Below, in pieces: positions 1-53,509 of a stretch of DNA of 53,509 nt. Under the pieces are notes generated by a model. That model was given only the letters and a program-made list of their open reading frames with translations, searched no databases and had not been told where the DNA came from. Origin of the DNA: Emcibacteraceae bacterium (GTDB taxonomy: Bacteria > Pseudomonadota > Alphaproteobacteria > Sphingomonadales > Emcibacteraceae). The translations under genes were made by a program, and so were the position numbers. The stretch is from assembly GCA_021774795.1 (NCBI GenBank), contig JAJFIR010000015.1, forward strand, positions 1 to 53,509, written 5' to 3'. The stretch's first letter is position 1. Each line of letters opens with the position of its first letter.

Positions 1-141
1 AATTTTTGGAACCAAGCCAAGCGGCACATGCGGAAATTTAACGGTATTCCTGTCGAGCATTTTTCGCTATTCTTGAAGGAGTGCGAATGGCGATTTAACA
101 ACAGTGACCCGATAAACCAGTTAGCACAATTAAAACAATGA
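1..141 (+). pseudogene. IS1595-family transposase, C-terminal fragment
   Basis: The first 141 bases are open in frame 1 from the window edge and end in TGA. The 46 residues begin NFWNQAKRHMRKFNGIP and contain FLKECEWRFN, which I recognise as the conserved C-terminal block of the DDE transposases of IS1595/ISXO2-type elements. The rest lies outside the window, so an intact element cannot be excluded. It is followed by a probable element end at 159-179. It is not co-transcribed with anything obvious; the next gene starts 77 bp later. Confidence 0.8.
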
Positions 142-158
142 ATTAGAAAACATATAGG

Positions 159-179
159 CTAAATATCTAGGACAGCCCC
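159..179. repeat. probable right terminal inverted repeat of the IS1595 element
   Basis: Read on the minus strand this stretch starts GGGGCTGTCCTAGATATT. GGGGCTGTCC resembles the ends I associate with IS1595-family elements, and it sits about 20 bp past the transposase stop, where the right end should be. The partner repeat is outside the window, so the boundary and the target duplication cannot be verified. Confidence 0.5.
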
Positions 180-218
180 TACAATTATTATGAACAAACA
201 GAAAAGGCGAAATATATA

Positions 219-974
219 ATGAAAAAAATTCTTCTTGTTTCAACGGCATTTGGTGTTCTGTTATCAAGTTCTATTTTATTAGCAGCGGATGATGAAGCTC
301 CGCAGTGGGAATATACGGGCGACACCGGTCCAGATCACTGGGGCGAATTATCGGAAGATTGGAGCACTTGTAACACGGGACAATCCCAGTCCCCTATCGA
401 TATCGTATTTACCGAAGCAGGTGAAGGCGATGAAATAATGCTTGATTATAAACCATCAGGTATTTCAGTAGTCAATAATGGCCATACAATTCAGCAAAAT
501 TTCGATACGGGAAGCACAATGCAATCTGGCGGCAGCACATATGACTTGGTTCAGTTCCATTTTCACAGCCCCAGTGAGCATACATTCAACGGTGCGCATT
601 TCCCGCTTGAAGTTCATTTAGTACATGCAGACAAAGAAGGCAACTTGGCCGTGCTGGGTGTAATGTTTGAAGAAGGTGAAGCGAACGAAACTTTGGAAAA
701 AGTCTGGCAAGTCATACCGGAAAAATCTGACATGACAAACACTTCCGAACAGAAACTGAATGCTCATGATTTGCTTCCCGGAAATATGGATTTTGCCCTT
801 TATTCCGGATCATTAACAACACCGCCATGCAGCGAAGATGTGCGGTGGCATGTGGTACGAGAACCACTTCAAGTTTCAAAAATGCAGCTTAAAAAATTCC
901 AGGATGTTATTTCAGCAAACAACAGACCCATTCTTCCTCTTAACGGAAGAACTGTAAAAACAGTTTCTGATTAA
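219..974 (+). CDS. cah: periplasmic alpha-class carbonic anhydrase
   Basis: This 251-residue protein should interconvert CO2 and bicarbonate in the periplasm. A Sec signal peptide covers about residues 1-22, with a hydrophobic core and an LAA-type cleavage site. The alpha-class zinc site is complete: FHFHSPSEH gives His114 and His116, and EVHLVH gives His133. His89 lies in the NNGHT segment that carries the proton-shuttle histidine in this family. Cys51 and Cys204 (TTPPCSE) are placed for the usual disulfide, and the QSPIDI motif is present. Length is normal for bacterial members. A GGCGA ribosome-binding sequence lies about 9 bp before the ATG. It stands alone, directly after the IS1595 remnant, so it may have arrived with mobile DNA; that is inference. 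Confidence 0.95.
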   Translation: MKKILLVSTAFGVLLSSSILLAADDEAPQWEYTGDTGPDHWGELSEDWSTCNTGQSQSPIDIVFTEAGEGDEIMLDYKPSGISVVNNGHTIQQNFDTGSTMQSGGSTYDLVQFHFHSPSEHTFNGAHFPLEVHLVHADKEGNLAVLGVMFEEGEANETLEKVWQVIPEKSDMTNTSEQKLNAHDLLPGNMDFALYSGSLTTPPCSEDVRWHVVREPLQVSKMQLKKFQDVISANNRPILPLNGRTVKTVSD

Positions 975-1098
975 AGATTAATTTTTGATTTGACGGGTAA
1001 TATAGATGATTTAATTATCACTCATCAAATTAGTCGCACTCAAACCAAAGTAGACATTGATGCGCTGAGCTGTGTGAAATCGAACAATTACCGTTCAA

Positions 1099-1914
1099 TT
1101 AACCAACTATCCGCGGCCAAAGTTCTGAATCCAACGGACTTCCATTGGAGATGTCGGGCATTGGGGGCATTTCCTGCACACCGTCACGAAGATCAAGTGC
1201 TACATCATCACCTGCCCACCTGGATACATAAGCACGGCGCCTTACGCCAGATGACGAATTACCGCTTGCACCATGGACAATTAACCCTTGATGCACGGTG
1301 CAGTCGCCCGGCTCCATTTCAAACTGGATAAGCTCAAGCTCATCGCGCATTGCTTCCACATCCGGCACTTCCGGAAGGTCGTCACCATAATCATGATTGC
1401 CGCTAAATGTTGCTGGCTTGAACGTCTTTCCCCATTTATGCGATCCTTTGACATACTCCACCGCGCCATTTTCCGGTCTTACCGGGTCAAGGGCGAGCCA
1501 AAGTGTCGAGATTTGCCAACCTTTGATGGGCCAGTAAGGCATATCATGATGCCATGGGGTGGGAGCGGTAGTGCCGGGTTCTTTGATAAGCCATTGATCA
1601 AAAAAAATATTTACCTTGTCGGAACTCATGATTTTTCCCGCGATTTCAGCAGCAGGCGAACGGAATATAAACTTCTTACATAGCTCATTATAACGCCAGA
1701 CAAACGTTTCATGATAAAACCTGCCGTCAGCACCAAGCTCATCAGCAAGCTCAATCGCCATTTCACTGGGTTTACTCATGGATAAATCTGCTGCCTGACG
1801 GAGGAGTTCCACCCATTCAGCAGAAAACAAACCGCGCAAGCAAACAATGCCGTCTCTATTATAGGTTTCTATCTCATCCGCTGTAATTTCACGAAGTGGA
1901 TGTGCGTTTTTCAT
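1099..1914 (-). CDS. phytanoyl-CoA dioxygenase (PhyH) family protein
   Basis: A 271-residue cytosolic Fe(II)/2-oxoglutarate-dependent oxygenase of the PhyH superfamily. The iron-binding facial triad is visible: His122 and Asp124 in WHHDMPYW, and the distal His214 in LIVHGASGN. The arginine-rich segment at 225-227 is where the 2-oxoglutarate-binding Arg is expected. Members hydroxylate small acids, lipids or natural products, and the substrate cannot be told from sequence. It is divergent from a sodium:solute symporter with 123 bp between starts, an arrangement that would suit import and oxidation of one compound; that link is inference. The predicted ATG follows a purine-rich stretch. Confidence 0.88.
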   Translation of the reverse strand: MKNAHPLREITADEIETYNRDGIVCLRGLFSAEWVELLRQAADLSMSKPSEMAIELADELGADGRFYHETFVWRYNELCKKFIFRSPAAEIAGKIMSSDKVNIFFDQWLIKEPGTTAPTPWHHDMPYWPIKGWQISTLWLALDPVRPENGAVEYVKGSHKWGKTFKPATFSGNHDYGDDLPEVPDVEAMRDELELIQFEMEPGDCTVHQGLIVHGASGNSSSGVRRRAYVSRWAGDDVALDLRDGVQEMPPMPDISNGSPLDSELWPRIVG

Positions 1915-2037
1915 GTCTCTTGCCCCTTGGTTCTGAATAAGAATACTGTACCAACCGGCACCAGTTTTGCAATTAATTTAATTTGCCGTTCATAGCGCAT
2001 GAAGCTTATGGTAGGTTATAAATAAAAAGGTATATGC

Positions 2038-3486
2038 ATGAGGGAGTTACATTTTCTGGATTACGGCGCGATTGGTGCTTATTTTTTAATTCTTTTTTTG
2101 GTCGGTTATTTTACCATGCGCTCCAGGAAAGAGGGCGAAGAAACGGAGTCATTTCTTGCTGCTGACCGGGATATGAATCTTTTTCAAACAACCAGCACTA
2201 CCGCGGCAGGAGATCTTGGTGGCGGATTTAGTATTGCTATGGGCGGGCTCGGTTTTACCCTTGGTTTTTCAGCTTCCTGGTTGATTGCCGTTTCCGGCCT
2301 CAGCATCGTGCTCGTATCCTTCCTGATGGTGCCAAAAGTGAAGCATTGGGCCGATAAAATGAACGGGCTTACCACTGGTGATCTTTTTGAAACGCGTTAC
2401 GACCGAAGGACCGGAACTGTCGCCGCTATCGTTATTGGCCTTGCGTGGTCCGCTTTCGTGGGCGGGCAGATCATGGCCGGTGGCAAACTGCTGCAAGCGA
2501 CTATGGGTTTTGATCTTACCCTCGCAACATTGCTAGTGGGCGCAATCATCGTTGCCTACACTGCGATGGGTGGGCTTAAGGCGGTTATATATACCGACGT
2601 TTTCCAAATGGTTGTTTTGATGATAGGGATCATGTTTATTTTGGTTCCAGTTGGTCTGGTTGAAGTTGGCGGTTGGAACGCTATGGTCGAAACGCTTGCG
2701 TCAAATCCGGAAACGGCCTCAATGCTTGACTGGACCGCCGCAGGCTGGAAACAGATCCTCGGTTGGTTTTTTGCGGTTATTCCCATTTGGTTTATCGCGA
2801 TCGTCGGCCTTCAACGCATTGTCGCAGCGCGGGATGTCAAAACAGCCCAGCGGGCGTTCTTTCTTACGGGCATTCCTATTGAATGGCCTCTTTTTGCGAT
2901 CGGAAGCACTATGGTTGGAATATTCGCCCGTATTTTGATGCCGGAACTCGCTGACCCGGAAATGGCGACCCCTTATATGATAATGACATTACTACCTGTT
3001 GGGCTTGGTGGGCTGGTAATTGCGGCTTACATTGCGACGGTGATGTCCACCGCTGATAGCTGTTTGATAGGACCAGTGGCGATATTTACTAATGATATAT
3101 ACCGCAAGCACATAAACCCCGGAGCGACTGATATACAATTGATAAGAGTGGCCCGGACCGCGACCATTTTTCTTGGTACTTTCACCATTGCTTGCGCTTT
3201 TTTAGTTCCGAACATCCTCGATCTAATTCTATACGCATATACTTTCGGAGCTGCTGGAATATTCTTTCCCATGCTTGGGTTGCTTTTTTGGAAGCGGGCA
3301 ACGGCGACAGGCGCATTCTGGAGCATCATCCTTGGCGGAAGTTCCGCTGTAATCTGGACGGTAACTGGTGAGCCATATGGCTTTGCGGCGTCCTATATTG
3401 GGTGGGCGATATCACTTCCCGCTTTAGTGAGTATATCTTTACTTACCGAACACAGTCCGGAAGAAGACTTGCAAACATTTTACTAA
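2038..3486 (+). CDS. sodium:solute symporter (SSF) family transporter
   Basis: A 482-residue polytopic membrane protein with about 12-13 hydrophobic segments. The first runs from about residue 10, and the sodium/solute-symporter core signatures follow (TTAAGDLGGGF near 60, AYTAMGGLKAVIYTDVFQ around 175-190). The latter is the hallmark of SSF transporters related to the proline/pantothenate/urea group. The late segment YIATVMSTADSCL (about 330-345) is also typical. It should import a small organic solute with Na+. The substrate is unknown. The divergent PhyH dioxygenase is the only metabolic neighbour. The next sequence downstream is an IS30 relic, so no operon continues from it. Confidence 0.92.
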   Translation: MRELHFLDYGAIGAYFLILFLVGYFTMRSRKEGEETESFLAADRDMNLFQTTSTTAAGDLGGGFSIAMGGLGFTLGFSASWLIAVSGLSIVLVSFLMVPKVKHWADKMNGLTTGDLFETRYDRRTGTVAAIVIGLAWSAFVGGQIMAGGKLLQATMGFDLTLATLLVGAIIVAYTAMGGLKAVIYTDVFQMVVLMIGIMFILVPVGLVEVGGWNAMVETLASNPETASMLDWTAAGWKQILGWFFAVIPIWFIAIVGLQRIVAARDVKTAQRAFFLTGIPIEWPLFAIGSTMVGIFARILMPELADPEMATPYMIMTLLPVGLGGLVIAAYIATVMSTADSCLIGPVAIFTNDIYRKHINPGATDIQLIRVARTATIFLGTFTIACAFLVPNILDLILYAYTFGAAGIFFPMLGLLFWKRATATGAFWSIILGGSSAVIWTVTGEPYGFAASYIGWAISLPALVSISLLTEHSPEEDLQTFY

Positions 3487-3507
3487 TTAAATAAATTTAT
3501 AAAACTT

Positions 3508-3583
3508 GAGTGCCTCCTTTCGGTGGTGATCCCACATCTCTTTCTTCTGCTCTGATGTATGTTTTATTCCGGTACCGTATTAT
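3508..3583 (-). pseudogene. decayed IS30-family transposase N-terminus
   Basis: On the minus strand one frame reads YGTGIKHTSEQKKEMWDHH, matching the start of the IS30 transposase at the right edge of this window (RTRIKYSSEQKKELWDRW). At DNA level the run CTTTCTTCTGCTC is shared with 53441-53456. No start codon or downstream coding survives, so it is a small scar between the symporter and the cytochrome gene. Its value is as evidence that IS30 copies have been inserted and eroded across this region. Confidence 0.65.
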
Positions 3584-3610
3584 TTTCAACAAGCTCTAAA
3601 TCAGGCTACA

Positions 3611-4168
3611 TCAAGGCTTAGTCCTATATTTCTCCGGCACTTCTGGATAGGCGTTTACAAACCCGTCCCTATTTGGCATCTCCACCTTTGGTAATGTGTC
3701 CCTATTAACCACGTCATCTTCAGCGATAATGCCATTTTCATGAAGCAGGTAAGCTGTCAGAGAATAATATTCGCTGTTTGTAAGTGACATGGGTGCAATC
3801 AGCGGCATAGCGCGGCGAATATAATTAAATACTGTTGTAGGGTAAGGCCAGTAGCTGCCGATGGTACGGTCTACGTTTGCCGTGCCCCGTGTTTCATGAC
3901 CACCAAATAATTTGCCGATGGCATTTTTATTCGGGTCATTTTCATCAGGAAAATTATGGCATATGTTGCAGTTATATTCGAACAGTTCTCTGCCTTCGGC
4001 GACGTTGCCTTCGCCTTCGGGTAAAAATTCACCGTCAGGAAAAACGGACCAGAAACGTTTATCGATATCGGCTTGTGTGGCGGGGACGCCAAAGCGTGGT
4101 TCCTGGGCGGTCGCGATTTGAGTGCTTACTAGCAAAGTGACGAAGATTATTATTTTACGCATATACAT
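3611..4168 (-). CDS. cytochrome c subunit of the SoxC-type dehydrogenase
   Basis: A 185-residue exported mono-heme cytochrome c. A signal peptide covers about residues 1-22 (cleavage near ATAQ), and the heme motif CNICH is at 67-71. A methionine such as those in RRAMPLIAPMSL could be the axial ligand. I chose the ATG at 4168 over an upstream in-frame ATG (4249) because GGGGAA lies 6-7 bp before it and because the signal peptide then begins properly. This start overlaps the end of the molybdoenzyme gene by 14 bp, which implies translational coupling. It should take electrons from the molybdenum subunit, like SoxD or SorB. It resembles only a single heme domain and is shorter than the two-domain SoxD. 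Confidence 0.85.
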   Translation of the reverse strand: MYMRKIIIFVTLLVSTQIATAQEPRFGVPATQADIDKRFWSVFPDGEFLPEGEGNVAEGRELFEYNCNICHNFPDENDPNKNAIGKLFGGHETRGTANVDRTIGSYWPYPTTVFNYIRRAMPLIAPMSLTNSEYYSLTAYLLHENGIIAEDDVVNRDTLPKVEMPNRDGFVNAYPEVPEKYRTKP

Positions 4169-5468
4169 GTGTAATTTCCCCATTTGTCGCCACACCCCAG
4201 CTGTGGATTGCGTGGAAATGATAGCTGGCATTTCTACCACGACGGGCAATCATTTCTGTTCTTGTTGGCTGGACGCGGCCAAATTCATCTGTAGCCCGGC
4301 TTTGCAAGATTGCCGTCCCGCCGTCCCACATCCAAGGTATTCTAAATCGGGTTAACATGATGTCATGAACCGGGCCTTCGAGTGCTGCATCGGCCCAGGT
4401 TGTACCACCGTCCACTGATACTTCAACTCTGGAAACCTTGCCGCGGCCGGACCAGGCAAGGCCGGTAATTTCATAAACACCGTGTTTAGGCAGGCTCATG
4501 GCATTAGACGGTCTGGTAATCATCGATTTAACATCAATTTCCAGACTAAACTGTAATGATTTACCGTCCGGCATACGGTCGGTATAGCGTGATGTTTCAA
4601 AGCGTGACATTACCGGTCGATCAGTGACATATATTGAGCGAAGCCATTTAATGGATGTATTGCCCTCATATCCCGGATTAAGCAGACGGAAAGGATAGCC
4701 CTGATTTGGCATAAGGCGTTCACCATTCTGCGCAATGGCAATCATGCAGTCTTTCATGGCTTTTTCGAATGGGATGCTGCGACTAAGTGATCCGCTATCG
4801 GCCCCTTCGGCGACGATCCATTTTGCGCCCGGCGAGACACCACATTCATCAAGCAGTGTTGAAAGCAGAACCCCCGTCCACTGACTACCGGAAACAAGAC
4901 CGTGTGAACGATCCAGCGTAATATTTCTTGCTGTCTCACTCCAAAGGGCACCGCTATTACCACTACATTCTATAAAATGTTCGCGGGTGACTGTCGGGCA
5001 ATTTTCAAGCGCATTGATATCAAGTTTTATCGGCTGTTTGACCATACCGTGAATAACCACAGCGTGCTGATCGGGGTCAATATCGGGAATGCCGTGATGG
5101 GTTACTGAAAAATGTAGACCGCCGGGGGTAATCGTTCCCGTCAAATGCTGATGCGGGGTCAAGCTGTTGGCATTTGTGGTTCGCAGGGCGTAATAATCTT
5201 CATTGGCCTCCGTTACTTTAGGAACGAATTTTTTTACCCGCTCTACTTCGAAACGGGACCGCTCGCCATATTCAAGGGCATCACTGCCGGGGTAAAGCGT
5301 CCAGTCTTCTTGACCTTCGCCGACAACTTCCTGACCGTAAGCAGCTCGCGTCGTGGCGAGAGCCGCCGTCGTTGCTATGGCGGTATTTAAAAATAGTCGA
5401 CGATTTAATAAGCCGCCGGAAGCCACGTGCTCGGTGGCGTCTATCGGTAAATTTTTATTTTTTGACAT
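4155..5468 (-). CDS. soxC: SoxC-type molybdopterin sulfite/sulfane dehydrogenase
   Basis: A 437-residue periplasmic molybdenum enzyme of the sulfite-oxidase superfamily. The N-terminus has a Tat signal (NRRLFLN, Arg23-Arg24) before a hydrophobic stretch ending near residue 45. The oxidoreductase molybdopterin domain covers about 90-290 and carries the Mo-ligating Cys168 in HFIECSGNSG. The C-terminal dimerisation domain runs from about 300 to 430 (SWSGRGKVSRVEVSVDGG type). The start is supported by GGGAGAG about 8 bp upstream. The N-terminal pattern SGGLLNRRLFL is typical of SoxC. It forms a two-gene operon with the overlapping cytochrome. No soxXYZAB genes are present here, so a stand-alone sulfite:cytochrome c dehydrogenase role is at least as likely as a part in the full Sox multienzyme system. 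Confidence 0.88.
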   Translation of the reverse strand: MSKNKNLPIDATEHVASGGLLNRRLFLNTAIATTAALATTRAAYGQEVVGEGQEDWTLYPGSDALEYGERSRFEVERVKKFVPKVTEANEDYYALRTTNANSLTPHQHLTGTITPGGLHFSVTHHGIPDIDPDQHAVVIHGMVKQPIKLDINALENCPTVTREHFIECSGNSGALWSETARNITLDRSHGLVSGSQWTGVLLSTLLDECGVSPGAKWIVAEGADSGSLSRSIPFEKAMKDCMIAIAQNGERLMPNQGYPFRLLNPGYEGNTSIKWLRSIYVTDRPVMSRFETSRYTDRMPDGKSLQFSLEIDVKSMITRPSNAMSLPKHGVYEITGLAWSGRGKVSRVEVSVDGGTTWADAALEGPVHDIMLTRFRIPWMWDGGTAILQSRATDEFGRVQPTRTEMIARRGRNASYHFHAIHSWGVATNGEITHVYA

Positions 5469-5670
5469 AAAAAACTCTCCCGCGAATAAAACACTTTTTA
5501 ATTTTAATTAGATAAAGACCCCTGCCAAAACCCATATAATACATTATATCACTATACAGAAAATTACAAACTTGACGATTATTATATAAGTTATTTGATA
5601 GTACAGGCCGAACACCGTTTCTCAATCTTGCGTCGAAGTATCATACTTTTCTCCCTCCCTCTCATCGCCT

Positions 5671-5699
5671 TTGACAAATATCCAAAAAAGTGATTACAT
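5671..5699 (+). promoter_or_regulatory. sigma70-type promoter of the exported HD-domain gene
   Basis: A perfect -35 element TTGACA (5671-5676) is followed after 17 bp by TTACAT (5694-5699), which matches TATAAT at four positions. It sits 27 bp before the ATG at 5727, within the 258-bp gap that separates this gene from the divergent soxC operon. The rest of that gap is AT-rich and shows no operator I can defend. Confidence 0.5.
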
Positions 5700-5726
5700 G
5701 TTTGCAACAAAGTTTAGGAACATATT

Positions 5727-6515
5727 ATGGACAGAAGATCATTTATAGCTTCAGTTGGCGGTGTGGTCGCCTTTACGGCAATGACGGCCAATCAAAAGGC
5801 TGATGCGTTAGAGTTAGCCATGAATGATGAGCTGGAAGCGCGTGTTAACAAGTCAGTAATTTGCACGACCTATAGACGGGAAACTCCTGATCCAAAAGAA
5901 CCATTAAAGCCTGGAGAATTTAACCATATGGGTCATGATAAACGCCTTCCGCGTATGTCTGATAAACCGACATTGCTTGAATTTTTTGAGAAACGACTGA
6001 CCAATTCAAGCCATCTTTTACAAAGTGCAAGGCTTGCAAGAATAAACGGCCTGCCAGAAAAAATAGTCCTCGCCTGCTTGCTTCACGATATCAGCGTCGG
6101 CGGATATGTAAGAGTTGACCATGGGTATCATGGCGCGCAACTTATTGCCCCTTATGTTGACGAAGAAATCTCATGGGCGATAAAATATCACCAGTCGCTG
6201 CGCTTTATTCCAGACGAAGATGTAGGTTATCCCTACCCAGAAGCCTACATACGCTATTTCGGTGAGGATTATAAACCTGAGCCCTATATCTATAAAGACG
6301 CTGAATATGCGCGAAATCATAAATGGTACATGACGGCACGCCAGATCACCATCAATGATGTTTATTCGTTCGACCCAAATGTAAAGGTAGAGTTAGAGGA
6401 TTACTATGACATCATCGGTCGACATTTTAAGGATCCGGAAGAAGGCCTCGGTTATGATAACAGTCACAGTGCCCACATGTGGCGAACGATGATTTTTCCA
6501 AATAATCATTTATGA
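5727..6515 (+). CDS. exported HD-domain protein, possibly PhnZ-like
   Basis: A 262-residue protein of uncertain role. It starts with a twin-arginine-like signal (DRRSFIASVGG, cleavage near residue 26), so it probably acts in the periplasm. An HD-type helical core follows: SSHLLQSARLA (about 92-102), the metal-binding pair in CLLHDIS (about 117-123), DHGYHGAQLIAPYV (about 131-144) and IKYHQSLRF (about 151-159). The spacing of HD, a later histidine and a YHxxxRF-like motif resembles di-iron HD oxygenases such as PhnZ and TmpB more than nucleotidases, but I see this only as motif order. AGGA lies 7 bp before the ATG. It is monocistronic, divergent from soxC, and convergent with the TRAP operon. 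Confidence 0.6.
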   Translation: MDRRSFIASVGGVVAFTAMTANQKADALELAMNDELEARVNKSVICTTYRRETPDPKEPLKPGEFNHMGHDKRLPRMSDKPTLLEFFEKRLTNSSHLLQSARLARINGLPEKIVLACLLHDISVGGYVRVDHGYHGAQLIAPYVDEEISWAIKYHQSLRFIPDEDVGYPYPEAYIRYFGEDYKPEPYIYKDAEYARNHKWYMTARQITINDVYSFDPNVKVELEDYYDIIGRHFKDPEEGLGYDNSHSAHMWRTMIFPNNHL

Positions 6516-6565
6516 AAAATAATAATGCAGATTTTGAATGCTTTTCTTTTATTCGTTAAAAAAAG

Positions 6566-7867
6566 TTAGCGCAAGCGTTGCGGCAACCATAGGACCAGTT
6601 GTGGGAAAGTCACCAGAAGCGCGAGAACGAGTAATGTAATGATAACAAAAGGTGCTGAACCCCGGAACATTGTCCCAAGTGGTATGTTGGGGGCGACCTT
6701 ATTCAAGATAAAAACGTTAACACCAATTGGCGGCGTAAGCAGTGCGACTTCCGTCATAATGACCAGGAATATTCCAAACCAAACACGATCAAACCCCAAA
6801 CTTAAAATGATGGGAAAGACAAAAGGCAGAGTGAGAAGCACCATGCCGAGAGCGCTGAGAACGGCACCCAGAATTAAATATAAAATAACAAATACGAAGA
6901 TTATGATATAACGGTTAGTACTGATATCACTTACAGCTGAGACGATTTCCTTCATGAGTTCAGTATAGACCAACAGCTGAGTGATCAAATACCCCCCTAA
7001 AATCAAGACAAAGATCATGCTGGCTACATTTGTGGTTTCGTGCAGAGCCGCCTTAATTCTATCCCAGTTTAGCCGCCTCATAACGAGCCCTACGACCAAC
7101 ACACTGACACTACCCATAGCAGCGGCCTCGGTAGGGGTGAATGCCCCGGTGTACATCCCACCGAGGACAACCAGGACGATTACAAGAATAGGAGCAAGGT
7201 TACCAAGAGACTGGAATTTTTCGCGCCAGCTATATTTTGGGCCGGGTGGCCCAAGAGACGGGTTTATGGCGCAGCGAACAAGAATATAAGTGCAAAATGA
7301 AGTAACCAATATCAAGGCCGGAACAATACCGGCCATGAACAGATCACTAATCGAGGTTTCGGTGAAGAGACCAACGACAACCATCAACAGGCTCGGGGGA
7401 ATGAGTATTGCCAGTACGCCGCCCGCAGTCAGGCTGCCTGCACCAAGCTTCATGTCATAGCCATATTTTTTCATTTCAGGCAGGATCATTGGCCCCATCG
7501 TAGAGACCGAAGCAGAACTGACACCAGTAAGCGCCCCAAATCCGGCGGAGGCTACAATTGCGGTGACGGCCAGTCCACCGGGAATCCGGCCAGCCCACTT
7601 ATGGACGCAATCGTAAAGATCCTCGCCGATACCAGACCGAGAGACAAGCTGTCCCATTAATATGAATAACGGAATTGCAGTGAAAACGAAATTTGTCCCG
7701 GAATTCCAGACAACGTTGAATACCTGTACCACCGTCGGCTCCAGCCCGAGAATGATCAGGGAGCCGATCACTCCCACAGTAGCAAGGGCAAATCCCACCG
7801 GCATTCCCCCGATAACAAGCAGAAGCATTAAAATAACTGCAATAGCACCAAATACAGGGGAGCCCAT
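6566..7867 (-). CDS. dctM: TRAP transporter large permease
   Basis: A 433-residue integral membrane protein of the DctM family with about 12 hydrophobic segments spread over the whole length. Recognisable family blocks are VIGGMPVGFALATVG near 18-32, SASVSTMGPMILPEM near 117-131 and LLTPPIGVNVFIL near 375-387. It forms the Na+-coupled channel of a TRAP uptake system. The start ATG shares one base with the stop of the small permease gene (TAATG), so the two are translationally coupled. It is the last gene of a minus-strand operon that begins near 11769. The ligand should be an organic acid or similar anion, identity unknown. Confidence 0.95.
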   Translation of the reverse strand: MGSPVFGAIAVILMLLLVIGGMPVGFALATVGVIGSLIILGLEPTVVQVFNVVWNSGTNFVFTAIPLFILMGQLVSRSGIGEDLYDCVHKWAGRIPGGLAVTAIVASAGFGALTGVSSASVSTMGPMILPEMKKYGYDMKLGAGSLTAGGVLAILIPPSLLMVVVGLFTETSISDLFMAGIVPALILVTSFCTYILVRCAINPSLGPPGPKYSWREKFQSLGNLAPILVIVLVVLGGMYTGAFTPTEAAAMGSVSVLVVGLVMRRLNWDRIKAALHETTNVASMIFVLILGGYLITQLLVYTELMKEIVSAVSDISTNRYIIIFVFVILYLILGAVLSALGMVLLTLPFVFPIILSLGFDRVWFGIFLVIMTEVALLTPPIGVNVFILNKVAPNIPLGTMFRGSAPFVIITLLVLALLVTFPQLVLWLPQRLR

Positions 7868-8370
7868 TATGTAGTCTCCCGGCTAATCATAATTTTAAGT
7901 TGAGCAATTGCTTGCAGAAAAAAATGCACAGTAAGAAAGGCACCTATGAATGCGACGAAAGTTGCAATGGGCCATTTTGGTATATCTACCATTATGAAGG
8001 CATCGGTTGTTCTAATCATTCTAAAAACCGCGATAACAGCCCCGTAAAATATTGCCGCCGACAGCGACAAACCGGCAATGGCGGTCGCGAGGTTAGAAAA
8101 AGCACGTCTTCTGGGGCCAAGACGGTTGTAAAGCATATCCAGACTGACATGCCCTCCACTTTCGCAGCGAAGCGGCACCGCATTCATGAAGAAAAACAGT
8201 AACAATATTCCATTGATCTCTGTTGACCAGGAAAGGGGTGAAGAGAAAAAGTAACGAAGACAAACATCTAACGTAATTAGGAAACAAAAAAATGGCAAAA
8301 TCGCCCGGGCGGCAATTTTATCTAACAGGACAGAAATAGATTTTATCCTTTGAAGTGCTTTCATTAACAT
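7867..8370 (-). CDS. dctQ: TRAP transporter small permease
   Basis: A 167-residue protein with four hydrophobic segments, the architecture of DctQ. The segment LSWSTEINGILLLFFFMNAVPLRCESGGHVSLDML (split across helix 2 and the following loop, about 50-85) includes the WxxExNG...GHVxLD features typical of the family. It partners the large permease, whose start overlaps its stop by one base. The first ATG is used here; a second Met at position 3 is equally possible. About 50 bp separate it from the substrate-binding protein gene upstream, so all three TRAP subunits are made from one transcript. Confidence 0.9.
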   Translation of the reverse strand: MLMKALQRIKSISVLLDKIAARAILPFFCFLITLDVCLRYFFSSPLSWSTEINGILLLFFFMNAVPLRCESGGHVSLDMLYNRLGPRRRAFSNLATAIAGLSLSAAIFYGAVIAVFRMIRTTDAFIMVDIPKWPIATFVAFIGAFLTVHFFLQAIAQLKIMISRETT

Positions 8371-8420
8371 GATCTAACATCACCTATTTTATAGTTTTTT
8401 GACCGCTTATTTAGATAAAC

Positions 8421-9734
8421 TTAATCCAGCTTTGTGTTCTTAGTCGGGTTTGAATATGTAATAATCCCTTGTACAGGATACTCGGAAGCATCCTGGAATA
8501 TCTCGTTCATTGTCATCGAGGAGAACCTCTCGCTAAGGGTTTTTAAATCTGCTAGAAGCTCGCGGACAGGCAAGCCTTTGCGCTCATTGCGTTCAATAAA
8601 ATCATCGACAATAGGTTGTGTCGCAACTTTCCATCGCGCCAATTCCGAGGGGCTGAGATGGATGACCTCGAAGCCTCTATCTTCCAGAGTCGGTAAGGCT
8701 TGCTGAACCCTTTGGCGCTCCCAGAATAACTGTTGAAGCATTTGGCTAAATCGACGGTTCCAGTTATAGAAGATATCCTTCAATTCGAGGGGCATGGAAT
8801 CAAACATTTCGCGATTGACGCATGCCTCCAAGGGGGTAATCGTGAGCGAAAGGACGGTCTTGTAGTTTCGCGTCCCGATTTCGGCCAGGCCACCAACCGT
8901 GAAAGCCACGTCATTGGTGAGAATCGCATCGACAGTACCCCTTTGATAGGCCGTATACCGATCCTGAGTACCGAGCAGAATAGGAACACCTCCAAGGGCT
9001 TTAATGATTTTACTTTCGTCCCCACCTGTGACCGCGATCTTCTTTCCGCGTAAGTCTTCTAACGTGCGAATGGGGAAGTCCTTGGAAAAAATATGTGTTG
9101 GCGACGTCATCATCGTATGACCAAGATAAACGCCCTGTTTTTCATATTCCTGTTTGAAATATTTCGGATAAAGGTCTTCATAAACGCGTGAAGCAACCGG
9201 GGACGTCAAACCGATAAAAGGCAGGCTCCACACTCGATTGAGATCAAAACTCTTTGGAGAAAAAGAAGATGAACAAAGTGATTCATGTGAAATTCCGCTT
9301 TCTACCGAAGTGAAACCATCACCAAACGCATGCAGTGCATTTCCCCAATAAGGTTTTATTTTAATCTTTCCATTCGTTTCTCTAGCCAGAACATTCCAAG
9401 CAGGCTTCATCGCCCAGTTCGCCTTGTATTGTTCATATTGAAAGGCCGAATAACGAAAAATAAAAGGCTCTCCCGTGTAGTTTGCATTTGTGTTGATTTG
9501 GGTCTCGCCACTTGCATATGCGGCGGCAAGTTCAGCACCGGGAAGTATGCCAAAATCATTGTCAAAAATGCGTTTTGCCTTGCTTTTATTTTGTGCCAAA
9601 GCGGCGTTTTCCACGATGAGAAGAGATGCGATGAAAATGCAGGACATAACAAGTCTGCTCATACCCTCAACGAGGTAAGCCTTGGTTTTTATGTTACATA
9701 AAAACTTATTATACCATGACATTATGACATCCAT
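8421..9734 (-). CDS. dctP: TRAP transporter periplasmic substrate-binding protein
   Basis: A 437-residue extracytoplasmic solute receptor of the DctP type. The hydrophobic signal sequence is at about 27-48 (CIFIASLLIVENAALAQ). Binding-domain blocks include AWNVLARETNGKIKIKPYW and FPIRTLEDLRGKKIAVTG (family pattern of strand-loop around residue 225), and TYQRGTVDAILTN-like text near 270. With the first ATG the leader is long, 26 residues before the hydrophobic core. An internal ATG at 9662 would give a conventional signal peptide but has its GAGGG only 2-3 bp away. I keep 9734 because AGGT precedes it, but the start is uncertain. It lies 5 bp after the amidohydrolase stop. Confidence 0.9.
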   Translation of the reverse strand: MDVIMSWYNKFLCNIKTKAYLVEGMSRLVMSCIFIASLLIVENAALAQNKSKAKRIFDNDFGILPGAELAAAYASGETQINTNANYTGEPFIFRYSAFQYEQYKANWAMKPAWNVLARETNGKIKIKPYWGNALHAFGDGFTSVESGISHESLCSSSFSPKSFDLNRVWSLPFIGLTSPVASRVYEDLYPKYFKQEYEKQGVYLGHTMMTSPTHIFSKDFPIRTLEDLRGKKIAVTGGDESKIIKALGGVPILLGTQDRYTAYQRGTVDAILTNDVAFTVGGLAEIGTRNYKTVLSLTITPLEACVNREMFDSMPLELKDIFYNWNRRFSQMLQQLFWERQRVQQALPTLEDRGFEVIHLSPSELARWKVATQPIVDDFIERNERKGLPVRELLADLKTLSERFSSMTMNEIFQDASEYPVQGIITYSNPTKNTKLD

Positions 9735-9739
9735 ACGAC

Positions 9740-10756
9740 CTACCTTAGTGCTATTGCCGCGAACCGCCGGAGCAATTCTTGCGCGTTTCGTCGCAGAATT
9801 CTCTGTCGATTATCATCGGTGAGATTAGCGTCGCGAATAGCGGCCAGACTCCATTCGATAGAGAAGGTCGGAGTATCGCTACCCAAAAGGATGTTTTCCA
9901 CACCAAAAACCGCTACCGCCATCTCAATAGCCTGTGGTCCAAGTGAGGCGCAGTCGACGTAGATCTGATGGCCTTGTTTGGAAAGTGGTGTGCCTTCCGG
10001 AGACAGGATATTTGAAATTTGGTTCATGCGCTCAACCAAAATCGGATATGTCCCGCCGAGGTTGGCCACTTGTACCGAAACGTTGGGGTAACTGTCCAGA
10101 AAGTCCGAATAGAGTAAAGTAATCGTAGCGCGCGCAATCTGAGTGTGTGATTCAAGCGTACTGATTGGCATTACGCCCTTCCACTTTGGATGAGGATCCA
10201 GTGCGGAGGATGCGGAAGGTTCTTCATCAGGGCGCCAACCAGGGTGCATGAAAAAGTGCAATCCTAATTGCTGACCAACCTCAAAAATCGGGGCAAGTTT
10301 TTTTGCCTCGTCGGGATTTACGAAAAAGTTTATGGGCAATATTGCGCCGATGAGACCAAGTTCCTGTACGCAGCGGCGTAATTCAGTCGCTGCTACGTCG
10401 ATATCTGCCAAAGGCAGCGCAGCCAGTCCGATAAATCGATAAGGATGGCTTTTACAAATGTCTGAAACCTCATCATTGTAGACCTGCAATAATGGTGCTG
10501 ACTCTTCTAGTGGCAGAGTGTCAATGCCCATCAACCCCGGTAGTGATAGAATTTGTGTTTGTACACCCGTTCTGTCGAGCAGTTCTATTCGACCAGCAAT
10601 ATCAGAATAGACCGGGTTAAAATTGAATATTCCCTGTGCGCGATGGATTTTGTCAGCTGTGGGTGAAACCCGTTCAATACGCGGCGGATTCTTGCGCTTT
10701 CGCAGCATTTCGACCACTTTTGGCGGCAGGTAGTGTGCATGTGCGTCAATCGTCAT
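9740..10756 (-). CDS. amidohydrolase-2 family metal-dependent hydrolase/decarboxylase
   Basis: A 338-residue TIM-barrel enzyme of the ACMSD/resorcylate-decarboxylase group. Metal-binding DAHAHYLPP (His6 and His8) is at the N-terminus, FFMHPGW supplies a mid-barrel histidine, and LLGSDTPTF near residue 290 carries the catalytic aspartate. I start it at ATG 10756, because GAGGAG lies 7 bp upstream. A longer reading from 10777 would overlap the OsmC-like gene. The family decarboxylates or hydrolyses aromatic and cyclic acids. Together with the TRAP genes this points to uptake and breakdown of an organic acid, but the compound is unknown. Confidence 0.88.
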   Translation of the reverse strand: MTIDAHAHYLPPKVVEMLRKRKNPPRIERVSPTADKIHRAQGIFNFNPVYSDIAGRIELLDRTGVQTQILSLPGLMGIDTLPLEESAPLLQVYNDEVSDICKSHPYRFIGLAALPLADIDVAATELRRCVQELGLIGAILPINFFVNPDEAKKLAPIFEVGQQLGLHFFMHPGWRPDEEPSASSALDPHPKWKGVMPISTLESHTQIARATITLLYSDFLDSYPNVSVQVANLGGTYPILVERMNQISNILSPEGTPLSKQGHQIYVDCASLGPQAIEMAVAVFGVENILLGSDTPTFSIEWSLAAIRDANLTDDNRQRILRRNAQELLRRFAAIALR

Positions 10757-10760
10757 AGTT

Positions 10761-11153
10761 TTACTCCTCTGAACCATTTACTTCGAGCTTGACCGATGGT
10801 TTATGTTCAAGCGTTCTATGAATTCTACACGTCTTGGCAATGTTAGATATTATTGTTACTTGTTTTGTAGGGATGCCATCACCAAGATCGAGAGTGGCAG
10901 ATATATCGCCGTAACGATTAGCCTTCTCATCCAATTCGCAGGCCAGGCGTATCGCCAGACCTTCCGTTGGAAGTTCTTTCCTTTTCATGTAATGACTGAC
11001 TGTACCCACGATGCAGGACCCCAAGGAAAACAACAGAAAATCAATGGAATTTGGGCGATTGTCTTGACCCGCAGTATAGGCCATTTGAAACGACCCTGCT
11101 GTCGCTGTATATTGATTTTCCACCTCACCCCGTTGCACTAAAACATTTGCCAT
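10761..11153 (-). CDS. OsmC-family protein
   Basis: A 130-residue cytoplasmic protein of the OsmC/Ohr fold. Both conserved cysteines are present: Cys47 in SLGSCIVGTVSHYM and Cys109 in AKTCRIHRTLEHKP. Members reduce organic hydroperoxides or have uncharacterised roles in catabolic clusters. The spacing and C-terminal motif fit the YhfA-like branch rather than Ohr, judged by eye. It sits between the DinB-like gene and the amidohydrolase and ends 4 bp before the start of the latter, so it is co-transcribed with the uptake operon. A detoxification or thiol-transfer step in the pathway is possible. Confidence 0.85.
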   Translation of the reverse strand: MANVLVQRGEVENQYTATAGSFQMAYTAGQDNRPNSIDFLLFSLGSCIVGTVSHYMKRKELPTEGLAIRLACELDEKANRYGDISATLDLGDGIPTKQVTIISNIAKTCRIHRTLEHKPSVKLEVNGSEE

Positions 11154-11232
11154 AATTTCTTCCTCATGTTTCTAATAAATAAATGCATTCACTTAAATCA
11201 ATGCGACTCTACAAAGCATCCGTCAGACCATA

Positions 11233-11769
11233 TCACGCCATATCACGGGGTTCGAAATTGAAATAATCTGCCGCTTCACAGCCACTTAGTCGCCAATAGG
11301 TATCGATATTACCGTGATGATAATTATGGTGTCCGTATATAGCCCAGAGAAAACCCATCACTGTCCAATTTCGCTTTGCGAATGAGATCGATTTTTGCAA
11401 GTCACCTTCTGAGAACCTGCTGATTATATCCATAGTCTCTTTGTGGATATCCATAGCCAAAGAGAGAAAATCTTCACCGCTTAGTTTGGCAGTAAGTGCG
11501 GGGTCATTAGGACGGTCAAGTGCATCGCCGTCCTTGCAATCCCGAAGTGCCCGAGCCCACTTGTTCTCGCCCGCGAACATGTGGACACACAGGGCCCGGA
11601 TCGTAACATCGTTAAGCCTTGTACCAAATTGAACATTACCGCCCTCAGCGGGTACCCATTCCAGTTTGTCCTTTGGTGTTGCCTCAATACCGTCGTGTGT
11701 GAAGTTTACGAGTCTGTCGAAAAGAACTAAGAAACGATTGAGTTCCGGTATTTTTGAATAGTCAGCCAT
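11233..11769 (-). CDS. DinB-like four-helix metal-binding protein
   Basis: A 178-residue protein with the pattern of the DinB/YfiT superfamily: an N-terminal helix, then TIRALCVHMFAGENKWARAL around residues 57-76 with a histidine in helix 2, and YGHHNYHHGNIDTYW around 145-159 supplying the other histidines. The family binds a divalent metal and includes thiol-dependent (mycothiol or glutathione) isomerases and many uncharacterised proteins. It is the promoter-proximal gene of the minus-strand operon continuing through OsmC, amidohydrolase and TRAP. The 79-bp gap to the next gene shows no terminator. Thiol-dependent chemistry on the imported compound is plausible but unproven. Confidence 0.75.
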   Translation of the reverse strand: MADYSKIPELNRFLVLFDRLVNFTHDGIEATPKDKLEWVPAEGGNVQFGTRLNDVTIRALCVHMFAGENKWARALRDCKDGDALDRPNDPALTAKLSGEDFLSLAMDIHKETMDIISRFSEGDLQKSISFAKRNWTVMGFLWAIYGHHNYHHGNIDTYWRLSGCEAADYFNFEPRDMA

Positions 11770-11859
11770 CGAAATCGGCCTTTCATAATTGTTTGATTAA
11801 AAGGAACTTTTGAAGGTAACTAACGTAACCTTGTCTGCGAATCCCAAAACTTAATTGTA

Positions 11860-11902
11860 AATATTCTATTTTTTTATTATTATGTCAACCTATTATAATA
11901 AT
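11860..11902 (-). promoter_or_regulatory. promoter and possible GntR operator of the TRAP operon
   Basis: On the minus strand TTGACA (11888-11883) is followed by a 17-bp spacer and AATATT (11865-11860), a good promoter for the DinB-like gene 91 bp downstream. The -35 element is flanked by inverted arms ATTATTAT (11876-11883) and ATAATAAT (11895-11902). Because the divergent gene encodes a GntR-type regulator, this palindrome is a candidate operator. The arms are low-complexity AT, so the operator call is weaker than the promoter call. Confidence 0.4.
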
Positions 11903-11987
11903 GTATGGACAATCGGACAATTTATTTTTATAGTATATGTAACAAGTAGTATGAGTTTCAAGACATTTAAAAAAACAGGTAACAATT

Positions 11988-12788
11988 ATGAAACTTCTCA
12001 GACGTGGACCAATACCGCTTTATTCTCAAATTTCCGGAGTTCTTCGTCACAAGATTAACGAAGGCGAATGGGGAATTGGTGATCGTGTTCCGTCAGAAGA
12101 CGATCTCTGCCAATCGTTTGATGTTAGCCGGTCTACGGTACGTCAGGCACTAGGTGATCTTGTGCAAGACGGCCTTCTGGTTCGGGAACCAGGACGCGGA
12201 ACCTTTGTTAGTGGGTCGGGAAAAGAAGTGGCTGATGTGAAAATGACATGCCTTCTGGAGGATTTGATTGCCCTTGGGATACCGGCGCATCCGTCAGTAT
12301 CCAATATCAATGTAGTTGAGGCCAATAAGAAGGTCGCTACAGCTTTAGGACTGTCACCGGGCGAGAAAGTTTTTTCGTTTCTGCGCCTTCTGAATATTGA
12401 GAAACGGGTATTTTCTGTAAGGAAGGTTTTCCTTCCCAATTGGCTTGGCGAGCAGCTTACTCATAAAGATTTGTTGGAGGAGAAATTCCTTAGTGTCGTT
12501 TCCAAAAAATGTAGCGCTGAGGTCGTTGAAGCCGATCAGACTATCGAAGCAGTGATGGCAGATATGGAGACCGCTGAGCAATTGGAGGTCACCGTTGGGA
12601 CACCACTTTTGTCAGTTACTCAGATATCATATACCCGAAAACGCATTCCAATAGAGCATAGTATTACGCTATATAGAGGCGATCGTACGCGGTTATCGAT
12701 TTCACAACGCCAACGCAAGACTAAGGCGGGATCGGATGATTGGGTATTGGCGTCGCGCAGCACTGAAAGGGTGGGTAATACCCATTAA
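11988..12788 (+). CDS. GntR-family regulator, HutC/FadR-like with UTRA domain
   Basis: A 266-residue transcription factor. The winged helix is at about residues 8-75 with the GntR signature EDDLCQSFDVSRSTVRQAL and a wing GLLVREPGRGTFV. A UTRA ligand-binding domain covers about 95-235 (LLSVTQISYTRKRIPIEHSITLYRGDR type C-terminus). It is divergent from the TRAP/amidohydrolase operon, so it most likely represses it and its own gene until the substrate or an intermediate binds. The ATG lies at the end of an AT-rich 218-bp divergent region. The C-terminal 25 residues beyond UTRA are basic and look unstructured. Confidence 0.9.
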   Translation: MKLLRRGPIPLYSQISGVLRHKINEGEWGIGDRVPSEDDLCQSFDVSRSTVRQALGDLVQDGLLVREPGRGTFVSGSGKEVADVKMTCLLEDLIALGIPAHPSVSNINVVEANKKVATALGLSPGEKVFSFLRLLNIEKRVFSVRKVFLPNWLGEQLTHKDLLEEKFLSVVSKKCSAEVVEADQTIEAVMADMETAEQLEVTVGTPLLSVTQISYTRKRIPIEHSITLYRGDRTRLSISQRQRKTKAGSDDWVLASRSTERVGNTH

Positions 12789-12892
12789 CGTTACAATGTG
12801 GTTTCTATTCTTTTCATGTGGTCATGTAATGGATAGAAGATATTCTCAATTTAACCTGTTTAAGGCAGAGTTTCGATTTCTTAAAAATGTAG

Positions 12893-14161
12893 GTGAAGAA
12901 TAAATATGATAAAGGGAGAATTCTAATAAAAATTCCTCAAATTTTTTATGGCTGGAAAATCGTTGGCACTTTGCTTCTTTGTTATTCTACGGCCGCCGGT
13001 CAGTTTGCGTTCGCTGCCCTTAGTTTTTTTATCATACCACTAGGACTGGAATTTGGTTGGAGCAGAGGTGATATTCTTTTTTCAACTGCGTTACTCACAC
13101 TTTCTCAGGCTTTTGTAACACCAGTTGTTGGCAGAATTATTGATCGATTTGGCAGTAAAGAAATCCTGCTGCCTTCAATTTTATTGTTTGGATTACTCCT
13201 TGCAGCAATTCCATTATTTGTTTCAGAAATCTGGCATATTTATCTTATTTATATAATGATAGGTTCGTTGGCCTGTGGTTCTACGGCTATTCCTTATTTA
13301 CGAATTATTGGATCCTGGTTTGATAAAAAACGTGGCCTGGCATTTGGTATTGTTATGTCTGGCGGGGGGCTTGGGTATGCTTATATGCCGCCATTATTGC
13401 AATATATGATTGATAATCACGGATGGCGTTCAGGATATTATGTCTTAGCGGCAATCGTAATATTTATCGCATTTCCACTTATTGCTATCGTGGTCCGTAA
13501 TAACCCGTCACAAATGAATTTGTTACCGGACGGCAAAGCACTTAAAAATAATGAAAAAATAAGCACGAAAGAACAGGAACCACAGATTGCTATATCAGAT
13601 CTATTACGGGACAAACTTATTTGGCACCTATACGCAATTTTTGTTCTGCTTACTTTTTGTTTATATGGATTGATGGCGAACTTAGCACCCATGCTGATTG
13701 ACAGGGGGATGGAGGCGACATCTGCTGCCCTGGTGATTTCAACACTTGGAATAACTGTTATTGGTTCACGTGTTGGAATCGGTTACTTGTTTGATAAATT
13801 CTTTGCACCAAAAGTGGCGTTGGTTTGTGTGATTTTATCGGCCATAGGTTTCGCCCTGTTAGCGGGGGGAGCCGTTGGAATGGGTGTTTTCATAGTTGCA
13901 ATATTTGTTGGTATTAGCATTGGTGCAGAATTTGACCTTTTGGCATATCTTACAACTAAATATTATGGGCTGGGTTCTTTCGGTATGATTTACGGCATAT
14001 TATTTACGGGCTTCCTTGTGGGCGTTTCAGCTGGCCCGCTGGTCTTTGGCACCGTGTTCGATCATTTTGGCTCTTATTTTATTATTTTAACAGTCAGTAG
14101 TATTCTTCTGTTTATCATTGCCGGGTTAATGGCACTTCTTCCTAAATATAAAATTATCTAA
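12893..14161 (+). CDS. MFS transporter, monocarboxylate/oxalate-formate type
   Basis: A 422-residue major facilitator with 12 hydrophobic segments. The segment FYGWKIVGTLLLCYSTAAGQ at the N-terminus and GWRSGYYVLAA before the central loop are typical of the oxalate/formate antiporter and monocarboxylate branch; the loop is at about 205-235. The start is a GTG at 12893 with no clear Shine-Dalgarno sequence. No in-frame ATG exists before the first membrane segment, so GTG is the best choice but uncertain. It follows the GntR gene by 104 bp in the same direction and could be regulated with it. It probably moves an organic acid related to the TRAP ligand. Confidence 0.85.
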   Translation: MKNKYDKGRILIKIPQIFYGWKIVGTLLLCYSTAAGQFAFAALSFFIIPLGLEFGWSRGDILFSTALLTLSQAFVTPVVGRIIDRFGSKEILLPSILLFGLLLAAIPLFVSEIWHIYLIYIMIGSLACGSTAIPYLRIIGSWFDKKRGLAFGIVMSGGGLGYAYMPPLLQYMIDNHGWRSGYYVLAAIVIFIAFPLIAIVVRNNPSQMNLLPDGKALKNNEKISTKEQEPQIAISDLLRDKLIWHLYAIFVLLTFCLYGLMANLAPMLIDRGMEATSAALVISTLGITVIGSRVGIGYLFDKFFAPKVALVCVILSAIGFALLAGGAVGMGVFIVAIFVGISIGAEFDLLAYLTTKYYGLGSFGMIYGILFTGFLVGVSAGPLVFGTVFDHFGSYFIILTVSSILLFIIAGLMALLPKYKII

Positions 14162-14259
14162 TGCAGGAATATAGAAAGTGGCTCTGTCACATTAACTTTT
14201 TAAAGGCGACGAATTTTTATAAAAAATCGGCTTCCATCGATAAATCATAATGGCGACGG

Positions 14260-14682
14260 TCAATCGTTTGTATGTCTTAAATCGTCCACAATTTTTCGTG
14301 TCAAAGTAGCGCGGTCTTTTCTTAATTCTTTCGCGAATTTTGACGGAACCTCGGTTTGATCGTCCCATACTTCTGCCCAGTTGATAATCTCAAGCATCGC
14401 CGGTAACAAACCAAGTCCCTTGTTAGTCAGGCTGTAAACGAACCGCTTACCATGCTCAGGATCGGGGTGTTTTTGAATGACGCCCTCGTCTTCCAGTTTT
14501 GCTAGGCGGCTTGCGAGAATGTTGGTTGATATTCCTTCGCCAGCATCCATGAAGTCCCCGTAATGCTTCGCGCCTTTAAACATCAGGTCACGCAAGATCA
14601 GCAAGCACCAATTGTCGCCAAAAATGGCCGCACTGTAGCGGATAGGACAGCCGTGCCAGCCGTCTGTTGTTCGTTTTACCAT
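14260..14682 (-). CDS. HxlR-family transcriptional regulator
   Basis: A 140-residue winged-helix protein of the HxlR family. The family start GCPIRYSAAIFGDNWCLLILRDL (about 11-33) contains the conserved Cys12 and Trp25. The recognition helix region is GISTNILASRLAKLEDEGVI (about 50-69), followed by the wing HGKRFVYSLTNKG. HxlR proteins often sense electrophiles or redox state through the N-terminal cysteine and repress a divergent gene. Here the divergent gene is a small membrane protein, and a long inverted repeat lies between the two starts (14698-14736), so autoregulation plus repression of that gene is expected. Confidence 0.92.
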   Translation of the reverse strand: MVKRTTDGWHGCPIRYSAAIFGDNWCLLILRDLMFKGAKHYGDFMDAGEGISTNILASRLAKLEDEGVIQKHPDPEHGKRFVYSLTNKGLGLLPAMLEIINWAEVWDDQTEVPSKFAKELRKDRATLTRKIVDDLRHTND

Positions 14683-14697
14683 TTCTTAACATACCCT

Positions 14698-14736
14698 ATA
14701 ACGATTGTACTTGCAAATAACAAGTATAATCGTTAT
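14698..14736. promoter_or_regulatory. 39-bp near-perfect palindrome, HxlR operator
   Basis: Two 16-bp arms, ATAACGATTGTACTTG (14698-14713) and CAAGTATAATCGTTAT (14721-14736), are inverted copies with one mismatch, separated by 7 bp. The core ACTTG...CAAGT is the type of site bound by HxlR/YodB-like dimers. It lies 15 bp from the HxlR start and about 60 bp before the divergent membrane-protein gene, so one bound dimer could control both. Confidence 0.8.
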
Positions 14737-14796
14737 GTTGCGTTGCTCGTTAAAAAAACAAACCTGATAGGCGGGAGTGCAGGCAAAGGAGATAAA

Positions 14797-15201
14797 ATGA
14801 CTAAACACATACTTTCTATTTTCGCATTTATGGTCGTATCGTTCGCGGTGCAGGGACTATCGCATTTCGTCATTAACAAAGACCATTTCGCGTCAATAGA
14901 ATTTATGCGAAGTGACCCGGTTATTCCTCTGGGGTTGCTTGTCATGGTCATTCAGGGCCTGATAATGACATTAGCTCTCACACGATATGCCCCCAAAGGG
15001 GTGACTATCCATGACGGTGTTACTTTGTCTTTGGCATTCGGGCTTTTTCTCGCTACCTACATTGCCATCGTTGAACCATCGAAATATGCCGTACCGTCTA
15101 TCTATGCTTGGTTCATGGTTGAAGGCATTGCCAGCCTGATTCAATTTGTTGTTTACGGCGTTCTTCTTGGATTAATTCACCAAAAGATGAGCCAGGCATA
15201 G
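14797..15201 (+). CDS. small four-helix membrane protein of unknown function
   Basis: A 134-residue protein with four hydrophobic segments (about 6-22, 43-62, 75-95 and 105-128). It starts MTKHILSIFAFMVVSFAVQG. A long reading extends upstream, but AAAGGAG at 14785-14791 fixes the ATG at 14797 and leaves the palindromic operator upstream of the gene. I do not recognise the family with confidence; the size and helix pattern recall small uncharacterised integral proteins found next to HxlR or MarR regulators. Its regulation by the divergent HxlR regulator is the only functional clue. Confidence 0.7.
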   Translation: MTKHILSIFAFMVVSFAVQGLSHFVINKDHFASIEFMRSDPVIPLGLLVMVIQGLIMTLALTRYAPKGVTIHDGVTLSLAFGLFLATYIAIVEPSKYAVPSIYAWFMVEGIASLIQFVVYGVLLGLIHQKMSQA

Positions 15202-15303
15202 GTAGTTGATGACGCTTTAATGTAGCTGTTTCGGGATGCTATCTCAGGTGGTCGCTAATTAATTCTGTCATTTAATTTAGATATCTTTTTTGCTATCAAT
15301 TAA

Positions 15304-16074
15304 TTATTCAGCCGCCGAAGTATCATCTTCATTTTTTTGGAAGGAGTCTGATAGTGCCGCCGCCAGTATTCCAGTTGGCATCGCAACAAGCCCAATACCA
15401 GAGAAGGCAAATATACCCGCAAAGATTTTGCCCAACATACTTATTAGATAGACATCTCCGTAACCGACCGTCGTCAATGTAGCCATGCCCCACCAAAGAG
15501 CACGTGGTATACTACCGAAAGCGTCAGGCTGAATATCTCTTTCCGTGATATATAGGCTAATAGCTGCAAGGAGCATCATAAATACTGCTAGACCAATACT
15601 TATGTAAAGTTCAAATCTTCTACGACTTATCGCCCTTTGAATCCCCTTTAATGCTGAGCTCAGGCCTGGTATACGAGCAAGTTTTAATATTCGCAGTAAG
15701 CGTAAAATTCTGATTAATAACCATTCTGAGCCGAAGCTAAACCAAAACGGTACTATGGAAATAAGATCAATTATAGAAAATGGTGAGATCAAATATCGTA
15801 GCCGACCTCTTATTCCCCCGTACTCAGGCCGTAATCCAATTACCCAAAACCTGGCGACATATTCAATTGTAAAAATATAGAGAAAAAAGGAGTTAGCAAC
15901 ATCAAAATACGACTGGTAAATGTCTGTGAACTTTTGCTCAGTTTCCAGAATTACGGAAAATACGCTAATCAGAACAATAGTCATAAGCAGCCGATTTATA
16001 GGCGACAGGTGCTTGCCAGGCCAGCTTTCAGTATCCAAATTTATGAATAAGGTGTTTTTGAAACTTGCAATCAT
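15304..16074 (-). CDS. voltage-gated-type potassium channel
   Basis: A 256-residue six-helix ion channel subunit. The selectivity filter TVGYGD is at 202-207, between the pore helix and S6. Segment S4 carries repeated arginines (WLLIRILRLLRILKLAR, about 118-134), as in Kv-type voltage sensors. The short C-terminal tail after S6 (about 20 residues) has no RCK or cyclic-nucleotide domain. Four subunits should form a K+ channel in the inner membrane. The gene is monocistronic. Its upstream 190 bp to repeat A is AT-rich with no defined element. Confidence 0.92.
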   Translation of the reverse strand: MIASFKNTLFINLDTESWPGKHLSPINRLLMTIVLISVFSVILETEQKFTDIYQSYFDVANSFFLYIFTIEYVARFWVIGLRPEYGGIRGRLRYLISPFSIIDLISIVPFWFSFGSEWLLIRILRLLRILKLARIPGLSSALKGIQRAISRRRFELYISIGLAVFMMLLAAISLYITERDIQPDAFGSIPRALWWGMATLTTVGYGDVYLISMLGKIFAGIFAFSGIGLVAMPTGILAAALSDSFQKNEDDTSAAE

Positions 16075-16285
16075 AGTACTCTCCCCCCTTCAAGTCTTAT
16101 TTTGCCAGATTCTTGGTAACGGTGCAAATTTTCAACATATATTGTTTATCGCAATCTATTTTAAGACTATTCGCCATATAAAATCATTATTAATCTCATA
16201 CTTTTATCTTTCGTTGCCCCGGACAAAAATTAGGAAAAGTTTCATGCGAAAATAGATTGGTTAACTAATTGATATATAATGAGAA

Positions 16286-16387
16286 AAGTGGTGCCTGAGG
16301 GCGGAGCGGGTTTTCAGTTTTATTTTATCAATAATATCAATGTCTTATAGAGGTGATACAAAATGGGTTTGGAGCCGTTTTTGTATC
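16286..16387 (-). repeat. repeat copy A, tRNA-Phe-end-containing inverted-orientation repeat
   Basis: Read on the minus strand, this 102-bp segment aligns without gaps to 33436-33537 on the plus strand; I count 79 identical positions. It contains CTCCGCCCTCAGGCACCA (minus strand, 16306-16289), differing at two positions from the 18-mer in copy B. That 18-mer corresponds to the T-stem, acceptor strand and CCA of an alphaproteobacterial tRNA-Phe as I recall it. Similarity seems to continue past both ends (TTATATATCA). It lies between the K+ channel gene and cusA, at the left edge of the metal-efflux block, in a 331-bp gap that otherwise shows no gene. Confidence 0.75.
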
Positions 16388-16391
16388 ACCT
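16351..16391. repeat. perfect 13-bp inverted repeat just after cusA
   Basis: AGGTGATACAAAA (16351-16363) and TTTTGTATCACCT (16379-16391) are exact inverted copies around a 15-base loop. It begins 14 bp past the cusA stop on the minus strand. It could form a hairpin that ends the efflux transcript, although no T-run follows. Because it overlaps repeat A, it could instead be a recombinase-binding arm. In copy B only part of the symmetry is kept. Confidence 0.7.
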
Positions 16392-16405
16392 GTATGTCAA
16401 TTCAA

Positions 16406-19400
16406 TTACGTCATAGAGCGTTTCCTCCACAGATAGTAAATTACTGGTACAACAAGCAGCGTAAGCACCATGGCGCTGACCATACCACCGACCATTGGTG
16501 TGGCGATGCGGCTCATGACTTCTGATCCTGTACCTGATCCGAAGAGAATGGGAAGCAAGCCAACAATTACAGATCCTGCAGTCATCATAATCGGACGGAT
16601 ACGAAGTCCCGCTCCATGGAGCACAGCATTGATCAGGTCTTTGTCTGTTGGTTTGGGATGCTCCTCCAGCATCTGGTTATATGACTGGTTTAGATAGACA
16701 AGCATGATTACGCCAATTTCTACCGCAACCCCAGCAAGGGCAATGAAGCCAACTCCTACCGCAATGGAAAAGTTGAAGCCCTGAAGGTACATAAGCCAGA
16801 TGCTTCCGACCATGGCCAGTGGCAATGTTCCCATAATGATAGCGACCTCCGTAAAGTTGCGGAAGTTCATGAAGAGCAGTATGACAATGATGGCAAGTGT
16901 CAATGGCACGACGTACTTTAGTTTTTCCTGCGCTCTCAACATATACTCATATTGACCTGACCAGTTAATGGAATAGCCAGCAGGGAGATTGAGTTGATTT
17001 CGGACTGCTTCTTGCGCGGCAACTACATAGCCGCCAACATCAACGTCGGCAATATCAATAAAGACCCAACCGTTAATCCTTGCATTCTCGCTTTTAATAC
17101 CGGGAGGTCCGTCTTCTATATAAACGCGCGCCACATCACCAAGCGCAATACGTTGACCGCTCGGCGTGACAACTGGTAGCAATGAGAGTTGTTCCGGGCT
17201 GTCACGGTAATCCTGCGGATAACGGATGTTGACCGGGTAGCGTTCAAGGCCCTCAACGGTCTGGGTGACATTCATACCTCCAACCGCAGTGGCGATTACT
17301 TGTTGCACATCCTGAATGTTTAGGCCGTATCTAGCGGATCGGTCGCGATCAATATCGATCTTGATATATCGCCCACCAGCGACGCGTTCAGCATATACGG
17401 AAGTTGTGCCTTCGACACTCGGCAATATCTCTTCAAGTTGTCTGCCAATGTCTTCGATAATTGCTAGCTCGGGCCCGGCAATTTTTATGCCGACCGGGGT
17501 TTTTATTCCGGTCGCTAACATATCAATGCGTGTTTTAATCGGCATCACCCAGGCGTTGGTCACGCCCGGAAACTTCACTAACGCATCAAGTTCATCAATA
17601 ACATCTTGCGTATCGATGCCATCACGCCACTGATCGCGCGGTTTCATTTTAATGAAACTCTCGATCATGGTCAAAGGTGCCGGGTCGGTTGCGGTTTCCG
17701 CGCGGCCGATTTTACCCATCACAAGTTCCACTTCGGGAATGGTGCGAATAAGTTTATCGGTTTGCTGCAAAAGTTCCCTTGCCTTACCAATCGATATACC
17801 GGGGTAGGTGGTAGGCATATACATCAAATCCCCTTCATCAAGAGGTGGGATAAACTCACTACCTATTTTGTTCATCGGCCAAAAACCAACCACCATGATG
17901 ACTAAAGTTGCCACAAGCGTTGATTTTGGGAAACTCAGAACGGCTTTAAGAGAGGGCATATAAATTCCAGTTAGAAAGCGGTTAACCGGGTTTTTATGTT
18001 CCGCCATCACTTTACCGCGAATGAAGTAACCCATCAGGACGGGAACCAGTGTAATCGCGAGAGCCGCCGACGCTGCCATGGCATAGGTTTTTGTAAACGC
18101 CAGCGGTGAGAACATACGCCCTTCCTGCGCTTCGAGGGTAAAGACCGGAATAAAGCTTACCGTGATAATCAGAAGACTGAAGAAAAGAGCAGGTCCTACT
18201 TCTGAAGCAGACTTGGCCACTATTTCCCATCTATTTTCATTGGTCAGTGGCGTTTTTTCCATATGCTTATGCATATTCTCAATTAGAACAATAGCTCCAT
18301 CAATCATGGCTCCAATAGCGATGGCGATACCGCCAAGTGACATGATATTGGCGTTTAGTCCTTGTAGGTACATAACAATAAATGCCGTGAGGATACCCAC
18401 AACAAGACTGACTATCGCGACCATCGACGAACGAACATGGAATAGAAAAACCACACAGACAAGAGCCACAATGGCAAACTCTTCCATAAGTTTTTCCCAC
18501 AGATTATCGACGGCGCGGTCAATAAGATTACTTCTATCGTAAACAATGACCACTTCGACGCCTTCCGGCAAGCCCTGTTTTAATTGTTCAAGTTTTTCCT
18601 TAACGCCATCAATTGTTTCTTGCGCGTTTTCGCCGTAGCGCATGACGATGATACCACCAACTGTTTCACCTTCACCGTTGAGTTCAGCTATGCCGCGCCT
18701 CATTTGCGGCCCAGTGCCAATTGTAGCCACGTCCTTTAGTCTGAGTGGCGTTCCGTTTTGATTAACACCAAGCGGTATATTGGCCAAATCCTGCTCGCTT
18801 TGCAGATAGCCGCTGGCGCTAACCATATATTCCGCTTCCGCCATTTCAACAACGGATGCACCAATCTCCTGATTTCCACGCTGAATTGACATCTGAATAT
18901 GGGCAAGTGGGACCCCAAAGGCACGGAGCTTATCCGGATCAACCTGAACCTGATATTGTTTAACCATGCCGCCGAGAGGTGCTACTTCCGATACACCGTC
19001 CACGGTTTGAAGTTCGAATTTTAAGAACCAATCCTGAAGTGACCGTAGCTCGCTTATGTCATGCTTACCCGTCCTGTCAACGAGAGCATAAAGGTAAACC
19101 CATCCCACTCCTGTAGCATCGGGGCCGAGCTTAAGATTGGCGCTCGTTGGCAGGGTTGGTGCGACCTGGCTCAGATATTCCAGCACACGGCTTCGTGCCC
19201 AGTAAATATCCGTGTCATCATCGAATATGACGTAAACGTAACTGTCGCCAAAAAACGAGTAGCCGCGAACCGTTGTTGCCCCCGGAACGGAAAGCATGGC
19301 GGTGGTAAGTGGGTAAGTGACCTGATCCTCAACCACCTGCGGGGCTTGACCGGGATAATTGGTCTTGATGATCACCTGTACATCTGACAGGTCCGGTATG

Positions 19401-19513
19401 GCATCAACGGGCGTGTTAAGCACCGAATATACACCTACAGCAATCAAGATCGCAGTCGCTAACAGGACAAAGAACCGATTGCTTACGGACCAATATATGA
19501 TTGATTTTAGCAT
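16406..19513 (-). CDS. cusA: CusA-type Cu(I)/Ag(I) RND efflux pump
   Basis: A 1035-residue heavy-metal RND inner-membrane pump (HAE/HME type) with 12 transmembrane segments in the usual 1+5+1+5 order, and two large periplasmic loops at about 35-335 and 555-855. The start PVDAIPDLSDVQVIIKTNYPG and the motif RIDMLATGIKTPVGIK match the CusA branch; the Met of that motif corresponds, from memory, to one of the three copper-binding Met residues. It exports Cu+/Ag+ from periplasm or cytoplasm through CusB and CusC using proton flow. The start lies 8 bp after the cusB stop, and it is the last gene of cusCBA. The CopL-like peptide and copper ATPase upstream support copper as substrate. Confidence 0.92.
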   Translation of the reverse strand: MLKSIIYWSVSNRFFVLLATAILIAVGVYSVLNTPVDAIPDLSDVQVIIKTNYPGQAPQVVEDQVTYPLTTAMLSVPGATTVRGYSFFGDSYVYVIFDDDTDIYWARSRVLEYLSQVAPTLPTSANLKLGPDATGVGWVYLYALVDRTGKHDISELRSLQDWFLKFELQTVDGVSEVAPLGGMVKQYQVQVDPDKLRAFGVPLAHIQMSIQRGNQEIGASVVEMAEAEYMVSASGYLQSEQDLANIPLGVNQNGTPLRLKDVATIGTGPQMRRGIAELNGEGETVGGIIVMRYGENAQETIDGVKEKLEQLKQGLPEGVEVVIVYDRSNLIDRAVDNLWEKLMEEFAIVALVCVVFLFHVRSSMVAIVSLVVGILTAFIVMYLQGLNANIMSLGGIAIAIGAMIDGAIVLIENMHKHMEKTPLTNENRWEIVAKSASEVGPALFFSLLIITVSFIPVFTLEAQEGRMFSPLAFTKTYAMAASAALAITLVPVLMGYFIRGKVMAEHKNPVNRFLTGIYMPSLKAVLSFPKSTLVATLVIMVVGFWPMNKIGSEFIPPLDEGDLMYMPTTYPGISIGKARELLQQTDKLIRTIPEVELVMGKIGRAETATDPAPLTMIESFIKMKPRDQWRDGIDTQDVIDELDALVKFPGVTNAWVMPIKTRIDMLATGIKTPVGIKIAGPELAIIEDIGRQLEEILPSVEGTTSVYAERVAGGRYIKIDIDRDRSARYGLNIQDVQQVIATAVGGMNVTQTVEGLERYPVNIRYPQDYRDSPEQLSLLPVVTPSGQRIALGDVARVYIEDGPPGIKSENARINGWVFIDIADVDVGGYVVAAQEAVRNQLNLPAGYSINWSGQYEYMLRAQEKLKYVVPLTLAIIVILLFMNFRNFTEVAIIMGTLPLAMVGSIWLMYLQGFNFSIAVGVGFIALAGVAVEIGVIMLVYLNQSYNQMLEEHPKPTDKDLINAVLHGAGLRIRPIMMTAGSVIVGLLPILFGSGTGSEVMSRIATPMVGGMVSAMVLTLLVVPVIYYLWRKRSMT

Positions 19514-19521
19514 GATATATC

Positions 19522-21234
19522 CTATTCAACTGGTTTTGGTCTGATGTGGGTGACCTGGAAGCCCCCTTCAGCTGGCATATCCACAATAATCTGAACTTCT
19601 GAACCCGGAACCAGTGCATCAATATCCACGGATGCCGCAACATTAAAATCCATTGTCATGGCCATCATGCCGATGTTTTTAATTGCAGCGTGCTTGAAGT
19701 TTGCGGTTCTGTTTTCTGCATTTACGCTATTCAATGTAGCGTCTGTCCAGTTTGCAGGATCTGCAATGGCAACGTCCGTAATGGTAAACTCACCTTCCCC
19801 TGTCATCGTAACTTCAATTGGCAGGCTCATACCTTCTTCAAGGCGGTTAATATCCACCTCATCTGCAACATCAAAATTCATGGTCATGCCCATCATGTTA
19901 AAAGCTTCAATACGCTCATGACTGAGATTGACGGTACGATCATCAAGGTTTACTTCATTGATCGTTCCGGACGTCCAGCCAGAAGTCGGGCCGTCGTTCA
20001 TCTGAACACCGTGATCCATACGCTTAAAATCTGAAGCTTTACTGCTTTCACTGTCCAGTAAGAACTGCGCTGAGACAACGACACGTTCACCAGCATCAAT
20101 GCCGGAAAGAATTTCAGTATACTGATCGTCGACGCGGCCAACATCAACCGCCACTGACTTGAAGCTGCCCTCATCAAGAGCTAGGACAACCCGGTCATTT
20201 TCACCGGTTCTTATAACGGCATCCTTTGGCACAAGAAGACTTTCTTGATCCTGTTCAGTATCAAGTGCGACCTGTGTAAACATATTTGGTTTTAGCGCAC
20301 CATTTTCATTGTCAAATCGTAACCTCACCTTCAATGTTCGTGTCATGGCATCAAGTGTTGGCTGGATATAATCTACTTCACCTACCCATTTTTCACCGGG
20401 CAAATAATCAACCGTCATTGATACAGGATTGCCTTCAGATACATAGGCTGCTTGCCTTTCAAAAACTTCTGCTTCAACCCAAACCTGATCGAGATTACCA
20501 ATAGACATCATGGTTGTGCCTGGTTTTACGAAAAAACCCTGACGTATCATTAAATTATCGACCACGCCTGAGTTTGGAGCGTAAAATGTCACAGTCTGCT
20601 GAATTTCGCGTGTTTCCTTTAGAATTGCGATCGCGTTTTCTGGCAATTGAAGCGAACGCAATCGGTCTTCAGAAGCTTTTATGAGCTGGTTGTTATTTCT
20701 GCCAAGTGCCAGTATCAGCTCTTCCTGTGCATTGACCAACGTGGGCGAATATATATCATATAGCGGCTGTCCGGCTTCAACGGGGTCACCAGAAGCCTTA
20801 ACATACAGCCGTTCGATCCAACCTTCGATGCGTGGATGAATGTGAATGAGTTCATCTTCGTCGTAAACCACATAACCAACCGTTTTTATAACTGAGCTCA
20901 TCGACCTTCTTTGAGCGGTGGCGGTACGAACCCCTAGATTATTAACAACGTCAGGTGAAATTCGGATTGTGCCAGGACCTTCATCAGGACCACCACCTGC
21001 ACCTTCTTCGTAAACAGGAACCAGTTCCATACCCATTGGTGAAAGTCCCGGTTCATCGCGGCGGTAATTGGCGTCCATTGGCGCGACCCAGTAAAGCGGC
21101 TCGCGTTCACCACTTTCTTCAATATTGCCACTTGATGACGGATCAAGCACAAATGAATAGACCAGTATGGTTAGAATTGAACCGGCAACAGCACCGAGTA
21201 TTGGTTTAATGGCTTTATTTTCGTTTATATTCAT
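19522..21234 (-). CDS. cusB: CusB-type adaptor with two C-terminal CusF-like domains
   Basis: A 570-residue periplasmic adaptor, longer than the roughly 400 residues of plain CusB. Order: membrane anchor (about 8-30), a heavy-metal-binding-like segment YWVAPMDANYRRDEPGLSPM (about 48-67, cysteine-free), biotinyl-lipoyl/hairpin/beta-barrel domains (about 90-405), then two repeats of a CusF-like beta-barrel at about 417-495 and 496-570. The repeats show His439 with Met447, Met448, Met450 and Met452, and His515 with Met523, Met524, Met526 and Met528. In CusF one of these positions is the Trp that caps Cu+ (NWPEMTM); here both repeats have Met. Its ATG overlaps the cusC stop (ATGA). The fused domains should act as a tethered periplasmic copper chaperone feeding CusA. 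Confidence 0.92.
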   Translation of the reverse strand: MNINENKAIKPILGAVAGSILTILVYSFVLDPSSSGNIEESGEREPLYWVAPMDANYRRDEPGLSPMGMELVPVYEEGAGGGPDEGPGTIRISPDVVNNLGVRTATAQRRSMSSVIKTVGYVVYDEDELIHIHPRIEGWIERLYVKASGDPVEAGQPLYDIYSPTLVNAQEELILALGRNNNQLIKASEDRLRSLQLPENAIAILKETREIQQTVTFYAPNSGVVDNLMIRQGFFVKPGTTMMSIGNLDQVWVEAEVFERQAAYVSEGNPVSMTVDYLPGEKWVGEVDYIQPTLDAMTRTLKVRLRFDNENGALKPNMFTQVALDTEQDQESLLVPKDAVIRTGENDRVVLALDEGSFKSVAVDVGRVDDQYTEILSGIDAGERVVVSAQFLLDSESSKASDFKRMDHGVQMNDGPTSGWTSGTINEVNLDDRTVNLSHERIEAFNMMGMTMNFDVADEVDINRLEEGMSLPIEVTMTGEGEFTITDVAIADPANWTDATLNSVNAENRTANFKHAAIKNIGMMAMTMDFNVAASVDIDALVPGSEVQIIVDMPAEGGFQVTHIRPKPVE

Positions 21235-22583
21235 TTGATCTCTCCTTGCATCTGGTCATTGGCCATCAGCACTTCATCGCTGGCCGTAAAATAATAGTTA
21301 AGCTGGATAATTGTTTTCTGTAGGTCGACGCTAATATTGAGCGCATCGATTTTGGCATTCAGTTCCGCAATGCGGGCGCGGACCACCTCGGCAAAATCCC
21401 CATCGTCGTTTGTATAGGCAGTGAGTGAGGCTTCTGCTTGTTCTGCCATTTGAGGAAGCAGTTGATTTTCATAAAGGTCTTTTCGTTCATTGAGATTTGC
21501 AAGCTGCGTATGTGCGGTTTCATAACCGGCCTTCAGTTGACGTAAGATTTGCCATTTTTCAGTTTTGATGGCCTCTCGCTTGGATACGGCAGCGCTATAT
21601 TCTCTATCCTGCCTATTTGCGGTAAAGAGCGGTACACTTAAAGACACACCAACTGTGACGCTATTCGGGTGACTATTTCCGAAGGGATCACTGCTTCTTC
21701 TGCCGTAGCTGGCATTGAGGCCCCAGGCAGGCTTATATTTCTGTCTGGCCAAATCAACACCAGCATCCGTCGCATCGATCTTTTGCATTAAGGCCAAAAC
21801 CATAGGATGATCACTGAGTGCAATGTATAAGTCTTCGTCTCGCACAATCACATCATCATTGGTCAGATCAGGACGGACAGGTAAAATGTTTGGAAGATCA
21901 TCAGCGATGGTATAGCTCTTTGTAGCCATGTCTTCGCCAATGAGCCATTCCGTCAATTTTTCGGTATAGGAATCTTGCGCCTGACTAAGCATTGTCACCT
22001 GGTCATTTAATCGGGTAAGTTCTAGTTGTGCGCGGATAATGTCATGTTGGCGTGTGCCGCCCATGGCTGAAGAATAGCTTGATGTGGCGATCTCTGTAAG
22101 TTGCTCAAACAGAGCTCTATTTTCTTCGATTAAAGCGATGCTTTTTTGCGCTCGATAGGCATCAAGCCAAAGATGGCCAACTGTCACCTCGACTTTAGCA
22201 CTTCTGTCCTGCCGCTGGTAAGGAAAGGCACCCGCTTCAATTTCAAGTTGGCGTTTCTTTATTCGCAGTGTTGAACCTTGTGGGAACATCTGACTGACGC
22301 CCAGTCTTAATTGTGTCATTCCGTCTTGGTTCAGCGAAAAGCTGTCCGTGGGAAGGTTGGCAACCGAAAGTGAAACTTGTGGATCAGGAAGTGATCCGGC
22401 AGCAACACTCATTGAAGTCGTTGCGTCCTGCATGTGACGGTTACCCACCAGCCACGGATCATTTTCCTGCGCCATTCTGACAGCATTCTCGATATAAAGC
22501 GGTGTTTCCGTCTCCTGCGACTGGGCAGTGTGACTTATGGTGGTCATAAACATGACCATTAATAAAATTGAACTATTCATCAT
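21231..22583 (-). CDS. cusC: CusC-type outer-membrane efflux protein
   Basis: A 450-residue TolC-family protein with a signal peptide (about 1-23, ending SHTAQSQ). Two OEP repeats with long helices follow, at about 40-230 and 260-435; the second repeat contains SYGRRSSDPFGNSHPNSVTV and LSVPLFTANRQDREYSAA. It forms the outer-membrane duct of the copper efflux complex. GAGGG precedes the paired ATG ATG start. No lipobox cysteine is seen, unlike E. coli CusC. It is the first gene of cusCBA and overlaps cusB by 4 bp. Confidence 0.88.
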   Translation of the reverse strand: MMNSSILLMVMFMTTISHTAQSQETETPLYIENAVRMAQENDPWLVGNRHMQDATTSMSVAAGSLPDPQVSLSVANLPTDSFSLNQDGMTQLRLGVSQMFPQGSTLRIKKRQLEIEAGAFPYQRQDRSAKVEVTVGHLWLDAYRAQKSIALIEENRALFEQLTEIATSSYSSAMGGTRQHDIIRAQLELTRLNDQVTMLSQAQDSYTEKLTEWLIGEDMATKSYTIADDLPNILPVRPDLTNDDVIVRDEDLYIALSDHPMVLALMQKIDATDAGVDLARQKYKPAWGLNASYGRRSSDPFGNSHPNSVTVGVSLSVPLFTANRQDREYSAAVSKREAIKTEKWQILRQLKAGYETAHTQLANLNERKDLYENQLLPQMAEQAEASLTAYTNDDGDFAEVVRARIAELNAKIDALNISVDLQKTIIQLNYYFTASDEVLMANDQMQGEIK

Positions 22584-22702
22584 ATCATCCCTCTTGGCCG
22601 TAGCCAGAGCGTTTTGATTTAGTAAAAACTGTGGAAATTATTTCCGGCAGACATACCGACATTGGTCAATATGCACCTCAAATGGACAGACTTGTCCTAT
22701 GG

Positions 22703-23047
22703 TTATGCTGAAATCGGTGGACGGTAGAGTCCGGCGAGAGAACAGATGGCTGGTGCATCCTGTAGCACTGAAAAAAGAACTGCATTTGCTGGAGAGACTT
22801 CAAATGGACTGCTTTCCAGCAATGCGGTCACCATGGATAGGCTGCAATCCATTGCGCATGTTTCATCGCAGCAATCCATTTTCTGGGTTTCCATGTCCGA
22901 ATGGGACATATCCATAACATTATGATCCATCACGGCCATATCATGCATATCCATGTGACAGGAACTTGCACCGTCAGCTGCCATAACTTGCCCACTAAAG
23001 ACAAACAGCATCAAAAGCACTTTCAATATTTTCGTTCCAAGTTTCAT
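22703..23047 (-). CDS. Met/His/Cys-rich periplasmic peptide, CopL-like
   Basis: A 114-residue secreted protein. The signal peptide is at about 1-23 (ending VMAADG). A metal-binding stretch follows at 30-70: SCHMDMHDMAVMDHNVMDM and then DCCDETCAMDC, with many Met, His and Cys. The end LYRPPIS is the pattern I associate with CopL-like copper-responsive proteins. It lies between copA and cusC, 57 bp after copA. A role in periplasmic Cu+ binding or in sensing is likely. AAGGA lies about 13 bp before the ATG, farther than ideal. Confidence 0.75.
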   Translation of the reverse strand: MKLGTKILKVLLMLFVFSGQVMAADGASSCHMDMHDMAVMDHNVMDMSHSDMETQKMDCCDETCAMDCSLSMVTALLESSPFEVSPANAVLFSVLQDAPAICSLAGLYRPPISA

Positions 23048-23104
23048 ATGAATAACCGGTTCCTTATTTCGCTGTTATGACAGATGTATAGCAAAATTTC
23101 AACG

Positions 23105-25426
23105 TCATATCTTCGATATCCTTAGTCTTAGAGCGTTACTTACAACCGACAAAGATGACATGCTCATGGCCGCTGCTGCAATGATAGGAGACAGCAATAT
23201 ACCAAAGAATGGGTATAAAATACCCGCCGCAACAGGAACGCCCAGTCCATTATAGATAAACGCCAAAAACAAATTTTGTTTTATATTTCTCATCGTCGCA
23301 GTGGAAAGCTTTCTTGCACGTACAATGGCGTTAAGTTCTCCAAGCACAAGCGTTATCCCCGCGCTTTCCATCGCAACATCCGCGCCAGTTCCCATAGCGA
23401 CGCCCACATCAGCCTGCGCAAGTGCTGGTGCATCATTAACGCCGTCACCTGCCATCGCGACTTTATAGCCCTCATTTTGGAGGTCCTTGATTATCTCTGC
23501 TTTTCCTGCGGGCAGAACACTTGCGCGAACATCGGATATATCCAGCTGGTTTGCAATGGCGATTGCGGACTTTTCTTCGTCACCGGTTACCATGATAATA
23601 TGAATGCCTTCTGCTCTTAATGCGGCAAGTGCTTTTGGCGTTGTTTGTTTGATCGGATCAGCAACAGAAATAATACCGGCAAGCTGACCATCAATAGCAG
23701 CATACATTACGGTTTTACCCAGCGATCTGAGTTGGTCAGCGGCTTCGTTTGCTACTTCAATATCTATCTGCTTCAATCGCATCAGTTTGCTATTGCCAAG
23801 AGCTGTTTTCCGCCCGCCAACAATCCCGGTAACACCCATACCAACCTCGGCATTGAAATTTTCAACTTTATTCGGCTCAATATTTTTATCTTTAGCGCCA
23901 TGGACAATAGCTGTAGCGAGTGGATGCTCACTATTACTTTCCAGACTTGCGCATGCCTCCAACACATCCTTTTCCGTAAATGCACCGAAACTTTTGACAT
24001 CTGTTAACACGGGCATTCCAAGTGTTAGGGTGCCGGTCTTGTCGACAATAAGCACGTTCACATTGGTAAAGGTCTCAAGGGCCTCAGCATTTTTGATGAG
24101 AACACCACTGCTGGCACCTCGACCCATCCCGACCATAATAGACATGGGTGTTGCCAGACCTACGGCACAGGGACAGGCAATGATAAGAACTGACACTGCA
24201 GCAATGAATGCGTAGGCAAATGCAGGCTCCGGGCCATACAAATACCAAACCGTAAAGGAAATAACAGAAATCAGCAGAACGACCGGAACAAACCAACCTG
24301 CTATGATATCAGCATATTTTTGTATTGGCGCCCTACTTCTTTGTGCCTCAGCGACCATATTGACGATTTGAGACAGCATCGTTTCAGAACCGACCCGCTG
24401 CGCCTCCATGATAAAGCTTCCTGTTGCGTTTAGCGTTGCACCCGTCACCTCATAACCTACATCCTTTGGGGCGGGGATTGGCTCACCGGTAAGCATGCTT
24501 TCGTCAACGACTGAGCTTCCCTCAATTACTTTTCCATCAACTGGAATTTTTTCACCGGGTCGTACACGCAAATGATCACCAACCATCACTTCATCAAGTG
24601 ATATTTCTTCAGTTGTCCCGCCTTCTATAATGCGGATTGCAGTTTGCGGTGCCAGATCGAGCAATGCACGAATAGCACTACCTGTTTTTTCCCGCGCCTT
24701 AAGTTCCAGAACCTGTCCAAGCAGTACGAGTACGATAATGACAGCAGCGGCCTCGAAATAAACCGGAACCATTCCATTATCCAATTTTATATCAGCAGGA
24801 AATAGTCCCGGCATCAAAAAGGCTATTGCGCTATAGGCATAGGCAACGCCGGTACCAATGCTAATCAATGTCCACATATTCAGGTTCATGGTTTTAATTG
24901 ATTTGAAGCCGCGTTCGAAAATAGGAAAAGCCGCCCAACATACGACTATCGAACTTAAAACGAATTGTAGTAAGTATGATGTCTTCATATCCACCAGTTC
25001 ATGGAGCGCCGGAAAAATGTGACTTCCCATTTCCAGCAAAAAAACGGGAATAGCTGCGATAAGCCCAATTATAAACCGTCTGCTGAAATCAATAAGTTCG
25101 GGGTTGGGTCCTTCATTGCCCACAGGAACTCCCATAGGCTCAAGCGCCATGCCGCAGATGGGGCAATCGCCAAAGTGGTCCTGTATGATTTCCGGGTCCA
25201 TCGGACAGGTATAAAGGGTGCCTTGCGGCATTTCTTCTGGTTCCGGTCTTTTTCCTAAGTAATTATCAGGCGCACTTTTAAATTTAGTCTGACAATGGGA
25301 AGAGCAGAAATAATAACCCTCATCTTTAAAAATCGCATGAAGACTGTCCTCGCGCACATTGACCGTCATCCCACAAACAGGGTCGACCGCTTCAAGTAAC
25401 TCTGCATGATCCGTAATTTCAGCCAT
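23105..25426 (-). CDS. copA: copper-exporting P1B-type ATPase with YHS domain
   Basis: A 773-residue heavy-metal ATPase. In place of the usual HMA domains it has a YHS domain (about 15-58; Cys18, Cys41, Cys45) and a heavy-metal-binding domain ([10 protein letters not shown] and [12 protein letters not shown], 71-97). Eight transmembrane segments follow with the Cu+ motif CPC ([13 protein letters not shown]), then the phosphorylation motif DKTGTLT, and [10 protein letters not shown] late in the protein. I use the ATG at 25426 because AAGGA precedes it by 9 bp; the upstream ATG (25459) has no ribosome site. It pumps Cu+ out of the cytoplasm and would feed the CusCBA complex. It is part of the minus-strand copper block. 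Confidence 0.93.
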
Positions 25427-25518
25427 ATAGTATTGTCCTTGTCTGACGATTATAGACATTATTATATCAAATGGGTGGTATCGAGGTCTTACAGCAATCC
25501 ATGAATATTTTACATTAT

Positions 25519-26085
25519 TTACAGATTATCAATGGAATTTCGTAGTTTTGCGTTTTTTAATCCCTTGAAATGACTTGGACTTAATCCTGTCACTGATTTG
25601 AACTGGTTACTCATATGGGCAGGACTGCTATAACCGGTTTGGAAAGCAATTTGAGTGAGACTTAATTCGTCGTAAACAAGTAGTTCCTTAACTTTCTCGA
25701 TCTTCTGCAAAATGAAGTAACGTTCAAGTGTCATACCCTCCACCGACGAAAAAAGGCTGCTTAGATAGTTATATTCATAGGCTATGTGTTTTGTCAGAAA
25801 GTCTGACAGTTTTGTATTCTCAAGTCCGTTCTGATGATGAACCAGCTCAATAACAACTGATTTAATTTTTTCAATAAGGCGGCTTTTTTTATCATTAATA
25901 AGTTCAAATCCCAGTTTTTCAAACTTGTGCCCCAGTGCCTCGATTTGTTCATCATTTATTGATGCCGGGCCAAAATCCACTTCACCCAACGAAATAGATA
26001 CGCCTTCAATACCTTCTTGCTTAAGCACGTTTTCGACAACGAGCAAGCAACGATTGCAAACCATATTTTTAATATAGAGTTTCAT
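25519..26085 (-). CDS. AraC-family regulator with metal-binding-type N-terminus
   Basis: A 188-residue regulator. The N-terminus [13 protein letters not shown] resembles the MxCxxC loop of heavy-metal-associated domains (Cys10, Cys13) and continues as a small alpha/beta domain to about 62. The AraC helix-turn-helix pair lies at about 85-182 ([24 protein letters not shown]-type second helix, split here across 137-160). I recall this architecture mainly from Bacteroidota, which would imply transfer, but that is memory, not search. Its start overlaps the preceding gene by 4 bp (ATGA). It probably senses copper or another soft metal and activates the neighbouring efflux genes. Confidence 0.85.
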
Positions 26086-26492
26086 TCATAAAGAATGGGT
26101 ATGGCGCGAGAAGAAGTCAAGCCGCCGAGCTGAGTTTTACTGAAGTCCTGTTGAACTTCGTACCTTACTTCCAGTTCAACCGCATTTTCGTTCTGGTTGG
26201 TCCACATCATACAATACCCGTGCTCCACGGTCGCCGTAAATACATCGCTCGCCATATCAGTAGGATACTCTTCAACTGGAAAATTCACTGTCTCACCTTC
26301 GTGATAATGAATATTGAAATTCATGGTTTTACTGCTCTTGAAGAAATAAACTAAGTTCTGGCCTTCAGTAAGTGTCATGCATACTTCGTGAACTTTTCCC
26401 GCATCAATCGTAGATTGGTCTAATTGCGCTTCTGCATGAGCCAATGTTGTTATTAAAGTAAAAGTGGCTAATAACCGTGCTAAGCATTTCAT
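26082..26492 (-). CDS. secreted protein of unknown function, coupled to the AraC regulator
   Basis: A 136-residue protein with a signal peptide (about 1-21, ending THAEAQ-like). The mature part looks like an all-beta domain, with two cysteines (CMTLTEGQ and YCMMWTN, about 38 and 94) and histidines in NIHYHEGET. I do not recognise a family; the alternating strands recall GOLD-like or cupredoxin-like sandwiches but no defining motif is seen. AAGGAT precedes the ATG by about 9 bp. Its stop overlaps the start of the AraC regulator by 4 bp, so the pair is translated together. A periplasmic metal-binding partner of the sensor is a guess. Confidence 0.6.
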   Translation of the reverse strand: MKCLARLLATFTLITTLAHAEAQLDQSTIDAGKVHEVCMTLTEGQNLVYFFKSSKTMNFNIHYHEGETVNFPVEEYPTDMASDVFTATVEHGYCMMWTNQNENAVELEVRYEVQQDFSKTQLGGLTSSRAIPILYE

Positions 26493-26547
26493 TATCTGTA
26501 AATCCTTATAATTTTTATATTACCATATCTCAATTAAATAAAGTTTC

Positions 26548-26745
26548 CTAAATTAAGTTGAACGCAACGAATTTATCAACTTCATTTAAGGTCAATGTGA
26601 GAGTCGCAGCTATGGTATCTGGCTGTGCATCAAACCAGCGTTGAAATGCGCCCATATTGTCGAGTGCTTTGTAGACCTCTGAAAAACCAATTATTGCGTC
26701 GATGATATAGGCGCTTACACTAATTTCCATTAACACGTCCGTCAA
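26548..26745 (-). pseudogene. remnant of a HupE/UreJ-like membrane protein
   Basis: Sixty-five residues are open. The central part, EVYKALDNMGAFQRWF followed by DAQPDT, matches a conserved segment that I recall from HupE/UreJ_2-type membrane proteins next to czcA genes in proteobacteria (VYKALDNLGAFQRWFG, QPDTKAA). Before and after it the reading loses the expected hydrophobic helices (LTLTLNEVDKFVAFNLI is not family-like), so this is a decayed internal piece. It lies 11 bp downstream of czcA on the same strand, where an intact copy would be expected. Confidence 0.6.
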
Positions 26746-26756
26746 TGATTACAAGA

Positions 26757-31149
<4,393 letters not shown>

Positions 31150-31153
31150 TTTG

Positions 31154-32434
31154 CTATTCCTGAATATTCGCATCGAATATGTGGTTTTCAGTGTCATACT
31201 TTGCAGTTAGGCGATTAATCTCGCTTTCAGCCATATGAAACCGTTCCAGTTCGTTGATTAGTTGAGCATTGAAATCTGCCACCACGCTTTGCGCGGCGTA
31301 AACATCCAGATAATTGGCCAGGCCCTGCTGTAGCCGCTCCAGTGCGATTGTTTCTGTATTTTTTGCTTCGGGTATAAGTTCCGTTTTTATCTGACGCGCC
31401 TGAATGAATGCTGCTGCTCTTTTCTGATTTTGCAATAGAAGTTGTCTTTCAATAGTCCGCCGTGCATCCATTTGGTCAATTTGGCTTTGACTAAGTTCCG
31501 AACTGGCTCTTCTGACATTGTTTACATTGGTGTCATAGACTGCAAAGGGCATTGAAAAGCCAGCGATAACAGCGACGTCACTCGTGCCCTGCAAATAACG
31601 CAAACCCACATTTACAGTTACATCCTGCTTGGATTTGGATTTTTCCAGAGATATTGTTTCTTGGGCCAGTCCAATCTGATCCTGCCAATATTTAAGATCG
31701 GGAATTTCGTCAATGTTTGCGGTGGTATTGGCAACTGACATTGGCAGCGTGGCCAATTCATCAGTATTCACCGTAAAATTCGTATCACTCGTCTGCCAAA
31801 GATTAGCAAGCTCCTGTTTAGCGACATCTAAGTCATTTTGCAGTTGTTCAACTTGCCTTGCTGCATTCAAGAGCTGTAGACGTGCATTCTGAACTGCCAG
31901 ATTGGAAGTTTGTCCACGATTTTGGTACTCTTCCATAGTTGCCAGTGCTTGTTTGAAAATAGCGACTTGCCCTTTAAAGTTATCTACATTCATTTTTGCA
32001 GAAAGCGTTTTGATATATGCCTGTTCAGAGAGGCGCACTATATTTAGGCGAATTAGTCGCCATTCAGTTTTTGCAATTTCCCGGTTTTTGGTAGTAACAC
32101 GTTGTCTGTATTTTCGTTTGTCGCCACGTTCAAACTTTTGATTATAGGCTAACGATACTTCGCTCCGGCCAAACCCTGTGTAAGGGCCTGTGCCAGTGAG
32201 GTTTTCCCATTCGGCGCTCAGAAAGGGATTTGGTCTTAAGCCCGCTTGACTAATATCTGCGCCTCTCGCGGCTATTTTATGCTCTTGCGATTGAAGTGTT
32301 AACGCGGCCTTTACAGCGCGATTTATAGCTTCTTCACGGGAAAGCATTTCTCCGGCCTGGGCGTATGCCGCCTCATGAGCCAGACCTGACCAAAGGCCAG
32401 CGACGGCAAGAGCCGTCAATATAATAAATTTCAT
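31154..32434 (-). CDS. czcC: CzcC-type outer-membrane efflux protein
   Basis: A 426-residue TolC-family protein with a signal peptide (about 1-26, ending AAYAQA). OEP repeats run at about 35-220 and 240-420. Typical helical text includes GLRPNPFLSAEWENL near 75 and YLQGTSDVAVIAGFSMPFAVYD near 285. It provides the outer-membrane channel for the CzcBA pump. It follows the small His-rich gene by 75 bp and ends 4 bp before the czcB start. There is no lipobox. Confidence 0.9.
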   Translation of the reverse strand: MKFIILTALAVAGLWSGLAHEAAYAQAGEMLSREEAINRAVKAALTLQSQEHKIAARGADISQAGLRPNPFLSAEWENLTGTGPYTGFGRSEVSLAYNQKFERGDKRKYRQRVTTKNREIAKTEWRLIRLNIVRLSEQAYIKTLSAKMNVDNFKGQVAIFKQALATMEEYQNRGQTSNLAVQNARLQLLNAARQVEQLQNDLDVAKQELANLWQTSDTNFTVNTDELATLPMSVANTTANIDEIPDLKYWQDQIGLAQETISLEKSKSKQDVTVNVGLRYLQGTSDVAVIAGFSMPFAVYDTNVNNVRRASSELSQSQIDQMDARRTIERQLLLQNQKRAAAFIQARQIKTELIPEAKNTETIALERLQQGLANYLDVYAAQSVVADFNAQLINELERFHMAESEINRLTAKYDTENHIFDANIQE

Positions 32435-32509
32435 TGTAATATTCTCTCATCAAAACAAGTAAACTACACATTGGCAAAGCCGATGCGCGCTAAAATTTGA
32501 TTAACGAGA

Positions 32510-32866
32510 TTAAGCGAGGGGAGGCGGTACAGGTGGTTGGTATTCTGACGTCAAGTCAATCCGAACTCTTTGAATTTGATTATGAGTTTTCACAAATTCT
32601 GCAGATGCCACAATTAAGTCTGTTTCATGTAAATAAACACTTATTAGAGAGTGAAAAGATACATGCAACTCACTCATCAAATGATTTTCTGGATGATCGC
32701 CAGCTGAAGTATGGTGATCCATATGAAGGTGTTCAATATAATCAGGAGTTATTGGATGGTGATCGTCGCCTGGATCGAATGCGGCCAAGTCAATTAATTG
32801 CATTGTAAGTAATGCAAACACTGCGATTAACGCTGCGAATTTACTTTTTTTACTTAAAGCTACCAA
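32510..32866 (-). CDS. His-rich exported peptide, CzcI-like
   Basis: A 118-residue protein translated from TTG at 32866, a start supported by AAGGA 7 bp upstream and a promoter just before it. Residues 7-28 form a signal or anchor helix (FAALIAVFALLTMQLIDLAAF). The following part is rich in His and acidic residues (DDHHPITPDYIEHLHMDHH, about 34-52; further His near 58-75). The C-terminus YQPPVPPPLA is proline-rich. Small His-rich leader proteins precede czcCBA in other bacteria (CzcI), where they modulate metal sensing. This one occupies that position, but overall similarity to CzcI is not evident. Confidence 0.65.
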   Translation of the reverse strand: MVALSKKSKFAALIAVFALLTMQLIDLAAFDPGDDHHPITPDYIEHLHMDHHTSAGDHPENHLMSELHVSFHSLISVYLHETDLIVASAEFVKTHNQIQRVRIDLTSEYQPPVPPPLA

Positions 32867-32887
32867 CTATCTATCCTTCCGAATGCC

Positions 32888-32916
32888 ATTCTGAAGATAT
32901 GACTTAAGAATGTCAA
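32888..32916 (-). promoter_or_regulatory. promoter of the czc operon
   Basis: On the minus strand a perfect TTGACA (32916-32911) is followed after 17 bp by CAGAAT (32893-32888), matching the -10 consensus at four of six positions. It would start transcription near 32881, leaving a leader of about 15 bp before the TTG start. No MerR-type 19-20 bp spacing is seen, so activation by a MerR protein is not suggested. Confidence 0.5.
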
Positions 32917-33435
32917 CACACTTAAATGCCGCTTCGAGATTTCTATTAATTATTCACTAGTGACAGCTTTGTCTGGTGCGCCCAAGCGGCCTCTCTAGAT
33001 AATAAACCTTAAATCTCAGCGATTAATTGAACGATCATTCCCTTTAGAAATATATTCTCTACTCAAGTTGAAAAATGACGAATTACGACTGAATATTGTT
33101 CCAAGATATTTGCTAGTGGTTTATATCTATTTAAATTATTAGGAAAAAAATGAACTTTAAAATAAATCAATTGGCAATGTTGCTGTAATATTCGCTGCTT
33201 AAGGTTATGTAGTAACTGGCAGTGTCTGACCAGATTTAATAGTTGCTTTTATAATAGCCACTCTATTTTCCCATTCCGCAATAAGTATCATCCGACAACC
33301 ATGGCAAGAACTTAAAACTGCGAATTAGAGTTAGTGCAAATTGGACATAGTTCTGTTTATGATTGGTAGTCATGACAATTTGAGTGTCCGGTCGAAAGCG
33401 GTCATTCAAGAAAGACCAAATAGCACACATCAACT
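32917..33435. other. about 520 bp without a recognisable gene
   Basis: Between the czc promoter and repeat B I find no open frame with family resemblance on either strand and no RNA gene. The stretch is AT-rich and looks like eroded intergenic DNA at the right edge of the metal block. Confidence 0.6.
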
Positions 33436-33537
33436 AATACAAAAATGCCTACAAACCCATTTTGTACCACTTATATAAAGTATTGATATTGTTGAATAAT
33501 ATATCATGGATACCCGCTCCGCCCCCGGGCACCACTT
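33436..33537 (+). repeat. repeat copy B, with tRNA-Phe 3'-end-like 18-mer
   Basis: This segment pairs with copy A (16286-16387, opposite strand) over 102 bp without gaps, 79 identities by my count. It holds CTCCGCCCCCGGGCACCA at 33517-33534, which reads as the last T-loop base, T-stem strand CCGCC, acceptor strand CCCGGGC, discriminator A and CCA of a tRNA-Phe. The upstream 5' part of a tRNA is absent, so this is not a functional gene. A tRNA 3' end without its gene is the classic sign of an integrase attachment site left by a mobile element. No integrase gene is in the window. Confidence 0.7.
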
Positions 33538-33749
33538 ATTCCCTTTATATATCATATAATTATAAGATTTTTTCTGTTCTAAAAATTTTAGCTATTTTTG
33601 CCCGGGAGCAACACTGGGGCAACAAAATGGATTTATATAAGAAAACTCCAGCTATTTTAAAAAGCAAAATGCTTGTAAGGCAGAAATTTCTCTTTTAGAT
33701 TATGGTGTTAGTTTAAGGGTATAAGTTGTTACAAAAATAAGGAGTGATT

Positions 33750-33824
33750 ATGGCAGAACCATTTATCTCATTTGCACACAATTTTAGAGTGCTGTATCAA
33801 TCACTCTCTCTATTTCTATATTAG
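33750..33824 (+). pseudogene. short gene cut by an IS30-type end
   Basis: An ATG with an ideal AAGGAG 5 bp upstream starts a 24-codon frame (MAEPFISFAHNFRVLYQSLS, then LFLY and TAG). The sequence turns into IS30 tip-like DNA at 33795, so only the first 15 or so codons are original. The strong ribosome site suggests that a real gene once began here. Its family cannot be told from so few residues. Confidence 0.45.
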
Positions 33825-33851
33825 AGTAAAGTGTTGCGTTGACCGATTGAA
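33795..33851. mobile_element. terminal remnant of an IS30-family element
   Basis: TATCAATCACT at 33795, followed by CTCTATTTCTATA, matches the DNA just outside the IS30 transposase start at 53481-53506 with a few changes. It continues to TGTTGCGTTGACCGATTGAA, which resembles IS30-type terminal repeats. No transposase codons remain on the inner side, so only about 57 bp of the element tip survive. Confidence 0.55.
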
Positions 33852-33947
33852 ATGATCGCCAAATCGGCCGTTTAATAAAATTTTTACATAGACTTTGAAT
33901 GGATGCAATTAGGTGTCCATAAGTAGAATATTCTATCAGGTTTATTA

Positions 33948-34610
33948 ATGTCATCCTACATACCCAAAGAGCAGTTTTATTTATGGACATCTCCTAATTT
34001 CAAGATATATTGTCGACACTCTTTAAAATACTTGTATGCGTTAATTATGACCGTAAAATTGGATAAAATAGACTTCTCTAAATCAATTAATGAAATTCTT
34101 GTTTCTGATAATAATTTTAATTTTAACTGCTACTTTTACTCCATTGACCAACCTCCACCTGAAGGTGTTGGAAATATAGTGGAATTCTATAAAATTTGGC
34201 GGCGTGCTATTCAGGATAATGTGTTACCATCATGGCAAGACTTTTTAATTGAAGATTTTAAAGGCTGGCATTCGAATTTACGCCTTGTTAAATGCGGCGA
34301 AAAGTTTGATAAAAAGGATGAAGTTAGAATTGTAGGGGAAACATTCGCCCAATATTGGGGAAGAAGGTCGTTATCAGAACAAATTCGTGAAGGGAGTGAT
34401 ATTTCGCAAACTATCGTTAATAAGTTTCATCAATATCTTGATTGTCTTTATGACGGTTATTATGCTATCTGCCAAGGAACACTACCAAGCGATGGTGCGA
34501 GTGTGAGACCAATATGGTTCATCGATTTACCATTGTCAGAAAATAGAGTTGATATTTCACATTTTTTAGCCGCTATTTGTCCACAAGAGGAATTAATTCG
34601 AGCTACGTAG
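33948..34610 (+). CDS. PAS-domain protein (PAS_5-like) of unknown function
   Basis: A 220-residue protein. The part from about residue 75 (IVEFYKIWRRAIQDNVLPSW, then LIEDFKGWHSNLRLVKCG) resembles the alphaproteobacterial PAS_5-type domain, which begins with a Trp/Arg-rich helix (YWRSLRGGRRMPSR-like) followed by a sensor fold. The last 33 residues (PIWFIDLPLSENRVDISHFL) fit the domain's end. AGG lies 7 bp before the ATG used; an internal ATG at 34047 would drop 33 residues that look unlike the family, so the true start is doubtful. No effector domain is attached. The neighbours are relics, so the gene may be in decay too. Confidence 0.55.
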   Translation: MSSYIPKEQFYLWTSPNFKIYCRHSLKYLYALIMTVKLDKIDFSKSINEILVSDNNFNFNCYFYSIDQPPPEGVGNIVEFYKIWRRAIQDNVLPSWQDFLIEDFKGWHSNLRLVKCGEKFDKKDEVRIVGETFAQYWGRRSLSEQIREGSDISQTIVNKFHQYLDCLYDGYYAICQGTLPSDGASVRPIWFIDLPLSENRVDISHFLAAICPQEELIRAT

Positions 34611-34657
34611 AAATAATTAATAATCCAAGTATATATCTTCGAAAAATGAAAAGATGT

Positions 34658-34927
34658 TTAGGTACTCTTAATTTTTACGAGCAACTCATCTAAATGAAGC
34701 GGATTAATAAGGTAATCAATAGTGCTCAACCCTAGCTCATTAATTTTATCAATAGTATCTGATGTTTCGGTTAAAATGATAATAAGGTCGCAAGTAAATT
34801 ACTTATTCAGGGTCAGGGCTCGCTTAATATTTTCCGCCGTATGGGCGACATGATTTATCCCTTACAAACACCGTTGCAGCATTTGTTTTAATTCAAAACT
34901 ATCACTCACAATTAGTATCTGTCCCAT
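34658..34927 (-). pseudogene. response-regulator receiver domain with two in-frame stops
   Basis: Read on the minus strand the frame gives MGQILIVSDSFELKQMLQRC, then a stop, HVAHTAENIKRALTLNK, a second stop, CDLIIILTETSDTIDKI and finally DYLINPLHLDELLVKIK. This is the order of an OmpR-type receiver domain: ILIVDD start, alpha1, DLIILD strand, and the YL..P beta5-alpha5 end. The phospho-accepting Asp position is lost (IILTE), as is the conserved Lys (NP for KP). The gene is clearly dead, with no output domain downstream. Confidence 0.75.
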
Positions 34928-35073
34928 AGACCCGTTGCCGCTAATACTAGATCATAAAATTGGATGTTGCAATATTCGATATATCATAAAAAATTAACCA
35001 TGCGGACGAAAATAATCGTCACGTATTTTCCCAAATCTACGCTTGCGTTTGACCTGTACTCAACACTTACATT

Positions 35074-35087
35074 TTGATTTCAATCAA
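35074..35087. promoter_or_regulatory. perfect FNR box upstream of the P-type ATPase gene
   Basis: TTGATTTCAATCAA is an exact FNR/Anr consensus palindrome (TTGAT, 4 bp, ATCAA). A TAAAGT element at 35110-35115 would start transcription near 35122, placing the box centre about 41-42 bp upstream, the class II activation position. The resulting leader is about 130 bp. This suggests that the ATPase is induced under low oxygen. Confidence 0.75.
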
Positions 35088-35254
35088 GGCAGTCAATCGA
35101 CCTGACGCCTAAAGTATCAGGATAACAATCTAATATGATTATCAGAGAGATTTAAAATAAACCAAGTTTCTATTAAAAATAGCGCAGAAGAAGCTGACCA
35201 AACAATAATTCTTTTTTTATAATTTCTTGAGGAGCGACTAAATAATAAGCCATC

Positions 35255-37864
35255 ATGAATAACCATAACAACTACCACTCCATGTCTTCCGACGATATAA
35301 TCCAAAATTTTGGTGTTCAGCCAAATAAAGGACTTAATTTTAAAGAAGTACTCAAAAGACGCCTCACGTTCGGTGCCAATCGCCTCGCCAAATCTCAAAT
35401 AAAATCTGCACTCAAAATTTTAATAGATCAATCAAAAAGCATCTTGATTCTTCTTCTCTTCATTGTCGCGGGTCTTTCATTCTTCTTTGACGACCGCGCA
35501 GAGGCCATTGCGATTTTTGTTGTAATAGTTATCAACATTAGTATCGGGTTTTGGGCAGAAAGCAACGCATTATCATCTATGGCTGCACTTCGTAAAATGG
35601 GCCGAGCAACAACCAAAGTTCGACGTGAAGGGGTGCTAAAATCAATACCGGATGAAGACATAGTGCCAGGAGATGTCGTTATTCTCGAAGCAGGTGATGT
35701 TGTCACAGCCGACATTAGACTGCTTGAGAACAGCAATTTGCAATGCGACGAATCTTTATTGACAGGTGAATCCGTTCCTATTGATAAGTCGACTGATGTT
35801 ATCGCGAAACATACACCTATTCACAGCCAATCCAATATGCTGTTCAAGGGAACGATAATCACGAAAGGGTCCTGTTTGGGAATCACTGTTTCCACAGGTG
35901 ATAAAACAGAACTCGGTAACATTTCAACGCTAACTAATACCGCTATTAGTGCTATATCTCCACTCGAAAAACGTCTCCGGAACTTATCAGAACAATTATT
36001 GATCGCCGTTCTGGTTATCACCCTTTTAGTAATTATCGCCGGCATAATTAGCGGTCGCGATGTTATATTAATGGTAAAAACCGGAATGGCACTCGCGGTC
36101 GCGGCAATCCCGGAAGGGTTGCCACTAGTGGCAACCCTTGCTCTTGCGCGAGGCATGTGGAAACTGGCCAAACATAACGCGTTGATAGAGCAGCTTTCCG
36201 CGGTAGAGACCCTAGGCTCGGTTAATATCATTTTCACCGACAAAACGGGCACGTTAACAGAAAATAGAATGACGGCGCTATCATTAATCGTTCCAGATGA
36301 ACCAGATAAAAATAGTCTCTCTGCCCACGATGAAACAACTCAAAAAGCTCTTGGTGTTTGTGCATTATGTTACAGCGGGAATGATGCAAATCATTTAAGC
36401 GACCCAATGGAAATCGCGTTGATTAAAGCGGCAGAAAAGGCGGGGGTTTACACAGCCGCAACCGAAAAACGATTTCCACGGATCGGTGAAGAGGCTTTTG
36501 ATCCAAACACTCGTATGATGGCAACAATCCATAAGAACAATGAAAATTTTCTTTATATGGTTAAGGGTGCCCCCGAAGCAATCCTAAACGCCTCTTCGCA
36601 AATTGCTCACCGAAAAGAAGATATTATATTGTCTCATGATAAACGAGTTTTCTGGGCTGAGCAGATTGAAAAATTAGCCCAAAATGGCGTACGTGTGCTC
36701 GCACTCGCAGAAAAAACAGCTGATAACTCAAACGAGCCGCACGATAAAAATCTTACATTTCTGGGCCTCGTCGGTCTTAGTGACCCACCACGCAAGGATG
36801 CCGCCGCCGCCGTAAGTGCCGCACAAGATGCCGGAGTTCGCGTTATAATGACCACGGGCGACAATGCCGTGACCAGTGCAAACATAGCGAGAGCCGTTGG
36901 CATAACTAGCGAGGTCGATGAACCTGTGGTCGAGGGAGGCACTTTAAATTTTCTGGAAAACCTAAGTCAAGATGTCCGCAATAAACTTTTATCCACATCC
37001 ATTTTTGCGCGCATGTCACCGACACAAAAACTCAATTTAATAGAATTGCATCAACAATATGGCTCAGTCGTTGCCATGACGGGCGATGGTGTAAACGATG
37101 CACCGGCGCTCAAAAAAGCGGATGTAGGTATTGCGATGGGTATACGGGGTACTGAAGTCGCTAAACAGGCTGCAAAAATGATTTTAAAGGATGACGCATT
37201 CGCATCTATTATTATAGCCATCCAGCAAGGCCGGATCATTTATGCCAATATCCGTAAATTTGTCATTTATCTGCTCTCTTGCAATTTAAGTGAAGTTTTA
37301 GTTGTCACCCTTTGTATGCTTGCGGGGCTGCCTTTGCCACTTTTACCTTTACAAATACTCTTCCTCAATTTAGTCACTGATGTTTTTCCAGCACTTGCGC
37401 TTGGGTTTGGAAAAGGTGACGAAGAGATACTAAAACGACCGCCACGGCCCAAATCTGAAGAGATTCTGATGCGGCGCCATTGGTTGGCAATCCTCTACTA
37501 TTCCATACTGATGACCTTATCGGTGGTGGGAGCTTTTTTATGGGCCTTAGCACAGCCAAATCACACCGCCGATTATCCGCAAACTGTAGCTTTCTTAACG
37601 TTAGCATTTGGGCAACTTTGGCATGTCTTTAATATGCGTAGCAGAAAAGAGCCCTTAATTAGCAATCAAGTCATGAAAAATCCGTTTGTTTGGGCCGCTA
37701 TTTTATTATCTATAATATTAATTTCGATAGCTCTTTACTGGAATATCTTAGCGAATATTCTGCAAATTACGCCTCCAGACAATAAGGGGTGGTTTGTTGT
37801 GATAATAGCCAGTTTGCTACCGCTAGTTTTTGGCCAAATTGTGAAATCAGCATATACGCGGTAA
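35255..37864 (+). CDS. P2A-type cation ATPase, Ca2+-like
   Basis: An 869-residue P-type ATPase. Order: cation-ATPase N domain (about 5-60), actuator with TGES at 170-173, M4 IPEGLP at 285-290, phosphorylation Asp329 in FTDKTGTLTENRM, nucleotide domain, hinge [21 protein letters not shown], then M5-M10. Residues equivalent to the SERCA calcium sites are visible: CNLSE in M5 (Asn and Glu), NLVTD in M6 (Asn, Thr, Asp) and the Glu of IPEGLP. The M8 position that holds Glu in SERCA is occupied by Gln (FGQLW) by eye. So it probably moves Ca2+ or Mn2+ out of the cell. GAGGAG is 24 bp before this ATG, too far to be its ribosome site. Its 3' end overlaps hypE on the other strand by 18 bp. Confidence 0.9.
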   Translation: MNNHNNYHSMSSDDIIQNFGVQPNKGLNFKEVLKRRLTFGANRLAKSQIKSALKILIDQSKSILILLLFIVAGLSFFFDDRAEAIAIFVVIVINISIGFWAESNALSSMAALRKMGRATTKVRREGVLKSIPDEDIVPGDVVILEAGDVVTADIRLLENSNLQCDESLLTGESVPIDKSTDVIAKHTPIHSQSNMLFKGTIITKGSCLGITVSTGDKTELGNISTLTNTAISAISPLEKRLRNLSEQLLIAVLVITLLVIIAGIISGRDVILMVKTGMALAVAAIPEGLPLVATLALARGMWKLAKHNALIEQLSAVETLGSVNIIFTDKTGTLTENRMTALSLIVPDEPDKNSLSAHDETTQKALGVCALCYSGNDANHLSDPMEIALIKAAEKAGVYTAATEKRFPRIGEEAFDPNTRMMATIHKNNENFLYMVKGAPEAILNASSQIAHRKEDIILSHDKRVFWAEQIEKLAQNGVRVLALAEKTADNSNEPHDKNLTFLGLVGLSDPPRKDAAAAVSAAQDAGVRVIMTTGDNAVTSANIARAVGITSEVDEPVVEGGTLNFLENLSQDVRNKLLSTSIFARMSPTQKLNLIELHQQYGSVVAMTGDGVNDAPALKKADVGIAMGIRGTEVAKQAAKMILKDDAFASIIIAIQQGRIIYANIRKFVIYLLSCNLSEVLVVTLCMLAGLPLPLLPLQILFLNLVTDVFPALALGFGKGDEEILKRPPRPKSEEILMRRHWLAILYYSILMTLSVVGAFLWALAQPNHTADYPQTVAFLTLAFGQLWHVFNMRSRKEPLISNQVMKNPFVWAAILLSIILISIALYWNILANILQITPPDNKGWFVVIIASLLPLVFGQIVKSAYTR

Positions 37865-38887
37865 AATCTCACCAGCAGGCATATCTAAAATTCGCCTCCC
37901 ACCGATCGGGGTTTCTAGCGTGACCAGCCCGGGCTTGTTATCTGCAACCGTACCAATTATCGCAGCCTGCGGATTATAACGGTGCAGTATGTCAAGTACA
38001 CTATCCTGCTCCTGCGGTGCTATAAATGCGACAAAACACCCCTCGTTGGCAATATGCAGCGGATCAAAGCCAAGGATTTCGCAAGCACCGCGCACCGCTT
38101 CATCAACCGGAATGGCATTTTCCCGGATATCAATCTGCAATTTTGAAGCCGTCGCAATCTCGTTGAGTACAGCCGCTACGCCACCTCGCGTCGCGTCGCG
38201 CAGGCAATGTGGAATGATCCCAGCTTGCAAAATATCCTGCACGTAAGCTGATAAAGGTGCACAATCACTTTTGATATCGCTTTCAAACGAAAGTCCTTCG
38301 CGGCTGCCCATCACCGCCATACCATGGCGGCCAATGTCACGGGAAAGGATTACCACGTCATCCGACTTAACCTGATCTGGCGCAATGACATGGTTATGCT
38401 CCAGAACTCCAATTCCGGTTGTGTTGATATAAAGACCGTTACCACGACCGCGCTCAACAACTTTGGTGTCGCCGGTAACAATTGCGACATTTGCAACGTC
38501 TGCTGCCGTGCGCATTGCCCTCACCACCTGCCACAACGTTTCCATCGAGAGTCCTTCTTCCAGAATGAAAGAAACGGAAAGATATCGAGGTTTCGCTCCA
38601 CACATAGCAAGATCATTTATGGTACCATTCACAGCCAAGTTACCTATATTCCCCCCAGGGAAAAATAGCGGCGAAACCACAAAGCTATCCGTGGTGATTA
38701 CAATCTTGTCCTGGGGAATGTCCAGAACGGCGCCATCATGCGGCTGCACATCGACAAAGGCTGCCCTGAACAGTTCATCAATCAGCCTCTGCATCAACCG
38801 CCCGCCACCCCCATGGGCCATCATCACCGTAGGATAATCAGACAGCGGAACTGGGCAATTCATATTGGGGATATTCTTTTTTATCAT
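37847..38887 (-). CDS. hypE: hydrogenase maturation protein HypE
   Basis: A 346-residue AIR-synthase-like protein that dehydrates the thiocarboxamide delivered by HypF to make the cyanide ligands of the NiFe active site. The N-terminal part has MAHGGGGRLMQRLI (about 23-36), and GDTKVVERG lies near 140. The C-terminus ends PRIC, giving the required terminal cysteine (Cys346). Length is normal. It is the last gene of the hydrogenase operon, 6 bp after hypD. Its stop lies inside the convergent ATPase gene, so no ordinary terminator fits between them. Confidence 0.96.
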   Translation of the reverse strand: MIKKNIPNMNCPVPLSDYPTVMMAHGGGGRLMQRLIDELFRAAFVDVQPHDGAVLDIPQDKIVITTDSFVVSPLFFPGGNIGNLAVNGTINDLAMCGAKPRYLSVSFILEEGLSMETLWQVVRAMRTAADVANVAIVTGDTKVVERGRGNGLYINTTGIGVLEHNHVIAPDQVKSDDVVILSRDIGRHGMAVMGSREGLSFESDIKSDCAPLSAYVQDILQAGIIPHCLRDATRGGVAAVLNEIATASKLQIDIRENAIPVDEAVRGACEILGFDPLHIANEGCFVAFIAPQEQDSVLDILHRYNPQAAIIGTVADNKPGLVTLETPIGGRRILDMPAGEILPRIC

Positions 38888-38893
38888 GCGTTA

Positions 38894-39979
38894 TTATTCA
38901 TTCCCATACCTGTAATAGGCACTGCACGCGCCTTCCGCAGAAACCATCGGGGCGCCGAGCGGATGGTCAGGTGTACATTTGGAAGCAAATGCGGGACATT
39001 GCATTGGCTTCTTCAAGCCCTGCATAATCTCGCCGCTGATACATTCTGAACATTCCTTTTGCACGATATCAATCATATCAAAACGATACTCAGCATCTAA
39101 ATCCTCATATTCCGCTGTCAATTTCCATCCACTTTGTGGAATTTCACCAAGGCCGCGCCATTGCCGCGGGATAATTCGAAATACTTTTGATATCAGTTCC
39201 TGTGCTAGTCGATTACCATGCTCTTCAACAACACGGACATACTGATTTTCAACGTTTGTTTGGCCTTGCTCAAGCTGACTTATGCACATATAAAGTCCTT
39301 GTAAAATATCCAACGGTTCAAACCCGGTAACAACAATCGGCACCTTGTATCGGGACGAAATTGGTGCATAAGCCTCTATCCCCATCACAGTGCAAACATG
39401 TCCTGCGGCCAAAAAGCCCTCAACCCTGCATTCCGTATTGGAAAGAATGCTTTCCATTGCAGGCGGGACAAGAACATGCGAAACAAGCATGGAAAATTTT
39501 TTAAGCCCCATTTCCTTGGCCTGATAAGCAGCCATAGCATTCCCGGGGGCCGTAGTCTCGAACCCGACAGCAAAGAATACAATTTCTTTATCGGGATTAT
39601 CCCGTGCAATCTGAACCGCATCAAGCGGCGAATAAATGGCGCGGACGTCACCACCTTCGGCACGAACAGTCAAGAGATCTTTGCTTGAGCCCGGCACACG
39701 CAGCATGTCACCAAAAGAGCAAAATATTACATTGGAACGTGCGGCAATTTCGAGTGCCTTATCAATCTTTTCAATCGGTGTCACACAGACCGGACATCCA
39801 GGACCATGAACTAACGTAATCTCATCGGGCAACATATTCTGTATGCCGTAACGGACAATTGCATGGGTCTGGCCACCACAAATTTCCATAATTGTCCACG
39901 GCTTTTTGGTGATTTTTTTTATCGCCGCGACATATTTTCGTGCGGCTTGCGGATCACGATATTCGTCGAGATATTTCAT
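38894..39979 (-). CDS. hypD: hydrogenase maturation protein HypD
   Basis: A 361-residue [4Fe-4S] scaffold on which, with HypC, the Fe(CN)2CO unit is built. Signatures are present: [16 protein letters not shown] near 31-46, [10 protein letters not shown] near 60-69 with Cys64 and Cys67, [10 protein letters not shown] near 139, and a C-terminal cysteine cluster ([14 protein letters not shown] and [14 protein letters not shown]) that holds the cluster. The start overlaps the hypC stop by 4 bp (ATGA), as is usual for this pair. Confidence 0.96.
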
Positions 39980-40212
39980 ATCTCGACCTCACCGATCTGA
40001 TCCAGATATTCGAAAGTTTTCCGCGCTTCTTCTCCTTTAATTACGCTAATCGCGACGCCAGCATGGACAAGAATATAATCACCCTCTATGGCTTCAGGAA
40101 CAAAAGCAAGACTGGCTTCCTTGGTGATACCCCCGTAAGTGACCTTTCCCATGCGGCTGAAGGAATCTCTGCCGAATATTGCAATAATCCTTCCCGGTAT
40201 AGCGAGACACAT
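39976..40212 (-). CDS. hypC: hydrogenase assembly chaperone HypC
   Basis: A 78-residue chaperone beginning MCLAIPGRI, with the invariant Cys2 that carries the Fe complex to the large subunit. The start at 40212 is fixed by this motif and by AAGGAG 7 bp upstream; it shares one base with the hypF stop. The C-terminus [16 protein letters not shown] is typical. It works with HypD, encoded immediately downstream. Confidence 0.95.
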
Positions 40213-42464
40213 TATTGGCTCTCCTTTTTCTGTTCCCGTATGGCTGCCATGATTTGTCCTGCCGCAATACCGCCATCGCCGGGTGGAATACGGTAATGCC
40301 AATATGGCTCAAATCCCGCTATTTTTAGTGTGTTAATCGCATTCTCAAGTAATAGTTTGTTCTGGAAGCAGCCCCCTGTCAAGAGTACACGTTTGCTGTC
40401 CACCTCTTTAGCCACACTAACAATAATGGCACTAAGTGTATTATGAAATTTGCGTGCGATATCACAAACAGATACTTTTTCATCAATGTTATCAAGAATT
40501 TGCTCTAACATTTTTTGCCAGGCAATAACGTCTTCTTTGAGTTCAAAATCGTATATCTCTGTGTTATCTGACTTCATGGCGGCAAATTCTAATGCCATTG
40601 CGGGTTCTCCTTCAAAACTATTTTCTGAGGAAACGCCTGTGAGCACCGCAACCGCATCGAATAAACGTCCAACACTGCTGGTGAGAGGGCAGTTTATTTT
40701 TTTGTTTAGCGCCTCTTCTAACAATGCTGCGTATTTGCTGGAAAAACCAAGTTTCCTTTTCAACTCTGCCTCATACAGCAATCCAAATGCGGTCCGCGTT
40801 GGAGTCTTCACCGCAGCTTCTCCTCCTGGAAGAGGAAAGGACCTAAAATGAAAAACGCGGTCATAGCCCTCATCGGTAATCTGCAAGAACTCACCGCCCC
40901 AGATCGTACCATCATCACCGTAACCCGTACCGTCCCAGACAACCGCCAGAGCCGGGGTATCAATTTCATTATCAAGCAGACAAGACAACGCATGAGCATA
41001 ATGGTGCTGAACCGGTGTAACTTTGCTAAAGAGTGCCTGTGCCATCTGACTGGACCGGTAATCAGGATGTTTATCACAGGCAATGATATCCGGCTCAGTT
41101 TCATATAAATCACGCAGCATATTCTTCATTTTATCGTGATTTTCACAGGCCTGAGGTGTATTTAAATCACCAATATGCGGGCTCATAATCAGTTTATCGG
41201 CAAGGGCCAATGCAACTGTATTTTTCATATCGCCGCCAACAGAAGAAATGGACTTGGCTAATTTCTTATTTATCGTAAACGGTAATGGTGCGTAACCCCG
41301 TCCTCGTCTCAAAACCATATCTCTATCCGCCATAATTCTAACAACAGAATCCTCGACGCCATTATTAATCGGCCGGTTATGAACTAAAAACAGATCAGCA
41401 ATGCCCGACAAGCATTCCAATACTTTATATTCATCAATACATATCGGTTCATCGCGGCGATTACCGCTGGTCGCAATGATCGGAGTATTTAACTCCTGCA
41501 ATATCAAATAATGCAACGGCGCATAAGACAACATCATGCCGAGAAAAGGGTTACCCGGCGCAACAGATTTAGCTATTTTAATTTTAGGTTTTTTACGTAA
41601 CAAAACGATTGGCGCCGCTGGAGATAGCAGTAGATTTAATTCATCATCCGACACATCACAATATTTCTCTGATTCTTTGCCAGACGATACCATAACTGCA
41701 AAAGGCTGGCGCGGTCGACATTTGCGTTTCCTCAGCTTTTGTACTACTTCCTCGTTAGTAGCATCAGCAATCAAGTGGAAACCACCGAGCCCTTTAAGGG
41801 CAAGAATTTTGCCTTGCCGAACGGCATTCAACGCTCGCATCAAAGCATCTTCATGCTTGGCCACAACCGCCCCATCTATATCCCACAATTCCAGATGAGG
41901 CCCGCATTTCAGACAAGCAATTGGCTGTGCATGAAATCGGCGATTCAGCGGATTTTCATATTCTGCGCGGCACTCATCACACATCGCAAAAGTCGCCATC
42001 GTTGTCCGCTGTCTATCATAAGGCAGGCTCTTAATGATCGTAAAACGCGGTCCACAATTTGTACAATTGATAAAAGGATAGCGATAATGACGATCTGCTG
42101 TCGGATCATTCATTTCGGCCAGACAATCCGGACACACGGCCAGATCAGGCAAAATGGAGACAGACAATAATTTAGTAGGATCGCTTTCTATAATTTTGAA
42201 AAATTGGTCCTCACCTAAATCCAAACGCTCAGACACGAAATGATTAATCACAGCATTGTGCGGTTTGTCTTGCTGTAGCAGCTTTTCAAAGCTTGTGATA
42301 TTAACCGCTGCGCCTTCGACTTCGATAATAACACCGGATGCACTATTCTGAACCCAGCCACTCAATCTATGTTCTGTTGCCAGACGATAGACAAAAGGCC
42401 TAAAGCCGACACCCTGTACTGCCCCGTTCAACTTATATTGATATCGTTCTTGTTTATTATGCAT
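40212..42464 (-). CDS. hypF: carbamoyltransferase HypF
   Basis: A 750-residue enzyme that uses carbamoyl phosphate to transfer a carboxamide to HypE. Domains in order: acylphosphatase (GAVQGVGFRPFVYRLA, about 14-29), two Cys4 zinc-finger motifs (CPDCLAEM with CTNCGPRF, about 112-145; CDECRAEY with CLKCGPH, about 160-190), a YrdC-like domain (about 210-385), and the Kae1-like domain with HHYAHALSCL (about 480-489). All catalytic segments appear intact. It overlaps hypA by 8 bp and hypC by 1 bp, so it is tightly coupled. Confidence 0.95.
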   Translation of the reverse strand: MHNKQERYQYKLNGAVQGVGFRPFVYRLATEHRLSGWVQNSASGVIIEVEGAAVNITSFEKLLQQDKPHNAVINHFVSERLDLGEDQFFKIIESDPTKLLSVSILPDLAVCPDCLAEMNDPTADRHYRYPFINCTNCGPRFTIIKSLPYDRQRTTMATFAMCDECRAEYENPLNRRFHAQPIACLKCGPHLELWDIDGAVVAKHEDALMRALNAVRQGKILALKGLGGFHLIADATNEEVVQKLRKRKCRPRQPFAVMVSSGKESEKYCDVSDDELNLLLSPAAPIVLLRKKPKIKIAKSVAPGNPFLGMMLSYAPLHYLILQELNTPIIATSGNRRDEPICIDEYKVLECLSGIADLFLVHNRPINNGVEDSVVRIMADRDMVLRRGRGYAPLPFTINKKLAKSISSVGGDMKNTVALALADKLIMSPHIGDLNTPQACENHDKMKNMLRDLYETEPDIIACDKHPDYRSSQMAQALFSKVTPVQHHYAHALSCLLDNEIDTPALAVVWDGTGYGDDGTIWGGEFLQITDEGYDRVFHFRSFPLPGGEAAVKTPTRTAFGLLYEAELKRKLGFSSKYAALLEEALNKKINCPLTSSVGRLFDAVAVLTGVSSENSFEGEPAMALEFAAMKSDNTEIYDFELKEDVIAWQKMLEQILDNIDEKVSVCDIARKFHNTLSAIIVSVAKEVDSKRVLLTGGCFQNKLLLENAINTLKIAGFEPYWHYRIPPGDGGIAAGQIMAAIREQKKESQ

Positions 42465-42720
42465 CTACTTTGACGCTATCCAACAAAATGTCTTGAGCAT
42501 TGGGATCATTTGTATCATCAAGCTGCTCTATTTCAAGCATTGCTCCCTCTGCTGAAGTTCCCTTTGAAAATTCTTCAAAATGCTCAGCGAAATGACCCGG
42601 TGTAATATGGGAGAGAGCCCCAAGATTGACCTTGATACCGACAATCTTGCATCCGTCATTTTCTTGCGAAATATTTTCGATTTTGCGAAACAAATCCGCC
42701 ATCAACGAAAATTCATGCAT
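42457..42720 (-). CDS. hypA: HypA-like nickel chaperone lacking the zinc finger
   Basis: An 87-residue protein. The N-terminal [14 protein letters not shown] has the invariant His2 that binds nickel, and the body IKVNLGALSHITPGHFAEHFEEFSKGT matches HypA. The C-terminal part, where the two CxxC pairs of the structural zinc site sit in HypA of about 113 residues, is missing: the protein ends DPNAQDILLDSVKVDA with no cysteines. I recall similar zinc-less HypA forms with group 3b hydrogenases, so this is probably a subtype rather than damage. It overlaps the protease gene by 8 bp and hypF by 8 bp. hypB is absent. Confidence 0.85.
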   Translation of the reverse strand: MHEFSLMADLFRKIENISQENDGCKIVGIKVNLGALSHITPGHFAEHFEEFSKGTSAEGAMLEIEQLDDTNDPNAQDILLDSVKVDA

Positions 42721-43180
42721 TAGAGGTATCCTTTATATTATGCACTACAAGTGTTTTAATATCCTCCAACGCCGCCATCATTTCCGGTGACAATGTTTCC
42801 GTTGCGGCAAATGACTTCCCCTCAATACCGTAAAAAACAATCTTTGGCGGTAATTTGTTCAGTGCCCGGGCGAGTTCAACCGCCTCAGCAATCCCGAATG
42901 CATGGGTTGAGTAACTGCGAAAATTATCCGGCAGACCTTGCTCCTGCAAATCTATATAATGAATGGTCCCTGGTTCTGCACATGAAGAAACCGCGTCGAC
43001 CAGAAAAACATTTTTCCTACTCTGCCAAAGGTCAATCAGCGATGCCGGTTCGCCACTATGGGTAATCACTTCAACATCAGGTAAACAAAGCGTTTGTATA
43101 TTATCCACCAGAACACAGCCCAAGGCATCATCACCACGAAAACGGTTTCCAATTCCTATAATCAGTGTCTTTGGATTCAT
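42713..43180 (-). CDS. hydrogenase maturation endopeptidase
   Basis: A 155-residue protease of the HybD/HycI/HyhD family, which removes the C-terminal tail of the large subunit after nickel insertion. The start [21 protein letters not shown] carries the nickel-sensing acidic residue of the family near Asp17-Asp18. A second conserved segment, [15 protein letters not shown] (about 90-104), contains the ligand His94. The gene overlaps the large-subunit gene by 4 bp and hypA by 8 bp. Confidence 0.93.
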
Positions 43181-44481
43181 GATCGCTCCACATCAAGTTT
43201 GAGAAAGTGGGTCGCACAGGAAATACAAGGATCATAATTTCGAATTGCTTGCTCCGCATGCCATTGCAACGTTTCATCCGGCTTACCGATATATTGCGGC
43301 ACAAACTTCCAGAGGTCATCCTCAATCATTTTTTGATTCTGCGAGGTCGGCGGGATGATGTCAGCATCAAGGATTTCACCTTTCTCATTAATTTTATATC
43401 GGTGATAAAGAATACCACGTGGCGCTTCAGTCGCTGCATACCCCATAGCAGCCTTCGGTTCAATTTCTACGAAAGGCTCCACCGGTTCTTGGTAATCATC
43501 AATAATCCGCAGTGCTTCCTCACAGGCATATAACACTTCGATACTACGCACAATAATACTACGGAATGGATTACGCTCGACCTTTCCTAGTCCCGCTTTT
43601 TTGGCGATTTTTTGAATGTCAGTTGGAAACCGATCAAAATTGAGAGCATAACGCGCAAGCGGGCCAACATGATAGGACTGACCACTATCTTTCATAACAC
43701 AATGGAGAGCCGTGCTACGCTCTACATGGATTTCTTCAAAATGATCATCATAATTGGCCGCTGTGATATCGAGCCCTTTATTGGAAACGATGCGACCCTC
43801 ATTCATTGGATATTCGTTTGGATGTTGCAAAGATACGAAGGTATAATCCTGTTCAAAATCAGGAAAATCAAAAGTAGAAACCCAGTTTACTGTCTTCAGA
43901 GCGGCATCGCGGGCTTTCTCTATTTTCTCACGAAAATTCTGCATTTCCCTTTTGGTCGGAACTTTATAAAACCCGCCAACACGGACATTAACCGGATGTA
44001 TTTCACGGCCACCGATAAAAGACATAATCTCCCCGCCGGTTTTTTTAAGTTGAAGGCCTCGCTCGACTTCTGTCCGGTGGTCTTTCGCCATATGGACAGC
44101 ACTTTCATAACCGAGAAAATCTGGTGCGTGAAGCATATAAATATGGAGTGTATGACTTGATATCCATTCACCACAATATAACAAACGACGTAATTCTCGC
44201 AGCGGCCCATCAACAGTCACACCGAAAGCATCTTCCATCGCATGAACGGCACTCATCTGATACGCGACCGGGCATATCCCGCATATCCTGGCTGTAATAT
44301 CGGGTGCCTCGCTGAATTTCCGGCCACGCAAAATTCCTTCAAAGAAACGCGGGGGTTCAAAAATCTTCAGTTGCACATCTTCGAGCTTACCTTCATGAAT
44401 TTTTAAATACATTGCCCCTTCACCTTCAACACGGGCAAGATAATCAACCTTGATCGTCCTTGTTTTTGTACCTTCACTCAT
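43177..44481 (-). CDS. hyhL: [NiFe]-hydrogenase large (alpha) subunit, group 3b type
   Basis: A 434-residue catalytic subunit. The N-terminal ligand motif [11 protein letters not shown] (Cys67 and Cys70) and the C-terminal DPCISCATH (Cys419 and Cys422) give the four cysteines of the NiFe site. A tail FLKLDVERS after His425 should be cut off by the endopeptidase. I start it at ATG 44481 (AAGGAAA about 9 bp upstream; overlaps the small subunit by 8 bp), not at the longer 44550 reading, whose first 23 residues are unlike the family. Group 3b enzymes are cytosolic and reversible, using NADP(H) or NAD(H) as partner. Confidence 0.94.
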
Positions 44482-45253
44482 GACGGTCACTTTCCTTTTT
44501 AAAAGCGGAGCTTTGAGCATTATAGGTTCGAAACAGACGCACCAGATCATCTGTGATCATCCCTTTATCAAGCAACCAGTTTGCCAGTGATTCCGTATTC
44601 GGTGTTTCAGTGGGGCCAAAACACCCGTAACAACCGCGGTTATATGCAGGGCAAATCGCGCCGCATCCGGCTTGTGTTACCGGACCAAGACAGGGTGCGC
44701 CCTGCGTCACCGTAAGACAAGCCATACCACGTCGTTTGCACTCGATACAAACACTGTAGCGCGAGATATTCGGCTTACGCCCATGGAGGAAAGCCGTAAT
44801 GACTTCGAGCAATTGTCGCTTGTTGATTGGACAGCCCCGAAGCTCAAAATCAACCAGAACATGATCGGCAATAGCACTCGACGTTGCTAGCGTATTAATA
44901 TAATCGGGGTGAGCATAAACAATATCGATAAATTCCTTCACATCTTTGAGGTTGCGTAGCGCCTGAATACCGCCCGCCGTCGCGCAAGCACCTATCGTCA
45001 CGAGATATTTCGATTGTCTGCGTACGTCCTGAATGCGCTCCTTGTCCTCTGGCGTCGTGATTGAGCCTTCGACCAGAGAGAGATCATAAGGACCGGGGAT
45101 AAACGCCCGCGAAGCTTCCGGGAAATTGGCAATCTCGATTTCATCAGCCAAGGCCAGCAATTCATCCTCACAGTCAAGCAAACTGAGCTGGCAGCCATCA
45201 CAAGAAGCGAATTTCCAAACGGCAAGTTTTGGTTTTTGGTTAATCTTATTCAT
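44474..45253 (-). CDS. hyhS: [NiFe]-hydrogenase small (delta) subunit, group 3b type
   Basis: A 259-residue iron-sulfur subunit. The proximal cluster motif [11 protein letters not shown] (Cys18 and Cys21) is followed by GACATAGG, and a C-terminal half rich in cysteines ([37 protein letters not shown]) holds further 4Fe-4S clusters. No Tat signal is present, consistent with a cytosolic enzyme. It relays electrons between the NiFe site in the alpha subunit and the flavin subunit gamma. It precedes the alpha gene and overlaps it by 8 bp. Confidence 0.93.
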
Positions 45254-45272
45254 CCTTTGTCATCACTTACCC

Positions 45273-46115
45273 TTAAACCTCCCTCACCTTAAATAGATAC
45301 TCAACCTGATCAAACGCAAACACAGGACCATCTTTACAAATAAAGTGCGGGCCATATTGACAACGGCCACAATGTCCCAGTGCGCATTTCATATTCCGTT
45401 CCATCGAGATATATATATCCGAAGCTGCCAACCCCTTACCTAACAAAGCATGGGCCGTAAAACGCATCATAATTTCCGGCCCGCAGGTCAAAGCCGTGGT
45501 ACGTACCGTATCTATTCCTATTTTTTCTATTAGTTCGGTTACAACCCCGGCATGGCCATGCCATTCAGATCCTGCGCTATCGACGGTTAAAAACACCCTC
45601 ATATCATCCCTGTCATCCCATGACGCCAACTCGTCTTGAAACAAGATCATATCGGGCGTTCGTGTGCCGTATAATAAGGTAATAATGCCATAATCAGCAG
45701 AGTGAGAAATTAGATGATAAATCAGTGGCCGTAACGGTGCCAAGCCTAAGCCACCAGCGATTATTAAAACGTCCCGCCCTTTTACTTGCTCCAGCGGCCA
45801 ACCCTTGCCAAACGGACCTCGTACGCCGACTACATCGCCCACGCAAACCGAACATAGAGCCTTGGTTACCGATCCGATCGTCATAATAGTGAACATCAGG
45901 GTTCCCATTTCGAAAGAATTCCCACTCACAGAAATAGGAACTTCGCCATGACCAAAAACATAGAGCATATAAAATTGTCCCGGTGAAAAAGAGCTTACAA
46001 CATTGAATTCCGGCTGAAGGGTTAAAGTATAGCAGTCGGGGATTTCTTCCTGCATCTTTAAAACATGGAAAGGAACAGGCTGCATGGGATATTTTTTACT
46101 GGCCTCATATGACAA
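45273..46115 (-). CDS. hyhG: hydrogenase flavin/NAD(P) (gamma) subunit
   Basis: A 280-residue oxidoreductase of the ferredoxin-NADP reductase fold, related to the electron-transfer subunit of dihydroorotate dehydrogenase. FAD domain with [10 protein letters not shown] (about 58-67), NAD(P) domain with [13 protein letters not shown] (about 133-145), and a cysteine cluster [17 protein letters not shown] (about 248-264) for a 2Fe-2S centre. I propose a TTG start at 46115 (GGAG 7 bp upstream, overlapping the preceding gene), because homologues keep a YPMQPVPF-like start; the alternative is ATG 46085. It passes electrons to NAD(P)+ or receives them from NAD(P)H. Confidence 0.85.
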
Positions 46116-46587
46116 CTTGCTGCTCCGTACTATAAACATCCAGAATCCGGCGGCGGTTATCCTGCATCCGTTGCAACATGATTTGGGCAAATTGTTTCAT
46201 AAGCCGATAGCCCAGATCATAATCCTCTTCCACCTTACTACGCAAGCATTTACCGTTAAGGTGAATGACCTTGACTTTTGTCAGAGCACGAGAGTCAAAC
46301 TGGTTACGGTAAGGCGGAAATAACCATGAAAAGCCTGTAATATTATCTGCGCCACACTTTGAGATCGTCATCGGCCCACATGCTGGCATATAACTTTCAA
46401 CCGCTACCTCGCCTTTAAGGATCAAATAAAAGCTAACGGCTTCTTCTCCTTCTTTCAGTAGAAAATCCCCTATATCGAAATGCATGATTTTACCACAACC
46501 CGAGAGCAATTCGAGATGGCGGTTATCCATCTCTTTAAAAAACGACGCTTCAGCCAGATAATCCTTAATTGTCCTGATGTGTCCCAT
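46105..46587 (-). CDS. stand-alone cyclic-nucleotide-binding domain protein
   Basis: A 160-residue protein with a single cNMP-binding fold (about 8-130: [20 protein letters not shown] type beta-roll, split here at 39-58). The family's phosphate-binding cassette is not clearly conserved: [12 protein letters not shown] stands where FGE-ALL would be. The C-terminus (about 125-160) is helical, with no DNA-binding motif. It lies between the beta and gamma genes of the hydrogenase and overlaps both (beta by 23 bp, gamma by 11 bp). AAGGAG lies 6 bp before the ATG. A structural or sensing role within the hydrogenase complex is likely. Confidence 0.85.
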
Positions 46588-47716
46588 TTCGATCTCCTTC
46601 CTCGCTATCGCTAATTGCTTTGACTTCCTCAGTTAAATCAATGCCTACCGGGCACCAAGCAATACAGCGTCCGCATCCGACACAGCCCGATGAACCAAAC
46701 TGATCAATCCAAGTCGCCAGTTTATGCATCAACCACTGGCGGTAACGTGAACCGATTGAGGCTCGTATACTACCTCCATGAATATTGGAAAAGTCCATCG
46801 TAAAGCAGGAATCCCAGGTTCGCCAGCGCTCTGCATGTTCTCCTGTAAGATCGGTAACATCCTCAACGTTCGAACAAAAACAAGTCGGGCAAGCCATGGT
46901 ACAGTTCCCGCAGGCCAAACATCTTTTTTCGAGTTCTTCCCAGCGTTTATTATCATAATTATGATAGAGAACATCCTTTATATCAGTCATATCTACGGTG
47001 CGACCCATTTGCTTTTTTGCATTCTCAATATGGGTCGCCGCCGCTTGAAAATCATCCTGTTCCGCAGGACTGGTGGTTAATTCTTTCAAGATATCAGCCC
47101 CTACGTCTGATCCGGACTCAATCACAAAGTAATGCCGAGCCTCATCAATAATCTCAGTCAAAACAAGATCATAGCCATCATTAACTTTTGGTCCCGTTTG
47201 CATTGAGGTACAAAAACAGGTTTTTGCTGCCTGAGTGCAATTCACGGCAACAATAAGACAATCTTGCCGTCTACCTGTATAAATAGGATCCTGAAAAATT
47301 CCGCCCATAAAGACCTTGTCCTGAACTTGGATTGCATGCAATTCACAGGCACGAACGCCGATAAAAGCATATGTTGGCGGTGCATCCGCTTCCCCATCTA
47401 TTTCAAAGCCAGCACCCTTCTTTGTAGCCGACCACAGCTTGGTTTTCGATGGAAACAGATACTTCTTCCAGGAATGCGGACCAACATTATAACCGAACAA
47501 GGCATTATCATCGCGCCGTTTGAGACGATAAATTCCTGCTTCCTGTTCATCTGTCCAGCCAATCGGCAGATCATACATACTCTCCAAAACATCATAAAGA
47601 ATTGCGCCATCTCGCCTTGTTGGACCTACCGTTAGATAACCTTTTTCATTCAGTATCTTAAGAAGAATACCAAAATCATCAGGATCGAGACAGTGTGATT
47701 GCTGGGTTTGGTTCAT
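46565..47716 (-). CDS. hyhB: hydrogenase 4Fe-4S (beta) subunit, group 3b type
   Basis: A 383-residue iron-sulfur protein matching the sulfhydrogenase beta subunit. The N-terminal domain (about 1-235) has [19 protein letters not shown] and [13 protein letters not shown], shared with formate dehydrogenase/hydrogenase beta-like proteins. The C-terminal half carries two ferredoxin motifs, [14 protein letters not shown] and [14 protein letters not shown]. It channels electrons between gamma and delta. I use ATG 47716 because the longer reading starts at a TTG abutting the acyl carrier protein stop without a ribosome site; AGGAG is present but 13 bp away. Confidence 0.9.
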
Positions 47717-47758
47717 TAAAAATATTCCACTCCTGTTCTGCTCGAATTTAATATCCAA

Positions 47759-48004
47759 CTATGCGATATGTTCATCAAGATAGGCGATCATTTTATTGTA
47801 AGTCATCATGTGCGGATAGTCCGCCTCCGGCATTTCGATGTGAAACCGATTGCTCAGCGCCGTAATCAGATTGAGAAAATCCATAGAATCAATATCGAAC
47901 TCCTCCCGCAAATCTGATTCGCGGTCAATTATTGTAATTTCAATATCGGGCGCGATGCGGTAAACCTCTTCCTTCAATATATTTTCGATCTCACTGGTTT
48001 TCAT
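47759..48004 (-). CDS. acyl carrier protein
   Basis: An 81-residue ACP with the phosphopantetheine attachment motif FDIDSMDFL (Ser40). Acidic helices flank it, and the length is typical of stand-alone ACPs. Its ATG overlaps the E2 stop by 4 bp, and its stop lies 42 bp before the hydrogenase beta start, so it is part of the same operon. No fatty-acid synthesis or polyketide gene is near. Its placement directly after a 2-oxoacid dehydrogenase E2 suggests that it carries an acyl group made from or used by that complex. Confidence 0.9.
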   Translation of the reverse strand: MKTSEIENILKEEVYRIAPDIEITIIDRESDLREEFDIDSMDFLNLITALSNRFHIEMPEADYPHMMTYNKMIAYLDEHIA

Positions 48005-49197
48005 AACGTCTCCGGTTCCTGTAAAAAAATATCTATTGCGTTTAGAAAGAGTGCTCCTCTATGGCCATCGCTGACACGGTGATCCGCAGCCAAGGTGATT
48101 GTAGCGACCCGTCTGGCCTCTACTGTTTCGCCATTCACCCATGGGCGCATTGACGGGGTTCCAAAACCGATGATCGCAACCTGTGGCGGATAGATGATAC
48201 CATACAGGCTTTCGACACCACGATCCCCGAGGCTCGAAATGGTAATTGTCGCGTCGGAAATTTCCGAAGACCTAAACCGTCCGGCACGAACACGAGAAGC
48301 CAAATCTCGCAACGCTGACATCGCAACATCAAGTTCTAGGCTTTGTGCATCATGGATCGCCGGAGCAACAAGGCCTCCACCACGAATTTTAATTGCCATC
48401 CCTATATGAGCCGCCGCGCTCTGCTGAAAAAGACCATCGATAAAATGTCCATTGAACTCGGGAAATTTCCCTACTGCCCGTGCTACGGCCTTCAAATACA
48501 GTGCCCCCAACAGCAGCCGATCGGTGGGAGGTCGTACCTCATTGGATTTAATGACAAAATTCTCAGCTTTAGAAAGGTCAATCGTATGGGCCAGATAATA
48601 ATGTGGTATATCCCTTTTTGATCGTGACATTGCCGCGGCAATCGCCCCACGCATCCCCGTCATTTTCACAGGCCCTACAGCTGATGCTATTTCAATTGAT
48701 GTATCCGGCTTCCTACCAATCATTGCTTCAACATCAAATAGGGTAATTGCCCCGCCGGGTCCGGAAGCATTCTTTTTAAAGGATGCTAAATTCAGTCCTG
48801 ATGTCTCCGCCAATTGTCGCGCGGCTGGAGTTATCCGAAACCGCCTCCCTTTCTGGGGTTTAGCGAATTCGGGAACATTGTCAAACTCGTCAATTTCTGC
48901 AATTTCTGGAGTAACTTCAATGGGTACAATATGTGGTCGTGGCTTCAGTGTCTCGGCTTCGCGTGCCTGCTTTATTTTTGCAAGCGGCGTTCCCACCGGC
49001 ACCTTTTTGCCAATATCAACCAGATACTTCTCAAGAACCCCATCCTCGAATATTTCGATTTCAATTGCTCCTTTCTGGGTTTCAACAACGGCAATTACAT
49101 CTCCGCGATTGACTTGCTCATCAGGTTTTACTAACCATTCTACCAGAGTACCCGCCTCCATGTCAGCACCAAGTGATGGCATCAAAAATTCGCTCAT
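48001..49197 (-). CDS. 2-oxoacid dehydrogenase E2 (dihydrolipoamide acyltransferase)
   Basis: A 398-residue E2. An N-terminal lipoyl domain (about 1-76) has the lipoylated Lys42 in ETQKGAIE. A peripheral-subunit-binding domain follows at about 128-165 (RITPAARQLAETSGLNL). The catalytic domain spans about 170-398 with DHRVSDGHRG, His373 being the active-site residue. The peptide GQ is shortened compared with long E2s of several lipoyl domains. It should transfer acyl groups made by E1 to CoA. It overlaps the ACP start by 4 bp and follows the E1 stop by 3 bp. No E3 gene is in the window, so the general dihydrolipoamide dehydrogenase of the cell must serve it. Confidence 0.93.
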   Translation of the reverse strand: MSEFLMPSLGADMEAGTLVEWLVKPDEQVNRGDVIAVVETQKGAIEIEIFEDGVLEKYLVDIGKKVPVGTPLAKIKQAREAETLKPRPHIVPIEVTPEIAEIDEFDNVPEFAKPQKGRRFRITPAARQLAETSGLNLASFKKNASGPGGAITLFDVEAMIGRKPDTSIEIASAVGPVKMTGMRGAIAAAMSRSKRDIPHYYLAHTIDLSKAENFVIKSNEVRPPTDRLLLGALYLKAVARAVGKFPEFNGHFIDGLFQQSAAAHIGMAIKIRGGGLVAPAIHDAQSLELDVAMSALRDLASRVRAGRFRSSEISDATITISSLGDRGVESLYGIIYPPQVAIIGFGTPSMRPWVNGETVEARRVATITLAADHRVSDGHRGALFLNAIDIFLQEPETL

Positions 49198-49200
49198 ATC

Positions 49201-51204
49201 CTAACCTCTGCCCATCAAAGCTCTAGCCGCAGTGATGATTTGGGCCATTTTTGGAATTGCTGCTTGTTCAAGATGATAAGCATAAGGGATTGGCACCTCC
49301 TCGCTACACACGCGTGCCAAAGGTGCGTCGAGCTCAAAGAATGCTTCTTCTGCCAGACGCATACCAATTTCAGCCGCTAAACTACCCGATTTCCATCCTT
49401 CATCAACGATCAACGCCCGGTGGGTTTTCTTGACCGATGTGATGATTGTATCCATGTCAAGTGGTCTTAGGCTGCGTAAATCAATTACATCGGCGTTGAT
49501 ATTTTCTTTTGACAGTTCTTCTGCGGCTTCGAGGGTCTTAAAGAGTGATCCGCCATAAGTGATCAATGAAATATCAGACCCTTCACGGCGAAGAGCTGCC
49601 CGGTCAATGCCGACTGGCCCTGCGTTGGCGGCAAGCTGGCCGGAACGATTATAAAGCATGACATTTTCAAAGATCAAAACCGGATCCGGGTCCTCTAACG
49701 CCGTCCACAGCATGCCTCGGGCATCTTCCAAAGTGGCTGGAGCAAGAACTCTTAATCCAGGAATATGTGCGTACCAGCCTTCAAGACTGTGAGAATGCTG
49801 CGCCGCAAGCTGACGACCCGCCCCCGTTGCCATTCGGATCACCACAGGAACACCAAACTGGTTATTCGACATGTGACGGTACGTGGCCGCTGTGTTAAGA
49901 ATCTGGTCAAGGGCGAGCAACGAAAAATTCACAGTCATAACTTCAACAATTGGCCTCATGCCCGCCATCGCGGCGCCGATCCCTGCTCCAGTGAATCCTG
50001 ATTCAGACAGCGGGGTATCGCGAATTCTTTCCGGGCCGAATTCATCAAGCAAGCCTTTGCTGACAGCGTAGCATCCACCATACCGACCTACATCTTCACC
50101 CATCAGAAAAACTCGCTCGTCTTTTTTTAAGGCATCAACAATGCCTGCCTTAACTGCTTCCCGGTAAGTTGTTTCAACCATCTCAGCTGCCTGTCTCGGT
50201 TCTGCTGGTAGTGCTAGCCATTCAGATGCCATGACATGACGGGTCAAATTTTCTACTGGTTCCAAGGTTCCGACTTCGGCAAAGGCTACAGCTTCATCAA
50301 TTTCATCATCAATCTCAGCTTCGATCATTTTGATCTCTTCTTCATGAATCAGACCGGCCTCTAGGAGCCAACTTTTGAACCGCTCAATCGGCTCTTTAGC
50401 ACGCCAACTTTCAACCTCCTCCTTTGATCGATAAAGCTGGGGGTCGAACATTGAATGGGCGCGAAAACGGTAAGTTCTACATTCAAGAAAATAAGGTTCC
50501 CCTGTTTCACGGATGCTATGTAAGGCCCGCCGAGCCGCCGCTTCAACCGCAACTATATTCATACCGTCAACAACTTCACCACGGATAGCATAGCTGCTTG
50601 CTTTCGCGTTAATATCTGTCTCAGATTCCGAAAGGCTAAGGGCCGTGCCCATTGCATAACCATTATTCTCACATATGAATAGAACCGGTAGTTTCCAAAG
50701 CGATGCAATATTTAGGCTTTCATGAAACTCGCCCTCTGCCACTGCGCCTTCGCCAAAGAAACACGCTGTTACTGCATCCTGCTCGCGCATCTTGTCAGCA
50801 AGGGCCAACCCGACAGCCAGTGGCAAGCCGCCACCGACGATGGCATTGCCGCCATAAAAATTAGCATCACTGCTGAATAGATGCATAGAACCACCGCGCC
50901 CGCCAGAACAGCCTTCTGCCTTGCCGAACATTTCGGCCATGACGGATTTCATCGGCAGCCCTCGCGCTAATGCGTGACCATGCTCACGGTATGTTGCGAC
51001 GAGACGGTCTTCTTCTGTGAGTAAGGGGATAATCCCGACCGCCACTGCTTCCTCCCCATCATAAAGGTGAAGAAAACCCCGAATTTTTTCTTGAGTATAA
51101 AGTTCCGCACATTTTCCCTCGAAACGACGTATGCGTATCATTCCGACAAGCAGCTCGTGAGCATGGTCGTGATTTAGATGAGGCCTTAGATCGGGTTCAG
51201 TCAT
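49201..51204 (-). CDS. fused E1 alpha-beta of a pyruvate-type dehydrogenase
   Basis: A 667-residue thiamine-dependent E1 with alpha and beta subunits joined. The alpha part (about 1-325) carries the thiamine pyrophosphate motif [19 protein letters not shown], ending in ENN, near 168-195. The beta part (about 345-667) has [14 protein letters not shown] (about 366-379) and the transketolase-C region [15 protein letters not shown]. It decarboxylates a 2-oxo acid, most likely pyruvate because an acetate-CoA ligase precedes it, and passes the acyl group to E2. The start overlaps the ligase stop by 4 bp. Fused E1 forms like this occur in gene clusters for low-oxygen growth, as I recall. Confidence 0.92.
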
Positions 51205-52952
51205 TGTTCATCACTCTCCAGCGTAGAAATATCACCCTCGGGAAGTCCTAGTTCGCGTGCTTTAAGAAGGCGACGCATGATTTTACCGCTTCGTGTTTTT
51301 GGAAGGTTTTTACGAAACGCGATGTCTTTGGGTGCAACTGCCGGTCCAAGCTGCTTTCGGGCATGTCCAATTAGATCAAGGCGTAATTCTTCGTCTGGCT
51401 GATAATTCAATTTTAGGACTACAAAAGCCTTGACGATTTGCCCGACCGTTTCATCGGGTACCCCGATCACGCCAACTTCGGCAACCGCTTCGTGTTCCAT
51501 CAATGCGCTCTCAACTTCAAAGGGGCCAATCAGATGGCCCGCACTCTTGATTACATCATCACTACGTCCGACAAACCAGAAATAGCCATCAGAATCACGC
51601 ATGGCAAGATCACCACTTAAATACCAGTCGTCCGAGAAACACTTCTTGTAGCGTTCATCTTCGTTGAGATAGGCGCGCATCATTGACGGCCAACCCGGCT
51701 TCAGCGCCAATTCGCCTATCGCCAGAGGTTTGGCGGCTTCTCGAACGCCATCTTTGAATTTTTCAACGATGCCTGCGGTGATACCGGGCAGCGGTTTGCC
51801 CATGGATCCGGGCTTGATGTCCATTGAAGCATAGTTAGCGATCATGATGCCGCCGGTTTCAGTTTGCCACCAATTATCATGAAATGGCATTCCGAAAACT
51901 TCATTACCCCAGATCACAGCCTCAGGATTTAAAGGTTCGCCAACACTTGCCATAAAACGAAGTTCAGATAAATTATGCGCTTTTGGTAACTCACTTCCCG
52001 CTTTCATTAACATTCTAATCGCAGTAGGGGCAGTGTACCAGACATTGACATGTTCCTCTGCGAGCGTCTGGTACCATCGGTTGGTATCAAATTCTGCTTC
52101 ATCCACGATCATGGTGACCCCGTTAGTAAGTGGGGCAATAATTCCATATGATGTTCCTGTAACCCAGCCCGGATCAGCGGTGCACCAATAAATATCATCT
52201 GGCCGCAGATCAAGTGCAATCTGACCCGTGACATGGTGAGCAACTACCGCTTCATGCACATGAACCACCCCTTTCGGTTTTCCTGTAGTACCGCTCGTAA
52301 AATGCAGAAGTGCCTTATCCTCCTGCGCCATGGGTTCGACGGCGAAATTCGGTGATGCTGATTTCATTAAACCGTCTAAATCGCGTAAACCTGTATCCAC
52401 CTCGCCACCATCGACAAGTAAAATTTCTTCCAACTTCGGAAGTTCATCACGCAACCCTTCCACCTTGCGTTTGTATAGCTTCCTTGAGGTAATCAAAAAC
52501 TTCGCTTTGCCAATTTCCATGCGCACTTTAATTGGCTCCGGCCCGAACGCAGAGAACAAAGGACAAAACACACAACCAGCCTTCAATGTCCCCAGCGCGG
52601 CTATATAAAGCTCAGGTACGCGACCAAGTAGGGAATAAACCGTGTCTCCTGTCTCAGCACCAAGAGTTTTCAATACATTAGCGAACTGATTACTCTTCTG
52701 CTCTAAATCGCGATAAGTAAAGTCCGTGCGCTGCCCATCTTTAGCAATCCAGCGTAAAGCCACTTTGTCGCCTTTGCCACTGTTTACGTGGCGGTCGATT
52801 GCTTCATATGCGATATTCAGTTTGCCTCCCGGAAACCCGTCCAAAAGTGCTCTCGCATTATTCCAGGAAAAGTCAGCAACCTCATTCAGGTAATCCGGCA
52901 TATTGGTCTGCCTGACTTCTTCCAGTGTTTTGTGGATGATATCATGGGTCAT
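51201..52952 (-). CDS. acsA: AMP-forming acetate-CoA ligase (AcsA type)
   Basis: A 583-residue ANL-superfamily ligase. The AMP-binding motif [18 protein letters not shown] lies near 218-235, WWQTETGG near 350-357, and the C-terminal lysine in [11 protein letters not shown] is Lys557, the residue usually acetylated for regulation. The shorter length (versus about 650) and [21 protein letters not shown] start resemble Bacillus-type AcsA. It makes acetyl-CoA from acetate, or a related short acid. It is the first gene of the operon, which runs through E1, E2, ACP, hydrogenase and hyp genes. No good ribosome site precedes the ATG. Confidence 0.92.
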
Positions 52953-53228
52953 TAAAGGCTCGCGTCAGCGAACGAAGATGTACTTGGCATATATATGATC
53001 CCAAATGAGGCTTTCTCAAACTAGCCATTTAACTCATCCTATAATTCCAAAAATTAAGAAGCCGCAGTCACTACCAATTATACTCAAAGCTAAAAGCTTC
53101 TTTCAAATATCTAATAGCCGCAGGCCCCGGTTCAATTTATCATCACAAAACATGATTGTTTTTCATTCATGCTCCGAAGAGACATTCCAGACAGAACTCA
53201 CATATTCCGCTCCTCATCGAACAAGCCC
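52953..53228 (-). other. long leader of the acsA-hydrogenase operon
   Basis: About 270 bp separate the proposed transcription start (near 53222) from acsA. On the minus strand a 28-codon frame (53028 to 52942, MASLRKPHLGSYICQVHLRS onward) has AGGAT upstream and ends 8 bp inside acsA; it may be a leader peptide or chance. I see no riboswitch or attenuator hairpin that I can defend. The rest holds no recognisable gene. Confidence 0.35.
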
Positions 53229-53269
53229 ATTATGTCTTAATCTGCATTCCACATATTGATCTTGATCAA
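53229..53269 (-). promoter_or_regulatory. class II FNR promoter of the acsA-hydrogenase operon
   Basis: TTGATCTTGATCAA at 53256-53269 is a perfect FNR/Anr box. Downstream on the minus strand, CATAAT (53234-53229) matches the -10 consensus at five of six positions and predicts a start near 53222. That puts the box centre about 40-41 bp upstream, the class II position at which FNR contacts RNA polymerase. It predicts anaerobic induction of acsA and the genes co-transcribed with it. Confidence 0.82.
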
Positions 53270-53331
53270 CAGACTGTCTTTTTTATTCTAATGATAAAAA
53301 TTTCAAGCAATTCCTACTTTTTCGACGGCCA

Positions 53332-53481
53332 CTATGGTATTGTTCCATAGTTTATGTGCGGTGGCGATGATGGTCGATCAAAAGCGCGACCAATATCCCA
53401 AAGACTATCGCCCCGCTTCCACCTGTCCCATAACTCTTTCTTCTGCTCAGAGCTGTATTTTATTCTCGTTCTATAAGCCAT
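53332..53481 (-). pseudogene. truncated IS30-family transposase N-terminus
   Basis: From an ATG at 53481 the frame reads MAYRTRIKYSSEQKKELWDR, then WKRGDSLWDIGRAFDRPSS, and after ten more residues a stop. The first 39 residues match the helix-turn-helix start of alphaproteobacterial IS30 transposases. The last part (PPHINYGTIP) does not, so the gene breaks off there. GAGGGAG lies upstream at usual spacing. The element's outer end lies beyond the window edge. Confidence 0.8.
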
Positions 53482-53509
53482 ATCAATCACTCCCTCTGTT
53501 TCTATACTA

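Follow-up and report, generated by a model that had tools for sequence, protein, structure and literature searches.

A pyruvate dehydrogenase module adjoining a group 3b [NiFe]-hydrogenase behind an FNR-type box in Emcibacteraceae: a candidate low-oxygen cassette

Gene content and layout of the locus

Within the 53,509-nucleotide stretch of Emcibacteraceae DNA analyzed here (the window), we found fifteen minus-strand genes at 37847-52952, with the identities given to them by the initial annotation, in the order acsA–E1 (fused)–E2–ACP–hydrogenase beta–cNMP–gamma–delta–alpha–protease–hypA–F–C–D–E. We term the first four genes module 1 and the rest module 2. The family typing covered window ORFs right of ~12.9 kb. 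The features, from acsA's upstream region to the convergent neighbor, are:

53256..53269, minus: perfect FNR/ANR/FixK-type palindrome TTGATCAAGATCAA, ~304 bp upstream of acsA
51201..52952, minus: acsA, acetate--CoA ligase (AMP-forming); NF003313, 918 bits (cut-off 729)
49201..51204, minus: fused pyruvate dehydrogenase (PDH) E1 alpha-beta; TIGR03182, 445 bits (cut-off 394), and PRK09212, 401 bits (cut-off 321)
48001..49197, minus: E2, dihydrolipoyl acyltransferase; Pfam PF00364, PF02817 and PF00198 (lipoyl, E3-binding and catalytic domains)
47759..48004, minus: acyl carrier protein (ACP) with the DS phosphopantetheine serine; Pfam PF00550
46565..47716, minus: hydrogenase beta (4Fe-4S); PF17179, NCBIfam sulfhydrogenase beta below cut-off; likely ATG at 47716, ORF open up to TTG at 47758
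46105..46587, minus: cyclic-nucleotide-binding-domain (cNMP) protein in a HoxI-like position; PF00027
45273..46085, minus: hydrogenase gamma, FAD/NAD(P)-binding; PF00175 and PF10418; ORF open to TTG 46190
44474..45253, minus: hydrogenase delta, small subunit; PF01058
43177..44481, minus: hydrogenase alpha, large [NiFe] subunit; PF00374; likely ATG 44481, ORF open to 44550
42713..43180, minus: hydrogenase maturation protease; TIGR00072, 113 bits (cut-off 47)
42457..42720, minus: short HypA-like protein, 87 aa; PF01155 positions 1-67 of 112
40212..42464, minus: hypF carbamoyltransferase; family match
39976..40212, minus: hypC; family match, ATG at 40212
38894..39979, minus: hypD; family match
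37847..38887, minus: hypE; family match
35255..37864, plus: convergent P-type ATPase, calcium-type by best scores, which lie below cut-off
35074..35087, plus: second perfect FNR-type box, 167 bp upstream of the P-type ATPase

The E1 is a true fusion, a single 667-aa ORF in which the E1-alpha model covers residues 14-325 and the E1-beta model residues 342-664, both pyruvate-type models scoring above their cut-offs. The E2 displays all three Pfam domains above cut-off and does not attain the NCBIfam E2 equivalogs (best 194/445 bits). The ACP (35/70 bits) likewise scores under the NCBIfam ACP cut-offs; it is a regular member of the module, being present in 25 of the 28 module loci, with the remaining three truncated by contig ends. 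No E3 (dihydrolipoamide dehydrogenase) gene is found among the fifteen; one lies in the housekeeping PDH operon of the same genome (L036:10046-11464; TIGR01350, 552 bits), which probably supplies this subunit to the module.

The initial annotation's assignment of the hydrogenase to group 3b is consistent with its four-subunit make-up, all of beta, gamma, delta and alpha having Pfam matches, and with the L1/L2 CxxC nickel-ligand pairs C68/C71 and C420/C423, which are invariant across 13 aligned alpha sequences. The archaeal-type sulfhydrogenases (NCBIfam HydABGD and ShyABCD) were rejected as an identity, since their equivalog cut-offs are missed (ShyA 272/700 and HydA 265/880 bits). The gamma subunit carries an NAD-binding domain, and NAD(P)H is the predicted partner that the hydrogenase would share with the PDH. 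In 70 of the 72 collection loci having both beta and gamma, the cNMP-domain gene lies between them. Among the maturation genes, the short HypA is devoid of the C-terminal zinc-finger cysteines (no C-x2-C...C-x2-C pattern), as are all other readable HypA copies (38 rows, with L063 unreadable and L028 and L105 identical). HypB is not encoded among the fifteen genes; a cobW/HypB-family search for it elsewhere in the genome gave four matches, the one that was typed (L022) being MeaB.

With ATG starts picked by us, the intergenic gaps across the fifteen genes range from -23 to +42 bp, the widest being that between ACP and beta. For this interval, the initial annotation had named a strong internal promoter and terminator as the finding that would speak against a single operon; neither occurs in the 42-bp gap. 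The nearest same-strand promoter-like match is weak (9/12) and falls within the ACP gene (48004-47976), and the nearest same-strand terminator-like match lies within E2 (48326-48307). Promoter-like matches are common in the region (42 vs 28.7 in shuffles), and terminator-like matches number 17 vs 16.5 in shuffles. We accordingly treat a single transcript across the ACP-beta junction as a prediction from the gene layout. The contig terminates 557 bp past acsA; a candidate insertion-sequence gene at this end has no Pfam/NCBIfam family backing and no plasmid DNA match.

FNR-type boxes upstream of acsA and the P-type ATPase

A -10-like hexamer, CATAAT at 53234-53229, places the acsA box at about -41 by our count. 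This arrangement may represent a class II FNR promoter, in which TTGAT-N4-ATCAA lies ~41 bp before the transcription start; the box is perfect and the hexamer stands at a suitable distance from it. A sigma-70-like match (11/12) lies closer to acsA than the box. The window has no Rfam match at the gathering threshold, and an RNA element within the long leader of acsA was therefore set aside. A scan of the window found perfect FNR-type palindromes nowhere besides the upstream regions of acsA and the P-type ATPase.

As at least two perfect sites occur in 12 of 100 window shuffles, the two-site count alone is not significant, and the significance of the box comes instead from comparison across loci. 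Of the 25 usable loci (from 28 acsA regions, with L193, L197 and L202 left out), 9 have an FNR-type box ahead of acsA, nine alternative spacings give 0, and shuffles have a mean of 0.02 and a maximum of 1; the random-window background, which took in coding DNA, is a weaker control. The perfect box is absent from 16/25 acsA and 71/77 beta upstream regions. The signal lends weight to the low-oxygen setting suggested by the initial annotation, and an FNR-type regulator may control the operon, with the convergent P-type ATPase as a possible co-regulated neighbor.

Two separately distributed modules that tend to share genomes

The operon is composed of two separately distributed modules. In a class-level sample of 385 genomes, the hydrogenase occurs in 11, the acs–PDH–ACP module in 17 and both in 7 (expected ~0.5), such that the module is found in 7/11 hydrogenase genomes vs 17/385 overall (Fisher 2.5e-8, or 3.6e-7 at 6/10 vs 16/384 upon removal of the window's genome). 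A phylum-level sample gives 4/10 vs 14/398 (Fisher 1.8e-4) and, minus the window's genome, 3/9 vs 13/397 (Fisher 0.002), the two samples overlapping in members and Fisher's test ignoring relatedness; the whole module was inspected in the 4 of 14 phylum-sample module genomes that are common to the class sample. Membership was defined by an E1 identity of ~61-63% or more, a cut-off chosen once it was apparent that other E1 proteins reach 50% at most. In 10 of the 17 class-sample module genomes there is no alpha match at E <= 1e-40; such absences are soft because the genome searches scored only a few first-look candidates per genome.

The modules thus tend strongly to share genomes and in several lie near each other. 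Of the seven co-occurring genomes, two (G091 and G028) have them ~20-26 kb apart and two (G093 and G247) on separate contigs; in G589 they are ~2.6 Mb apart. G091 also has a distinct PDH (E1-alpha type TIGR03181), located 82 bp after hypE.

The ACP directly precedes beta on the same strand in three of the seven, namely the window, G095 (L029), where the gap is 4 bp, and G227 (L197), where it measures ~135 bp and contains a near-FNR palindrome with one half-site base off, because of which the G227 genes may not form one operon (starts of distant genes are estimates from alignments). The G227 genome has a contamination of 10%. No further adjacency emerged in the orders of G095, G227 and G326 (2, 2 and 5 genomes).

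What the initial annotation called one operon therefore stands as a tight single-operon architecture and falls as a conserved unit of gene order. The conservation of acsA–E1–E2–ACP next to the hydrogenase beta gene that it had proposed to look for is not borne out: the ACP–beta adjacency is found in 0 of 80 hydrogenase loci of the genome collection (72 with beta, 63 with at least 1 kb upstream), and 25 of the 28 acs–PDH–ACP loci have no hydrogenase beta beside the ACP (3 of these 25 end before ACP). In the nearest relative, L046 (alpha 88% identical), the homology spans 9.6 kb and begins at 47729, 13 bp before the beta ATG, with the module being absent beyond this breakpoint.

The module tree does not group the three adjacent cases (such a clade appears in 0% of 200 bootstrap trees), and in the alpha tree they stand apart. 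As they are non-sisters in either tree, the modules were probably joined more than once, each time in the same order; a single ancient join with many losses is less likely. Both trees were built under LG+G4 with no mixture model. That of alpha, with 94 rows and no reference groups, comes from a quick search and carries a warning of a long-branch join of G247 with Rhodococcus; in that of the module, the window and L200 are marked for unusual residue composition.

A predicted low-oxygen route from pyruvate to H2

We posit that the two modules, joined head-to-tail behind a single FNR-type promoter, constitute a low-oxygen cassette, in which acetyl-CoA and NADH come from the PDH and the 3b hydrogenase discharges the electrons as H2, an explanation to which we give somewhat better than even chances. 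Module 1 would convert pyruvate to acetyl-CoA and NADH and interconvert acetate and acetyl-CoA; module 2 would provide a cytosolic [NiFe]-hydrogenase of group 3b together with its maturation genes, hypB excepted. With respiration halted, carbon would continue to flow through the PDH to acetyl-CoA, serving acetate, ATP or storage, and NAD(P)H would be reoxidized by the hydrogenase with release of H2; the reaction could reverse once H2 or oxygen returns. AcsA usually runs towards acetyl-CoA and yields no NADH itself, which counts against this scheme.

The strongest competitor, which we hold to be distinctly less probable, is that the link is one of shared regulation: separate low-oxygen or stress modules would gather in the same islands under one promoter, with their reactions uncoupled. 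Plasmid-borne copies of module 1 do have universal stress genes and further stress-related or metabolic genes as neighbors (Hsp20, FtsH, Lon, CBS and PPS, varying by plasmid), in stretches without an annotated hydrogenase, module 2 is found beside universal stress genes without a PDH, a Rhodococcus plasmid has both modules on opposite strands ~21 kb apart, and the FNR-type box also precedes the convergent ATPase. However, the three non-sister cases keep the same order and strand, which points to the PDH specifically, as does the second, different PDH adjoining hypE in G091.

The regular presence of the ACP brings up a further alternative, in which the main electron sink would be fatty acids, wax esters or polyhydroxyalkanoate built from acetyl units that the PDH and the dedicated ACP deliver, and the hydrogenase would act as a parallel valve. 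A Sulfitobacter island that holds fabI with acetate genes and a Rhodococcus island with wax ester synthases and 3-oxoacyl-ACP synthases are in keeping with such a sink; yet, the ACP itself aside, none of the fifteen is a gene of fatty-acid or polymer synthesis, and no partner enzyme for the ACP was found. We regard it as rather unlikely.

Less likely still is operation in the uptake direction, with the hydrogenase consuming H2 to make NAD(P)H and AcsA activating scavenged acetate for mixotrophic persistence or biosynthesis. AcsA does score clearly as an acetate--CoA ligase, and 3b enzymes are called reversible in two papers (PMC12319191, PMC8115632). Nevertheless, the PDH would supply NADH rather than require it, and the FNR-type boxes suggest a lack of oxygen, under which H2-derived NAD(P)H would presumably be without an acceptor unless nitrate or a similar compound were respired. 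Chance adjacency from rearrangement or assembly, for which one could cite the missing module in the nearest relative and the closeness of the contig end, is very improbable given the tight spacing, the repeat of the junction in G095 and the enriched co-occurrence.

Extending the low-oxygen cassette explanation, we tentatively suggest, at rather less than even chances, that this is a transferable FNR-controlled fermentation cassette, in which an NAD-linked PDH with its own ACP has been repeatedly fused to a 3b hydrogenase, enabling aerobic Alphaproteobacteria to make acetyl-CoA, CO2 and H2 from pyruvate without pyruvate formate-lyase or ferredoxin-linked enzymes.

Relationship to known systems and implications

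Fermentative routes from pyruvate to H2 are known that use pyruvate formate-lyase with formate hydrogenlyase or pyruvate:ferredoxin oxidoreductase with a hydrogenase. As proposed, the window's system would resemble these in directing pyruvate carbon to acetyl-CoA and electrons to H2; unlike them, its PDH is NAD-linked and of the aerobic type, and its hydrogenase is NAD(P)-linked. Hypoxic H2 production in Mycobacterium smegmatis was reportedly described by Berney et al. in 2014; relative to it, the novel element in the window's operon would be the connection with PDH and AcsA. The M. smegmatis 3b enzyme is described in PMC13332983 as making H2 from NAD(P)H, and the use proposed here, in which NAD(P)H is dumped as H2 when oxygen is low, would be similar. 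In Nitrospira marina, a 3b hydrogenase of four subunits with six accessory proteins is increased under low O2 (PMC8115632), and an alphaproteobacterial methanotroph has a 3b cluster with a cNMP/HoxI protein (PMC12319191). The window's hydrogenase is like such HyhBGSL clusters in its four subunits, cNMP-domain protein, protease and nearby hyp genes; it differs in being preceded in the operon by acsA, PDH E1, E2 and ACP.

Module 1 in turn has counterparts with the same acsA-pdhAB-E2-ACP order in Sulfitobacter, Leisingera, Sinorhizobium, Cupriavidus, Methylocystis and Rhodococcus (E1 59-78% identical per aligned piece). Unlike the window's module, none of these six, which lie on plasmids or chromosomes, adjoins a hydrogenase. 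In the literature searched, which took in few subscription papers, we found no paper on the linkage of the PDH module to a 3b hydrogenase and none that names the acsA–PDH–ACP module or its role.

Group 3b hydrogenases are widespread, with many phyla among the matches listed, and the pathway supplying their electrons is often unclear. The apparently repeated joining to a specific PDH module names a likely electron source for the 3b hydrogenase, an idea that is testable in culturable Alphaproteobacteria, and draws attention to the acsA–PDH–ACP module, which is found on plasmids and chromosomes in several phyla.

The probable operon and its surroundings

The initial annotation described a run of 15 minus-strand genes from acsA (52952) to hypE (37847), and their Pfam and NCBIfam identities confirm it, with intergenic spacings of -23 to +42 bp under the chosen start codons; these likely form one operon. 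It comprises an acs-PDH-ACP module (acsA, pyruvate dehydrogenase E1 and E2, ACP) followed by a group 3b [NiFe]-hydrogenase module (beta, cNMP protein, gamma, delta, alpha, protease and hyp genes, hypB being absent among the 15). The E1 is a single 667-aa protein with both alpha and beta parts. A different contig of the same genome carries a housekeeping-type PDH operon, E3 included, with a lipoyl-bearing PdhB that suits a probably alphaproteobacterial host, so the E1-E2 of the window are those of an extra PDH. With the Pfam model, a single [NiFe] large-subunit ORF is found in the genome (3.9 Mb, 58 contigs). Other features of the window are:

16406-26085: metal-efflux cluster with an RND pump, an adaptor with a CusF domain, an outer-membrane protein, a heavy-metal P-type ATPase with YHS/HMBD domains and an AraC-type regulator
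26757-32434: second RND efflux set (pump, adaptor, outer-membrane protein)
33948-34610 (+): 220-aa ORF for which a Pfam match was not found
35074-37864 (+): P-type ATPase convergent with hypE, which overlaps its end by 18 bp, carrying its own perfect FNR-type box (35074..35087)
42457-42720 (-): short HypA
53256..53269 (-): FNR-type box upstream of acsA

The window HypA and its counterparts elsewhere share a form of about 87 aa with a retained MHE-like start. The zinc-finger cysteine motif of HypA is absent from 38/38 rows in 3b clusters (L063 was unreadable and two rows are the same sequence), and the C-terminus there is mostly a DPxAQDIxLxSVEV-like stretch.

Two modules that share genomes and sometimes adjoin

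Each module has a recurrent order of its own. Among 80 hydrogenase loci from a genome collection, a sample made up of the 80 best among at least 574 relatives, the full beta-cNMP-gamma-delta-alpha-protease order is found in 65, across many phyla, often with hyp genes downstream of the protease; none has a match to acs, E1, E2 or ACP in the available flanks (up to 10 kb on either side). The acsA-E1-E2-ACP order is found again across 28 examined loci, some truncated by contig ends. ACP is present in 25 of these, the contigs of the other three (L195, L198, L201) stopping before its position, and its DS serine is kept in all 25 aligned sequences. Plasmids of Sulfitobacter, Leisingera, Sinorhizobium, Methylocystis, Cupriavidus and Rhodococcus bear the module, with a universal stress protein gene nearby in 6/6 within the stretch inspected. 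Plasmid modules (L038, L040, L043, L044, L045) lie amid universal stress genes, and Hsp20, FtsH or Lon, PPS and lipid genes also surround them in sets that vary by plasmid.

In 385 genomes of the class, the hydrogenase alpha subunit occurs in 11 and E1 of this clade in 17. Seven genomes have both (G000, the genome of the window, G028, G091, G093, G095, G227 and G247; Fisher 2.5e-8); the other ten with E1 are G154, G096, G015, G057, G165, G316, G116, G145, G087 and G131. The test takes no account of relatedness, yet the seven belong to seven different families by tool codes. A phylum sample (n=398), which overlaps the class sample by several genomes, has alpha in 10 (at E <= 1e-110, with 17 weaker matches of 33-37% identity set aside), E1 in 14 and both in 4 (p = 1.8e-4; p = 0.002 when the genome of the window is left out). 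For 42 of the 80 collection loci the genome was searched for E1, which recovered the module in five genomes (G409, G392, G413, G386, G397); in G386 the two modules share a 370-kb contig at a distance of about 28 kb.

Three of the seven class genomes with both modules have them side by side, with order and strand alike and with ACP-beta gaps of 42 bp in the window, 4 bp in G095 and about 135 bp in G227, where the contig stops inside beta and the remaining hydrogenase cluster lies on a different contig. They are about 20-26 kb apart in two others and on separate contigs in the last two; G589 also has both, about 2.6 Mb apart, and the module was not found at its hydrogenase locus. Given these counts and distances, the two modules share genomes far above chance and adjacency is just one outcome. 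The conserved linkage initially proposed holds only in part.

G028 may have a further [NiFe]-hydrogenase in the same island: next to its acs-PDH-ACP module (L186:13833-19243), hydrogenase alpha is matched weakly (26%) and hypF at 38%.

Probable repeated joining

The module tree (28 rows, acs+E1+E2) groups the window with Sulfitobacter and G154 (100/100) and G227 with Sinorhizobium (97/97), and places G095 elsewhere; the three adjacent cases need 3 changes, with 0% support for uniting them among 200 bootstrap trees. In the alpha tree (94 rows, quick search), the partners of the window are L046 and a Flammeovirgaceae MAG (100), that of G095 is a Paraburkholderia plasmid (95) and that of G227 is G091 (99). 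L046, the locus with the nearest relative of the window hydrogenase, has 78% DNA identity to it across 9,644 bp, from 47729 of the window to the L046 contig end. The identity breaks off 13 bp ahead of the beta ATG, beyond which a 924-aa ORF, divergent to the hydrogenase genes, stands in L046 where the sequence matches P-type ATPase, and an E1 match at 1e-60 was not found in its genome (a MAG). From this breakpoint and the lack of an E1 match, we infer that the acs-PDH-ACP module was gained or lost immediately before the hydrogenase genes. The simplest reading is that the modules were joined three separate times. A PDH of a different type (E1 alpha, E1 beta, E2) starting 82 bp past hypE in G091 (L030:16505-19693) is a fourth hint of repeated joining.

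FNR-type boxes

FNR, FixK and related proteins recognise one palindrome, TTGAY-N4-RTCAA. It has two copies in the 53.5-kb window, upstream of acsA and of the ATPase. Of 28 acsA loci, 3 were cut and 25 were usable; 9 of the 25 have the box no more than 350 bp ahead of acsA. In these regions, spacers of 0-3 and 5-9 give 0 each and shuffles a mean of 0.02 (maximum 1); when 20 half-sites composed of these letters are compared at N4, TTGAT scores 4 and all others 0. For beta, 91 loci were given and 77 were usable; 6 of these have the box upstream, one of them (L026) overlapping the estimated start, against a total of 2 for other spacings and a shuffle mean of 0.07 (maximum 2). Since 16/25 acsA regions have no perfect box, the signal is recurrent and not universal, and weaker sites or other regulators likely act at the remainder. 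Counted on the sequence, the window acsA box lies about 41 bp upstream of a putative start of transcription that would have CATAAT as its -10 element. A sigma-70-like match (11/12) at 53106-53077 is closer to acsA and may provide a second start that does not depend on oxygen. P-type ATPase matches (30-38%) also occur near other 3b loci (L046, L082, L104, L112, L115, L123).

Predicted function

The Nitrospira marina proteome supports low-oxygen use of a 3b enzyme (PMC8115632), as does the M. smegmatis enzyme as recounted in PMC13332983, and the window cNMP protein resembles the HoxI protein of a methanotroph 3b cluster (PMC12319191).

The PDH would convert pyruvate carbon to acetyl-CoA, CO2 and NADH. 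High NADH slows PDH; the reversible NAD(P)-linked 3b hydrogenase would accept the PDH-derived electrons to release H2. AcsA may either recover acetate or, in reverse, yield ATP from acetyl-CoA, and the ACP may serve in lipoylation, acyl transfer or lipid synthesis. A metabolic coupling of acetyl-CoA formation to the hydrogenase has gained indirect support and is plausible.
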